From the NCBI GenBank assembly GCA_016617785.1, contig JADILM010000001.1, forward strand, positions 4,526,001 through 4,590,000: a stretch of DNA of 64,000 nt, in the 5' to 3' direction. Below the pieces are notes generated by a model, which had not been told where the DNA came from, searched no databases, and saw only the letters and a program-made list of their open reading frames with translations. Both the position numbers and the translations under genes were made by a program. Source of the DNA: Sporobolomyces roseus (Eukaryota > Basidiomycota > Microbotryomycetes > Sporidiobolales > Sporidiobolaceae). Shown here piece after piece: positions 1 through 64,000 of this stretch (within the stretch, counting starts at the first letter, position 1; every line of letters starts with the position of its first letter).

Positions 1-19
1 TTAAAAGGGAATAACTCAC

Positions 20-778
20 CTCGGTGTAAGTGTAATCACGATCAGATCCTAACCATTCTTTAGCGTTCGCAGCTTGTTCCGCTTTTGAAACTACACCTTC
101 CTCTTCATCCTCTCCATCCTTTCCGAACGGGTTCTCTCCCTCGACGGGTGCATCCTCTCCATCTTCTTCCATCATCTCATCATCACTTCCAGCGGGTGTA
201 GCCTTCTTCTTCAAAATACTCTTTGGTTTGTCCTCCGCATTCTCGTCCTCATCCTCCTCTTGATCTTCTCCAGCATCTTCTTTCTCTTTCAATTCCTTCT
301 CGAACGCTTCCAAATCAAACGCCTTCTTACTACTCTTCTTCTTCTTCTTTTTCAAATCACTAAACTCGTCCATCCCACTAGCATCTACCGCCGTAACTTC
401 AGCAGAAATTTGATTGTCGACGGCCGGTTCATCATCAATCTCGTTTCCTAATTTATCAATCCTCTTCCTTGATTTAGGGTTCTGTTCCTCCATCTCCTCG
501 GCATCTTCTGCGTCACTATCGATTCGTACCGACTTCTTCTTCTTTGATTTCTTTTTGAGATCGGCAAAATCTGCTTCGGCGGCATCACCAGCGTCTCCAG
601 GAATGGGGACGGAAGTTTGATCGGTTGCGGCAGAGTTTGAGACGGCGTCGTTGGAAGGTGCGGAAGGGGATGCGGCGTCGACATCGAATGCGTCGAGGTC
701 GACCGTCTTTTTTGAGGACTTCTTCTTCTTCTTCATTCCAGAGAAGATGTCGTCGACGGGTGGGTTTTGATCAGCCAT
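20..778 (-). CDS. SUI3: Translation initiation factor eIF2 subunit beta, N-terminal part (runs off the window)
   Basis: This is the N-terminal exon of eIF2-beta, a subunit of the GTPase complex that brings initiator tRNA to the 40S ribosome. It starts at the ATG at 778 (MADQNPPVDDIFSG). The visible 253 residues contain three lysine-rich blocks (KKKKKSSKK, LKKKSKKKK, LKKKKKKSSKK) separated by acidic stretches. These are the K-boxes known in this family to bind eIF5 and eIF2B-epsilon. The exon ends after GSDRDYTYTE, the usual entry to the conserved core domain. A GTGAGT donor follows at 19, so the intron, the core fold and the C-terminal zinc finger lie outside the window. It is divergently placed to the carrier gene at 1388. 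The identification is confident because the polylysine arrangement and the DRDYTY motif are typical. Confidence 0.9.
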
Positions 779-1387
779 GATGATGATGGATGTCTGTTCA
801 GTGACGAGGTACATGGTCAGTATTGAATACACGAGTAGTCGGTGCTAGGTGAGGCGATTGAGGCGACTGGTGAATTCCCTTCTGGATAATTCAGCGGGGG
901 GCTCCTGTGACTCTCCTGTTCTCCATCTGAGCCATCGACTCTAGCTATAGACTTGAGTGTACGCTTGCTTAGACAGTAGTTTGATCCTTTTGATGAGATT
1001 CATATTCGGAGTGTCGTATCCGCCTCCTTCATCACCTTGAACTCGAATCAACAGCTCCAACATATCTTTGACCTTGTGTCCAGCCCCTCTAGGTATTTCC
1101 AGCTCCCCTCGTTGTGTAATTGTTGATATTGATGATTCTCTTTTCGCTGCATTGTAACTTTTGTGAATCTGACTCACGGATGATTCGTTCGAGTTGTGTG
1201 CTTGCTTTGATAGATTGATCTACTTGGTAGTGTTATCGAGTAGTCTTGGATTGAGTATTGAGTGAAGTGAAGCTAATCAGAATCTTTACGAGTCAATCTC
1301 ACTCCAACCTTGCCCACCCTCCCTCCCTACCACTCGCTTCTGTATTCTCTTATCTTATCCTCAAAGTGTGACTCGAGCTCTCTCCTT
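779..1387. promoter_or_regulatory. Divergent intergenic region between eIF2-beta and the mitochondrial carrier
   Basis: This 609-bp gap separates two divergently transcribed genes and must hold both promoters and 5' UTRs. The stretch just before 1388 is pyrimidine-rich (CTCC/CTTC runs), as is common upstream of fungal start codons. I see no convincing coding exon or RNA gene. Confidence 0.4.
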
Positions 1388-2928
1388 ATGGCTTCCTCCT
1401 CTTCTTCTCTCGTTTCCCTCGACCCCTTATCTCCCTCCTCCCCTGCCTCTCAGACTCCCTCCTCCTCTTCATCCTCTCCAGTAGGGAAAGAGTTACTAGC
1501 AGGAACCGTAGCTGGTTGGGCTCAAGTCTTCGTCGGACAACCCTGTAAAATCCTCGTTTTTCCTCTCTCTTTCCCTCTCTTCTTCTAAAGCTGACAAGGT
1601 GTAAATTGAGGGGGTCTAGTCGATATCGTAAAAGTTAGATTACAAGCTGGGAATGTGGCGTATAAAGGAGCGATGGATTGTGCGAGACGATTGGCGAAAC
1701 AGGATGGTTTCAAAGGTTTTTATAAAGGTACGACTTGTCTTCTTCCCGCTGAGCTGAACGCCTACTCGAGCATGAAGCTCATCTGACAAAGACGATGTAC
1801 AGGTACGACGATGCCGTTGGTCGGAATTGGAGCTTGCGTATCGTTACAATTCGCTTGTTTGCAAGCTGGGAAACGATTCTTCGTGTAAGCTCTCCAACCA
1901 GCTTCCTTCCTTGCTTCCCTCCACTCTCGTCTCGTATCTCTGACTCTCTTGCTGATTGTGCAGCGAGAGGAACTCCCAAGAAGGACAAGCGAAACCTGAA
2001 ACTCTGGCCCCATTCCAATTCTATCTAGCGGGAGCTTTCGCAGGAATTGGGAATTCAGTCGCTTCAGGTCCAGTAGAACACATCAGGATCCGTGAGTCGT
2101 CTTCTCCTTCTCTCATATCCCGCGCTCTTCCCCCCGCATGAAACAAAGTGAGTTTCTCCGAGCTGACCTCCCTATTTATCCCTCCTTCTTCGCAAATGTA
2201 TAGGATTGCAAACCCAAACGGATTCACGGTATCTCGGACCAATAGACGCGATCAAAAAGATTTATAGATCAGATGGATTCCGAGGAGTGTATCAAGGTCA
2301 AGGTGCAACTCTCGCTCGGTGAGCACTTCCTCACTCTCTCCCCCTCCCTCCCGCATTCGCTCATCCTCCGTCGTTCATATCTTGTAGTGAAGCGCATGGG
2401 TATGGAGTTTATTTCGCCGTGTATGAATTACTCGTCGCGAACGAAATGAAATCTCGAGGATTCTTTAGACGGGAAGAGTTAAGTCTGGGGAAAAGTGCGA
2501 TCTTTGGAGCAGCGGCAGGTTGGGGAATGTGGTTATTGTAAGTTCTGTCTTCTCCCTCCTGCTTTTCCCCTCCATCTGATCGAAAACGTGAGGGAATATA
2601 GTAATTATCCTCTAGACGTCCTCAAATCTCGATTACAAACCGATTCATTCCCTTCTGAAGGAGCGAGAAAGTATCCTAGAGGGATGAGGGATGCAATTCC
2701 TGCTTTATATAAGGAAGGGGGTGCGGGAGCTTTCTTTAGAGGTTTAGGTCCGACTATGATCAGGTACGTTTCCGCCTATCTCTCCATCCCTTCCCTCGCT
2801 CGCACTCTAGAAGGGGCTGGTACGTGAGATAGGACTGAAGCTGATCTTGAAATTGGGTGAGTAGGTCGCCATTCGTCAATTCAGTCACTTTCGTCGTTTT
2901 CGAATTGGTCATGCGATTACTCAACTAA
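1388..2928 (+). CDS. YMC1: Mitochondrial carrier, YMC1/YMC2-like
   Basis: This is an inner-membrane mitochondrial solute carrier assembled from eight exons: 1388-1544, 1620-1727, 1803-1884, 1964-2091, 2204-2318, 2388-2537, 2602-2763 and 2865-2928. All junctions keep frame. The three carrier signatures are visible as GQPFDIVKVRLQ, GPVEHIRIRLQTQ and NYPLDVLKSRLQTD, each the P-x-[DE]-x-[IV]-[KR] element that ends odd-numbered helices. The G-P-V-E-H-I-R-I-R-L-Q-T-Q stretch is typical of YMC1-type carriers, which are reported to move glycine or related amino-acid substrates. The N-terminus is a Ser/Pro-rich leader of about 35 residues before KELLAGTVAGW. A carnitine/acylcarnitine-type carrier is the main alternative, since the subfamilies are close. 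Carrier identity is nearly certain; the substrate is inferred. Confidence 0.9.
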
Positions 2929-3195
2929 ACCCCGGCCTCGCTCTCCCTCAAACATACCTACGACAATCACTACATTCACCACATACGTATAACGATACCC
3001 TCAATTGAAAGGAATCAAGTTGACAGAATCCCAAAACCTTCTCAGCGAAACGATCTCCCTTCGCTCTTTCCCTCTTCTCCCTCTTTCGCAGCCCGCAGCA
3101 CTCATCTCTTGGTCTTCTTTGTTCCGCTCCTCCGCTTCTCTTCCTCCTCCCCTTCACTTCAAAATCACTCAACCATTCAACTTCAAGACTTCAAC

Positions 3196-4236
3196 AGTAA
3201 GCTTTCTTACTTCCTCCTCTACTCTCACTCCAATCACTGACTCTTTCTCTCACGAGTCTAGTGCTACTCTCTTACCTCTTCGTTCTCCCTTCCCTCGCTC
3301 TCGCACTTCCTCTCCAACAACAACAATCGAACCTCCTCAACAAGAGACAAGATTCAACTTCAGTCGCTTCTGATGCTGCTCAACCTCAAGCTACTGGAAC
3401 TCCTGTTACTATACAAATAGATCCTTCAACTAATTCAGGTGAACCTCTTATTCTTTGGATCTCAGTCTCTCTTGATTGAAGCGAGACTGATTCCATTTCG
3501 ATGAGACACAGATTCGTCAACTCCTTCTGAAGGTGATGATACCTCGTCTACTCCTTCGACTGATGCTCAAGATGGATCAGGTCAGTCTTGATGATGCTTC
3601 AATATCTCACTCTCTCTAGAGATCTCAAATTGAACTTGACGATTCTTGACAGACTCCTCTACTCCTTCAAACGATGACTCCTCTACTCCCTCGGACGACT
3701 CCACCACTCCCGATGACTCGACCTCTCAACCCGTCAACTCCGACGACTCCTCTCAAACTCCCGATGATTCCTCTTACCAACCCACTCAAACTTACGACGA
3801 ACAAGATCAACCTCAATCCGGTTACGAATCAGTTCCTTACGAAGACGATGGTTCAGATCAATACGTTGATCCTTCGCAACAAGGAGGAGGAGAGTACTAT
3901 CCTTCAATTGATCAAGGTTATTATCCTCCTCAAGGAGGTTACGATCAAGGTTACGTTCCTTCACAATACGATCCTCAAGGTTACTCAGGAGGAGGAGGAG
4001 GATACGATCCTCAATCTTACGCAGGAGGTGCTCAAGACCCTCAAAGTGGTGGATACTACTCTCCTCAAGACGCTCAAGGAGGTTACAGCAACTCTCCCTC
4101 TTCCTCTGATTCTCAACCTCAAGATTCAACTCCCGATTCGACTGCTACTGGAGCAGGAGATAGTACTGGAAATCAAGATGCAGCAAACACTCTAGCTAGC
4201 TTGATTGCTGATAGCTTGGGAGGAGTTACAAAGTGA
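3196..4236 (+). CDS. Small secreted protein with signal peptide, Kex2 site and low-complexity body
   Basis: This is a predicted secreted or cell-wall protein of no recognised family. The start codon appears to be split by an intron: A at 3196, intron 3197-3261 (GTAAGC donor, CACTGAC branch, TCTAG acceptor), then TG at 3262. No ATG exists elsewhere upstream in frame. Exons follow at 3262-3438, 3512-3580 and 3653-4236. The N-terminus (MLLSYLFVLPSLALALP) is a clear signal peptide, and LLNKR|QDST shortly after looks like a Kex2 processing site. The body is D/S/T/P-rich with repeated SSTPSDDS-like units. It then becomes rich in Gln, Gly and Tyr (GGYDQGY, DPQGYSGGGGGYDPQ). The last 25 residues are a more ordinary helix (NTLASLIADSLGGVTK). 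A wall-associated or effector-like protein is possible; function is unknown. Confidence 0.7.
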
Positions 4237-4822
4237 GGGGGAAAGCTTGTTTTAGATTTTTGGAGTGTGAGGAAAGAGTAGGAAAGTTAGCTTGGAGGAT
4301 CGCAAAGAAAGAAAGTGGATCCTTGTTCTCACCTGAATTCGAGAGTGGAAGAGAGCTAGGAGAGATTGGGAAGAGAAGAAGGGAGAGCATTTGCGCCTCT
4401 GATACGAAAGCTCGAAGCTCTGTCGAATGAGCTCAAGCCTTCATGATCGATGATTCAGTGAATAGAAGGAAGCACAGACATCGCTCTCTTCCTATCGTGA
4501 AGCTATCCGCTCTCTCTCTCTCGACGATAAGTCATTCTCCCGACTTGAGCTAGGGAGTCCACTTTGCGAAAACCTGCCTTGAGGCAATCTGAACAGCTCG
4601 TTTGTTATCCCTTCCGGTCTCGATGATCGAGGACGCGATGTCGGTCTAGCTCTCCCGTAAGCTCTCCACGCTGATCAAAAGGCAGGAAGAAAAAGTCGCT
4701 CTGTTTCGTTTCAGTTCGCTGAACAAACTACAAGCTTTTGTTGCTGGTTTGGCACTCTCCTCTCTCATTCCGCTTCTACTCAAGAATGATTCCTGCTCAA
4801 GAACGTGTCTCGTAGGCGGCGT
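4237..4822. other. Convergent intergenic region, no gene seen
   Basis: This 586-bp stretch lies between the 3' ends of the secreted-protein gene and RRM-family copy A. It must contain both terminators. Short open frames here are not supported by splice signals or recognisable protein features. Confidence 0.4.
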
Positions 4823-6444
4823 TCATCCAAACACAAATTCATCGTCGACTTTCATCTCTTCCTGATTCGAATCCTTTCCTCGAGTTCCCTCTCCGTCTTC
4901 TCGATTGGGCGCAGGATTCGTCGCATAGTTCTGTGGTTGAGAGATCTGTGGTGGGAGAGGAGAGCGGCAAGGCGAAAGGATGGCGTGCATAGCAAGATCC
5001 TCGTCGATCGACATTGCGGGAGAGGATAGAAGTCGACCAAGGATCGAGGGAGTACCTGAACGGAGGATCGGCGCTTCGCTTGAGCCAAAGTTGCAGGTGA
5101 CGAAAGAGTGATCGTCGGCTTCGACTGAGAGAGGTCGAGGTCGAGGTAAGAAGTTGAGCTCAAGTTTGCTGAGATTCGATTCGGTGAGAAGCGGAGGGTC
5201 TCCTTCTTCTGATGAGGGAGTTTCGAGTTTGGTTGGAGCTTTTGACTGAGGTGGAGGACGGATGCTGAGATTGGAACGAGAACAGGTTTGAATGGGTTCG
5301 AAAGGAATGTCTGGATTGACTTGACGCCTATCAGGAGTCGGAGGTTTCTCGAGCTCTTTGCCTTCATGGAGAATCTTGCAGGTGAGCTTCCTACGTTTGC
5401 GTTTGTTTCTGTTCAAGTCGCTGACGAGTTGAGGTGCTTGAGCGATTCCAACGTCGAAGAGGGCGTAAGAAGATTCAGGAAGATGATGAACCTTGAGGCC
5501 CGTGTGGTACGGAGTGAAGCGAAGGAGCCGAGCTTCGACTTGCGCTCGAGTACTCCTTTGAGGCAGACCTTCGAGTAGAAGACGAACGCGACTCCCTGAA
5601 GGAGGCGGTACCTTTCTAACGACGATCTTCTCCGGTTCGTTCTGTCTTGCGAGTCGTCGGAGCCGTTTGTTTTCCTTCTTTCGTTTCCATTTAAGCTCGT
5701 CAGCTATATCGATCGGTAGAGGGGGCATTCGCGCGCATTCGGCGAGAATACGGTAGTAGGCGGGAATGGGCGAAACTGATCGCGAATCGAGTGTTGCTCG
5801 AGTTGACCAGCCGGGGGACGAGAGTGATTTGTCAGCGCGCGAAAGGTTCGGAGTCGAGGGCTGAGGGGGATCTGTCTGATTGTTGGTCGGTGAAGGGAAT
5901 GAAGGTGAGGAGACTTTCGAAGGGAGAAGATGTTCTTCGATCCAAGCAGCGGCTTGTTGAGAGTCGAGGGAGAGAAGGTGACGAGCGTCGATAGCTGTTA
6001 GGAAAGGGCTCAGTCTATCACGCTCGCAACCGAGGAACGAAAGGCTAGCTATACCTTCGTCTCTCTTCGACTTTTCCCAATCGAGAAGAATGTCGAATGC
6101 CTCGTTTCCCGTTTCTGAAGCGACCATAGCAATCTCTTCCCATCCATAGTGAGCTCGCGATAGAAGCAGTAACTCGAGGATGAGTTTATCGATTTGAGAA
6201 AAGGGCGAGTGAGCGAGAATTGTAGCCAGTGCCGAGTAGCCATTCTGCGAGTCTGTTATTGAGCTTACTAGGTGAGAAGTAGCTCATTCAGTCTATAGAA
6301 AGGTAGAGCAGGCTCACGCTTGTTGTTGATAACTTGCTCTAGGCAGTCATCTTCTTTCATCTTCGCCAACGTGTGGAGTACTGACGAGACGTCCTGCTCT
6401 TTTGTGGCTAGTACGAGTTGATCTGGAAGTTCTTTTGCTGTCAT
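4823..6444 (-). CDS. Ankyrin-like + RRM family protein, copy A
   Basis: This is the most divergent member of the 12-copy family, about 500 residues in three exons. Exon 1 (6318-6444, 127 nt) starts MTAKELPDQLVLATKEQDV and ends in INNK with the family donor. Exon 2 begins with HSQNGYSALATIL and holds the ankyrin-like helices (LILELLLLS). Exon 3 opens with the family signature in degraded form (DARHLLSLDSQQAAAWIEEHL). A disordered linker and one weak RRM follow, with an RNP2-like VRLLLEGLP and an RNP1-like SSYALFDV. A basic patch (RNKRKRRKLTCKI) closes the RRM, and the C-terminus is Ser/Pro-rich and acidic, ending DDEFVFG. There is no second RRM. The usual SWKG motif is altered to SQNG. It lies head to tail with copy B, 307 bp away. 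RNA binding is inferred from the domain. Confidence 0.75.
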
Positions 6445-6751
6445 TGAGCGTAGCTTTCCTGTCGCAAAGGAGTCGAAAGATGGAAAGTTAGAAGAAGAGG
6501 AAAGAAAGCAGTTTCCGCGTTTCGTCGATTCCTTTGTCTCGTTCCCTTCGATCTTGAAAGCCCAGTCGAGCGCTCTCTCCAGGCAGCAGTGAAGGGGAAT
6601 GTGGAGTAAAGGCATATTACAAGATAAAAAGCAAAGTTACTAAAAGTCGATTCGCAATCCTTACTTCGTTCCGTCAATTCATCGATCAATAGCATCTCGG
6701 CATGAACTCGTAAAGCACAACATCCATCTTCATTCGTCCTGTTCCTACCCC
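6445..6751. other. Intergenic spacer between family copies A and B
   Basis: This 307-bp gap holds the 3' end of copy B and the promoter of copy A. I see no additional gene. Confidence 0.35.
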
Positions 6752-8229
6752 TCAACGTCGACTTCGCTTCCTTTCTTTCTCCTCCACTTCATCCCAGTCT
6801 TCCTTCGTATCTCTCGACTCCGATTTCCTACTTCGCTTGACCGGACTCTTGCCAGGAGATACACGATTCGAATCTTGCACTTTCAAGTGATGAGTTTGTT
6901 GGCTGATCGGATTGGGTTTGGAAAGTTCTGAGTTGTGGGAAGCAGCGAAAGGAGTGGGTAACGTTCGAGTATGGTGACCTTGAGGAATTGGCGCGAAACG
7001 AGGTTCCGCATGAGGAGCTCGCAGCGAGAGTGGTGTGAATCGTTTGCAGCTGATCTTCGACCCTTGTACAGTTTTCCCGTGAAGCGCTCCGAGAGCGAGC
7101 TGGACCTGATCTGAAGGTACATCAACGAAAGCATAAGTTGGCAAGTAGGACGTGTGACAGAGGATCACTTGACAGTCGACCTTGATGTCTGTGAAGAGCG
7201 TCTTGAGATCGGCAGCTGCGAAATAGGTAGGGAGGAATGAAAAGTTCAAGCGAGTCATCGTAGTCGAAGAAGATGTTGATGAGTTTGAAGATGTTGAGGC
7301 GATAGAGGTCGATGTCTCGCGAGATACAGGAGGTGTGGGAAGGTAGGACGAAGGTTGGGTGAGGTGACGAGGTGGTGAGTACTGAAAGAGGGGGAAAGTG
7401 ACAGGAATGATTGTTCGAAAACGCTCGCTAAATCGAGATCTCGGGTCGACACTCGGTGAAGAGGGAACGCCTGTAGGTTTGAGGTACGTAGGATCTAGGC
7501 GAGAGAAGCGATAGTTGGGTGAGGGAGATCTGGTTCGAGGAGTTGGAGCATTTGATCGAGAAGGAAGTTCGGGAGAAATCGATGGAGGTTTCGAAGCGGA
7601 TTCTGGTTGATTCGTTACTGTATCGGTGAGAGTTGTAGAGAGGAGTGAGCAGGACGGGGGGCGCGAAGGAGGATCGCCACACCCAGTGAGAGATGAAGCG
7701 TTCGGAGGAGGTTCGAGATTCGTGTCAATCCATTCTCCAGCTTCTTCAAGTGAGACCGAGAGGAGGTGGCGAGCATCTCGAGCTGTCGGATTCGCTTGTC
7801 AAGTCAAGCGGGTGGCTTCTGAGTAAGAGAAGAGGAAGAAGGACACACCTGCTTGTTTACCAGAGCTCTCCCAGTTCATCAAGACTTGTAACGCTTCCCT
7901 GTTTTCATTTATCGAACTCTCTGCTTCTGTTTGGATCTTTGTGCCTCGTAAGAGGAGTAACTCGAGGATTACTCTGCGAAGTTGAGTAAGAGGAGATTTG
8001 ACGATAGATTCGAGAGCCGAGCAACCCTTCCAAGAGTCTACAGGTGGACGTCTCTAGTCAGCTAGCTTCTAGAGAGTCTTTTGAAGCAAGCGGTGGACTC
8101 ACGCTTGTTGTTGATAGCTTCCCTCAAACAGTTCATTTCCTTCATCTCGTTGAGCCAATACAACACGTACAAGATCTCTTGTTCCTCCGTTGCTACAACG
8201 AGTCGATCTGTGAGCTCTTGATGTTTCAT
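6752..8229 (-). CDS. Ankyrin-like + RRM family protein, copy B (single RRM)
   Basis: This is a three-exon member of about 470 residues. Exon 1 (8103-8229, 127 nt) starts MKHQELTDRLVVATEEQ and is almost the same as exon 1 of copies D and J (LYWLNEMKEMNCLREAINNK). Exon 2 carries the SWKG ankyrin-like block. Exon 3 is one open frame from the signature helix (DARHLLSVSLEEAGEWID) through a long Ser/Thr/Pro linker. Because the linker lacks Met it can look broken, but I checked the frame codon by codon. One RRM follows, with RNP2-like LNFSFLP and RNP1-like PTYAFVDVP. The protein then ends in a basic tail (VKRSRKSESRD, KERKRSRR). The second RRM of other copies is missing. About 470 bp of its upstream DNA is shared in inverted orientation with copy D. 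Confidence 0.78.
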
Positions 8230-8695
8230 TCCAGATGCTGAGCTGAACCCAAGCGAAGTTTGAAAGGCCAGAAGTGAAAAGTTGGAAAGAGAGAAACAGT
8301 TTGACTCCTTACGTCTCACTTCTGCACCTCTTGCAACGCTTGTGAGCGCTCGATAGACTCTCGAGTCTACTCTATACCCCATTGAGAGACTCTCTCCCGT
8401 GAGTCTGCCCTCTTTTGTTTTCTCTTCTCCTCGTCATCGCTCACTCTTTTCCGCTGCAGACAATGCGAGGGCTAGGCGGGCCTCACGAGTAGCTTCGAAA
8501 CTCTTCAGGCTCATGCTAGGAACCGGCAAGTCCAGCCGGGATCCTCGACTCGACTTTCGAATCTGTTTCCTTGCTCTCATGATCGCTTCCGCTTCGCTTC
8601 TTCCGACTTGAATTGATCTCGCTTTGCACGTACGCCTTCTACAATACTCATCATCTTTGTCAACACGATCAATTCCTGTAACCCCCGAAACATCG
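8230..8695. repeat. Upstream segment of copy B, inverted duplicate of 34985-35467
   Basis: Reading this segment in reverse complement gives nearly the same sequence as the DNA directly upstream of copy D. Shared blocks include GGATCCCGGCTGGACTT, TCATGAGAGCAAGGAAACAG and GATGACGAGGAGGAGAG, in the same order. Similarity fades beyond about 8695, past a shared TGTCAACACGATCA block. The promoter and 5' UTR therefore travelled with the gene during duplication. Confidence 0.75.
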
Positions 8696-9050
8696 GAAAA
8701 CGCGGTTCATTAGATTGTAAGCTGCAATTTCGCTCATCATCTGGCGAACGACACTGACAACTTCTATCTATGCTAGACGGTGATGATGGCTGACGGTAGG
8801 CGTGAGATGGCGGAGGGCCATACAGCTGTGGGGCTCATGAACATGATCGAAGCTCTTCGTCCTTGCCGACCCGTCACTCGTAGGACTCTTCAACAGTGAT
8901 GCATCTTAGACAGTGTTAAATTAGACAGTGTTCAATCTTAGACAGTGAGACGCAGCACATGGAGAGATTCGGGAGAGACCAGATCTGACAGTAGAGAAAC
9001 CAAGGAAAGACAAGACTATTCATGTACACGACAAAGGTGACGAAAACTTC
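8696..9050. other. Intergenic sequence downstream of copy C
   Basis: This stretch lies between the B/D duplicated upstream segment and the stop codon of copy C. It contains short direct repeats of TTAGACAGTGTT around 8900-8950. I see no gene. Confidence 0.35.
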
Positions 9051-10291
9051 TTATCTACCTGATACCCTCCTCCTTCGTCTTGAACGAGCTCCGTCTCTAC
9101 TTGAACCCGTCTCTTTCCTATCGTACGCTACTCCACATCTCAGTGTCTGACCCTCGAGTATCATTCCGTTCACTTCGTCCAAACACCAATTGAGGTCTGT
9201 CGCTGGCACGTCGATGAATGCGAACGTTTTCCCTCTTTTGCAATCGTAGTGGATGATGGTTGCCTCAAGACTTATCCCGAGGAACAGAACTTGCAAGTCG
9301 ATGTCGGTGAAGTGATGTGGGAATCTTGCGAGATTGAGTCGAATGAATCGGATGGGTCGCTTTGGTTCAGGATGAGGGAGGGAGATCGGAGAGGTCGTCG
9401 GTGAAATTCCGAGTAGGGAAGGATTGGGGCGTTTGAGTGAAGTCGCAGGTGAGTTGCTGCCTAACGAGATCCGAATTTTCGATGTGTGAAGTGAGTTCGG
9501 GTCCAAATCAGCACTGTTGGGGCTTGACTTGATCGTCGGATTGAGTAGTGACGAGGAAGAGATCGATTCGGTTTCCGGCTCCGACCAGGCAAGCACACTG
9601 ATCACGTATCTGTCCCAGTCGCTGAGGGAGCCTTTGAATGCTGAAGGAGCGGAGCTGTCATGCGAAGGGTCGTCCGGGGAGGAATGCAGAGGCGAGGGTT
9701 TTTGTAGCGGAAGTGTGGGTAGTGGGCCTTCGGCGGTAAGGAATTCGACGTGAGGAGGGCGAGGGAGATTCTCATCAACCCACTCGGCAACCTCGTCCCA
9801 CGGTAAAGATAGGACATGTCGTGCCTCCGAGTCTATCAAACAGTAAGTCTGTGAAGCTTGAAGTTGCGCCTGGATGAGAAAAACACTTACCGTATTCAGG
9901 TGCAATCCTTCGCCAATTTACAGAAGTTTGATGATCACACTCATTGAAACACCAATTCCGCCGACTCGTGTCGGTCCCTTCCGGCAGGACCGATGCTGCT
10001 CCTTTCTCTAGTAGGATGCGGATGATGATTCCGCGAAGCACAGAGACCGGCTGAGGGTGAAAAGCGATGACAATGAGAGCGGAGCGCTGCTTCCAGGAAT
10101 CTGTCGAGCTATTCAACAGTCAGTTTAGTCCTTACGTGCTCTGTATAAGGTAGATCAGACTTACGCTTGCCGTCAATCGCTAGTTCAAGTATTCCTTCCT
10201 CCTTCATCAATTGCAACCACCAGAGCACAAAGAGGACATCCTGCTCCTCACAAGCTTGCACTAAACGATCAATGAGCTCTTGAGGTTCCAT
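9051..10291 (-). CDS. Ankyrin-like + RRM family protein, copy C (single RRM)
   Basis: This is a divergent, short member of about 390 residues and the last copy of the left cluster. Exon 1 (10165-10291, 127 nt) reads MEPQELIDRLVQACEEQDV and ends in IDGK, as in copies I and L. Exon 2 starts HSWKQRSAL and is ankyrin-like (IIIRILLEKGA). It continues with an unusual Cys/Trp-containing stretch before the intron at about 9891. The best in-frame acceptor puts the start of exon 3 near TYCLIDSEARHVLSLPWDEVAEWVDENLP, which carries the family signature. One RRM follows, with RNP2-like IRLNLARFP and RNP1-like KTFAFIDVP. The protein ends in a basic tail (RDGARSRRRRRVSGR). There is no second RRM. The exon 2/3 junction is the least certain part. 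Confidence 0.72.
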
Positions 10292-10523
10292 AGGAGTAGA
10301 GCTAATGGTCTGGAGTGAGATGGCGAGAAGGAGGAGAAGAAAGGAGTATTAGACAAGAACAAAGGGAACCAAGGCCTCGGATGCGAGTCTACCGAGAGCG
10401 AAACGGAAGAGCCATCTGTGTTTAGCTGCTCGAAGTGTAGTGCCATAGAAGCGAGAGAGCAGAAAAGTCGGGGTTGAAATGTGAATTGGGAAAAAGTCGA
10501 GAATCGCCGACGACGACGGCAGC
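10292..10523. other. Spacer between copy C and the tRNA
   Basis: This short region upstream of copy C holds its promoter. No gene is seen. Confidence 0.3.
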
Positions 10524-10530
10524 AAAAAAA
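10524..10530 (-). terminator. RNA polymerase III T-run terminator of the tRNA
   Basis: Seven consecutive A on the plus strand give a run of seven T on the minus strand, starting a few bases after the tRNA discriminator base. This is the standard Pol III termination signal. Confidence 0.75.
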
Positions 10531-10534
10531 CGAC

Positions 10535-10618
10535 TGCTCAGTGGCGGGATCGAACCGCCGACATCAGACTGAACCAGTGGTATTAGGTCTGCATCATAAC
10601 CAGCTAGATCAACCGAGC
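10535..10618 (-). tRNA. tRNA with a 10-nt intron, anticodon AAT (isoleucine)
   Basis: The minus strand folds into a complete tRNA. The acceptor stem is GCTCGGT/ACTGAGC, seven pairs with one G-T. There is a D arm around AGCTGGTT. The anticodon stem is CAGAC/GTCTG and the T arm is GGCGG-TTCGATC-CCGCC, with discriminator A. The anticodon loop is 17 nt instead of 7, which fits a 10-nt intron after position 37. The bases after T33 are then AAT, giving tRNA-Ile. The tRNA call is strong. The isoleucine assignment depends on the intron being at the canonical place. It sits directly beside the promoter of family copy C. Confidence 0.85.
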
Positions 10619-10836
10619 GGATATAGACACACACGCATAATGACTACAATGGCAGCTGCCGACACGCACATTGAAGACGAGCTCACGTCGCGCCGATCTG
10701 ACAAAAGCCAAAGGAGAAGCGGAACAAATCGAGACGAGATTTGAGCACCGAAACGATCTGTCCTGAAGGCACTCCCTCCCTTGGTCTTCCTTCCAGCTTG
10801 CACAACCTTTCCGAACTTGTGACAGGTCTTGACCTC

Positions 10837-10884
10837 GCGTAGAGCAGCGCGTAGAGCAGCGCGTAGAGCAGCGCGTAGAGCAGC
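10837..10884. repeat. Four exact tandem copies of a 12-bp unit
   Basis: The unit GCGTAGAGCAGC is repeated four times without mismatch, followed by a partial GCGT. On the minus strand it would read as repeated Ala-Leu-Arg-Ala in one frame, but no gene around it is supported. It is a young minisatellite between the tRNA and formate dehydrogenase. Confidence 0.9.
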
Positions 10885-11044
10885 GCGTGCGGAATCGATC
10901 GTCGAAAACTCAAATACCGAGCGCTTTCGTGGGCAAGAACGAAACAGAAAGGTATCGGTCAAAGCGTTCTTGATTTCCATTGTTTCATTGAGAGTCGCCG
11001 ACTACTAAAGCGAGTCTCTGTCAAGCGTATGCACAAGGGGGGAA
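10885..11044. other. Region downstream of formate dehydrogenase
   Basis: Short intergenic sequence between the 12-bp minisatellite and the FDH stop codon. No gene is seen. Confidence 0.3.
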
Positions 11045-12806
11045 CTAGTTGAGTTTAGGTTGGACTCGTACACCATAAGCTGTTCAATCGCAGTTGTGAG
11101 TCAGTTTCGACAGTTTGCGAGAGAAGATGAAAAAGACTCACCTTTCGTAGCATAGTCACTGAGCACGACGAAGCGAGCGAACGAGAGGCAGAGAGTGTCA
11201 GAAATGAGCGAGTCAGGGGAGGAGAGGCGTGAAAGCGACGAAACTCACCCATTCTCAACGATAACGTCCGCAGGGTTTTGATCCTTTCCAGACAAGAAGT
11301 TCTCGATGATGACCTTCGTACCGTTCGCGTATCGAATTTGGGCGTCTGCAGTGTCAAGTGCGAGTCAGCTTTCAGATCGCAAGTCTTCGCAAGGCGAGAA
11401 ATGTTGAACTCACCGAGAGTGGTTCCGGAGTAATGAGGCACGTAACCGTTTCCATCTCCTGAAGGGTGCTTCATAGATCGCCAGCAGTGATCCTTGGGTG
11501 CAGGTTGAACGTTCCAAACATCTCCTCCCGCTCCCGCGAGTTGACCATTGTTGAGAGCTTCGGCGACATCTTCAGCGACACAGATCGCTCCTCGAGCCTA
11601 TCGAACGGGATTGAGTGAGCCTAGCTCCAAGAGAGGAGACTGAGAGAGAACGTACAGTGTTGACGAGCCAAGCCCCCTTCTTCATCCATGAAAGCTTCTC
11701 TTTGTCGATCAAACCCTTTGTACCTTCGTGGAGAGGAGCGTTGATGGTGACGATGTCGCACTGTCCGAGGAATTCCTTGAGGTCTTCGACACGACGAGCG
11801 TTGACCTTCTTCTCAGCTTCGGCAGGGAGATTTTGGTAATCGTAGTCTGTGAAAAACGGCTCAGACTAAGTCAGCTTCATCCCCCGACGAGTGGAAAGAG
11901 ACAACATACAGAGGAGCTCCTTGCAGTCAAAGGGAACAAGTCGCTCGAGAACACGGTAACCGATTCGACCACAACCCAAGGTTCCCACGACTTTACCTTC
12001 CAAATCGTAAGCGTTCTTGGCGATACCAGCTACGTCCCATTCCTTGTTGACGACTTGAGTGTGACCGACGTTGTAGTTGCGAACGAGGAGGAGAATCGTC
12101 ATGATAACCTGTAGAAAACGAAGAAAAAGTCAGATTCGCTTCTTACGCTCTTTCGAGTTGATCTGAATATCCTGCTTACATGCTCAGCAACGCTCACAAC
12201 GTTTGAACCCAAGCTCCCACGAGTATGCGTCAGTTCTGGGACTTCTCAGGGGTCGCCAGAGGGTAAGGTAGCTCACCTGTGACTTCTGCGACGGTAATCT
12301 TCTTCGTGTTCGCCGCATTCAAGTCGATATGGTCCGAACCGACACCAGCAGTGACCGCAAGCTTGAGGTTCTTCGCCTTGTCGATCAGTTCCTTCGTGAG
12401 GTAACCAGGGTGGAAAGGAGTACTGTTGCGAAGCGACGGAAAAAGGTCAACTCAAATCGGAACAGGTCAGGGGGACGTTGCACGTACGTGATCAGGATAT
12501 CAGCATCGACGATGTGCTTCTGGAACTCCGAGTTTGGTCCCTCCTTGTCGCTCGTTACGATGAATTCGAAACCTTTCTCCTTTGCCCAATCTTTCAAACC
12601 GAGTGCGTTCTCGGTTGTTCCCAATAGTTTCGGTTGTTCTTCGGCGTGCTTTCCACCGTCGTAGAGAATAGCTAGAATCTGCCGTCGAGAAAGTAGGGGA
12701 GCGACGAAGAGAAACGAAGAAGAGGGGATTGTGGGGATTAGTCCAGGAAGAGCGAAATCAGCTATGTTCGACGGTGTTCGAGAATTAGGGAGCTCACCTT
12801 TGTCAT
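11045..12806 (-). CDS. FDH1: NAD-dependent formate dehydrogenase
   Basis: This D-2-hydroxyacid dehydrogenase-family enzyme oxidises formate to CO2 with NAD+ in the cytosol. It serves formate detoxification and one-carbon turnover. The tiny first exon encodes only MTK (12806 down to 12798). The next exon resumes at [20 protein letters not shown], the canonical FDH N-terminus. Later exons supply [15 protein letters not shown], the NAD-binding [20 protein letters not shown], the loop [19 protein letters not shown], and [17 protein letters not shown]. The C-terminal active-site part includes [17 protein letters not shown] with its catalytic His. The protein ends VQPKLN and has the usual length of about 365 residues. 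There are several introns. No mitochondrial presequence is seen. Confidence 0.95.
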
Positions 12807-13582
12807 GTTGTGCAAGTGTGTAAGGTGTGAGAGTGATATGAGAGTGTAGAAGAGTGTGAGAAGGGAGAGAAGGGATGAAGATTTGAGGTAGTGGGGAAAA
12901 TGAGCGAATCGACAAGCAGACTTCGTTGGTGCCGAAACTAGACGAATCGAAGTAGAGTTTCCGACATAATCCGAAGCGAGGGGAATCTCACGCTGCGTCT
13001 GTTAGCGAAAGTTACGAAATTCGACGTACCGAATGACGCAGACTTTGCTCTCTCTACACTTATCCTGCGACTCTGAAACTCCTCGAGTACTAATGTTGAG
13101 GTTTCATGATCTACTCATTGATATCGCTCAGCTCCTCAAAGACGAGGAAAGCGAGGGGAAAGAGGTCGACCCTTACCTCCACCCCCACTCCCTCTAGGTT
13201 CCCCTCTCTCTCCGTCGGAAGGGCTTTTAGTCAAGTATTGTCGGAACGTCGGAGAGCATTCATTCGGAGGGTGACGATCTTTGGAAAAGAAAGCTTTTGA
13301 CCTCTCTCGCTGAAACGACATTGAGCGGGAGGAACAGATAGTTTGCAAGGCATATGGACAGTTGGACAGATTGACAGATAACGATAGAGAATCTAATGGA
13401 ACGACAAAGATTAAGGTAAAATGATTGTGCGAAAAGCGAAAAGCGAAAAGAATGCTTGAGAGATGAAATCTAGTGAACTGATATTAGATGGGGGTACGAA
13501 TGTAAAGGGTGTTGCGACTATAAACATATAACGACTGAAGAGAGGATATGAACAGTGTAGAGAGAGAGAGGGGAGGTCAGAT
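12807..13582. promoter_or_regulatory. Intergenic: FDH promoter and aspartic protease 3' region
   Basis: This 776-bp gap lies upstream of FDH and downstream of the protease. Around 13430-13450 there is a small direct repeat (GCGAAAA repeated three times). No gene is supported. Confidence 0.4.
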
Positions 13583-15885
13583 TTATGCGAGATCCGAGAA
13601 TCCGACGGTTTTCGAAGAGATGTCGAAAGTTGTGTAGACGTTTTCGAGGAAGCTGGACAACGAGATAGCTCTGATCAGATTCTGCGATACGAAAGAAGAA
13701 GGAGTGAGAGCGAAGACTCACGCATCACCGAGGATCCAACCATTGATTCCGATATCCGCTCCGACGACAGCTCCAACACACCTCGAGCTGCCACTGCTGA
13801 CTCTGCCAAGGTTGAAGCTGTCACCAGATACTGCCCATCGTTCTGCGAATCCTCCACCGAAAGAGAAGGAGAAATCTGGAGGAGAGGCGCAGTTATAGGT
13901 ATAATAACCTGATCCATACTCTCCACTGTTTGGCACTGCAGCCCAGAACGCAGCTGCATCGGCAGTAGGAGCCTATAAGAGTACGCTTCGAGTCAGCAAC
14001 GAACAGGACATGATAAAGAGTAGCAGAAACGTACGACAATGACAGATGTTCCAGTATCGATAATGGCAGAAACGGTTGATCCAACTTGTTTCCCTCCAAT
14101 GTTCGCCCTCGCATCGATCAGCCAATATCCAGCACTCGTAACCGGGTAGTACTTGGTCGATCCAGCTCTGAATTTACTCGAATCCAATCCTCCAAGGTAA
14201 AGTTGAGAACCGGCAGAAGCCAAGTAGAACGAGAATTGGTTCGCGACGAGTTTGGCTTGAGATGCGAGAGATTCAAAGACGGTCGGTGCGCCGAGAGTCG
14301 AGATCGAAGAGAATGCCATTCCCATCAAACCGTCGTAAGGATCGTTTGCGAAATCCGAAGTGAGAGCGTTGGCGGCACCGAGAGTTTGAGACTGGATCGA
14401 CATTCCACCAACTGCGAGAAGTACTATCGATTAGTACAAGTCATAGGAGCGGGAAGCGTAGAAGAAGAATCGAACGTACTGTTGACCGTATCAGTGTAAA
14501 CGACTCCCTTCGTTTGCGATCCATCTCCGTAAGTAATGCTCAACTTCTTGCCTGCGACCGATTTCGCAGTCGTAGACTTCGAAGGGTTGTACTTTGAGTG
14601 CTTCGAGCAAGCTGCAGCAGTACACGAGGTTGAAGGTACCCATAAATCAGCCGAACTATTGGAATCGAAAGGGGGAAGCAGTCAGGATCAAGATATCGCG
14701 AGGAGTATGAGTGAGAGAGTGGCTTACCCAGTGTCAAAGTTGATAAGGAAAGGTTGCGAAGTAGAACCAATGGATAACGAGCCGGTCCAAACTGAAAGAT
14801 TGGAGAATAGGAAAGGATGTCAGTAACAGTTCTTTCCCTTATTCACTCTCGCCTGCACTGCTTCGCTTATCGACTCGGTATCGACTCGATCCCACAATTG
14901 GACAGAACGAATCGAACCGAAGAGAGGAGGAGAGAAGGAAAAGGTAAGGGAGAAACTCACTAGAATTATCGTTCCACATCGTCAAAGGAACTGATCCACT
15001 CTGTCTCGCAGCAGCGACCGTTGATCGAGTCGCCAACGTCGAAGTAGCGGTACGTTGAGCGTTCTTGGGGTTGATGATGACTTTAGGATTCTTTGGTCGA
15101 GTCGCTCTTCGCTCCAACGCTTTCGGGTTTGCGATCGCTGCGGGAGCTCCAGGTCGATGTGTAGAAGGGTCAAAGATACGATCCTTCTTCTCGAGGTCGG
15201 AGGAGGTCGATTCTTCTTGAGTCCATTCCAAACTTTCTTCGTCACCGTTTCCCCAAACCGTTCCCCTCCTTCCCATCCGACCTACTGCCGCCGCAGGAAC
15301 CTCAGGAGTCGAAGGAGAAGGTGACGAATTGGGAAGTAGGGAAGGATCGACGAAATTTGGAGCGAGGAAATGAGCGGAACCGGTGTTGAGTTTGAAATTC
15401 TTGAGTCCTCGTGTGTACTTTGCTCTAGCCCTTGCGAGGTGAGCCTGTTACACGTGGAAAGAAAATCAAGACGAAAGCGGGAATAGGGGAAAAAGGAAAG
15501 GGAGGGGAGAGGGAAAATGAAGAAAGGAAAACGAAAAGGGAAAGTCAGCGAATCAGGAGATAATTCAATGATGAGGGAAGAGTGGTCAATGGAATTAGAG
15601 ATAATGCCCCCAAAAACGTACGTGAGCCTTTCCAAAATCGAGCGTCCCATCATCGTTCATCAATTCTTCCGAGCCTCGTCGGTGGTGAAGGGGAATAGAC
15701 TGTCCCGAATTCGAAGATGGAGAATCTGAAGGTGAAGTCGGAGAGATGGGAGATGTGACGCTGACGTTTTCGGCGATAGGTAGATCGACTTCGACTGAGA
15801 GACGTCGAGAGGAAGGAAGTGCGTCGATTCCTGAGGCGGAAAGGAGGAGTGCTGAGAGGGAAACGGCGGAAAGCGAAGTTCGCAT
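13583..15885 (-). CDS. Secreted pepsin-like aspartic protease (A1 family)
   Basis: This is an extracellular or vacuolar aspartic endopeptidase. The start at 15885 gives a signal peptide (MRTSLSAVSLSALLLSASG). A long propeptide of about 200 residues follows, with several basic sites (SSRR, HHRR, LERRATRPKNPK). The mature enzyme has both catalytic Asp motifs, FDTGSADLWVPS with an intron right after DTG, and AIIDTGTSVIVAP. The flap region is ITYGDGSQTKG and the conserved GLMGMAFSSIS is present. The C-terminus is CVGAVVGADIGINGWILGDAF, then an intron, then LENVYTTFDISSKTVGFSDLA. At least six exons are joined by clear GT-AG introns. The gene is complete. The unusually long, basic, proline-rich prosegment is the only odd feature. 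Confidence 0.93.
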
Positions 15886-18196
15886 CTTTCGATAGATGAA
15901 GGGTCGAGGATTTGAAGGGCGACGACGAGTAGAGGGAGCTGAAAGTGAAAGCGAAGAGTGTTGTTGGTTGACCGGTCTTTGAGCGAGAGCTGAGAGGAAG
16001 GGAGGAAGTTTGAGGTCGAGTTGAGGAGGATAAGGGAGGAAAGTGAAGGGAAAGGAAGAGAGAGTAGAAGCTGGGGGAGGAAGAAGAAAGGAGCGTGGAG
16101 GAAGAAAGGGACGCTAGCCGAGCGAAGCAAGAGATAGCAAGAATCCACAGAAGCATGCGACCGACGGCAACGCAAAAAGATAATTGATTGAAACTTTCCC
16201 TCATCGGATCGAATTGAATTACACGCTCTGTCCGTTACGGATGCGTTGTATGATGCCCTGTTTTCGATCGAGGTCCCTTTTGATGCCCTTTGAGCCGAAA
16301 GCGGTTGAGCGAAAAGCCTCCTCTCGAAACTTCAAAGTGAATTAGCGATCCTCGACCGTAACGGGAGATGGACCACTTAGAGTTGATGTGGCTTGCAAAA
16401 GAAGTCAATTGCTAATGCACTATAGCTCGGTACGTCGCAGTAATTCGTTCCTTTGCCCTTAAGGCTTCTTTGGGAGAGGGGGCGGGTGGAAATGGCGGGG
16501 AGGTAGAATCGTTTCAAAAGGCGACTCTTGCTGTTCGATACCGAGCTATAGAGTTATAGATACCGACTAGCGAATCTAGCTGAGCGGAAGGTGTCTATGT
16601 CGAGTGTTGGAGAACAGAGAAAAGAGTTGGATTTTCGCAACCTCGACTTTCGACTCTGTTTTGAGCGATAATTCGCGGACTAACAGCCGAACTACAACTA
16701 ACGATCACTGACATCGCATATGGGAGATTCTCCAAGAGCGGTAGAAATTTCCTCTTTTTCGCAATTTTCGAACCAAGAGTCAAAAGTCGAAGCTTACAAC
16801 GTGCGCGAGCAACGTGGAGATCTACCTATGCGCGGAAAACGACTCTACGGTTGCTCTCAGTCATGTTTCGTGAGGTCGAGACGTCGGAAAGAGAGGATCT
16901 TTCGCTCGGATTTCAACTTGCTCAGATTTCGTCGGTTCTCTCGCTGCCTCTTTCCGGCTCTTGGTGTCTCCCTGATAGATCGTCGATAGTGATCAGCAAA
17001 GGCGCCGAGGGCCCAAGAGTAAAGTGATCATCTCGGCGACGAGCGGACGAGAGAAGGAACGGGAATCGAGAAATGGAGGGTTTCGCACAGAGCGGAAAGT
17101 CGTTAGGTCTGTTCGTCCGTACCGGCTATTGAGAATCCTCTAGGAGAGTCAATACATCTCCGCATACTGTGTGGGCTAGAAACGAAGGAGATTAGAACGA
17201 GATCATCAGTCTTTGGATCAGAGATGTCGAAGTTTGAGTTTCGAGCGAGCCTACGCTGTTCCTCCGTAACGGACGCTGACCAGGAGCTAGCGAGTGACCG
17301 TTCTCGTCCGTTCCTACTTGTCAAGGTCGAGGTGTACGATCGGAGGGAGTAGAAAGAGAGTGAGAAACTTCGAGCTTCGAAATCTGTCGAGACCAGTCGA
17401 GATGAAGGCTGCTGAACGAGAGTGGACTGGTGGGGGCGAGAGTGATTTACTAGATGGATAGTAGCGGGTATGAGAGCTGTGACTTCAGGGACTTGAGTCG
17501 AGTGAAGGCGGAAAGAAGGAAAAGGTTTTGGGAGGAAAGAAAGAGTCGAAGTCCGCAGAGTCGCTTGACGATCTCGGGTCGTACTAGCATCGGCGATCTT
17601 AAGCGTACAGTATACACGAGCGTCGGAAGGTCGGAAGAGATCGAGGGAGTCGAATTAATCGCAGTCGAAAGAAAAAGCTCTGAATCCTCGCGAAGAAAAT
17701 GAAATGCGATCATCGTCGTCCTTCATCAACTCGCTACTAATACTGCAGAGACAGCTAGTTGTGGCCCGTGGTCGGATATTAGCATATGTCTCGATCGGAT
17801 CGCAGAATGCCTTGAAAGATGGCACTCACAAGAAACCCACGAATGAAAACGAACCGAAACAATCCTTTGCCCGACTCGCAACACCTTCGCACCTGTTTCG
17901 ACCCTGATAAGCCCTAATCAAAGCGATACGGGGAGTATCGCTAGAGCTACGGCCGCCTCGACAAGCTCAGATCAATTTGCCAAACTCTTTTCGAAGGTCA
18001 TACCGATTTGAAACCCATAATTACAACAAGAGTTGTACTTCCTTGATACTGATACTGAAGCCCGACTTGAACAGATCGAGATAGACTGTGAGTTGCTTGA
18101 AGACTTCTCAGTGACATTCTCCTGGCTGCGAGCGACTGAGCCTCAATAGAGATCTAAAACTCACCAAACTCCTTTTCCCCCCTCCTCTTCTCCTTC
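15886..18196. other. 2.3-kb stretch without a recognisable gene
   Basis: This is one of the largest gene-free stretches of the window. It starts at the promoter of the aspartic protease and ends at the USE1 stop codon. Open frames on both strands are short, Ser/Arg-rich and lack supporting splice sites or motifs. I found no tRNA-like fold, no transposon protein and no convincing remnant of the RRM family. It could hold a non-coding RNA or a decayed gene, but nothing positive can be said. Confidence 0.4.
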
Positions 18197-19383
18197 TCAC
18201 GTGACTTTAATCAACAAGAACACACCAACCCACATTGCCACCACGACACACAAAACTCCCAAAGTCCAACAAGTCGTCCCCCTAGTTTTCCCCCTAACCC
18301 CTTCCAATCGTTTCTGTTCCAATTTCATCCTCCCTTCGTTACCTTGCAATTTACGTTCGGCTTCTTCCATTACTTCTTTATCTTTCTCGAGGTTTTGAGA
18401 GAAAGTTAGGGAACTGGTTTTGAGGGCGGTTGAGAGAGAAGTTAGATCGGATAGGAGGGAGGTTTGAAGTGAGTGATGGTGGGATAAGAGGTCGGATGAG
18501 GTTGCGGTGGTTGAAGAGGCGGGGAGGAGATCTTCAGAGGTTGGAGGTTGAGGCGAAGGGAGGAGGGACTCTTTCTCCTCTTTTTCTTTTTCTTTCAATT
18601 GACGGTTACGAAGCCAAGGAGCGGTTGGTGGTACACGATGACGCATACCGGATGGACCGAATGAGGAAGAGAGTGAGGAGGGATGCGGGGGAAGATCGAA
18701 GGTATCTTTCGTAGGTGATGGGTTTCGAGAAGAAGAAGATAGAGAGGAGTGAGAGATGGTTGATTCTGGAATTGGCGCTGTCGAATTCATGAGTTTTGAT
18801 TCGAGTTTCGGTGATTTCGGTGGTGAGGAGGGAGGTGGAGTGGAGGAGCGGGAGGGAAGGCGCATGGGAGGGGGAATGAGGGACGGAAGGAGGAAATCTA
18901 GGTCGAGAGCAGCATTCTTTGGAGTTGAGTGAGTGCGAGCCTGTACGCTCCCCGATACCTATCAGGTCTCTTTCATGAGGATAGAGAGCAGTGGTAAACG
19001 CACGTTGTAGTCGTCCCAAGCGACATTCAATCGTTTCTCTGCTAATTCAATCCTCTTCTCGAGATCTCCTCTCGAATTTCTCGGTGGTTGCGTATATCGA
19101 CTACATCGCATTTTCATTAGCCAAGTCTATAGGTCCCGATCTAGAGTGGACTGACCTGGTAGAAGGGTAGTTGTCGTCATTCAACTCGTTTAACAACTTG
19201 TTCGCTTGTTTCAAGGTCTGTAATCTTGACTCGAGATGAGCTTTGAGGCACAAAGAGAGTAAGAGTGAAAGGGAAACTTGCAGCTTGTAGTTTGAGTAGA
19301 GTTGTGTGATGAGATGGAGGAGGGGAATCCAATATCTTGACTAGTCGTTCCAAAGTGATTCTATCCCTCTTAGCTTGACTCAT
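18197..19383 (-). CDS. USE1: USE1-like SNARE protein
   Basis: This is a tail-anchored Q-SNARE of the ER that acts in Golgi-to-ER retrograde fusion. It starts at 19383 (MSQAKRDRITLERLVKILD). Short exons give KQANKLLNELNDDNYPSTR and EKRLNVAWDDYN, then a larger exon starts ARTHSTPKNAALDLDFLLP. The middle is a Ser/Pro-rich linker. The SNARE-like helix lies near SLLSDLTSLSTALKTSSLTFSQNLEKDKEVMEE. The C-terminus is a single membrane anchor (LGVLCVVVAMWVGVFLLIKV) ending in two residues before the stop. An N-terminal helical region, linker, SNARE helix and terminal anchor are the USE1 plan. The symbol is inferred from architecture. The gene is divergent to U2AF35 with 194 bp between starts. Confidence 0.75.
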
Positions 19384-19577
19384 TTGATCGTGTGTGATTA
19401 CCTCAGCAGCAGTGGAATAGGAAGACGGGGACAACCGACATTCGTCTCTTGTTCTCTTTCACTTCACTTCTTATCTCTCTCTCTCCCTCACTCTTTACGG
19501 CTGTTTAGTTGCAGCACGTTGTACTACGCAGGTACACACAAATCTATCTTCTATATAGATTCAAATCAACTTCAATC

Positions 19578-20767
19578 ATGTCGTGAGTTGATCTTCTCTC
19601 CATTTTCGACTTGGAATCTTTGGCTGACTAAATCAACCAACACACAGTCACGGTGGAGGTGCTTCTCATTTAGCAGCCATCTGTACGCATCTTCTCTATT
19701 CGTCTCCTACTTCCCGCTAATCCCGTCTCGAGTGAGAAATTACAGATGGTTCCGAACAAGATAAAGTCAATTGTTCCTTGTCAGTCCCTTCCTCTCCCCT
19801 ACTCCCACCCTGACTTATCCCCCTTTCGTGAATAGCTATTTAAAGATTGGAGCATGTCGACACGGAGAGCGTTGTTCTCGAAAACACATTAAACCTCAAT
19901 TCTCAACCACCATAGTAGTTTACAACATGTACCAAAACCCTATGCACAACCCACAAATCACTTCGAACCCTCATTTGAGACCTCCCGGCGCTCCTCCAGT
20001 CGATCCAAACGCTTTGGAATCGAAAATGACCGAGGAGGAAACTAATGAATATTTCGAGAAATTCTGTATGTTTTCATTCCCTCTCTTCTTTCCGAATGTC
20101 ATGGAAACTGATGTACGTTGGGAGGAGGGGGACAGATGAGGACGTGTTTTGTGAATTGGTGAAATATGGGAATGTGTTGGAAATGCATGTGTGCGATAAT
20201 GTAGGAGATCATTTGATTGGAAACGTTTACGCACGTTTTGATTGGGAGGACGAAGCGGCAGCCGCTGTAGAAGCACTCAATAAACGTTGGTATGCAGGTA
20301 AGCCTCTCTCTCTCTCTCTTCTCCCTTCTCCCGTCTTCGTACTGATCAAAGATGAATGTTTTTTTTAGGTCGACCACTCTATGCGGAATTATCTCCCGTA
20401 ACAGATTTCAGAGAAGCTTGTTGTCGTCAGAATGACTTGGGACAATGTGATCGAGGAGGTTTTTGCAACTTTATGCATTTGAGGCATCCTTCGAGGAAAT
20501 TATTGAGGGAGTTACAGAGGCAACAGAGGAAAGAGAGGAAGGAGAATCCAGAGTGAGCATCCTTCTCTCTACACTCTATCTTGAGAGGCCAGAAGGAGAA
20601 CTGATGATCGTTGAGGATTCGTTGTTAGTCCGAGGGATGAGGAGAGAAGGAAAGAAATGGAAATGTTTGGGTTTGGAGCTGATGGACCTGGTGGAGGAGG
20701 GGGAGGGGGAGGGGGAGGAGGTGGAGGAGGGTATGATGATAGGAGAGGTGGAGGAGGACGATACTAG
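19578..20767 (+). CDS. U2AF1: Splicing factor U2AF small subunit (U2AF35)
   Basis: This nuclear splicing factor recognises the AG of the 3' splice site together with the large U2AF subunit. Start at 19578 (ATG-TC then an intron). Exons encode the first CCCH zinc finger ([23 protein letters not shown]), the U2AF-homology RRM (EDVFCELVKYGNVLEMHVCDN, GNVYARFDWEDEAAAAVEALN, RWYAGRPLYAELSPVTDF) and the second CCCH finger (CCRQNDLGQCDRGGFCNFMH). The last intron begins after KENP, and the final exon gives RDEERRKEMEMFGFGADGP followed by a run of about 13 Gly and DDRRGGGGRY. The tail is therefore glycine-rich rather than an RS domain. The CCCH-RRM-CCCH order makes the identity certain. Confidence 0.93.
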
Positions 20768-21313
20768 AGATGGAGTGAGGAATGGTAGTTTCGAAGTCAA
20801 GAGAATTCTGAGAAGTGAAAAGGAGAATCGATTGTACTATCTTTCGCGCGCTGATGAACGAAGATAGTGGAGCTGGAGTCGAGAATCCTCGGAGAGAGAT
20901 TCGCTCGGAGGAGAGCTGATCAGGAGAGCCGTTGACGATTCGTGCAAAGTAAATTCATCGAGGTCAAGCGCTTGAGCGATGTGACGATAGTCGACAGCTC
21001 GATCAGCAGATCTTTCGCGGCTCACTGTGACGCACACGAGCACACCAGATCAAGCTAGAAGAAGAGTCAACATTGAGTTTCTGAACGAAACCGGATGTTT
21101 CGAAACGACAAGACGGGATGAATTCAAGTTTCGCTGAGTTAACGAGAGCGAGGAAAGGTAAAGACAGTTATTTCAAGCGTTCCTATCTCTTTTACTCTCT
21201 CCTCCGACCGTTACTTCCTCTCCTTTCCGATTCGTTTTCAAGCTAGTACAATTCCTTTTCCTTCTCCCTCTCCGTTCTACCTACCATCTCTCCTTCACCG
21301 CTCGTCCTGTTGC
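20768..21313. other. Convergent intergenic region, no gene seen
   Basis: This 546-bp gap lies between the 3' ends of U2AF35 and the F-box-like gene. No supported coding or RNA feature was found. Confidence 0.4.
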
Positions 21314-22498
21314 TCACATTTCCCAAACAAACCTCGCCTTCGCTTCCTTGGGCTCCAAGCGCTTCATCCTCTCGGTGTAATCGATGAATTGTTGTGGAAT
21401 GAGGAGGAAGGAGTCGCGTTCTCCCGGAGTGTAGTAGTGAATCTCGAGGTTTGAGCAATCGACATCGGATCCTTCGAAGATGCTACGACCGCCGGAAGGA
21501 AGGAGGAGGAAGCGGGATTTGAAGTTTGCGAGAGAAGGGTGGTTCCGAGTCGTCGAGGGGAATTCTGAGAGTAAAGCGTTCAACGTTGAGGCATCGCCAT
21601 CGATCCAGATTCGGCGTTCCCTGAGAACCTCATGCCAGAAGTTCTCCTCGACTAGCGATTTCTTCAACTGGTCCGTCGAGAAGAGGGCGAGATGAGCTCC
21701 CCTACCAACGAACATTGGACTCGTATACAAAGTGAAAGTGCTGATCTCGTATTCTAGCTGATCGATTATTGGAGTGGGAACACTTGACTCGAACAAATCC
21801 GTTCGTCGTGGATTTGTCGCGAGGGAGAGAGGGTTCGAAGTATCTTCGTAGAGGGTAATATTGGCGTAGGCGAGACGTTTGCAGGCAGGATGAATAGCGG
21901 GAGGCTTTACGGAGTGAGGGAGATCCATCCAGTGAAGAGCACCTCCTTGGTGACAGGCAATCTGGAGTTCAATAAGAGAAGATGCGATTTTGATTCGGGA
22001 ATAGGTTTTCTTGTTGACTGTGAAGCCATCTTTGACTTCACGCATGTTATGGGGAAGACGCGGATCTTCGTGAGCGTTGATGACGTGAAGGACTTCGATA
22101 GCTGTCGGAATCGAGAGTCAGCATATGAGACGCAGTGAGATGGAAGAATGAATCTGACTCGAAATATCGAGCAATTTCCCTTCGTAAAGATCGACCAAGC
22201 AGTCTCCTCCAAGTCTACATCCCTCTTTACTCTCAAAGTGTTCTTCCATCTTGCTAATCTCGATCGGTCCGTCTCCCTTGATCGTGACTTTCCTAACCAA
22301 CTTCTTGTCGACATCTCTAATACTCTCCAACCTTTTCCTCTGCAACTTAGTCTCGATGACGACGTGGTGGTAGAGGAAGGGTCTGACTACTTCGGCGAGT
22401 TGTTTTGAGCAGAGTAGCGAGTGGTAGAGATCTGAGGGAGATGAGACACTCGAGAAGATCTTGATCAATAACTCAGTAGGGAGTGTAGGAGTAGTCAT
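21314..22498 (-). CDS. F-box-like protein
   Basis: This is a two-exon protein of about 370 residues. The N-terminus (MTTPTLPTELLIKIFSSVSS, then SDLYHSLLCSKQLAEVVRPFLYHHVVIE) is an F-box, which would bind Skp1 in an SCF ubiquitin ligase. The intron follows GKLLDIS and the second exon resumes IEVLHVINAHEDPRLPHN with frame preserved. The remainder is an alpha/beta region without a recognised substrate domain. It includes a hydrophobic stretch QLEYEISTFTLYTSPMFVG and a C-terminal RMKRLEPKEAKARFVWEM. Many such F-box proteins are expanded in basidiomycetes and their targets are unknown. The F-box call is fairly confident. Confidence 0.7.
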
Positions 22499-22781
22499 GT
22501 TGTTATTCTGAGGGGTTTCTGAGGTTGTGTGAGCGGGCTGTGAGCAGATCAAGTGAGATGAAGTGAAGGGAAGAAAGGAGAGAAGAAATCGCGAGAATTT
22601 CGCATAGTCGTTTTCTTAACTTCTCGAGAAAAGCTGCTCTCGCTCACTTCTGCTCTCGACGACGGGACGATCAGAGAAACGAAGAACAGAGAAGAGTTTA
22701 ACTGATTTTGCGATCTCTATTTGACAAGTTTTCAAGCGTAAAGACGTCTTTCTTACCCCTCGTCTATATTTCTACCGTGCT

Positions 22782-24293
22782 CTACTGGTCGCTCGGAGCG
22801 TCGACCTTTCCATTCTCGTGACCATTCCCGATCACTTCGAACTTCTCCTCCTTATTTCCGCTGATTCCCATCTGCCCGTCTACTCCGTTCGATTCTACTT
22901 TGTCAGCAGCTTCATCCAGGGCGTTCACTTGATCGTCGTTATGGATTGAAGTGCGAGCCTGTGAGTCGGAAGCGTCGAATTTGATCGAAGTTTGAAGCGA
23001 ATCTTGCAAAACTTTCGCAAACTCCTTCATCTGTCGTTATTCGAAAACTTCATCAGCCTTGCGTGTATTGACAGCTGAGAGAACAAAGAAGAAACGGACC
23101 TCGCCATCGGTTCTTGTGTTATCAGCATATCCAATCTCAACTTCTAACCCTTTCTCTTTCATCAACTTGTTCAATTTCCTCTCATGTTCACCCATCCACC
23201 ACTTGACTTTCCGAATCTGTAACAGCTTCAACGCATCCATAGTAGACAACATCATCTCGAGAGTATCGACGAACTGAGTGATCGTATCCCTCCCTTTCCC
23301 TTCTTTCGTATTGTCGAAATAGCCAGCGAGCGACCCTTCGAGATTGGTAACGTTGATCGCTTTGAGAGTAGGCGGGAATACGAGTAGCTGATAGAGTGCA
23401 GGGATTGAAGCGACGTCGATAGTAGTGATTGAGAGCCTCTCGAGGTTGATGCAACCCTGTGCGAAGGCGAAGAGTCCTCCTAATTCGAGTCGAGGGAGTC
23501 GAAGCTCGTATAAGCTCCAGGCGAGGGGGTAGACGTGAGGCATAAGGTATTGAGAGTAGAGAGGGAAGTACGAGAGGTCGAGTTCATAGATCGTCACTTT
23601 GTTCGACGAGAGGAAGGAAAATGTCGAAGTCCAGGAACGAGCGATTTTCGACGAGCATTGATCGATCACGGCGAGAATCGATAGTTTCTTGAAGGTAGGC
23701 TTGAGATCCGAGGTAGAGGAGGTAGAGAGTGGCGAAGCGAGGAGGAGATTATCGAGATCTGTGAAGCAGAAAGGACGGACTAGATTAACCATCGACTGGT
23801 CTTCTACGCCAGCCTCAATGCGCTCACCTTGCAAAGTATCGCAGCATAAGAGCTCATTTGGCATCTCAACTTGGCCAGTGAAGCTCAACACCATACTCCT
23901 AACTTCCGTCGAGCCCTCAATAACTTTCTTGACCACGTCGAAATCCCATTTCCCTTCTTTCCCCTCTTTGAACGGCCATACATCCAAGACGACGACTTGC
24001 TCATTCTTCCATTTCCCACCATTTCCTCCCTCTAGCCATTTAGTGAGTTGTTGAGTCCCTTTGTAGAAATACAAGGTTTGATTCAACAAGACTTGAGATT
24101 CATGTTTGAAAGTGAGGGAGATGAGAGAGGTTGCGCAGAGTGCTGAATAGTAAGGAGGAAGCTGAGGCGGTTTCGCTGAGGTGGACAGGTGTGGGTAGGC
24201 AGGAGTAGCGGGCTCGAGAAGACAGCGGTAAGAGAGAATGAGCGAGACTAATGAAGGGATCGACAGGGCTCTTGAAGCGGCGGAACCTTGCAT
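22782..24293 (-). CDS. F-box/LRR-like hypothetical protein
   Basis: This two-exon gene starts at 24293 (MQGSAASRALSIPSLVSLIL) and ends at 22782, giving about 500 residues. The N-terminus resembles a degenerate F-box (SIPSLVSLILSYRCLLE), followed by SALCATSLISLTFKHESQVLLNQTLYF, as in many fungal F-box proteins. The middle contains leucine-rich-repeat-like strands (LSILAVIDQC, IYELDLSYFPLYS, LYELRLPRLELGG, CINLERLSITTI). The intron lies after ADNTRTDGE, and the short second exon begins MKEFAKVLQDSLQTSIKFD and is acidic and hydrophilic. It follows the F-box gene at 21314-22498 in the same orientation and may be a distant relative. No specific function can be assigned. Confidence 0.6.
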
Positions 24294-24695
24294 CTTGGAT
24301 TTGTGAGTGTGTGAGAAGAGGTGAAGCTTGAAGAGAAGAAAGTGACAGAACGGAAGGGGACTGAACAAGGGAAAAAATAGGGGACCTCGCTCAGCTGACC
24401 TTGTTTCCTAAACCCGATACTTTTGACGCTGACGACGATCGTGATGAGGTGAAGATGTCGAATGAAGCCAACGAGGAGGGAGAGTCGAAGCGAAAATGCG
24501 ATAGTCGAATCGGAAGGAAGATTTCGCAAAGAATCGACAGAATCGAAAGAGGGTCTGTATATAGCAGGCATGAGGGGAATATGGATAAGAAGATGATATC
24601 TTATGAAACGAATGTGGAGTGAGTTAAAAGCATGAACATATGAAAAGAATGAAGTAAAGTGAGGGGAAGAGAGATCTATCGAAACGAAACGAAGC
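24294..24695. other. Intergenic spacer between the F-box/LRR gene and chitin deacetylase
   Basis: This 402-bp gap holds the promoter of the F-box/LRR-like gene and the 3' end of chitin deacetylase. No other feature is seen. Confidence 0.35.
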
Positions 24696-26850
24696 TCAAA
24701 CGAGCATTCCACCTACGATCGCACCGAATCCAACCGCTCCAACTCCCGCCAACGTCCTTGAAGCTCCAGCTTTCTTTGACTCGGTCTCTTTCGCCGCAGT
24801 CCCAGATTGAGTTCCGCTCGAAATGGCAGCCGCTCGACTCAATGCCAACCTCGACGCTTGTCCCGCTCCTCCAGTTGCCGTTGCGCTGCCAGTAGCAGTC
24901 GCACTCGCGGCGGTCGGGTCGAGGACCATTTCTGCTGTGTTTGAGGGGTTTGCTGTTGGAGACGCAAGAGAGATCGAGCGCGTTCCCGACATCCATTGTT
25001 CGTAATTTGGGTAGACGAAAGAGGATTGCTCGATATAGGGTTCAGTGTTGCTATCAGAATTGTCGAGATAACGTCAGCAACGGGAGAAGAGAATGAGGAA
25101 GGAAGAAGAATACGAACTTCATGCAAACTCCGACCGGCACAACTCCTCCAGTGAATTGCTTGATCATTTGAGGTAGGTACTCTTGTGAGATATCCATCGT
25201 GACTCCATCAATCTCGTGAGTCAAGACGATGGGACCATAAGTTGAATAGGTGCCGTTCGCTTGCTTCGCAAGAATGTTGTCGTAATTTTGACGAACTCCT
25301 GCCATACCCACGGAAGGGGAACTCCAGTCATAATCGAACGTATCTTCTCTCCAGCTATATTTGCATAACAGTGAAGCGCAGAGAAGGAATTAGCTTTGTC
25401 GTTGAAGTTAGAGATGCAGAGTGAAAACAAACAGGATCGTTTCGAGATCAAGCGCTTGAGCGATGTAACGGATTCGATCATCGACATCTCCGTATGGTGG
25501 CCTCCAGCATCGAACAGTGATACCGAGAACATCCTTAATAGCTGTAAACCGCACGCTTTGTCAGCTCATATTCGAAAGATCTCGACAAATCGGAAGTAAA
25601 AGCGTACCTTTCTTTGAGTAGTAAAGCTCAGCAAAAGCTTGTTCGTTGGTCATTGCCGTCATATAAGGATGGGACCAAGTGTGAGAACAAATTTCATGAC
25701 CATCACTTAGTCCCCTTTGCGCTTCCAAAGGCCAATCGAGTACGTTCGACCCGATATCTACACCGGAAGCGCTCGTCAGCTGAGAGCGACAATAAGAGTC
25801 TAGCAAGGAGACATACAGAACAGAGTAGCTTTCTGATTGATCGTTTGTAAATAGTCGAAATAAGCGTTGTGCGAGCAATTTGGTCCATCATCAAGGGTGA
25901 ATCTATTGCAAGTCACGATAAAGGAGTCAGTCACATCGTCTGATCGACATCTCCGACGCGCTGGACAGATTGAGACTTACCCCCAAGAGTTAGGTTCGTT
26001 ACATTGACTAACATCAGGTTTCAATCCCTCCAATTTCGGTTCGGTACACCTCGAATAAGTCCACCAACAATCCTCATCTTTCACTCCATCTACGCATCAC
26101 CCTCGCAACTTATCATCAGCATCATTGTCTCATGGCTAAAAAGGGTTAGAAAAAGGACGAAGAAGGGGAGCGAACCGTATTGAACTCCATTGAAATCTCC
26201 TGCTCTTGTTCCTCGAGGTGCGATGGCTGGAATCGTTGCATTGAGAGCATTGAAGAGAGATCGATCATATTCGGAAATACCGCTAAAATCGGGGAGAGAA
26301 GGGTTAGCGGAATTGTGCGAAGCGAATGTTGAACGATGTATTTGGGGTTGACTCACGAGTTTGAGAGGTCGGCGGTCACCCAGATATCAGGGTAGGTAGG
26401 TAACTGAGGGATTTATCGAAGCGTATTGAGCGAGGAGGGGGTTTGAGTGAGGTAGGTGAGGAGGGACATAAGCGAAGAATGGAAAAAGTTAGCTATCCTC
26501 CTCAAGATACGCGTTTTTCCTCCTTCTCTCCTCGACTATAATAGACCGTAGCTTGAAGCAAGTGGAAGAGAGGATCTTACAATCTCGGTCACTGGTGGAT
26601 ACGAATAATAACTACATTCTTGAAACGGATCTTTGATTTGTGCTTCCCCTTGTTCTGATGTCCTATCCACCGCTGAAGTTGCTGCTGGAGCTGCAGGTGC
26701 TGCTGCTGCTGCACTAGTCGAAGCAGCGTTTGAAGCGCCTGTTGGAGTTGCGTGAGAATGGGCGTGTGTAGAGGGACTTGCTGAAGAAGCTGCTCCTAGC
26801 ACTGAAGTGATGGATGCCGCGCTCAGAAAGAGCGTTGGGAGGGACAACAT
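24696..26850 (-). CDS. CDA: Chitin deacetylase (polysaccharide deacetylase, CE4), likely GPI-anchored
   Basis: This enzyme converts wall chitin to chitosan at the cell surface. The start at 26850 gives a signal peptide (MLSLPTLFLSAASITSVLG). An Ala/Ser/Thr-rich stretch and a conserved basidiomycete N-terminal region follow (DPFQECSYYSYPPVTEI, TYPDIWVTADLSN, CWWTYSRC). The CE4 motifs are present: FTLDDGP with the catalytic base and metal Asp, SHTWSHP with metal-binding His, RPPYGDVDDRIRYIA, and VLTHEID near the C-terminal side. The tail is Ser/Ala/Thr-rich and ends in a hydrophobic segment (AGVGAVGFGAIVGGMLV), as expected for a GPI anchor signal. Motif 1 has Leu where many members have Phe, which is tolerated. 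At least six introns are present. Confidence 0.93.
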
Positions 26851-27161
26851 TTGAGGATTGAGGAGGTGTGCGGTATGGGTCAAGATGGATGGAAGATAGC
26901 GAAGGAGAAAGGAAAATAAAGGACGCGCTGTTTTTAGGGCTTCTGGAATGATTGAAAATAGACTACAGTACAGGAGATTCCGTTTCGTTCTCTCTTATCT
27001 ACATTTCGAAGTGGAACAGTATAAGAGCCTTTCACGATGCGAAACTCTCAGAGAACAAACGACGAAAGTTTCAACTAGAAAATCCCGCGGAGGAGCGACA
27101 TCTCCGGTAAAGAGAGCAATTTCGCTTTTCTGTCCAGAGCGTTATCTGGGAGACTATCTAA
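26851..27161. promoter_or_regulatory. Divergent region between chitin deacetylase and the DPH4-like gene
   Basis: This region contains the two promoters. It may also hold a 5' exon of the J-domain gene: an ATG at 26948 opens a frame ending at a possible donor near 27110 (CCG|GTAAAG). That exon would join in frame to an acceptor near 27190 (TTACCAG). This is only a possibility. Confidence 0.3.
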
Positions 27162-27872
27162 GCTAGAACACGAGTTCTACGAAGTTACCAGCTTCCTGAG
27201 ATTCTCGACAGCCTGTCGAAGTTCCCTCATGCAAGAATCGCCTCTCTTTCATCTCTTCCACTTAAATTCGACTCGCCCAAACTGGCCGACTACACTTCAG
27301 ATGCCTCTCTCGACTCCCTAGCGACCCGGGACCTCTACGCCTACCTCTCTTCCTCCCCTTCCTCGACTCAAGCAGATCTCAAAACTTCTTACCGTTCACT
27401 CCTCTTGCGCCTTCACCCAGACCGTCAAACTACCTCAGCCAAGACAGAGAATGGTGTAGGGATTAGGGATATAAATTTGGCTTGGTCTGTACTTGGGGAT
27501 GAGGAGAAGAGGAAAGAATATGATCGATTAAGAAAAGGTACGTAATTCTACTCGACTAGAACCCACTCTTTCGGGAGAGCTTGGCTTACGTTCGATAGGT
27601 GCATGCGTGCAGCTCATCTAGCGAATGCCAAACAAGCTTCTTCCTCAGCTTTTGCTCATTCTATTTCACTCGACCTTTTCACCGCTCACTCTACGCCTAC
27701 GATGGAAGGAGACGTCGAGTATTGGACGTATCCGTGTAGGTGTAGTAGTCAATTCAGGGTGACGTTGGAGGAATTGGAGAAGGGTGTTGAGGTGGTTGGA
27801 TGTGAGGGGTGTAGTGAGAGATGTAGAGTCGAGTATGAAGTGGTGGAGGAGGAAGAGGAGGAGGAAGGATGA
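27162..27872 (+). CDS. DPH4: DPH4/JJJ3-like J-domain protein with CSL zinc finger (start not resolved)
   Basis: This J-protein acts in diphthamide synthesis on elongation factor 2. The first visible exon (open from 27162, ends 27537) holds a J-domain: DLYAYLSSSPSSTQADLKTS, then YRSLLLRLHPDRQ with the HPD motif, and INLAWSVLGDEEKRKEYDRL. The second exon (27613-27872) uses the acceptor GCGTGCAG. It gives the DPH-type CSL zinc finger with CRCSSQFRVTLEELEKG and CEGCSERCRVEYEV, then a poly-Glu end. J-domain plus CSL finger is diagnostic. There is no ATG in frame between the stop at 27159 and the J-domain. The start must lie in an upstream exon, the initiator is non-ATG, or the 5' end is damaged. 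Confidence 0.78.
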
Positions 27873-28074
27873 GACGGGACGAAGGATCCAAGTGATGATC
27901 TGTATGCAAGGATGTGAGGGATTCAGTGGAAAAGGGTTCAGTCGGAAGGAAGATTCTGGATTATCGTCGAAATCCGACTTAGGATGCTCAAGGTGCGTTG
28001 CTTTCTGCTCTCCAGCCGGAAATGCGCTTCTGACTGGAGGGACCCGCACAGGATGCGAACTTCAGTCGCTCGAC

Positions 28075-28428
28075 ATGGATCAGATCGCCTCCGCCCTTCG
28101 AAGCGTCTTTCGACACCAACTTCTCACCAATCTACTCTCTGCTACCTCGACAAACGACATTCCGACCTCATCTACTTCTCCCAGCTCAAAGAAGCGCCGG
28201 CTGTGTCCTCAGAGGAGTTCTCAGGCTTCATTCATCCCTTCTTCACGTTCTCGAAAGGTATCGCGACCTCCTCAAAGCTCTTCTCGTCTCTCCTTCTCTT
28301 CTCTCCTTCAAACGCCAATACCGACACAACCTCGCGAATTAGATCTGGTTCCAGCAGAGCGACGACGTCAAGTCAAATCGAATGAAGGATCGGAAGAGAA
28401 AGTTGGGAAGAAGAGGAACTTGAATTAG
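28075..28428 (+). CDS. Hypothetical basic protein of 117 residues
   Basis: An ATG at 28075 opens a single-exon frame (MDQIASALRSVFRHQLLTNL). The C-terminal two thirds are Ser/Arg/Lys-rich (SSKKRRLCPQRSSQ, KVGKKRNLN at the end). A second frame over the same bases is also open, so coding status is doubtful. The amphipathic N-terminal helix and basic tail could fit a small nuclear protein. No family is recognised. Confidence 0.35.
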   Translation: MDQIASALRSVFRHQLLTNLLSATSTNDIPTSSTSPSSKKRRLCPQRSSQASFIPSSRSRKVSRPPQSSSRLSFSSLLQTPIPTQPRELDLVPAERRRQVKSNEGSEEKVGKKRNLN

Positions 28429-28749
28429 TAGACGAGAGACAGTCAAGGACAGAGGCAGAGACGAAACGCAATTGAAAGACATCGAATCATTGTCTATCGT
28501 CCCTCCATAAGCATGCGAGAAGCGAGAAACACCTGTCGTGTCGATTGCTACTTGTTTTCTTTTTTCGATTTCGGTCCAAAGGAATGCGCTACAGAGAGCT
28601 ACAGAAAAGGTGTGGCTGGGTATAGCAAGCGAGAGAGAAGCTGCTGGAGGATAGATGGGTATATGGGGATCTAGAGCTGAGGGTGAAGCGATAACTTGCG
28701 AGTGCTTTCTTTTGGCGAATTCGACATTCTTGCGAAGTTCTTGCGTTGC
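28429..28749. other. Convergent intergenic region
   Basis: This 321-bp gap lies between the hypothetical basic protein and prefoldin subunit 4. No further feature is supported. Confidence 0.35.
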
Positions 28750-29379
28750 CTAGTCTCCTCGTTCCAGGTTGATCGAGTCTGTAAGTTCGCAATGGAAAGT
28801 ACTACATCAGCACAGGGCCAAACCCGGGTGTGTAAGAAGAACCGAGGGAACTCACTTCCGAATTTCTCATAAAGTACTTTCTTGAGTCCCTCCATCCCTT
28901 CCTCACACTCTCCCTTCTCCCTCTCCAGTCCCTCGACCTGTTTACTCACTTCATCGAGGCTCGTTTCGAGGTGTTCGAGTGCTTCAGAGATGGGTAAATG
29001 AATAAAAGTCGAATCCAATTTATACCTACTCATCGTCCCTTCTCGTCAGCTCCTTTCTCTAAAATCAAGAAAGGAGACAACGTACATGATCTTATCATCA
29101 GGCTCTGAATCCATTTCTAGTAATTCTAGTTCTCCTTTCACTTCTTCTAAATCTTCTTGTTCCTTCTTCAATCCGACCAATTCATCCTGGATTTCGTCTG
29201 TTCTCGAGTTTAATCGGGAGAATGCGTTTATATTTGTTTGATCTGCTAGAGTTACGGGAGTGTCTGATGCAGAAGAGCTGGAGGAGGAATCTTGATCCAA
29301 CTAAAATCATCATCATTCGAACGAATCAGCTAGACTAGCGAGGGGCGTAGTAGAGAGTGAGGCTCACCATTCGAACCAT
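28750..29379 (-). CDS. GIM3: Prefoldin subunit 4
   Basis: This is a beta-type prefoldin subunit of the jellyfish-shaped cytosolic chaperone that hands actin and tubulin to the CCT chaperonin. A tiny first exon encodes MVRM (start 29379). The second exon begins LDQDSSSSSSASDTPVTLAD and enters the first coiled coil at DQTNINAFSRLNSRTDEIQD. The short hairpin region reads LLEMDSEPDDKIMYKLDSTF. The second coil is EALEHLETSLDEVSKQVEG and later EEGMEGLKKVLYEKFG. The last exon supplies SINLERGD before the stop at 28750, the conserved end of prefoldin 4. Length is about 140 residues, typical of the family. All four exons are in frame. Confidence 0.93.
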
Positions 29380-29489
29380 TTTCGTATAGAGTCAAAAGTA
29401 CGAATGAAATCAGAAACGAGGGAAGTGTTCCTTTCCAACCCACTTTCACTTCTTGTCTTCCTCCCCTTCACTCCCCCGCCCCCCCAATC

Positions 29490-30173
29490 ATGCTCTCCAC
29501 CATTCTCCCCACCTCGGTCTACTCACTCCTCCTAACACTCCACCTGACAACCCCAGTAAACGCTTCCCTCTCCCTCCTCCTCCTCGGTTTAATCCTCTCT
29601 ATAATCCCCACCACGTCCTCCTCGATTCCTTCCTACCCTTTACCCGCAACCCACACTCTAGGATACTACAACTACAGACCTAGGCATAACAAAGCTGAGA
29701 AATGGGACGTTTATACGCCAGTTAAATTGCAAAGTTTCAATGGGAAGAAGGATGGGGGGAAAGTTTTAATGGCTATTAGGAGAAAAGTTTATGATGTTAC
29801 GAGTGGAAAGAGTTTCTATGGACCAGGTAAAGCTCTTTCTCTGTTGAGTTGAGTTTGGGAGCGCTATGAGCTGATTTTATGTGAGAGGGGGAATGTGCGA
29901 ATGTATTTAGGGGGTCCTTATGAGATCTTTGCGGGAAGGGACGCGAGTAGGGGATTGGCGAAACAGAGCTTTGAAGAAGACATGTTGGTACCCGTCGAAG
30001 GGGAGATTGATCCTTTGGAGGATTTGACGAAAAGTGAATGGGAGAACTTGACGGGTTGGGAGAGTGAGTACAACTTTTACCTTGATTTACGACAACGAGA
30101 ACGAGCGACGAGAACGGGCAGAGGAGAGAAGGAGGGAGAGGCAGTAAGAGATAGGAGAGTAGTTGCTGATTGA
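29490..30173 (+). CDS. DAP1: DAP1/PGRMC1-type membrane-associated haem-binding protein
   Basis: This is a cytochrome-b5-fold protein that binds haem and supports P450 enzymes of sterol synthesis at the ER. Exons are 29490-29826 and 29911-30173. The N-terminus has hydrophobic segments (LPTSVYSLLLTLHLTT and SLSLLLLGLILSIIP) that anchor the protein. The haem domain shows LMAIRRKVYDVTSGKSFYGPG, the exon junction, then GPYEIFAGRDASRGLAKQSF. These are the conserved V-YDV, YGPGGPY and GRDASR motifs, including the Tyr used as haem ligand in the family. The region after WENLTGWESEYNFYL is usual for the end of the fold. A short basic/acidic tail follows (RTGRGEKEGEAVRD). Confidence 0.9.
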
Positions 30174-31101
30174 CGTTTGTTGCGATGAATTCTTACAGGT
30201 CATTTCCAAACTAAATACTTCCAATGCGGGTGCGTCGGAGGTTCTAGCTATCTTTCTGACATAAAGAGAGACTGATCGCTAGAATGTTCCATCGCACAGT
30301 GATCTCGTTCAATCAAAGTAGAGCAGGATCAAGTTTCGAATGTTTTCGCAATAAAGTTTCATTCCGCTTCTTCATTTTTCTCGATCCTTTCATCCCGTCA
30401 TTCTCGCTCGATGGCAGTGCAGCTCAAGACGTTGCAGCATGTTGACCATGTTGCGAGCTTCGAAGGAAAGACAACCGCTACATCGCTTTATTGTGAAGTT
30501 CCGCTCGTCAACTTTTTCGATTCATAGCGGGTACGTCGGCAATCTTTCGCGATCTCAAAAACGGAGGGGTCACTGATAGCGTTTTTGGCTGATTCGTACA
30601 GCTCCTCCACGCGTAATGATCTGGTCGCCGATATCGCTGTTCCAAGCCGCTTCCGTCTCGTGCTCGATCGCTTCGTCGCCAAATTCTGCTGACGATATAG
30701 CGCAAAGTAAAACTGCTTCTTTTCACTCACTTCTCCTCCACTCACACTTTCCAGTGTTCAGAAACAGATTCTCCTGTAATATATGTAGGTTCTCGTTCAC
30801 TCTTCATCGCTATCTTTTCTACTCAGCTGATGTGGTGTGTCCTTGAAGCCCACAGCCATCACTCATTGAGAACGACCGTTCGAGAACAATTCTCGCTCTG
30901 GCATGATCAGTTTTCTTCTCCTTCTCTTGGTCTCGAAAGTGAGTTCCCATTGATGATACTATCCGAAAACCTCGAAGGCTGATCGTCTCTTCAAAATCCC
31001 CACAGTGAATAGCTGGCGAGAGAACCGCCACTCGTATTGTCGAATCAAACAGAGCGAAACGAAACCGACGAGCTGAAAACTTGACGGTTTCTCTATCATA
31101 G
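30174..31101. other. Gene-poor region, possibly the 5' part of a spliced transcript
   Basis: No confident protein is encoded here. One well-formed plus-strand intron can be seen at 30531-30601 (GTACGT donor, GGCTGATTC branch, ACAG acceptor). It suggests a spliced transcript that may continue into the exons further downstream. Open frames on either strand are short and unsupported. Confidence 0.35.
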
Positions 31102-32213
31102 GTAGGTCGAGCGTTCCTCTTATCAACCTCACGGAAGTGAACTGATATTCGGCGTATTCCACTCTACAGCCTCTTCTCGGCTACTGATGAGAACGCTCTT
31201 TCGAAAAGTCGGTTATTATGGTTTGGAATCGGTGAGTCGGATACGGCGATTCGATCCTAACAAGCTCATCGCTGATCTACTTTCTATATCCAACTCAGTA
31301 TCAGAATAGATTCATCTTTGAAGCAAGCATCGAAACCAAGTCGTGGAGAACGACAATGTAAGAATTGTGCTTCATTTTGAGGTAAATCTCGTTTCTTCTC
31401 CATCACTTTTCCTCCGGATCGAGCTGATGGAGTCGATCGACGGCGGTTTACAGCCGCTCTAGGGGATGACGAATTTTCGCGATCCCCTCTCTTCGCAAGA
31501 ATCGTCGGATTCTGCCCCTTCGTTACAACGTGAGTAGATTTTGGCTTACATCATCAAGCGACGCAGCGACTGATGGTGTCTTCTTCATCTACCACAGCGC
31601 TTATCGTGGTGTTACAAGCCTGGTGCTCTCAAATCGAGGTGAAAGAAGCGAGTGATTCTTTGAAAAGAACCAAGTTCGCGTCTTACTTTCAAGTAGGCTC
31701 AAGAGTTTCTTCCATCCTCATCGCTGGATGTAGCTGATGGCGAGTTACCCTCCAACTACAGCTGATCTCGCTCAACCTCACGAAACGCTTCTCACGATCA
31801 TTCGGTCGATCTGCTATAGAGGTGAGTCGGCACTGACGCTTCAATCCGATCAAACTTATCGCTGATAAGGTCTCCAGTGCTGACTCAGCCCTCGTCAAGC
31901 TTGAATCGGAAGGGTGGCTTTGCCGGGTCTGAGCGAAAAGCCGGTTACTCAAGCAAAGCAAATCTAGTCTGCTCTTCTTCGGTACGTTTCTTTTCTTTCC
32001 CATCTTTACCCGAAGACTCAGAGAATGATGAGATTATCGCTCCACCGTGCAGATCACAAGCTCGTTTGATGTGAACGCATCTCAGTTCCTCGTGGAATTT
32101 GTCAAGCGGCTCTTTGAAAAGGTGAGTTGGCGTCAATGTTTGATTCATAAGAACCCCGGCGCTGATCGATACTCCCGTCGATATCTCAGTCCCGCAGAGG
32201 AAGCAGCGTATAG
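31102..32213 (+). other. Multi-exon transcription unit with small regular exons
   Basis: Eight plus-strand introns of 67-72 nt can be drawn with good donors, branch sites and acceptors: 31102-31169, 31232-31298, one ending at 31453 (donor at 31358 or 31382), 31530-31597, 31693-31761, 31822-31888, 31982-32052 and 32122-32189. Exons are 59-95 nt. Introns 31232-31298 and 31822-31888 are alignable, with the same 45-nt spacing from donor to the CGCTGAT branch and about three quarters identical bases. Exon-intron units were probably duplicated. Either a fast-evolving protein gene or a spliced non-coding RNA would fit. Confidence 0.5.
31466..32213 (+). CDS. Hypothetical spliced protein of 134 residues
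   Basis: Joining 31466-31529, 31598-31692, 31762-31821, 31889-31981, 32053-32121 and 32190-32213 gives a 405-nt frame without stops. It starts MTNFRDPLSSQESSDSAPSL and stops at TAG in the last exon. An in-frame TAG lies just before the ATG. The product includes LIVVLQAWCSQIEVKEASD, YFQLISLNLTKRFSRSFG and ITSSFDVNASQFLVEFVKRL, which look helical. No family is recognised. Alternative frames through the upstream exons are also open: one starts MRTLFRKVGYYGLES and stops after 35 residues, another stops in exon 31889-31981. The coding assignment is therefore tentative. Confidence 0.4.
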
Positions 32214-32400
32214 CAACCGCTGTCATTGGAAGGGACATTCGAATTAGTTGTGTAACGCCACTTTCAAGAAGCTGCCTCGCTCTTCTATCTCCTCCGAACC
32301 CAATTTATCCTTCGTAGGTCTAGAACAACCATCGATACAGCACAGCTACAAAATTCGCCGATGTCGCTCGTCTTTGCTTCGTCTTCTCCTCAACCTCTTC

Positions 32401-33527
32401 TCAGATCCATTTCCATTCGAATCGACACCCTTTCTCCCTACGCAACTCTCCTCTGATCCTCACGAGCTCCTCCCCTCTACCTTCTACCCTCTTGACTCCC
32501 CTCAACATTAACCCAATCTCTCTCAATTCCGCCCTCGAATTCATGGCACAGCTCCTCAATTCCCTCAATTTCTCCATATCCTTCACTTCACTCGGCCCAA
32601 TAACCAAATGGTTCACATTCTTCGGCAAGTGATGGATCGCACCTAGATGTCCAAGCGAAGGAAGGTAGACGGTTTCGAGTTTCGGAGAGCTTTGGGAGAG
32701 TCGTTCGAGGAGTTCACGTGAGGGATGGTGGAGAGGAGGAGCAGGATCGCAAGTGTATCTGTCGGGGTCGGAGTAGGAGCGAGTCTGAGTGTGGGCGGGA
32801 AGAGCGAGAGCAGTGAGAGAGGGAAGCGGAGGAAGGGCGGAAAGCGAGAGAGGTCGGGAGTGAGCGTCGGCGAGGGAAAGGTTCTGAACGGTGGACAGTG
32901 CAGGGGAGAGAAGCTTGAGCGTTGGATTAAAGGAGAGGAGAGACGTGCGAAGTGAAGGGAGGATGGAGAGTGAGTGAAGGGAGAAGGGTGGAACCGAAAT
33001 GAGAGGTGGACGAAGGGGAACAGCGAGGGTCAAGGACGTGAGATCTACGGGTCCTCGATTCTCTGGACATCAGATCGAAGTCTCTTTGTGTACAGATTGA
33101 AAGGAAGACTCGTACGTTTCAAACTCGAGTGCGCGAGGAATTCTCCTGGCAAACGAAATTCCGTTGGAATCATCAAGATTAACTCTTCTACCCTCCTGCA
33201 CCTCCTAATAACTCTCTGTACGATCTCGAGATCCCAAAACTTGACTTCACTATGCCTCGAAACGAATTTGAGCGATTCGACGTTGAGAGCGAGAGATTTG
33301 TCTGAAGCGAGAACAGCGAGTAATGGGAGCAATTGAGACTTGCCTGCTGAGATGAAGACCTCTGAGTAGAGGACAGGCAGCACTCGGGCATGAATAGAGC
33401 GGGAGACGAGTGAGAGCTCGAGGAGGAGTGAATAGCGAGATGAAGGACGAGTGAGAGGGGAGAGAGGGGGAGAGGGCAGGAGATAGGGTAGAATAAGCTC
33501 TAGGAGCAGAGCGAGGTCACGGGACAT
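32401..33527 (-). CDS. F-box-like hypothetical protein
   Basis: This two-exon gene starts at 33527 (MSRDLALLLELILPYLLPS) with an F-box-like helical opening. The continuation, SLLLELSLVSRSIHARVLPVLYSEVF, resembles the second half of an F-box and its follow-on region. The intron follows AHSSLK. The second exon resumes HLTSLTLAVPLRPPLI and has LRR-like leucine spacing (LSALPPLPSLTALALP, LETVYLPSLGHLGAIHHLP). It ends KGCRFEWKWI after about 345 residues. A degenerate F-box plus leucine-rich region is common in basidiomycetes. Substrates and pathway are unknown. Confidence 0.6.
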
Positions 33528-33758
33528 GTTGGTCCCGGCTGAATGAAGGCGGAGAGGCGGAGAGGTGGAAAGGAAAGGAAAAGGAAAGGAAAGGAAAACG
33601 GACTGTTTTTCCGTTTCGTAACAAAAGTCTTTCGCAAGACTCTCGATTAACAAACCTCACAGTCTTTGCAAAGATCTGACTATCCCATAAAAGGCAAGAT
33701 AACATGGAGAAAGTGATAGATCGACGACAGGTTCTCCCCTTTCGCTGCAATCCCTGTC

Positions 33759-34883
33759 TCAATCCGATTCATTCTCGCTTCCTATAGTCGTTCGTTCCGC
33801 TCGCTGACTACCGTCCACCCGGTCTAGGTCCCATAGCCTTAGCCTACGTCGATCCTGCGGGTTTCTGTTCCCAAATGTTCCCCTCAACGGTCCTCTCCTT
33901 CCAACGTGAAAAGGATCGTGGGTTGATCCGGTGCTTGCATCGTTCGGGCGCGCACGTTCGACTCGAGCATGCGATACTCTTCTGAGCATCGGAGAGATGG
34001 GTGGGGGAGATCGAGCTGGAGCTGAAAGAGCTGAGGGAGGGAGATTGTCGGTTGAGCAGAGAGGCTGGTAGGATTCAAGCGAGTCGAGGAGCGCTTTCGC
34101 CGTGAATCTCGATAGAATGCCCAAACTTCCGTCCGGGGCTCGTTCGGTCTGACCTCATGAATGTGTGAGCGTCATTTCTGAAGGATCAAAGGGAAAGTAT
34201 GTGAACGCACGACGCTCATCCTGTGAGAGATTCGTAGACTCATAACGTCGAGCATGGTTCTAATTTCCTTCCAGCCTTCGCCGTCCCTCAAATACTCCGT
34301 AGCGACTCCATCAGGGACAAATGTCCTCTGCATCTCCTTCACCCATTCCGTCATCACCCTGAAAGTGCTTTGATCGTTCGCCGCCGCTGAATAGTGAATC
34401 TCTTGGATCTTCTGTGCGAATTCGATGGTATGTGTGCGAGAGGCTTGCCGACAGGCTTCGAAGAGGGTATCAGCTGTGAATCGCGATTGAAGTATGCGTT
34501 CTCCTGCAGGATCTGCCTCGGTCTATGCACTCGACGTTGTCAGCTTTTGCGAATGGGTGGTAAGCATAGACTACACATACAATACTTTGTCTGGACCTCA
34601 AGGCATTCGACATGATGGTCCAAACCCTATTGAGCTCTTTCCAACTCTCGTCGTTCGTCAAGTATCGACTCGCGATCCTTTCCTTTCCATCCGCACCATG
34701 CATGAACATTTCCTTCATACGCCTCGCCCATTCACTCATTCTTTCCGGTGTAAGCTGAGTTGTTCCCATTGCTTGTAGCTTCTCTAGCCGGCGTTCGAAA
34801 TCCCTGCCTCGCTGTTCACGCTTCTTGTAAGCCTCTCGACATACCTTTTTCCCCTCTTCAGTAAGTGTATAGTCGAGACCCAT
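33759..34883 (-). CDS. Hypothetical protein with an internal helical repeat
   Basis: This is a three-exon gene of unknown function starting at 34883 (MGLDYTLTEEGKKVCREAYK). Two homologous blocks follow each other. Exon 1 contains MSEWARRMKEMFMHGADG and later SRYLTNDESWKELNRVWTIM. Exon 2 contains MTEWVKEMQRTFVPDGVATE and later YLRDGEGWKEIRTMLDVM. The unit of roughly 70-80 residues is therefore duplicated within the protein. The third exon is Pro/Arg-rich and less structured (APARSPPPISPMLRRV) and ends GSENESD. The exon junctions keep frame with a GTATTG donor and a GTGCGT donor. I do not recognise the family. Its upstream region borders the inverted duplication next to family copy D. Confidence 0.6.
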
Positions 34884-34984
34884 TGCGAAAGTGTCGATCA
34901 CCAGGGTCTAAGTTGATGGTGAAGGAGAGGCGAGAAAGGGGTCAAGGGAAAGGAGGCGAATGTTAATCGGAGTCCGGTCGGAGT
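34884..34984. other. Short promoter segment of the internal-repeat gene
   Basis: This 101-bp stretch separates the start of the internal-repeat gene from the duplicated segment upstream of copy D. Nothing else is visible. Confidence 0.3.
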
Positions 34985-35467
34985 TTCAGGAAATCCGGGG
35001 TTCGCAGGCCGTGATCGTGTTGACAGCGATGAGGTGTGGTGTGAAGGCGTTCGTGCGAAGCGAGATCGATTCAGAATATTCAAGTCGACACAAGTGAAGC
35101 GGAAGCGATCATGAGAGCAAGGAAACAGATTCGAAAGTCGAGTCGAGGATCCCGGCTGGACTTCCCGATTCCTAGCATGAGCCTAGATAGCTTCGAAGCT
35201 GCTCTTGAGGCCCTCCGAGCCCTCGCACTGACTACAACGGAAAAGAGTTAGCGATGACGAGGAGGAGAGAAAACAAAAGAGGGCAGACTCACAGGGCGGA
35301 CAACAGAACCGTCAAGTAGATACAGAGTAGACTCGAGAGTCTATCGAGCGTTCCCAAGCGTTGCAAGAGCTGAGAAGTGAGACGTAAGAAGTCAAAATTG
35401 TTTCTCTCTTTCCAACTTTTCACTTCTGGCCTTTCAAACTTCGCTTGGGTTCAGCTCAGCATCTGGA
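34985..35467. repeat. Upstream segment of copy D, inverted duplicate of 8230-8695
   Basis: This DNA directly before copy D matches the reverse complement of the DNA before copy B in long blocks with small differences. Both contain the AAGTTTGAAAGGCCAGAAG-type block just before the ATG and the GGATCCCGGCTGGACTTC block further out. The two copies lie about 27 kb apart in opposite orientation. Confidence 0.75.
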
Positions 35468-37261
35468 ATGAATCCACAAGAAATCACAGATCGACTGGTA
35501 GTAGCTTCCGAGGAACAAGATGTCTTGTACGTGTTGTATTGGCTGAACGAGATGAAGGAAATGAACTGTTTGAGGGAAGCTATCAACAACAAGCGTGAGT
35601 TCAGGGGTTGGTTTAATAGACTCGTCTGAGTTGAGCTAATCCTCTCCCTTTCCTGCAGACTCCTGGAAGGGTTACTCGGCTCTCGAATCTATCGTCAAAT
35701 CTCCTCTCACTCAACTTCACAGAGTCATCCTCGAATTGCTGCTGGTGTACGGCGTACCAGAGACATCAGAGGAGATCTTAAACTCGGAATTGGCGCAAGG
35801 GAATACGGAAGTTATCGAGAGCATCGTAGAATGGAGAAAGGGTGGGAACTTGGCAGATGGTGAGCATCTCTCGTCTCCTCGCGTCGAGTGTGTCAAATAA
35901 CGCTTGCAACAGCAGAGAACCATGCAAAGCAGCTGGCTGCACTCCACCTCGAAGAAGCAGCGAATTACATCGACCACAACCTACCTCTCCCGCCGAATCC
36001 AGAAGCTTTGACTGGCTGTCAAGATCTATCTGCTCGCCCTTCTTCCCTTCAAGTATGTTCTCTCGCCGGTCAATCCTCACAGAGCGTCAGGGACGAAGTG
36101 AAGAGTTGCGGGTCGTCAAACGCAGTCTCTGTCTCGCAACCTCCCCTCTCTTCTCCTCAACGCTCGAAACAAGTCAGTGCTTCGAATAAGCATGTTCAGG
36201 ACTCTCGAGTACAGCTACAGCAGCAGACATACAGTCCTGTTCCACCTTCCTCACGCTCTCTCCTTGCGGATTCCGCTTCACTCGACGTTCCTTCGAGACA
36301 CAACCTGTTCTCTCCCGCTTCTTCTCACACACTCGCCTCTACCTCAGCCGCTATCGCCCAACCTACTCAATCTACTCACATTCCTTCCGTACCTTTATCT
36401 CCGTCTTCTTCTCCCCCTCGACCTACTCAACAGTCCCACCTCAGATCTGCCCTCTCAAACCCTCCCGAACTAGTTCAGCTCCACGTCGGTAACCTTCCTC
36501 GCGGTTTTCCAACTTCTCGAGTACGAATGCTTTTCGACGAAATCGGAGTACGGTGTCTCGTCAAGTTCTGTCGCAATAAGGATCGTCAACGTTCCTATGC
36601 TTTCGTTCTCGTCGAGCTCGACAAAGCGATGTTCTGCCTTCAACAACTTCACGGCAAGATCCTGAACCATGTGAGACTCTGGTGTAATGTCTCACTGGAG
36701 AAGCCGGGTCACGAGCGCAAGGAAAAATCGATCATCTTCGACCGCCTTCCGATAGCGCCTCGAGTAGCCCTTCATCCGCTTCCCTCCCGATCTCAGCACA
36801 ACTTGCTCGTCTTCAATCTTCCTCTCAATGAAACCGACTCTGCCCTTCAAGTTGTGTCCCTCCTTCCGAACGTCACCTTGTTCCGACTCTTCCAACAAAA
36901 TCAATCAGTAGCTTTCGCTCAAGCGGACTCTTCCGTAGACGCTGACCTCCTTGTCAGGCGACTCGAGGGATACCAAATCGATGGACGACAACTCGAGGTA
37001 GTTAGGGTCGACAATGGAATGTCGGCGGATCAAGCGATACGTCTTCACCTTGAAACCCTACAAACCCGGCGCCAACTCGACGGCAGGATCTCGTCATCCG
37101 ATCCATCTCGCCCTCATTATCTCGCGCTGTCGCTGCAGAATCGTCCCGAACCCGTCAATCGCAAGCGCAAAAACAAGTTCGAAGAGATGGAGGATAGGAA
37201 GTCCAAATGGAAAGACTGGCGTAAGAAATCAAACAGGTCATCAGGCGGACACGAGGACTAG
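35468..37261 (+). CDS. Ankyrin-like + two-RRM family protein, copy D
   Basis: This is a complete 558-residue member with exons 35468-35594, 35659-35859 and 35913-37261. Exon 1 begins MNPQEITDRLVVASEEQDV. Exon 2 (HSWKGYSALESIVKSPLTQL) has ankyrin-like helices. Exon 3 opens with KQLAALHLEEAANYIDHNLP, the family signature, then a long Ser/Pro/Gln linker. RRM1 has RNP2 LHVGNLP and RNP1 RSYAFVLVEL. RRM2 has RNP2 LLVFNLPLNET and RNP1 QSVAFAQADS. The C-terminus is basic (NRKRKNKFEEMEDRKSKWKD). All splice junctions preserve frame, and the final codon count is exact. It starts the second cluster and is head to tail with copies E and F. Confidence 0.82.
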
Positions 37262-37529
37262 AGGGAGATCCCAAACTGTGCGAAGGGAATGGGAGGAGGA
37301 CTTGAAAGTAGCAAGCTTTGAGCGAACCTCGGAGGGCAATTGAAAACTTTTTCGAAACTATGTTCTGATCGAGTTTGCCTACGTTTGACTCGATTGAATG
37401 ATCACCTGAATGCTAAATGCTGTCTACGAGAGTCTTTGTAGAACGAGAGTTGTTGCGATTTTGAGCGAAAGATTGGTCGATTTCTCACTCTTCACTTCTT
37501 TTCATCGGTTCGGCTCCGGAGTACTGTCA
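37262..37529. other. Spacer between copies D and E
   Basis: This 268-bp spacer contains the terminator of D and promoter of E. It is not shared with the region upstream of copy H, so the large inverted repeat begins close to the E start codon. Confidence 0.4.
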
Positions 37530-39253
37530 ATGACCCCTCAAGAGCTCACAGATCGCCTGGTAGTAGCCACCGAGGAGCAAGATGTCCTCTACACTCTCCA
37601 CTGGCTTCGAGAGATGAAACAGCAAGACTGCTTGGAACAAGCTTTCAACAACAAGCGTGAGTCCACTGATACTCCTATATAGCTAAGCAAGATACTAACT
37701 ATGATGTGAGCAAGCGACTAGACTCCTGGAAGGGTTACTCAGCGTTGGAGTCTATCATTGAATCTCCCTTCTCTGAACTCCGCAAATTCATCCTCCAAAT
37801 GCTGCTCTTGCAAGGTGTAGATGGTCAATCGAAAGAATCAATGGATCTAGCGATGGAGTGTAAGAATTTGGAAGTGTTGGGAATGATCTTGACTTGGGAC
37901 GCAACTGGTCGAGGAGCAGGTGCGTCTCAACGGGACTGTATCTGCTATCCGTTACGATACTCACCTTGACAGAGTATAGCTGGAGATGCTGCTCGACTGT
38001 TCGATAGGACTCTGCAAGAAGCTGGAGATTGGATCGATTCGAATCTTCCAACTCCTCCCAATTTCGATTCTCTCACTGGCTTCAAACCTCTACCTGCTCC
38101 TCCCTCACCTCTCTCAGCTCGATCTTCCGATTCTTTCGATTCTCCTGTCGAACCCCTAACTCCTCAAGTTTCGAATGAAATCGCAAGATCGAACGATTCA
38201 CTTTTCGTCAAAGAAGAAGAAACCGAATCGAATGCACCGAGTTTACGAGATTTCTCGCCTTCCCCCTTCACTTCAAAGCAACAAGATCGATACCGCTTCT
38301 CTTCCTCGCTTTCTCCAGTTCCGAGCTCTCCCCTTCCCCTTCCCTTTGAGAATCCGTTTCAAATCCCTTCTCCCGTCGAGCGAGAAGAAGATCAGCAACA
38401 GGCCTTGCCATTGAGATCTGTACTCAAACGAAGACCCCGTCAATCCTCGAACTCAGACACTCGACCTATCGAGGATCAAGAGGATGAGATCTCTCCCCCA
38501 AGTCTCGTTTCTCCAGTTCGACTCTGTCTTCGACGCCTCCCTTTCGGCTTCACACCTCAAGATGTCTCTTCTCTAGTCGAATCGATTGGCGTGAAGTGCC
38601 TCGTCGATCACTGTTACACAGCGGGAATGCCAGCTTACGCTTTCATTCAAGTCGAAGGAGATCAAGTTCAAAATTGTCTTTCAAACCTTGATCAAAGACA
38701 AGTGAAACACTGTCGAATCAGTTGTCACATCGCTTCTCCAGATCGAAATCCTCGTCGTTCTTTCTCTCAGCAACGTCAGAAATGGTCTCCTCCTCAAATC
38801 GATCCTTTCTTCTCCCCCGGTTCTTCCTCGAATTCAGAGCCCTCTTCCTCCACCTTGACTCTCCCTCATCTAAAAGAACACAGCCTCTTGATTCTCAACC
38901 TTCCTCTCAACGAAACCCTCGAAGCTAGACAATTCCTTTCGAACCTCCCAGCCTACTCGATTCACCTCCTTCCTTCCCACTCTCAAGCAGTTGCTTTCCT
39001 TCGACTCGAATCAGAAGAGAAAGCAGACGAGATCAAGAGTTTATGGAATCGATGTGTCGTCGATGGAAGGTGTTTGGAAGTTGTCAATGCGAAGAGTGGT
39101 TTTGGAGGGAAAGAAGCTGTTGATGCTCATTTCGGATTGAAGGAGGAGGGAGCGAAAAGGAATGGGAATGGAAAGAGGAGAATGAGTCAGCAGGAGATGT
39201 TTGAAGCGTGCAGGAGTCAAGGCGAGGGAAAGAGGACGAGGTATTCGATCTAG
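37530..39253 (+). CDS. Ankyrin-like + two-RRM family protein, copy E
   Basis: This 532-residue member has exons 37530-37656, 37722-37919 and 37980-39253. Exon 1 starts MTPQELTDRLVVATEEQDVL. Exon 2 has HSWKGYSALESIIESPFSEL and LQMLLLQGVDGQ, the clearest ankyrin-like pattern in the family. Exon 3 starts with the signature DAARLFDRTLQEAGDWIDSN and PTPPNFDSLTGFKPLP. RRM1 shows VRLCLRRLPFGF and MPAYAFIQVEGD. RRM2 shows LLILNLPLNET and QAVAFLRLESEEK. The C-terminus is basic (KRRMSQQEMFEACRSQGEG). It is the intact partner of copy H, with very high identity through RRM1. Confidence 0.85.
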
Positions 39254-39597
39254 GAGTTTGAGGTTTCGGGAACGAGGAGCCGTCGATTCAGCCAGAGCAG
39301 CTGGAGGGGGACGAAGATTGGCTTGTGGAACGAATGAAGTCGAGGTGGATGTACCATCGAAAAGTTCAATGTAGTGAAACGAAGAAATTAGTGTCTTTGC
39401 GAAATTAGTATTCCGAGCGAGTCACTTTCACCTGTTTGACCCCAATCCGCCTGCTTGACACTATCTCATCTTCTCTCATTGCTCTACGCACCGCTTTTAT
39501 GTCGAAGTCGGAGGAAATGTCCCAATTTGAGCGAAGTTTGACGTTTCATTCTCTCCCTTCACTTTTCAACTCGCTTATGGCCCTCGAAACGGCTCGA
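39254..39597. promoter_or_regulatory. E-F intergenic region
   Basis: This 344-bp region is almost identical to the corresponding G-H region at 47322-47681. It contains the promoter of copy F, including a shared block reading MTPIRLLD in an open frame upstream of the family start. That frame could extend the protein, but the start used here (39598) matches the other copies. Confidence 0.45.
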
Positions 39598-41284
39598 ATG
39601 ACTCCGCAAGATCTTACAGACCGACTCGTCGTAGCTTCAGAAGAACAGGACGTTCTGTACGTCGTGCACTGGCTTCGAGAGATGAAGAATCAAGATCGCC
39701 TCGCGGACGCTATCAACAACAAGCGTGAGTTCATCCTTACTCTCCATAGATTCCAGCAGATCAAGAGACCATCGCAGCCCAGTCGCAGACTCTTGGAAAG
39801 GTTCAACCGCTCTTGAAACAATCATCCTTCAAACTTCTTTCACTTCCATCCACAAGATCATTCTCGAGATCCTGCTTTTATCAGGTGCAGACACAGATAC
39901 AGAAGATATGCTCGAGCTGGCAATGGAGAAGAACAATGCTGGAGTGGTTGATTTACTCTTGAGTTGGGAAACTTCTGGTCAACATTCAGGTTCACTTGAT
40001 CTCTCTGCTCCACTGCCCATTCATTGATCGAAGCGTCGAGCAGAAACAGATGCAGCACGTCTCCTTCAATTACCCCTCGAAGAAGTTGCCGACTTTATCG
40101 ACTTGAATCGACTGCTACCCGAGAACCCTGAATCGCTCACAGGTGAAGGACCTCTACCTCATCCTCCTTCTCCCTCTCTGCTCTCGCTGGACGAGCAATC
40201 AATGAGCGCCCCTACCGATTCAACGTCTCTCTCGAACTCCTTGAGTTATCTTCTCGCCTCGAACAAGAACGACTCGAATTCCTTTCTCGACTCAGACGCA
40301 GATACATCCATGAGCCCAATGGAACCAGCTCTATCACCTGAAGAATCTCCTGAAGCAGCTCCTGCGTCGTCTCCTCCAAGTTTGTCGTCTCCCGAATCGA
40401 ATCAGACTTCCTTGACTTCCTCTTCTCCCCAAATCAAGACCGAGATGTCGATAGATCCGAGACCACCTCGACGAAATTCTTCAGGCGCTACCGCTTCTAC
40501 AGCTATCAAAACTCCCCCTCCCGACTCGAATCTCGCACGTACTCCTCCAGCTCCAGTCTCTCCATTCGTTCCTCGAGTCAGGCTTCACATCGGTCGTATA
40601 CCTCTCAACTCGCACCCACTCGTGATCGGGAAGCTATTCAAGGATATCGGAGTCGATGCTCGTATCACTCGCTGTCACAACAAAGTCGATTACGGATACA
40701 CTTTCGCAGATGTTCCCTCCGATTCCGTCCATTTCTGTATTCAAAAGTTGAACTGTTTTAATCTCGATGGATGTACCATCACTTGCTCTCTCGCATCAGG
40801 ACAAACTATCCAAGTCGAACAGAACCCCTTCTCTTTGCCTCTTCCCGTTTCGATTCCTCGACCTCCAATTCCGATTCCCATTCCCACAGCTCGTCCTCCT
40901 ATCCCAGTACGACCTTCTACTCCTGCTAGAACTCATTCCTCGACAGCAAGGAATCTTCTCGTCGTCAATCTCCCTTTAATCGAAACAAATGAATCTCGAT
41001 TGCTCCTCTCGAATTTCCGCTTCGTCGACATCTTCCCTTTTCCACTCCGAGACCAACGAGTCGCATTCGTCAGAACCTCATCAGAAGTCGAAGCAGATCG
41101 TATAGTCAGCATGTGGAATCGCTGTGTTGTTAGTGGAAGGAACTTGAGAGTTGTGCATGTTGGAAAAGGGTTGTTTGCGAAAGAAGCGATTGATCAATAC
41201 TTTAGGAAACAGGACGAGTTAGATCAGCCTTTTGAAGAAGAGCAGAGTGGGAAGACGAGGAAGTTGGATTGTTTCGTGAGGTGA
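39598..41284 (+). CDS. Ankyrin-like + two-RRM family protein, copy F
   Basis: This 522-residue member has exons 39598-39724, 39789-39989 and 40044-41284. Exon 1 starts MTPQDLTDRLVVASEEQDVL; an in-frame ATG at 39577 could add seven residues. Exon 2 has HSWKGSTALETIILQTSFTS and LEILLLSGADTDTED, a good ankyrin-like match. Exon 3 opens AARLLQLPLEEVADFIDLNR. RRM1 has VRLHIGRIPLNS, YGYTFADVPSDSV and FNLDGCTITCSLASG. RRM2 has LLVVNLPLIET and QRVAFVRTSSEVE. The tail is KQDELDQPFEEEQSGKTRKL. It is the intact partner of copy G. Confidence 0.85.
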
Positions 41285-41609
41285 AGCGAGGAGACGAGAG
41301 AGAAAAGTGTTGCTTGAAAATACGGCATAGAAACGCAATCGCTTGTTTTTGTACAATTCAGTTTGTTTCTGACCGCTTCTGAAACCTATCGCTCGTCGGA
41401 AAGAGCGTAGCGATGTCGAGTGATCCTCGCTCACGTGACCACTTCGCCGTGAAACTGAGGGAAAAGAACATAGAATTTACGAATCTGGGTATCGGTACTG
41501 ATATCGTCTCGCCACTCCCCGCTTCTGCTCTTCTCGCTTCATCGGTCCTCTTCACTCCTCACTGCTCCCAACCTCTCTTCGATCCCTCTTTTCCAGAATC
41601 CCTTCTTCG
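41285..41609. other. Inner boundary of the inverted repeat and convergent spacer
   Basis: Sequence up to about 41345 is shared with the right arm. The rest is unique and separates copy F from the DUF2235 gene. No gene is seen. Confidence 0.4.
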
Positions 41610-43683
41610 TTATTTCCTCCTCTCCTTTTTCTTCTCCCTCAAAATCTCCTTCATCTCCCTCCTCTCCTCCCTCCTCTCTTCCCAACCAGTCAGTTCCTCT
41701 CCGATTTTCTTCATCTTCCTCTGTGCAGCTTTGAAGGGGCTCCAGCGTTCTCGAGGGAATTCGTTTGGCGTCAGACGTTCTGATGTTTCGCGCCAATAGA
41801 GAGGAGAGAACGAATCGTCGAATTCGTCTTCATCCTCAGGAAAAGATGAAGGGTGTGAGGAGCCGGGGGGAGGTAAGGTGGCGGCTGAAGGTGGTGAAGA
41901 AGCGGTTTCTTTTTCTTCGTCTGAAAGGGATTTTTCATCGACCAGCGATGAGGCGGAGGCAGAAGGAGTCTTGAGAAGAGCAGTGGTTGTGGTCGACGTT
42001 GATCCCGGTCGAAGGGTGGTAGCATTACTTGCGACACTAGCAGTATCCTCCTCGTCGTCCGAAAGCGAGCTCTTCCCTTTCTTCTTCTTCTTCCCATCCT
42101 TCTCGTCGATCTCGAATCCAGGTTTCGGCCAGCTTGTTTGCAACTCCTTCTCGAGTGGCGAGAGAATGGTGAACATGTCGGGCTCGGAGAAGAGAGCTGA
42201 AACGGTCGGTCGAAGTTGAGAGGGAGGTTGGAAATTGACAGAAGCGTGCACGTATTCGTTCGTCATCCTATCGGCAAGGGAGTCCGATGTGAGAAATATT
42301 CGGGCGGCGTGGAGAGAGTTGAGAGCTTACAGGTTGAGTGAAAGCGGAAGAGGACGTTCAACGGATTTCGCGAATAGGAATTGTCCAATTCTAGACCTGT
42401 GGAATCACCACATTTGCGAATCAGTCCCTACAAGAGCAGATACGTAGACAGGATCGAACCCACTTGTGAGGAGGCATCTTTCCATAAGTCTCCACCGTCT
42501 TCCCGCAAATCTTCTCGAGATAACCCATATCGACGCTCAACAACCCTTCGAACTTGCTGCACATCCACCAGAGCGTCAAGTACCCCAAATCTCCTTCCTT
42601 GTATCCACCACCGACGTCTGCGTGCGCTCCACTGAACCAGACTTGTTGTAATTGCTGTCCTTTCGGTCGACCTAGAGGATTTGAAGACCAGAGTACGGGG
42701 AGGTAATCGATTCGGTGCTCATCGAGAGCTAGAGCTTGATAAGCATATTGAACGACTGTAAGGAGTGATGGGTTAGGTAGGAAGGGAAAGCGATGAGGAA
42801 AGTTGAGCTAACTTGATTCGAGACGAGTTTCATCGAAACCAAAGGAATCGAATCTGGGAGCCGAAGGATCTAGTGAAGGACGTAAAGCTGAAGGTCTACC
42901 TCTCGTAGCGACCTGCGCGGGAAACTCTAGCAAAGTCAGTCTCAAGTACAGACGACTTAGGTGCTTGAAACTGAACGCACGGTATCGAATAAACCCATGA
43001 ACCTAATCAAGAACTTTCCCTTCCTCGCATACTCTGCATCCTGTTTCCTCTTCTCCATCCCATAACTACTCAACAGCTTCTGTATAGCTTCTCCTGACTT
43101 CCTATCCCCTTTCGGATCGCCCCCTGTTCGTTGATCCAAAGCTTCGAAGAGTTGAGGGAAGAGTTGCAGGGTGCGTCGAGGGTGAAGGATACCGATGATC
43201 GAGATGAGAGATGCTACGAGTCGAACTGTGTAAGCTCCACGAGAGAATCCGAAGAGGAAGATCTAGAATCGGAGGATTTAGCTAAGAAGAGAGAAGAAAC
43301 GAAAATAAAGTTGCTCACCTCGTCGCCTGATTCCCAATTCAAAGAGAGGAAGGAGTAGATGTTCCTGACTAGCTCCATCATGCCCATACCGAAAGCACCC
43401 TGACCTCGCTAGATCTCATCAGCCAGGTTCCAACTCGCTGGAAAAGATCAGGCAAGCTCACCGATACCAATCCCCCAACTTTCGAGTCCTCACTCCCCAC
43501 ACCTCCTAAGTACATTTTGATCTGTTCAACCGGTTCTCCCCCGTTCGTTCCGGTAGCCGAAGAAGAATGATCCATTTCCTTGATTGCTCTCGAGAGTCGA
43601 CCGATATTTGTGTAGAGTTGAGTGGAGGGTTCAGCATCCGCATCTTCGAGGGTACCGTCACAGAGAATGACTAGTCGCTTCAT
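41610..43683 (-). CDS. DUF2235 alpha/beta-hydrolase-like protein
   Basis: This is a member of the DUF2235 family (Tle1-like phospholipase fold), known in many fungi, with unclear substrates. The start at 43683 gives MKRLVILCDGTLEDADAEPS, the typical CDGT opening. Later exons give EIFLFGFSRGAYTVRLVASL with the G-x-S-x-G-like nucleophile motif GFSRGAY. RFMGLFDTV and QQVWFSGAHADVGGGYKEGD, with the conserved HADVGGGY, are also present. A long acidic and Ser-rich C-terminal extension (SLSDDEEDTASVASN, EDEDEFDDSFSPLYW) ends in a Lys/Arg/Glu-rich coil (REERREMKEILREKKKERRK). It lies in the unique spacer of the inverted repeat. Confidence 0.85.
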
Positions 43684-44176
43684 AGTGAGTGTTGGAGGAT
43701 CGGGAGAGGGACGGTTAGAGGGAAAGGAGTGAGGAAGGGAGGAGGAGAGCGAGCCGAGATGGGAGTGCGATGGAAGTCAGGTAACGAGAGGTGAGAAGTG
43801 ACTGAGAGGCGAGAGATGGAGGAGGGAGAAAGAAAGGAACCAGAAATAGGAGAATGAAACGGACTCCGACAAAGTTCCGCGGTCTTTTGTTTTTGAAGTC
43901 AGCATGAGCGAAAAAAGAGCTCGTTCAGGTGTTACAGAAGCTTGGATAGTATCAGAGTGGTGGAAGAGGCGAAAGGAACGAAAGCCACTTGGAGCCCGAG
44001 CGAAGATTGAGGACGAAGCAGAAAGTTCCGTCGACATTGCTCTGTACACTCTCAACAGCTTGCACAGATACGCCTAAGCTATCTCTCAAGCATCCAAATG
44101 AGTCAGGAAAGACACGAGAGAGGGAAGATTCAGTAAAGCGAGCGTACCTTGCAATACCTCGAAATCGAAAACTCGT
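43684..44176. other. Spacer upstream of the DUF2235 gene
   Basis: This 493-bp gap contains the DUF2235 promoter and the 3' end of the OGFr-domain gene. No other feature is supported. Confidence 0.35.
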
Positions 44177-45196
44177 CTAATTTCGCAATTCCTCCTTGTC
44201 CTCCTCCACCTTCCTCCCTTCCTCCGGGGCCCCTGACTCTTCGTCATTCCTCTCCCCCGCTCGCTTCTCAACCCATGTCCTATATTCCTCCTCCGTCCAC
44301 TTATCTCCTCTCTTCCTAACTCCCTCAATTTTGTCAAGTACGAATTCCCGATCTTTTTCATCCCGAATACACCATTTCCAGTACCCATCCATTGATCTCA
44401 CTAGTCCTGGAGATGTTAGGTATTGGTGACTGGATTGGAGGGATAAGATGTAGAGGAGGAATGAGGGGGGATGTTGAGGGAATCCAAACTGTCCATCCGT
44501 CACTCCTGTCAGCTTTCAGCTTTATGCGTGCTGAGATGGAAGATAGAGACAGACCTCATTCATGCATTTGAGGATACGAGTTATTCGTAAGAAGTTGTGG
44601 GAATTTCGTTCGAGGTTTTGGAAACGACGTAGGTAGGAAGATGGGGAAGGAGCTGGAGTCGAATCCTCTAGACTTAGTTCTCCTGTTTGAGGGTTCACTA
44701 GTCGTAGACCATAGAAAGCGAGCATGATTCGATATCTATAGATTAGAGTGTCAGAGAGGGACAAGCGAGAGGAAAAAGGAGGAACGAACGATTCAATTAA
44801 TCGTTCCATCGCTTCAGAATCTGACTTGAGTTGAGTGATCTCGTGTACTCCGAGAGGTTGCGCTTGATAATTGACTCCTTGTTCTCTGTGAATCCCAAAC
44901 GTTCGAAGAGCGAAATTTCAGCGAGTCACTCTTCGCTCTTCGATACGTGTGACTCACCTTATAGGAAACAGCCATTGTACGAATGAATGATTATATTCCA
45001 ACTCCTCCCAATTACCCCTCAATTCATCCTGTAGTTGAGTGACTTTGTTTCGACTTGGTCTCGCTGCTATTCTCCCTTGATAGAAATCGAGGTTGGCTGT
45101 GTTTGATGGTGAGGAGCGTTGTGATGGGTAGGCATGGAGGAATGCGTGGATATCTCTAGGAAGAGAGGAAGGGAGTGAGGAGAGGGAACGTGACAT
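44177..45196 (-). CDS. Opioid growth factor receptor (OGFr) conserved-domain protein
   Basis: This gene starts at 45196 (MSRSLSSLPSSLPRDIHAFL) and encodes an OGFr N-terminal-type domain. The diagnostic blocks are NLDFYQGRIAARPSRN and LEYNHSFVQWLFPIREQGVN, then QAQPLGVHEITQLKSDSEAM in the next exon and YRIMLAFYGLRLVNPQTGEL after another junction. Later parts include RNSHNFLRITRILKCMNE and a tail with a charged coil (EYRTWVEKRAGERNDEESG). In fungi this domain occurs in proteins of unknown role, so the receptor name should not be read as function. It sits in the inverted-repeat spacer beside DUF2235. Confidence 0.85.
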
Positions 45197-45636
45197 TCTC
45201 TTGGAGCGAGATCTGGTGGTTCAGGAGTGCTGGGAACAGGTGGTGGGTGACTCAAAGATGTGCTTGTACGTATCTAGAGTATCACTGTGGCGCTAGAAAT
45301 GCGAAGTGAAGCGAGAGAGTCGGAGCGAGATGGGGGAGATGATGCAATGCTTGATGGTCTAGAGTTGATGTACGATGCTTGCTGAATACGCAGAACGTAC
45401 AGAGAGTAGAAAGTAAGACTGTAAAGGCGGTTTCGAGAAAGAGCCGACAGGCGGTGTGAGGAGAAGAAGGGAGAAAGCAAAAGTTTCGTTTCGCAACTCC
45501 TCCTCTCGAACGATTCATAGCTCTCTATCTTTCCTCAACGACTTTCCTCTGCGAGTGAGTCAAACAAAACAAGCGATTGCGTTTCTTTGCCGTACTTTCA
45601 AGCAACACTTTTCTCTCTCGCCTCATCTGCCTCACC
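45197..45636. other. Unique DNA and right inner boundary of the inverted repeat
   Basis: The promoter of the OGFr gene lies here. From about 45553 onwards the sequence is shared with the left arm. No gene is seen. Confidence 0.4.
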
Positions 45637-47321
45637 TCACGAAACAATCCAACTTCCTCGTCCTCCCACTCTGCTCCTCTTCGAAAGGTTGATCCAACTC
45701 GTCCTGTTTCCTAAAGTATTGATCAATCGCTTCTTTCGCAAACAACCCTTTTCCAACATGCACAACTCTGAGGTTCCTTCCACTGACAACACAGCGATTC
45801 CACATGCTGACGATACGATCTGCTTCGACTTTTGAAGAGTTCTGACGAACGCGACTCGTTGATCTCGAAGTGGGAAGGGAAAGATGTCGAAGATGCGGAA
45901 ATTCGAGAGGAGCAATCGAGATTCATTCGTTTCGATGAGGGGGAGATTGACGACGAGTAGATTTCTTGCTGTTGAGGAATGAGTTCGAGCGGGAGTAGGA
46001 GGTCGAACCGGGATAGGAGGACGAGCATTGGGAATGGCGAGAGGAATCGAAGGTCGAGGAATCGAAACGGGAAGAGGCAAAGAGATGCGGGTCTGTTCGA
46101 GGTGAATGACTTGTCCTGATGCGAGAGAGCAGGTGATAGTGCATCCATCAAGATTGAAGCAGTTCAACTTTTGAATACAGAAATTGACTGAATCGGAGGG
46201 AACATCTGCGAAAGTGTATCCGTAGTCGACTTTGTTGTGACAGCGAGTGAGATGAGCATCGACTCCGATATCAGCGAATAGCTTTTCGATGACGAGCGGG
46301 TGGCAGTTGAGAGGTATACGACCGATGTGAAGCCTAACTCGAGGAACGAATGGGGCGACTGGAGCTCGAGGAGTTGGTGAGAGATTCGAGTCGAAAGAGG
46401 GAGTCGTGATAGATCTGAAAGGAACAGAGATTGAAGAGTCTCGTCGAGGTGGTCTCGGATCTCTGGACATTTCGGTCTTGATTGGGGGAGAAGAGGAAGT
46501 CAAGGGAGTCTGATTCGATTCGGGAGAAGACGATACTGGAGGAGAAGACGAAGGCGCTGCTTCAGGAGACTCTTCAGGTGATATCGCTGGTACTATTGGG
46601 CTCATGGGTGTATCTCCGTCTGAGTCGAGAAAGGATTTCGAGTCGTTCTTGGTCGAGGCGAGAAGAGAAGTCAAAGAGTTCGAGCGACACGTCGAATCCG
46701 TTCGGTCGCTCATCGATGGCTCGTCCAACAATGTCGAAGACAGAGAAGGATCACGAGGTAAAGGTCCTTCACCCGTGAGCGATTCAGGATTCGAAGGAAG
46801 AAGACGATTCAAGTCGATAAAGTCGGCAACTTCTTCGAGGGGCAATGTGAGAAGACGTGCGGCATCTGTCGCTATCAAGGACGTCGATCAGTGACTGGGC
46901 AAGAGAACAACGACGTCGAGAACCAAACCTGAATGTTCACCAGAAGTTTCCCAAGTCAACAATAAATCAACCACTCCAGCGTTGTTCTTTTCCATTGCTA
47001 GCTCGAGCATATCTTCTGTATCTGTATCTGCACTTGATAAAAGCAGGATCTCGAGAATGATCTTGTGGATTGAAGTGAAAGGAGTTTGAAGAACGATCGT
47101 TTCGAGAGCTGTTGAACCTTTCCAAGAGTCTGTGATTGGCCTGCGATGATCAGCTTGATCTGCTGGAATCTATGGAGAGTACGAATGAACTCACGCTCGT
47201 TGTTGATAGCTTCCTCTAGGCATTCTTGATCCTTCATCTCTCGAAGCCAGTGCAAGACGTACAGAATGTCCTGCTCTTCTAATGCTACGATGAGTCGGTC
47301 TGTAAGATCTTGCTGAGTCAT
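45637..47321 (-). pseudogene. Ankyrin-like + two-RRM family, copy G (single-base frameshift in RRM2)
   Basis: This is the inverted partner of copy F. Exon 1 is 47195-47321 (MTQQDLTDRLIVALEEQDIL), exon 2 is 46929-47129, and exon 3 starts near ATDAARLLTLPLEEVADF. RRM1 (LHIGRIPLNC, YGYTFADVP) and RNP2 of RRM2 (LLVVNLPLIET) are intact. Compared with F, one base is missing at about 45830-45842, just after AFVRT. The current frame then runs into an unrelated tail ending at 45637. The original frame downstream is fully open and would stop at 45632. The loss is thus recent, or a sequencing error. A shortened but functional protein is also possible. Confidence 0.75.
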
Positions 47322-47681
47322 TCGATCCATGTCGAAGGTCAGAAGCGAGTTGAAGAGTGAAAAGATAGAGAAGGGGAAGAGTGAAACTTTGCTCAAATTG
47401 ACACATGTCCTCCGACTTCGACATAAAAGCGGTGCGTAGAGCAATGAGAGAAGATGAGAGAGTGTCAAGCAGGCGGATTGGGGTCAAACAGGTGAAAGTG
47501 ACTCGCTCGGAATACTAATTTCGCAAAGACACTAATTTCTTCGTTTCACTTCGTTTCACTACATTGAACTTTTCGATGGTACATCCACCTCGACTTCATT
47601 CGTTCCACAAGCCAATCTTCGTCCCCCTCCAGCTGCTCTGGCTGAATCGACGGCTCCTTGTTCCCGAAACCTCAAACTCTT
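47322..47681. promoter_or_regulatory. G-H intergenic region
   Basis: This region is almost identical, in reverse complement, to 39254-39597. It holds the promoter of copy G and the terminator of copy H. Confidence 0.45.
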
Positions 47682-49408
47682 CTAAATTGAAAACCCCGTC
47701 CTCTTTCCCTCTCCTTGACTCCTGCACGCTTCAAACATCTCCTGCTGGCTCATTCTCCTTTTTCCGTTCCCGTTCCTCTTCGCTCCGTCCCTTTTCAATC
47801 CGAAATGAGCATCAACAGCTTCTTTTCCACCCAAACCACTCTTCGCATTGACAACTTCCAAACACTTGCATCAACGACACATCGATTCCATAAACTCTTG
47901 ATCTCGTCTGCTTTCTCTTCCGATTCGAGTCGAAGGAATGCGATTGCTTGAGAGTGAGAAGGAAGGAGGTGAATCGAGTAGGCTGGGAGATTCGAAAGGA
48001 ATTGTCTAGCTTCGAGGGTCTCATTGAGAGGGAGGTTGAGGATCAAGAGGTTGTGTTCTTCTGGATGAGGGAGAATGAAGGTGGAGGAAGAGGGGTTTGA
48101 ATTCGAGGAAGAATCGGGGGAGAAGAAAGGATCGATTTGAGGAGGAGACCATTTCTGACGTTGCTGAGAGAAAGAACGACGAGGATTTCGATCTGGAGAA
48201 GCAATGTGACAACTGATTCGACAGTGTTTCACTTGTCTTTGATCAAGGTTTGAAAGACAATTTTGAACTTGATCTCCTTCGACTTGAATGAAAGCGTAAG
48301 CTGGCATTCCCGCTGTGTAACAGTGATCGACGAGGCACTTCACGCCAATCGATTCGACTAGAGAAGAGACATCTTGAGGTGTGAAGCCGAAAGGGAGGCG
48401 TCGAAGACAGAGTCGAACTGGAGAAACGAGACTTGGGGGAGAGATCTCATCCTCTGGATCCTCGATAGGTCGAGTGTCTGAGTTCGAGGATTGTCGGGGT
48501 CTTCGTTTGAGTACAGATCTCAATGGCAAGGTCTGATGCTGATCTTGTTCTCGCTCGACGGGAGAAGGGATTTGAAACGGATTCTCAAAGGGAAGGGGAA
48601 GGGGAGAGCTCGGAACTGGAGAAAGCGAGGAAGAGAAGCGGTATCGATCTTGTTGTTGCTTCGAAGTGAAAGGGGAAGGGGAAAGATCTCGTAAACTCGG
48701 TGCATTCGATTCGGTTTCTTCTTCTTTGACGAAAAGTGAATCGTTCGATCTTGCGTCTTCATTCGAAACTTGAGGAGTTAGGGGTTCGACAGGAGAATCG
48801 AAAGAATCGGAAGATCGAGCTGAGAGAGGTGAGGGAGGAGCAGGTAGAGGTTTGAAGCCAGTGAGAGAATCGAAATTGGGAGGAGTTGGAAGATTCGAAT
48901 CGATCCAATCTCCAGCTTCTTGCAGAGTCATATCGAACAGTCGAGCAGGATCTCCAGCTATATTCTGTCAAGGTGAGTATCGCAAGAACACAGCAGAAGA
49001 GTCCCGTTGAAGACGTACCTGCCTCTCGACCAGTTGCATCCCAAGTCAAAATCATTCCCAACACCTCCAAATTCTTGCATTCCATCGCTAGATCTAGCAT
49101 TTCCCTTGATTGACCATCTACACCTTGCAAGAGCAGCATTTGGAGGATGAATTTGCGGAGCCGAGAAGAAGGAGATTCAATGATCGATTCCAACGCCGAA
49201 TAACCCTTCCAGGAGTCTATTCGCGTGCTCAGGCAGTCAGTCATAGTTTACGTAGCTATAAAGAAGCAAGAGTGGACTCACGCCTGTCGTTGATAGCTTG
49301 TTCGAGGCAATCTTGCTGTTTCATCTCCGTTAGCCAGTGGAGAGTGTAGAGGACATCTTGCTCCTCGGTGGCTACTACCAGGCGATCTGTGAGCTCTTGC
49401 GGAATCAT
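47682..49408 (-). pseudogene. Ankyrin-like + two-RRM family, copy H (single-base frameshift in RRM2)
   Basis: This is the inverted partner of copy E. Exon 1 (49282-49408, 127 nt) starts MIPQELTDRLVVATEEQDVL and ends in INDR. Exon 2 has the SWKGYSALESIIESP block and exon 3 the EAGDWIDSNLPTPPN signature. RRM1 is identical to that of E over a long stretch (MPAYAFIQVEGD). At about 47865 one base is missing after NRCVVD, so the reading frame shifts to ASVWKLSMRR and ends at 47795. The original frame remains open down to a stop at 47682. As in G, this could be a recent loss, a truncated protein, or a base-call error. Confidence 0.75.
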
Positions 49409-49858
49409 TCAAGCGGTGAACCTTGTCGCTCTAGAGGATCGACGTGAAACGTGAAAAGAGAGAGAGAGAGAGAGAGAAGAAACGTGAAAAGTTAATAGGA
49501 GAGAGCGAGTTCAAGCGCTAGCGTTCGCAACCTGACTTCTTCCCGATTTCTGTCTATGCGGAAGCTACGAAGTAGTATTTCGTAGCAAATCGAACGCGAG
49601 GCCCCCTAGTATCGAGCAAATCGGGAGCCTTCGACACTTTTCCTGTTTTGCATGGCTTCGCAGATCAGTCACTTCCCTAGATATCTCGCTAGTCAGCTGA
49701 CGACTCTGATACGACCCCATGTCCAGACGAGTGTATAGAGAAGAGCAATGCATTGCAAAGCTTGTCTTTTGACCATTTCCTCTATCTCTTCGCAAAATGA
49801 CACCACACTTTCTCCCCTCAACCCCTCTTCTATCGATCTAACTACTCCTCAGTTTTCA
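49409..49858. other. Spacer between copies H and I with a (GA)n tract
   Basis: This 450-bp spacer holds the promoter of copy H and the end of copy I. A (GA)n tract of about 25 bp lies at 49456-49480. The inverted repeat ends at the H start codon. Confidence 0.4.
49456..49480. repeat. (GA)n microsatellite
   Basis: An uninterrupted run of AG dinucleotides in the presumed 5' UTR of copy H. Similar tracts occur upstream of copy I and of the glycosyltransferase. Confidence 0.8.
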
Positions 49859-51222
49859 TTAGCCATACCTCCTCCTCTTCCCTGTATCCCTCGTGAATGC
49901 CCGTGCAATCTCATCCTCGTTCTTGAAATAATAATCCACCGCTTCTTTGCCCTTCAAACCCTTTTCACCATGAACAACTTTGACCTTTGCTCCATTCACC
50001 GAGTACCCATTCCACTGCTTCTTCAGCGTGCTCGCCTCCTCGGCTGAATCGACCTGAACGAATCCGGCGGTTTGATTGCGATCAGGAATGGTAAAAGTTT
50101 CGACAAAGTAGGCAAAGTTGGTGAGGAATGCGAGCGATTCGGGTGTGCCGTAGAGTGGGAGATTGACGATGAGGAGAGTATGTGATCCGTTGATTGGAGA
50201 GATGCGAGGGGGATGAGGTAGCAGAGGAGGAACCGGTAGAGGACGAGGGGAATTTGTACGATCTGAGAGTTGAGACGGAGTGACTGCCTCGTAAGAGAGA
50301 GGGATCGGTGTCGATACGAGAGGGAACCTGTAATCGATTGAGGCGATTGCGACCGGACAGCGTGAAGTTGCGGAGAATGTCGAACCAGCAGAGCTCTCCT
50401 CAAGAATTGGATCTGCTGAATGGAACGAGATGGGCGGACGGGGCAGATGACATCGTAGCGGGACCGGAACTTCTATCACTGCGAGCTGTTTGGAGGTTGT
50501 TACGATTTCTCCTTCCTCAGGATCAATCGGGCGGTACTCTTCTAGGTCGATGACTCCGAGACTAGCAACTGTGTCTTCTTGCTGTAGTTGAGGAACGACT
50601 GTCGATGGCTGTAAAATCGCAAGTATCGGCTCGAGCGTTGGCGTGGGAGGAGGAGAAGGGGGAGCAGGGAGAGGTCTGTCTCTCGTGAGAGATTCGGAGT
50701 TCGGAGGCGAAGGAAGATTCGATTTGACCCAGTCTGCCGCTTTCTCCGATGGAAGAACCAAAAGATGTACGGCATCTCGGGCTGTTCCCCTCGTTGATCA
50801 GCCACGAACGGCGAAGGTGTAGAGAGAGAGAAAGCTCGACGAACCTTTTTCGCGACCTCCTGTTTCCCAGTTCAGGAGAAACTCCATCACTTCGCTGTTC
50901 CCGTGTTCCATACACAAATCCAGCCCTGCATCTGAATCTGCCCCTTCCAGCAGTAGGATCTCCAGGATGAGCTTGAGAAGTCGACTGAATTCAGAAAGAA
51001 TGATTGATCCGATAGCTGAGTAGCCTTTCCACGAATCTATCGACGAGAGCCAATCAGTCATAGCTTGTGGAGAAACGTGAACTGGAACTCACGCTTTCCG
51101 TTGATCGCTTCATCCGAACACTTCCTCTGCTTCATCTCGTCGATCCAATGGAGGACATACAGGACGTCTTGCTCCTTCGCGGCGACAGTCAGACGATCCG
51201 TAAGCTCCTGAGCTGTCGACAT
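49859..51222 (-). CDS. Ankyrin-like + RRM family protein, copy I (only the second-type RRM)
   Basis: Exon 1 (51093-51222, 130 nt, one codon longer than the other copies) starts MSTAQELTDRLTVAAKEQDV and ends in INGK. Exon 2 has DSWKGYSAIGSIILSEFSRL and LEILLLEGADSDAG, ankyrin-like. Exon 3 starts with LPSEKAADWVKSNLPSPPNS. The protein is about 415 residues. RRM1 is absent: a Pro-rich linker (RPLPVPPLLPHPPRISPING) leads directly into RRM2, which has LLIVNLPLYGTPE and QTAGFVQVDSAEE. The end is basic (DTGKRRRYG). It lies in tandem with copy J. Confidence 0.8.
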
Positions 51223-51534
51223 GTTGAAGTTGACTGTAGAGGGATGAGAGCGAGGAGAAGAAAGAGTGAGAATGGGAATAGAAAAAAGAGAGAGAGAGGA
51301 GAAAGTCCGACGCCGGTCCGCGGATACTTCTGCGCAGCTCTTGATCGAAGATCTTCAAAGCGAAGTCGAAGCAGACAGCAGAATTGTACCGAAGCTGAAG
51401 CATGGTCGAATTGGTCGAAACGAAAACAAAGAGTTCAAATCGACACATCCTCCCTCCCCTCGACTCCTTGGAGTTCCCGCGTGACCTCCATTCTGCATCG
51501 CTGTTCAGTAAGACTCGTGACAAGTACACTTCCT
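51223..51534. other. Spacer between copies I and J
   Basis: This 312-bp spacer contains a short purine-rich GAGAGAG tract near 51290. No gene is seen. Confidence 0.35.
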
Positions 51535-53295
51535 TCAGACGAGATCCCATTCTCCCCATGGGCCTCCAGTTCTTCCTCCTTGCGCTCGTTTCCAATCTTC
51601 CTCCCTCTCTTTCCACCCTGATGTCTCCAACTCCTTCGAGGATCTAACGGAAAGAGAGCGACGTAGCTTCTTGCGTCGATTGGAGGTGGACGTGAAGGCT
51701 GATTTCGGCTTTGAATCGTTCGTTGCCCCAAATTGATCTCGAATCGCTTCAATACCTTTCAATCCCACCTTCGCATACTTGAACTGAACCCGTCTTCCAT
51801 CGATCGAGAAGTTGTGCCAAAGATCGATCAACGAGGTTGCGGAATCGGAAGAATCGACTCGCATGAAGACGACGGACTGATCTTGATCTTCGAGGCGATG
51901 GAGCTCGTGAGGAGGAAGGTTCTGAAGAATGGCGAGTACTTCGAGTGAATGGTTGAGGGGAAGGTTGAGCATGAGGAGGTTGTGTGACGATTCATCGGAA
52001 GAGGGACGGAACGAAGAAGGACTTGAAGGTGGTTGCGAAACGGGAGGGAGAGGGAGTGGAAAGTTGTCATCGGGGTCGATCTTCGAGCGTTTGCGAGGTT
52101 GCTTCGTCTCCTCCGTGGAACGAGCGATTTGACACCAGATCGTGAAATTTTGAACCCTTTTCTGGTCAAGAAGTTTGACGCAGAGACCGGTCTGGCTTTG
52201 TGCGACATCGACGTAGGCGTAAGTTGGACTAAAGCTTGTGTGACAGATGAGCACTTTGCAGTCGACACCGATGATTGCGAACAACTCTTGTACGTCGATA
52301 GAGCGGAAACCGAGAGGTAAGTTTCCCAGAGTCAAGCGATCGATCGAAGTTCGCGTTGTAGAGGAGAAAGGTGAGGAACGAGGTGGAGACATAGCTTCGG
52401 AGACAAGTGAAGGTGGAAGTCGAGGTCTAGGAGGTGACGGCGAGAAAGCGAGAGTTCGATTCGAGTTCAAGGGAAGAGGAGCTGGCGATTGCGAGGTTCG
52501 CTTGTGCTGAGGTGAAGGGCTCAGAAGGGAGCTGCGTGCTACTTGTGGTGAAGATGATCGTGAACGAGGCGAGTCGAGATCCGACGACGAAGCCTCCTGG
52601 GCGACTGATGGGTTGAAATGATCGAGAACAGGCGAATGAGAAACCGATTCTGAAGAGAGCTCATCAACTTTTCCGCTTGCTGAGGGAGCTGAAGGTGCGA
52701 GAGTCGCTTCAAAGTTCGAAGGGATGGGCGGAGGATCGTTGAAACCGGACAACAAGTCGGGATTTGGAGGGAGAGGTAAATTCTGATCGATCCAGTTTGC
52801 CGCTTCTTCCAAGGTCGAGCATAGGAGATATTGCCCATCTTTTGCTGTTGCTCTGATCATCAGCCCTCTTAAGCCAGACGTGGAGAGCAAGAGAGGGAGA
52901 CTTGCCTTCTTCTTTCCCGGAGTTTTCCCAAGTTAGAAGAATCTTGAGTACATCCAAATTCCGCTCCTTCATCGCTAATTCCACTATCTCCTCTGAACGA
53001 GCATCTACACCATTTAGCAACAGAATCTGGAGGATTAAACGGCGAAGTCGAGTTAGAGGAGATTTGATGATGGATTCGAGCGCTGAGTAACCTTTCCACG
53101 AGTCTGCAGGAGGACGTATCTAATCAGCTAGCTTCTAGAGAGTCTTTTGAAGCAACCCCTGAACTCACGCTTGTTGTTAATAGCTTCCCTCAAACAGTTC
53201 ATTTCCTTCATCTCGTTGAGCCAATACAAGACGTACAAGACATCTTGTTCCTCGGTAGCTATAGTCAGACGGTCTGTAAGATCTTGTGAAGTCAT
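51535..53295 (-). CDS. Ankyrin-like + two-RRM family protein, copy J
   Basis: This member has about 550 residues. Exon 1 (53169-53295, 127 nt) starts MTSQDLTDRLTIATEEQDVL and is almost the same as exon 1 of B and D. Intron 1 also shares AGCTAGCTTCTAGAGAGTCT with copy B. Exon 2 has SWKGYSALESIIKSPLTRLR and LQILLLNGVDARSEE. Exon 3 opens DGQYLLCSTLEEAANWIDQN. RRM1 shows LTLGNLPLGF and PTYAYVDVAQSQ. RRM2 shows LLMLNLPLNH and QSVVFMRVDSSD. The tail is basic (NRRKKLRRSLSVRSSKEL) and longer than in other copies. Confidence 0.83.
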
Positions 53296-53534
53296 TAAAG
53301 TATTCGTCGAGGTGAGTGCGAGATGTCGATTGCAAAGTGAACGTCGAGTTGAACCGAGTCTGAAGATTTCGCAAGTTTGCGGCTAGAAAGGACGAAGTTT
53401 CTAGTTACAACCAGAGTCTAAGCATGCACTTCCGAGATGTTCTGCTAAGCTAGTGTCTATTCGGTAAGATGCAAAGTATTTCGTTTTCCTCTTCCTCGTC
53501 CCTTCTTCTCTTCGCTGCAATCCCCTCTTCGCAA

Positions 53535-55222
53535 TCAATCGAATCTTCGCTTCTTCGCTACTGGTCCTTCGCCAACGTCCGAGTCGTCCGTTCTTCCGAA
53601 ATGCTCAAGAACCGCTTCTTCCGCACCCAGCCCTTTCCTAATAGGTACGATCGAAATCTTCTCTCCGCTAATCCTACGACCGCCGTAATGGTCGATGATG
53701 TAGTTGGCATCGTATTCCGAGTTGACACCGATGAACGCTACAGCTTGATTTCGAGATTTCAACTGTAACACTTCGCATCGGGGGAATTTTTCGAGGAAGT
53801 CGAGAGCTTGGGAAGTTTCGAGTAAGGGGAGATTCAAGATGAGGAGGTTGTACGCTGCGGGTACTGCATTGAGGGGAGAAGGAGATCGAGGTGGAGCTGT
53901 GGAACGCTTGGATAGATTCGAGAGATCGTCAAGAGGTCGGACAAAGTTCGAAATTCGAGAAGCAGAGTAATCCGACTCGCGAGATCGACGACGATGTTCT
54001 TCCTCGGGTAGTGCACGTCGAGCTACTGCACAAGTGATGACACGGTCTCCCAAACGAGTACCGTCGAGTTGTTGGATGGAATGAGATACCTGATCCGATT
54101 CGATGTCGACGAAACAAAATCGATTGAGGTCTTTGTCACGAGTACTCCAATCGACGCGGCATTTGACTTCCATGTTCTGGAAAAGGTTTTCGATATCTAC
54201 GACACGAGTACCGAAAGGCAAGCCACCGAGGTAAAGTCGAACGATGGGAAGAGCGTGTTGAGGAGATGAATCTGTTGATGTTCTAGGCATCTCTCGTCTG
54301 TACTCGGATTCGGTGAAGGCACTACGGTCGGGGAAGATCGGAAGATTGGAGTCGATCAAAGAAGCGGCAGGTGGTGATGAAGAAATGGGCGAAAACGAGG
54401 GTGAGCGAGATGGTCGAGGGGAGAAACGAGAAGATGGCGAGGAAAAGGAGTGATCATTCTCACCGGGATCGAAAGTTACTGTTTCACTTGGGAGTTCTCC
54501 TTCTTCTAGTTGGGAAGGGAGCTGTTCGTGATCATCCTCTGGGGCGAAGAGCGAAGAAGCTGTTTCGACAAGTTCCGTCGAGGATTCTGCGAGCTGCACT
54601 TGCGCTTCGAGCAATTCGTTGTCGAGAGCGGAGTGAGAAGCTTCAGCTGGAGAAGGGGGAAGAGGTCCACAGCCTGTGAGATTTTCCAGGTTCGGCGCTC
54701 GAGGCAGATTCGAATCAATCCAACTCGCTGCCTGTTCTAGGGAACATTCGAAAAGTTGAGCGGTCCCTGTTGCTGTAGTCTCATCAATCACCTGTCAGCT
54801 TTCTCAGACTCGATGGGATCTTGGAAACGAACCTGCATCTCCACCACTGACGTTCCAAGTAAGAAGTATGCGAAGGACTGCGAGGTTCTCTTTCTGCATA
54901 GCCAGCTTTTGAATCCGTTCCGATTGACCATCTGCACCTTGGAAGAGTAGCATTTGGAGGATGAATTTGCTGAGTTGAGAGAAGGGAGATTCAATGATAG
55001 ACTCCAACGCTGAGTAACCCTTCCACGAGTCTAGTCGCGTGCTCAGATCATTGTTAGATGTCTGTGTAGTTGTACGAGAGTAAGATTGGACTCACGCTTG
55101 TTGTTGATAGCTTGTTCCAGGCAATCTTGCTGTTTCATCTCCTTGAGCCAATGGAGAACGTAGAGAACATCTTGCTCCTCTGTAGCTACTATCAGTCGAT
55201 CTACTAGTTCTTGTGGAAGCAT
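53535..55222 (-). CDS. Ankyrin-like + two-RRM family protein, copy K
   Basis: This member has about 520 residues. Exon 1 (55096-55222, 127 nt) starts MLPQELVDRLIVATEEQDVL and its end (LKEMKQQDCLEQAINNK) resembles E and H. Exon 2 has DSWKGYSALESIIESPFSQL and LQMLLFQGADGQSER. Exon 3 starts TGTAQLFECSLEQAASWIDS and has an acidic/Ser linker. RRM1 has VRLYLGGLPFGT and NRFCFVDIESDQ, the best RNP1 match in the family. RRM2 has LLILNLPLLET and QAVAFIGVNSEYD. The C-terminus is GPVAKKRRFD, a basic motif that could act as a nuclear signal. Confidence 0.83.
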
Positions 55223-55500
55223 TTAAGCGTCTTTCCGAGTCGTAAAGCGTGATGAAGGGTGGAGAGTGAAAGTGAGAGCCAAAGTCTGAAAGTCGACTTC
55301 GCGAATCTGCCAGCGAGTGACCAGCAAATTAATCGAGGTTGAGGAAGGGTATAGTATGACATCGAATAAGTATACTGATAGATATGACATCAAGGTATAA
55401 GACAGCACAAGTCCGGTATGAAACAGCAAGAAGATATTCGAAAACGTCCTCATCTTCCAACTCCCTCTCTCTTCCCACTAATCTTCGTCTCCATGATCAC

Positions 55501-57435
55501 TCAGCGACCATCTCCAGCAAGTAACCGCCCAGTAACCGATGACATCCTCCTTCCTTTCGATTTCCTCCTTTGCTTCTTCTTCTCCCTCGACAATCCCTCG
55601 TGCCTTCGAGATCTCGATCTGGAGCGAGACCGTGAGCGAGAGGGTGACCTCTGACGTTTGTGAGAGTAGGTGTGACGAGATCGAGGGGAAGGAGAAGGGC
55701 TTCTTGAGTAGACTGAATCGAAAGAAGGGGATCGTCGTCTTGAATGGCGTAGTGGTGGACTAGGCGAGCGGGTACGAGCTCTTCCACGACAAGGGGAGCG
55801 ACTCCGACCTCGAGCGTAACGATCCTCTTCCTCCTCCTCCTGTACGTCTCGTCGAGATCGATCCTGATTGTAGCCGGAATCGCGTTGTCGCCAGTAGGGA
55901 GGTGGAGAAGGTTCTTCTGCTCGAGTAGCATAGCGATCATCCGAGTTCCGTGGAGGAGTGCGGGAACTGAATCGATCGTCATATGAAGGAGCGGGTTTGA
56001 TCGAAAATCGGGTTGGAAGATCCTGGTAGGTATATCTCGATTGGACTTCATACCATCGTTCGGCGTCGCACAACGCGACCTCACACCTGATTCCTCTAGA
56101 TCGAGCGTGTTTGATGCATCGATCGGTAGACATGATGGCGACGGAAACGTGGGCGAAATTGATAGGTGCATGGGCGTTGAATTGGGTCACTTCGCATCTT
56201 ACGCCGATGTTGCGGAAGAGGCGAATAATGTTGCTTTGTGCATACCGTCTAGGGAAGTCGACGAGGTGTAGACGAATCGATTGGGAGGGTTCTTTGGACG
56301 AAAGGTGGGCCGCTGAGTGCTCGGGCGGGCTGACGAGATCTTTAGCCGGATTCAATGGTGCAGCAGCACATCCCTTGATCTCGATGACTGCTTTCGGAAT
56401 CGCTTCCTCCTCCTCCTCTTGTTCCGTCTCTTTTGGGAAGAATCGATCGAGGGACGAAGGTTTCCTGTCGATTTCAGGTGAAGGAGCGCGAGAGCTATCG
56501 GGGGTTTCTGCTCTGTCGATGGGAGTAGGCGAGGAGGAGGACCGTCGACGAGGACTGGGAGAGCGAAGAGAAGCGGGAGAGGAGGGAGAGGTGGGTGAAG
56601 TGGGAGAAGTGGGAGAGGATGGCAATAATTCTGATTCATCGGAGTATGTAGTGAGGTAGCTGAGCGCCGAGATACGAATAAGGGGACGAGAGGGAGTGGT
56701 TGCTGTGATCGGTCGAGCAGAAGTAGGAATGGCCGAAGATATGTTGGCTTTCGATTCTGAGTTTTCGACGAGTTTGACGACGGGTGCAGGAGGAGGTGAT
56801 GGAGGAGCGTCCGTCGTCAGAGAGATCAGAGATGGTGAAGAGATTGCGTAAGATGAAGGACGAGCAGGAAGTGGACCATCGCCAGTCAGAGAATTGGGAT
56901 TTGGAGGTTGAGGCAAATTTGAATCAATCCAATCTGCCGCTTCCTCCAATGGCATCTCGAGAAGTTGGCTCGCGTCGATCGCTGTGGACTCTCAACGATA
57001 GGTAAGCTTCATCTCATTCGCTAGAGGAACCACCGAGAGCTCACCTTCTCCCTTTCCCACTCTTTCCCAATTCAATAACATGATAGTCGCTTCCATACTC
57101 CTCGCCTTGACTGCGAAATCCATCACTTCCGAGTCCTGACTATCTGCACCACTCAATAATAGCAGTTCCATCATGATCTTCCTCAAGCCCGTAAACTCAT
57201 TTTGTACGATCGAAGCGAGTGCACTGGAACTCCTCCAAGAATCTACAGTCGCGTCTCGAGTCAGTTCAGAGTAGCTCAGAGACCTCGATGAGAGCAGGAG
57301 AGACTCACGTTCACCGTCTATAGCTACTTCCAATAAATACTTCTCTTTCATCTCTTGAAGCCAAACCAAACAGTAGAGTACATCCTGTTCTTCGACAGCT
57401 ACCACAAGTCGATCAATGAGTTCTTGTTTATCCAT
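55501..57435 (-). CDS. Ankyrin-like + RRM family protein, copy L, with C-terminal RS domain
   Basis: This is the last member, about 600 residues. Exon 1 (57309-57435, 127 nt) starts MDKQELIDRLVVAVEEQDVL and ends in IDGE. Exon 2 has DSWRSSSALASIVQNEFTGL and MELLLLSGADSQDSE. Exon 3 begins DASQLLEMPLEEAADWIDSN. One RRM-like domain follows, with IRLHLVDFPRRYAQ, PINFAHVSVAI and IRCEVALCDAERW. The RNP1-like segment is weak. The C-terminal 150 residues are an RS domain (RARTRSPSPPLRHSRRRSPS, SRSRSRSRSRR), ending GRLLAGDGR. RS domains act in splicing and nuclear-speckle targeting. This copy may be closest to an ancestral SR-type protein, or it gained the tail separately. Confidence 0.82.
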
Positions 57436-57666
57436 AGATGGACGCGAAAGTCGTGTTTGAGGTTGTAAGAGTGAATGGAGAGTGAGGTCAGAAGAGACTC
57501 TGAAATTTTTCGATCATTGTTTTTGGGTGACAAGGTCAGAAAAAGGGGAAACGGCTCTGACGAAGACAAGGGATGAAAGGATCGTCAGAGATCCGACTCA
57601 AACGCAGTTCATCGAATCGTATCGAGAGAAGAAAGTCAAAACTCTCGCAATAACAAAATCCGAAAA

Positions 57667-60002
57667 CTACGAAACCAATCTAATCGTCTGTTCCTGCTGT
57701 CCATGCTCTTCGTACACCTGCCTCTCTTCCTCCACATCCTTCCTTTCCTCCTGATCAAACCTGATCTCTTCTCCTTCCTCCCGCCGCTCCTGTACAAGAG
57801 GCTCAGTACTTCTCGCCCTCTGTTCCCTCTCAAACCTCTCCATAGCCTCCTTCGTAGCCTCCTCCCAATCCATCCACTGCTCTTCCGTAGCACTAGGTAC
57901 TTCTAACCTCTCAAACGGGGTCTCTTGACCTGTCGCTGGAGGATGAGTCGCAGAGGGTGGTGAGAGAGGTTGGAGGATCGATGAGTAATCGAATTGATCC
58001 GAGTAGTGTTCGTGGGGGTGCGAGTGGAGCGGTGAGGAAGGGTAAGTAGAGGTTGGAGAGGAGGTGGGAAGTGGGTGAGGGGAAGGGTGGGAGGTTGAGG
58101 GTTGGCGATAGGTTGGAGGGGAGGAAGGGACGGAGGACATGACTCCGGGAAAAGGAGGTGGGGCGGTGTGATCGAATGAGGATATGTTGGGTTGTGGTGA
58201 AGTATCAATTCCTGCTCGCGTACCCCATCCGACCTGTGAGGAAAGACGAAAAAGTCATTTGTCGATTCGTCAAGAGCTGGAGTTGTTTCGTCGACTCACC
58301 TCATGGAGAGTGAACAAAGCGTATAGCTTCATGACACTGAAATAGTAGCCGAAAGCGACCCAAACCGGTACGTAAATAATATCGCCAGCTGTCAATCCTC
58401 GAATCATCGTCAACCGGATTCGAAGTGAAAAGTGTCGAGAGAATGATAGAACTTACGTCGATTCCAAAGATGAGGAGCCAGCTTGGCTGTTCTCGTCGCT
58501 GTCAGCCAGACACACCACGATAGGAGGATATTCCAGATCGGCAGAACGTAGATCCCGTTGATCGGATCGTTTGAAGCGGATCTGGCGCAGAGGAACATGA
58601 CGAGAGCTGGACCAGCGAGGAGGGTGAATGGATTGAGGAATTTGTCGATCATAGAATAGGCGACGTAAGGATGAGCGGTCCAGATATGTCGTTCGATGAA
58701 AATACTCCTCAAATCACTTCTCCAAGTATTCCTAGTCCACCTCAATACCTGTGGATGAACATTACTCCCTCATCAGCTATCTTGTCAACGATGTAGATGA
58801 GCAAGGAAGATGTAGACTCACCTGTTTCAAGAATGTCCAATCGTCTTTCATCGTACTCCTCAATTCCGCACCTTTACAAACTTGTACCCAAGTTTTCCAA
58901 CCATGACTGACACACCACCTCGTCAAGAACTTATCGTCTCCCGCTATCACCCCTCCACTTGATCAGCGTCTCTTTTTAAAAGTCAGGAGTGAGAAGGAGA
59001 GTGAACTGACAATTCAAATGATATTTACCTCTCCAATAATCGTTCGTAAACTGACTGACAAATTCCGGATCCTTTAATATAATACTCCTATACGCGGCAG
59101 TTCTCCCACTCAAACAAGGTACACCACCATCCAAATAACTACTCGCAGCAATCTCGACGTTCCTAATCGATAACCTAAACGCCGCCAACGTTTCCCATAC
59201 TGTTAATTTCCCTGATGCTCTCAAAGGTGCGACTACTTGTGAAGTACCGACTCCACCAATCGATAAGTCTTCGAAGCATGCTAGAACGAGGGGTAGTAAT
59301 CGAGGTGGCCAAATCGCATCATCATCTGCAAAGACCTAGAAATCACTCTATCATCATCAGCTCCCCTCTCGAGAGTGTGTGTCTGACTGAGGAGTATGAG
59401 AGAAAAGCGTACGATGATATCCGTCTCGGTTCTTTTAATCCCCTCACTCATCTGTTTCCTCTTATTAGCTTTCTCAACCCCAAACACTCTAACCCTACCC
59501 CTCCCATCCCTCCCCAACAACCCCTCTTTCAACATCTCAGGATTCCGTTCCCCATCTTCCCTATTCATTTCGTCTGCCAACTCTTGCAATGCGGGTAACA
59601 CGGCAAAAGTCGTAATGATCAAGATTTCGTAAGGTTGTCCGATTAACCAGGATCTCATGGCGGTTAAGAAATGATTATCTGAATCTATTGTAGGTACGAC
59701 AATCTAATCTCAGAGAAATTGCATGAGTCAGGAGAAAGGACGGGGAGAAAGAGAGGGAGATGGACTAAACGGTAACATCTTCTTGAGGGAAATAAGTGGG
59801 TTTACGTGGGACTTGGATCGGTTTGTAGGACCATGCAGCTAGTAATCGAATGATGAACCATAAATAACGAAATACTCCTATCAAACCCAATGGTAGGACT
59901 GACAAACAAACGAAGGGGAGAATTTAGTGAGGTGTTTGGGAGGAGGAGAGGGTGAGGAAGGGACATACAGAATGAGAAATGGTCGGATGTAAGATATAGC
60001 AT
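57667..60002 (-). CDS. Family-2 glycosyltransferase, Cps1/hyaluronan-synthase-like polysaccharide synthase
   Basis: This is a processive membrane glycosyltransferase of the type found as Cps1 in basidiomycetes. It starts at 60002 (MLYLTSDHFSF) and the next exon gives LPLGLIGVFRYLWFIIRLLA, a membrane segment. The catalytic core shows VIVPTIDSDNHFLTAMRSWL, DIIVFADDDAIWPPRLLPLV with the Asp triad, YLDGGVPCLSGRTAAYRS, and KQVLRWTRNTWRSDLRSIFI with the QxxRW motif. Hydrophobic segments follow (LAGPALVMFLCARSAS, VLPIWNILLSWCVWLTATR, VWVAFGYYFSVMKLYALF). The C-terminal exon is a disordered Ser/Pro region and an acidic coil. The product polymer is unknown. Confidence 0.9.
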
Positions 60003-60449
60003 TGACTAGTTGGGGTTCAGAGCATGTATAGCGTGAACAGAAACAGCAGAAGCGAGAGAGAGAGAGAGAGAGAGAGAGAGTTGTGAAGTTGACTGAAACA
60101 GAGAAAAAGCGGTTCGAATCGAAATGTAGAGAGACCGCCCGCAGTAAGATATCTCTCTGATAGTCTACTGATCAATCTAGAGCGTTGAAAGTGGAGAGTG
60201 AGCAAATCGGAGTGAAGGGTGAAAAGGAGAGAAAAGATTCATTTGGTTTTGACCTCGACCTCTTAGTACTACGACAAGGGACCAATAGTGAGTAGCTCCT
60301 TTCACTCTCCTATACCTCATAAGCTCACTCATACTCTTCTCGCTGTTCTCTAGGTTGACTAGGTGAGGATTTCTTGATCATCTTTTGACTCGAACTTGCT
60401 CTCTCCCTCTCTACACCTGCTGACTTGAAGATTAGTATTAGGCTAGTGT
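60003..60449. promoter_or_regulatory. Divergent region between the glycosyltransferase and lysyl-tRNA synthetase
   Basis: This 447-bp region holds both promoters. A (GA)n tract lies at 60054-60080 close to the glycosyltransferase start. A possible 5' UTR intron of KRS1 may be present near 60288-60355. Nothing else is supported. Confidence 0.4.
60054..60080. repeat. (GA)n microsatellite
   Basis: An AG dinucleotide run of about 27 bp in the presumed 5' UTR of the glycosyltransferase gene. Confidence 0.85.
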
Positions 60450-63104
60450 ATGCTCCTACGCCCCTTTACTCAATTAATCACTCGTCGACTAGTCAATCCT
60501 CGTTCTTCAATCTTTACTCCCTTCAATTACAACTCCCCTCTACTACAACAACAGAGATACAACATGTCGGACTCTACTCAACCTACTCAAGCTACTACAG
60601 ATGCTCCCAACCTTCAGAAGGATCCTGAAACGGGTGAAATGATCTCGAAATCGTTCGTCTATCTTCTTCTCATTCAGCTGCTCTCGACCCGGGTAGCTAA
60701 GACGAGGAAATTGGAATGAACAGCGAGATGAAGAAGCGTATCAAGGCACGAGAGGCTGCTAAGAAAAAGGCTGAAAAGGCGAGTTCAACTACGAATCTTG
60801 TCTACATTCCCTGTCCAAGCTAATGTGATACGTCCCGTGGATCGCAGGCTGCTTCTGCTCCCGCTCAAGCCGAGAAGAAGGTTAGCGCCGCTGATGCTGA
60901 AGAGGAACTTTCCCCCAACGTAAATTTCACCTACTTTCTCTTCTCTCGCTCTCCACCTCTGACCGCTAATCCTCTTTCCATCCCTCCTAGCAATACTACG
61001 AGATCCGTTCCCGAGCGATTCAAAAGCTCCGAGCCATCCCTTCCTCCGACCGTACCCTCACCACTCCCAACCCTTACCCTCACAAATTCCACGTAACCAT
61101 CTCGCTCCCCTCGTTCATCGACAAGTTCGGACAAGAGTGCAAGGAAGCTGGATCTAAGAGTAGTGAGACGGTCTCAGTTGCGGGAAGGATTCATTCGATG
61201 AGAGCTCAAGGAGCTAAATTGAGATTTTACGATCTTTACTCCGAGGGACAAAAAATTCAAATCATGGCAAACGCTTCGTGAGTCTCTACCACCTCTCTCA
61301 TCCACACGTCACAAGCTCGTAAGCTGATGAGCGAGATATGCGTATGTGATCACAGTGAATCTGAATCCCCTGCCGATTTCGAAGCACTCCACAACCTTTT
61401 CCGTCGAGGAGATATCGTTGGAGTGACGGGTTCCCCGATGCGTACGAAACGTAACGAACTTTCAGTCTCTCCTACTTCCATGATCCTCCTCTCTCCCAAC
61501 TTGCACCAACTCCCAACCGAGCACTACGGGTTCAAGGATCAAGAACAGAGGCACAGGAAGAGGTATTTGGATTTGATCATGAATCAAGAGAAACGAGATG
61601 TGTTCGTCAAGAGGGCGAGGATTATTAATTATGTGAGGAAATTCTTGGATGGATTAGGATTCCTCGAAGTGAGTTCTCTTCTATTCTATATTCGAGATTG
61701 TAAGAGAATGGGATTGCTGAAGTTAGAGAGAGTTGATGTAGGTTGAGACTCCTATGATGAATCAAATCGCTGGAGGAGCTACCGCTAAACCTTTCATCAC
61801 TCACCACAACGCCTTGAACCTCGATCTCTTCATGCGAGTAGCACCCGAACTCTACCTCAAAGAACTCGTCGTAGGAGGTTTGGATCGAGTGTACGAAATC
61901 GGACGAGTCTTCCGAAACGAAGGAATCGATTTGACTCACAACCCAGAATTCTCAATTTGTGAATTCTACATGGCTTATGCAGACATGTACGATTTGATGG
62001 ATTTGACGGAATCTATGATTTCAGGTTTGGTTTATCACTTGACTGGGGGTTACAAATTGAAGTATCATCCAGAGGGAAAAGAGGGACCCGAGATGGAATT
62101 GAACTTTGAGGCTCCTTGGAAGAGGTTCAATATGATCGAGGAGTTGGAGAAACAGTTGGACGTGAAATTCCCGAGTGGTGACAAGTTGGATAGTGATGAG
62201 ACTAACAAGTTCTTGAGGGATCTTTGCACCAAGGTGAGTTTTTTTCCTTAATCTGACTTGCTTAACTCGTACCGAGCAGACGACTGATCCCGTCCCGTGC
62301 TTGATCGTAGCACAACGTCGACTGCAGTGAACCCCGAACCAACGCTCGTCTTCTCGACAAGGTACGCTTTTCCCACTCCTTTTCCCCTCTCTTTTCGCAC
62401 TAACCCCCCACTCTTCCTCAATTCAGCTCGTCGGAGAATTCATCGAAAACCAATGTATCTCACCCTCCTTCATCGTCGGTCACCCACAAGTCATGTCCCC
62501 TCTCGCGAAGCACCACCGATCGATCCCCGGACTCTGCGAACGATTCGAAGCGTTTATCGCCACGAAGGAAGTTTGCAACGCTTACACCGAGTTGAACGAT
62601 CCGTTCATTCAGAAGGCAAACTTTGAGGATCAGATGAAACAGAAGGCGCAGGGAGATGAGGAGGCTCAAGGTTATGATGAAACTTTCGTGAGTTTTTGAA
62701 ACCTTTTCTCGATTCATATTCTCACTCGAGTTGTTCACTCATTCTTGATTCCGCCGTTGTAGATCGACGCTCTTGAACACGGTCTTCCTCCTACGGGTGG
62801 ATGGGGACTTGGTATCGATCGGTAAGCCAAACCTCTTCTCACTCTCTCAACAAACACTTGACTGAATTCTTTCCCTCTTTATTTTCATATCTAGTCTCGT
62901 CATGTTCCTCACCGATTCTGTTTGTCTCTCTTCCTCCTTTACCTCATACCTACTCAACGCTAACAATGACACGCTTGAAAATAGACCAACATCAAAGAAG
63001 TCCTCCTCTTCCCCGCGAACAAGCCTCTCCCCAACGTCAACGCTGCTCCTTCGAATCAACCCGGAGCTGAGAACACGACCACTACTGGTGATGTCAAGGC
63101 TTAA
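60450..63104 (+). CDS. KRS1: Lysyl-tRNA synthetase, with two in-frame starts
   Basis: This class II aminoacyl-tRNA synthetase charges tRNA-Lys. Several exons give the N-terminal Lys-rich helix ([19 protein letters not shown]), the anticodon-binding OB domain ([37 protein letters not shown]) and the catalytic core. Class II motifs are motif 1 ([20 protein letters not shown]), motif 2 ([20 protein letters not shown]) and motif 3 ([16 protein letters not shown]). The last exon encodes [20 protein letters not shown] and ends GDVKA. The first ATG at 60450 opens [20 protein letters not shown], an Arg-rich, acid-poor leader typical of a mitochondrial presequence. A second in-frame ATG at 60564 gives [13 protein letters not shown], the likely cytosolic start. 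One gene may serve both compartments. Confidence 0.95.
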
Positions 63105-63266
63105 GCAGAAGAGAGGATTTGGAAAGAGATACAGAGTTTCGGGATTTATTGGGCTTAGGTCGAGAGAGAGAGAATCTGAAAATGAAAACACTTGTATTTT
63201 CCACATTTTCATCCTCTCTTTGAGAGTATCAAGAAGCGAGTAGACTACATCAAGGATCCATTCCAG
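63105..63266. other. Convergent spacer after lysyl-tRNA synthetase
   Basis: A 162-bp gap between two 3' ends. No feature is seen. Confidence 0.3.
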
Positions 63267-64000
63267 TCAAGAAAGCAAGTCAATTCTCCTTTTCGTTCCT
63301 ACCACTTCTTTCACCTCTCGCTCAACCTTCTCGCCTATCCCTTTCCAGCTCATCTCTTTCTTTTCCGACTCTCCTCTCCCTTCTGGCCACTCCGGCGTCT
63401 GCTCGTAAAGCATCAAGTTCTCATTCTCAGTTTCGAGTCGTCCATTCGCAAACTCTGAAGGAGCCGCCACTGTTGCTGTTCCAGTAACGAGAACGTTCGA
63501 AGTCTTCTTTGCGAGTTGAAGGTTCGAACCGAGATTGAAAGCGAGTTTGGGCTTCTTTGAAAGTTGAGGAGAAGGACGGGATCGATTAAAGAGAAGAGTT
63601 TCAGGTTCTTGTGATTCCTCCTCCTTGTGATCGTTCTGTAATTGTTGACTTCGATAGAGTTGTTTCGAGCGACAAGGATTGAGTAGAGGTGGTTCAGCTG
63701 GCGGTAAAGGAGGCGATTTTCTTTTTGGAGGACGACGAGCGATTCTTGGTCTTCCGATCCATTTCTTCGCTACGACTCTTCGTTCATCGCCTTCATCTCC
63801 CTCATCGACGATGGCGTATTCTGCATTGATCGCTTCACCTTGCATTTTCATGCCGTTCAGTTCTTCGTAAGCTTTCGTAGCTGTTTCCGTTCCTCGAATT
63901 GAGAACGAAACTTCAGTCGAATCGGAGAGGAAGCGCGAAGACATGTTGTATGCATCGTAGGGAGAGAGGAGTCGGTCGATTGAGATGTCGGCGAGTGTGA
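63267..64000 (-). CDS. RRM-containing protein, C-terminal part (runs off the window)
   Basis: An open frame enters at the right edge (ADISIDRLLSPYDAYNMSSR) and ends at 63267. The first part looks like the second half of an RRM: STEVSFSIRGTETATKAYEE, then LNGMKMQGEAINAEYAIVDE, the usual beta-4 and helix-2 region. The remainder is hydrophilic and basic (GRPRIARRPPKRKSPPLPPA, SKKPKLAFNL), with a Lys/Glu-rich end (KGIGEKVEREVKEVVGTKRR). It could be a general RNA-binding or splicing-associated protein. It does not carry the signature helix of the 12-copy family within the window. The start and N-terminus lie outside. Confidence 0.6.
   Translation of the reverse strand, partial: TLADISIDRLLSPYDAYNMSSRFLSDSTEVSFSIRGTETATKAYEELNGMKMQGEAINAEYAIVDEGDEGDERRVVAKKWIGRPRIARRPPKRKSPPLPPAEPPLLNPCRSKQLYRSQQLQNDHKEEESQEPETLLFNRSRPSPQLSKKPKLAFNLGSNLQLAKKTSNVLVTGTATVAAPSEFANGRLETENENLMLYEQTPEWPEGRGESEKKEMSWKGIGEKVEREVKEVVGTKRRIDLLS

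Follow-up and report, generated by a model that had tools for sequence, protein, structure and literature searches.

A locally amplified sporidiobolalean gene family combining an ankyrin-type module with RRM-type heads

In the basidiomycete Ustilago maydis, ankyrin repeats and RRMs are reportedly joined in endosomal mRNA transport, where they lie on different proteins, Upa1 and Rrm4. The family described here presents the same basidiomycete combination, but on one protein rather than split over two. Furthermore, Upa1-type adaptors carry a FYVE domain beside their ankyrin repeats, whereas family members are without a FYVE match: the 11 Pfam families listed at E ≤ 1 for 16 members include neither FYVE nor any other zinc finger. 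Sex-lethal, HuR, raver1 and Prp24 are tandem-RRM proteins and, like this family, contain two serial RRM folds; to our knowledge none of them has an ankyrin module, and in contrast to them the family has an apparently degenerate RRM2 and an RRM1 with a poor RNP2. SR splicing factors combine an RRM with an arginine-serine-rich tail; as read from the translations, one family copy (c12) has a weak RRM and a tail rich in arginine and serine, and another (L1) has a tail of this kind and no RRM seen by eye. Ankyrin-repeat proteins are alike in fold, as modelled, although the modules of the family fall under the Pfam ankyrin sequence cut-offs. The first-pass annotation knew of no family with this domain order, and none emerged: no named family is found among the protein matches, and a search of the open-licence papers in PubMed Central found none on the family.

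Extent and organization of the array

The window, that is, the whole stretch of 64,000 nucleotides analysed, corresponds to C1:4526001-4590000 in a genome of 22,396,975 bases and 15 contigs, of which C1 is 4,742,556 long. Ten window ORFs served as tblastn queries against the window; together with frame reading, this located the copies, which are named c1-c12 by position. It recovers the twelve copies in two clusters (three at 4.8-10.3 kb, nine at 35.5-57.4 kb) that had been proposed, with outer limits exactly at 4823 and 57435. Twelve is the number of complete copies in the window and too low as a total: a 13th copy, R1, is cut by the right window end (3′ part 63267..64000, minus strand, ORF 63267-63944, start beyond the window at C1:4590742), and at least 21 copies are present genome-wide. 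For the latter count, four proteins were searched against the whole genome and C1:4500001-4639000 was scanned locally; such counts are lower bounds. At least 20 copies occur within 109 kb of C1, which bears out the strong local amplification claimed for this fungal genome, and one is found 3.7 Mb away.

In the array (C1:4513107-4622104), c1-c12 are flanked on the left by L1 and L2 and on the right by R1, which spans the right window boundary, and then by R2-R6. L1 (L010, C1:4513107-4513966, plus strand), the partner of S. roseus 893, shows an ankyrin-type module and an arginine-serine-rich tail. The 21st copy (L017, C1:773303-773644, minus strand) is lone and diverged. In the tree of the N-terminal module it sits on a long branch and clusters with Rhodotorula and Rhodosporidiobolus genes (support 83/89), and because of this grouping it may be a candidate for the original gene. 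An assembly artefact is unlikely to account for the array, given the strong differences between most copies and the presence, in another strain, of partners for many of them. A link to mating type was also rejected, STE3 matches lying on C11 and a homeobox match on C8.

All twelve gene models consist of three exons with identical intron positions, both introns being in phase 1. Exon 1 spans 42-43 codons plus one base, intron 1 56-66 bases and intron 2 53-63 bases, and every model is open to its stop codon with no internal stops. Predicted splice junctions (e.g., INNKHSWKGYSALESI) are also present in annotated proteins of Sporobolomyces roseus JCM 5353. The copies of the left cluster are on the minus strand: c1 (4823..6444, exons 6444-6318, 6252-6055, 5994-4823), c2 (6752..8229, exons 8229-8103, 8037-7849, 7794-6752) and c3 (9051..10291, exons 10291-10165, 10100-9891, 9832-9051). 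These have RRM1 without RRM2, the RRM1 of c1 being recognized by alignment only. The right cluster opens with three plus-strand copies bearing two RRMs each: c4 (35468..37261, exons 35468-35594, 35659-35859, 35913-37261), c5 (37530..39253, exons 37530-37656, 37722-37919, 37980-39253) and c6 (39598..41284, exons 39598-39724, 39789-39989, 40044-41284). The remaining six are on the minus strand. c7 (45637..47321, exons 47321-47195, 47129-46929, 46871-45637) is the twin of c6, and c8 (47795..49408, exons 49408-49282, 49216-49019, 48957-47795) that of c5. c9 (49859..51222, exons 51222-51093, 51036-50845, 50781-49859) has RRM2 without RRM1 and a twin, R4, outside the window at C1:4616623. Two RRMs are present in c10 (51535..53295, exons 53295-53169, 53103-52906, 52844-51535), whose intron 2 has a GC donor, and in c11 (53535..55222, exons 55222-55096, 55030-54833, 54772-53535), the sole copy with an RRM above the Pfam RRM_1 cut-off. 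Finally, c12 (55501..57435, exons 57435-57309, 57242-57045, 56981-55501) lacks RRM2, and its one weak RRM is accompanied by an arginine-serine-rich tail; by eye, no other window copy has a tail as long.

Copies c5-c8 belong to an inverted duplication, with c5 and c6 in arm A (37529..41349, plus strand) and c7 and c8 in arm B (45566..49409, minus strand), the arms being identical in 90.1% of 3853 columns. Relative to their twins, c7 and c8 shift reading frame in RRM2, which may reflect decay or assembly error. The c5/c8 similarity starts at the start codon (window 37529 and 49409), with unmatched sequences upstream; c2/c4 and c6/c7 are alike for about 400 bases upstream. Between young twins dN/dS is below 1 in the frame-intact parts, the RRM2 values of c5/c8 and c6/c7 being set aside since they span codons past the frame change.

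Members were found by three protein searches in S. roseus JCM 5353 (at least nine), and in S. pararoseus, Rhodosporidiobolus microsporus, Rhodotorula kratochvilovae and R. toruloides (at least one or two per strain), compared with at least 21 in the window genome; all the named relatives are annotated as hypothetical protein. S. roseus is placed in the Sporidiobolales (taxonomy look-up), the order to which Rhodosporidiobolus and Rhodotorula also belong. The third search scored the 7989 candidates with most shared words, and the relatives are those known from the candidates scored. The relatives share the N-terminal module and signature helix of the window copies, and most have RRM-type heads, with none seen by eye in P0013 and seemingly three in P0009. 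The matches also include a fragment without organism label (P0021) and a protein that looks like the window's own c11 (P0011); P0022 (a Sporisorium RRM protein, 2% query coverage) and P0024 (E 0.45) were excluded. Judged by the lengths of their contigs and their locus numbers, four of the nine JCM 5353 copies are on one contig and three on another. Two trees took in 16 of 18 and 17 of 24 fetched proteins, respectively; in the second (its row Rkra5077 being P0017), eight of the twelve window copies (c2, c4-c10) have an S. roseus partner in their own subclade, and therefore much of the amplification is older than the split from S. roseus. Two pairings are within species, that of c9 with R4 and that of S. 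roseus 7333 with 7353, and reflect either concerted evolution or separate duplications.

A common module and divergent heads

The N-terminal module is common to all copies. In BLASTP comparisons at E ≤ 1e-3 within a database of 21 (the 12 window and 9 further copies), all 210 of 210 module pairs match, as against 0 of 210 for shuffled modules, in agreement with the single architecture proposed by the first-pass annotation. The module is composed of about three ankyrin-type repeats and a short helical extension ending WIDxNLPxPPNPxSLTGxGPLP. A search pattern written for this signature matches 20 of the 21 copies; the lone distant copy, which fails, reads KKAEEWINKNLPPHPNP by eye. Structure prediction had been set beforehand as a test able to refute the architecture, and the models contain both an ankyrin-type fold, spanning residues 4-106, and beta-alpha-beta-beta-alpha-beta RRM folds. 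The likeness of the block to ankyrin is structural and of middling strength: none of 16 members reaches the cut-off of a Pfam ankyrin model (one is at E 0.26), and none of five spliced modules is matched. A genome-wide RRM_1 scan gives 66 matches, only one of them inside the array. Standard domain models thus overlook almost entirely a family that has 21 or more genes in a yeast genome of 22.4 Mb.

The expectation of one or two RRMs per copy is borne out by the alignment, in which c9 lacks RRM1 and c1, c2, c3 and c12 lack RRM2. The aromatics of RNP1 and RNP2 are RNA-stacking residues, and the usual RNP1 opens with a basic residue and a glycine. Of 11 copies of RRM1, 9 retain the two RNP1 aromatics and 1 the RNP2 aromatic. 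Together with the modelled fold, the RNP1 aromatics of RRM1 suggest that the heads bind RNA. One RNP1 aromatic is found in all eight copies of RRM2 and the RNP2 aromatic in none; this domain appears degenerate and may serve another purpose.

Module and heads differ in how they are conserved. Among six two- or one-headed paralogues, median identities are 53% for the module (15 pairs), 19% for the linker, 33% for RRM1 (10 pairs) and 37% for RRM2 (15 pairs). Five orthologous pairs were chosen for comparison: in those of c4, c5 and c10, identity is 70-82% for RRM1, 70-85% for RRM2 and 63-80% for the module, and in that of c9 84% for RRM2 and 74% for the module. Synonymous differences do not clearly distinguish module from heads in 12 of 16 pairs (RRM2 of c5/c8 and c6/c7 limited to the first 40 rows); c4-c6, c5-c11 and c2-c4 differ, with c5-c8 borderline in the opposite direction. 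The contrast thus lies mostly at the protein level, and gene conversion is not favoured as a general cause of the alike modules. In the fifth pair, c2 and S. roseus 7504 are alike in module (69%) and linker but unlike in RRM1 (28%), which implies a head exchange in one or both lines. The RRM1 of c2 is nearest to c10 and S. roseus 7500, and the RRM2 of S. roseus 7504 is nearest to c6. Conserved modules and paralogue-specific heads, as read from these sequences, suggest a shared docking module with differing heads.

Possible roles of the family

The reading adopted here, tentatively and at somewhat short of an even chance, is that the family consists of sporidiobolalean adaptors combining a constant ankyrin-type docking module with paralogue-specific, most likely RNA-targeting RRM heads. 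If the copies share one partner but differ in their targets, just such a pattern would be expected, with the front end constant and the heads paralogue-specific and subsequently conserved. The N-terminal module would dock one protein partner, presumably common to the copies. The C-terminal RRM heads, on a fast-evolving disordered linker, would diverge after duplication, those of each paralogue coming to recognize their own targets, most likely RNAs, and then being held fixed. Copies would multiply by tandem and inverted duplication, the heads being sometimes exchanged and sometimes lost. The family may thereby serve as a natural experiment in recognition-head evolution, in which heads diverge, fix, swap and vanish while the docking module remains constant.

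It is unlikely that the RRM folds have mostly turned to protein binding, making the family protein-protein adaptors with little RNA binding. Such a change would suit an RRM2 with a single usual RNP aromatic, the near absence of the RNP2 aromatic from RRM1, an RNP1 whose opening basic residue and glycine are not conserved, and the presence of raver1, NONO and SFPQ, some RRMs of which bind proteins, among the best VIA matches to RRM1. However, most RRM1 domains keep the two RNP1 aromatics, and RNA-bound tandem RRMs are also among the profile and fold matches. Slightly less likely still is a recombination-prone stretch of contig in which copies are born and decay by duplication, function being mainly confined to one or two old members. 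This account is supported by a two-gene block duplicated in inverted orientation, by the shifted reading frames of c7 and c8, by the lack of heads in c1, c2, c3, c9 and c12 and by the within-species pairings; against it stand three-exon models open to stop in every copy, S. roseus partners for two thirds of them (8/12), the 70-85% conservation of the c4, c5 and c10 heads and the twin dN/dS.

The heads of those three pairs also bear on the explanations offered by the first-pass annotation. At the RRMs, neither positive selection nor an arms race is favoured, because these heads are conserved between species and the young twins have dN/dS below 1 in their frame-intact parts; dosage need is unlikely as the main cause because paralogous RRMs are only about one third identical. 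The conserved heads and the twin dN/dS give no sign of fast conflict, and it is very unlikely that the family is an RNA-based defence or self-recognition repertoire, in which variable heads would pick out selfish or foreign RNA and the constant module would bring in a single effector. A large local array, head exchange and the birth and loss of copies would fit this role, as would Piwi-domain matches in the genome, from which RNA-guided silencing may be possible, but these lie at C1:3.96 Mb and on C5, away from the array. That exchangeable RRM heads form a eukaryotic RNA-recognition repertoire telling self from foreign or selfish RNA is accordingly a long shot; if true, the array would parallel immune-receptor clusters, with a constant signalling part and variable recognition parts. 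The adaptor reading is retained over these.

Neighbouring genes

A glycosyltransferase family 2 gene (57670-59703, minus strand) adjoins c12 and is 96% identical to an S. pararoseus protein over 98 residues, with alike gene order. The neighbourhood is therefore old, the same enzyme lying beside a family member in S. pararoseus. There, one annotated protein (P0018) joins the family member to the glycosyltransferase, and this fused model is probably two genes. Between the duplication arms, 42960-43776 (minus strand) matches Pfam T6SS_Tle1-like_cat (PF09994), a family of alpha/beta-hydrolase type. Between the two clusters, an F-box-like domain is found at 22121-22615 (minus strand); ORFs 23037-24293 and 33048-33656 are similar in style, with no Pfam match at E ≤ 0.01. 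Neither an Rfam scan of the window nor a plasmid collection gave a match. Further genes encode a 2-hydroxyacid dehydrogenase (11058-11597), an aspartyl protease (13996-14430, minus strand) and a class II tRNA synthetase (61742-62248, plus strand), and a tRNA-Ile lies at 10535-10618.
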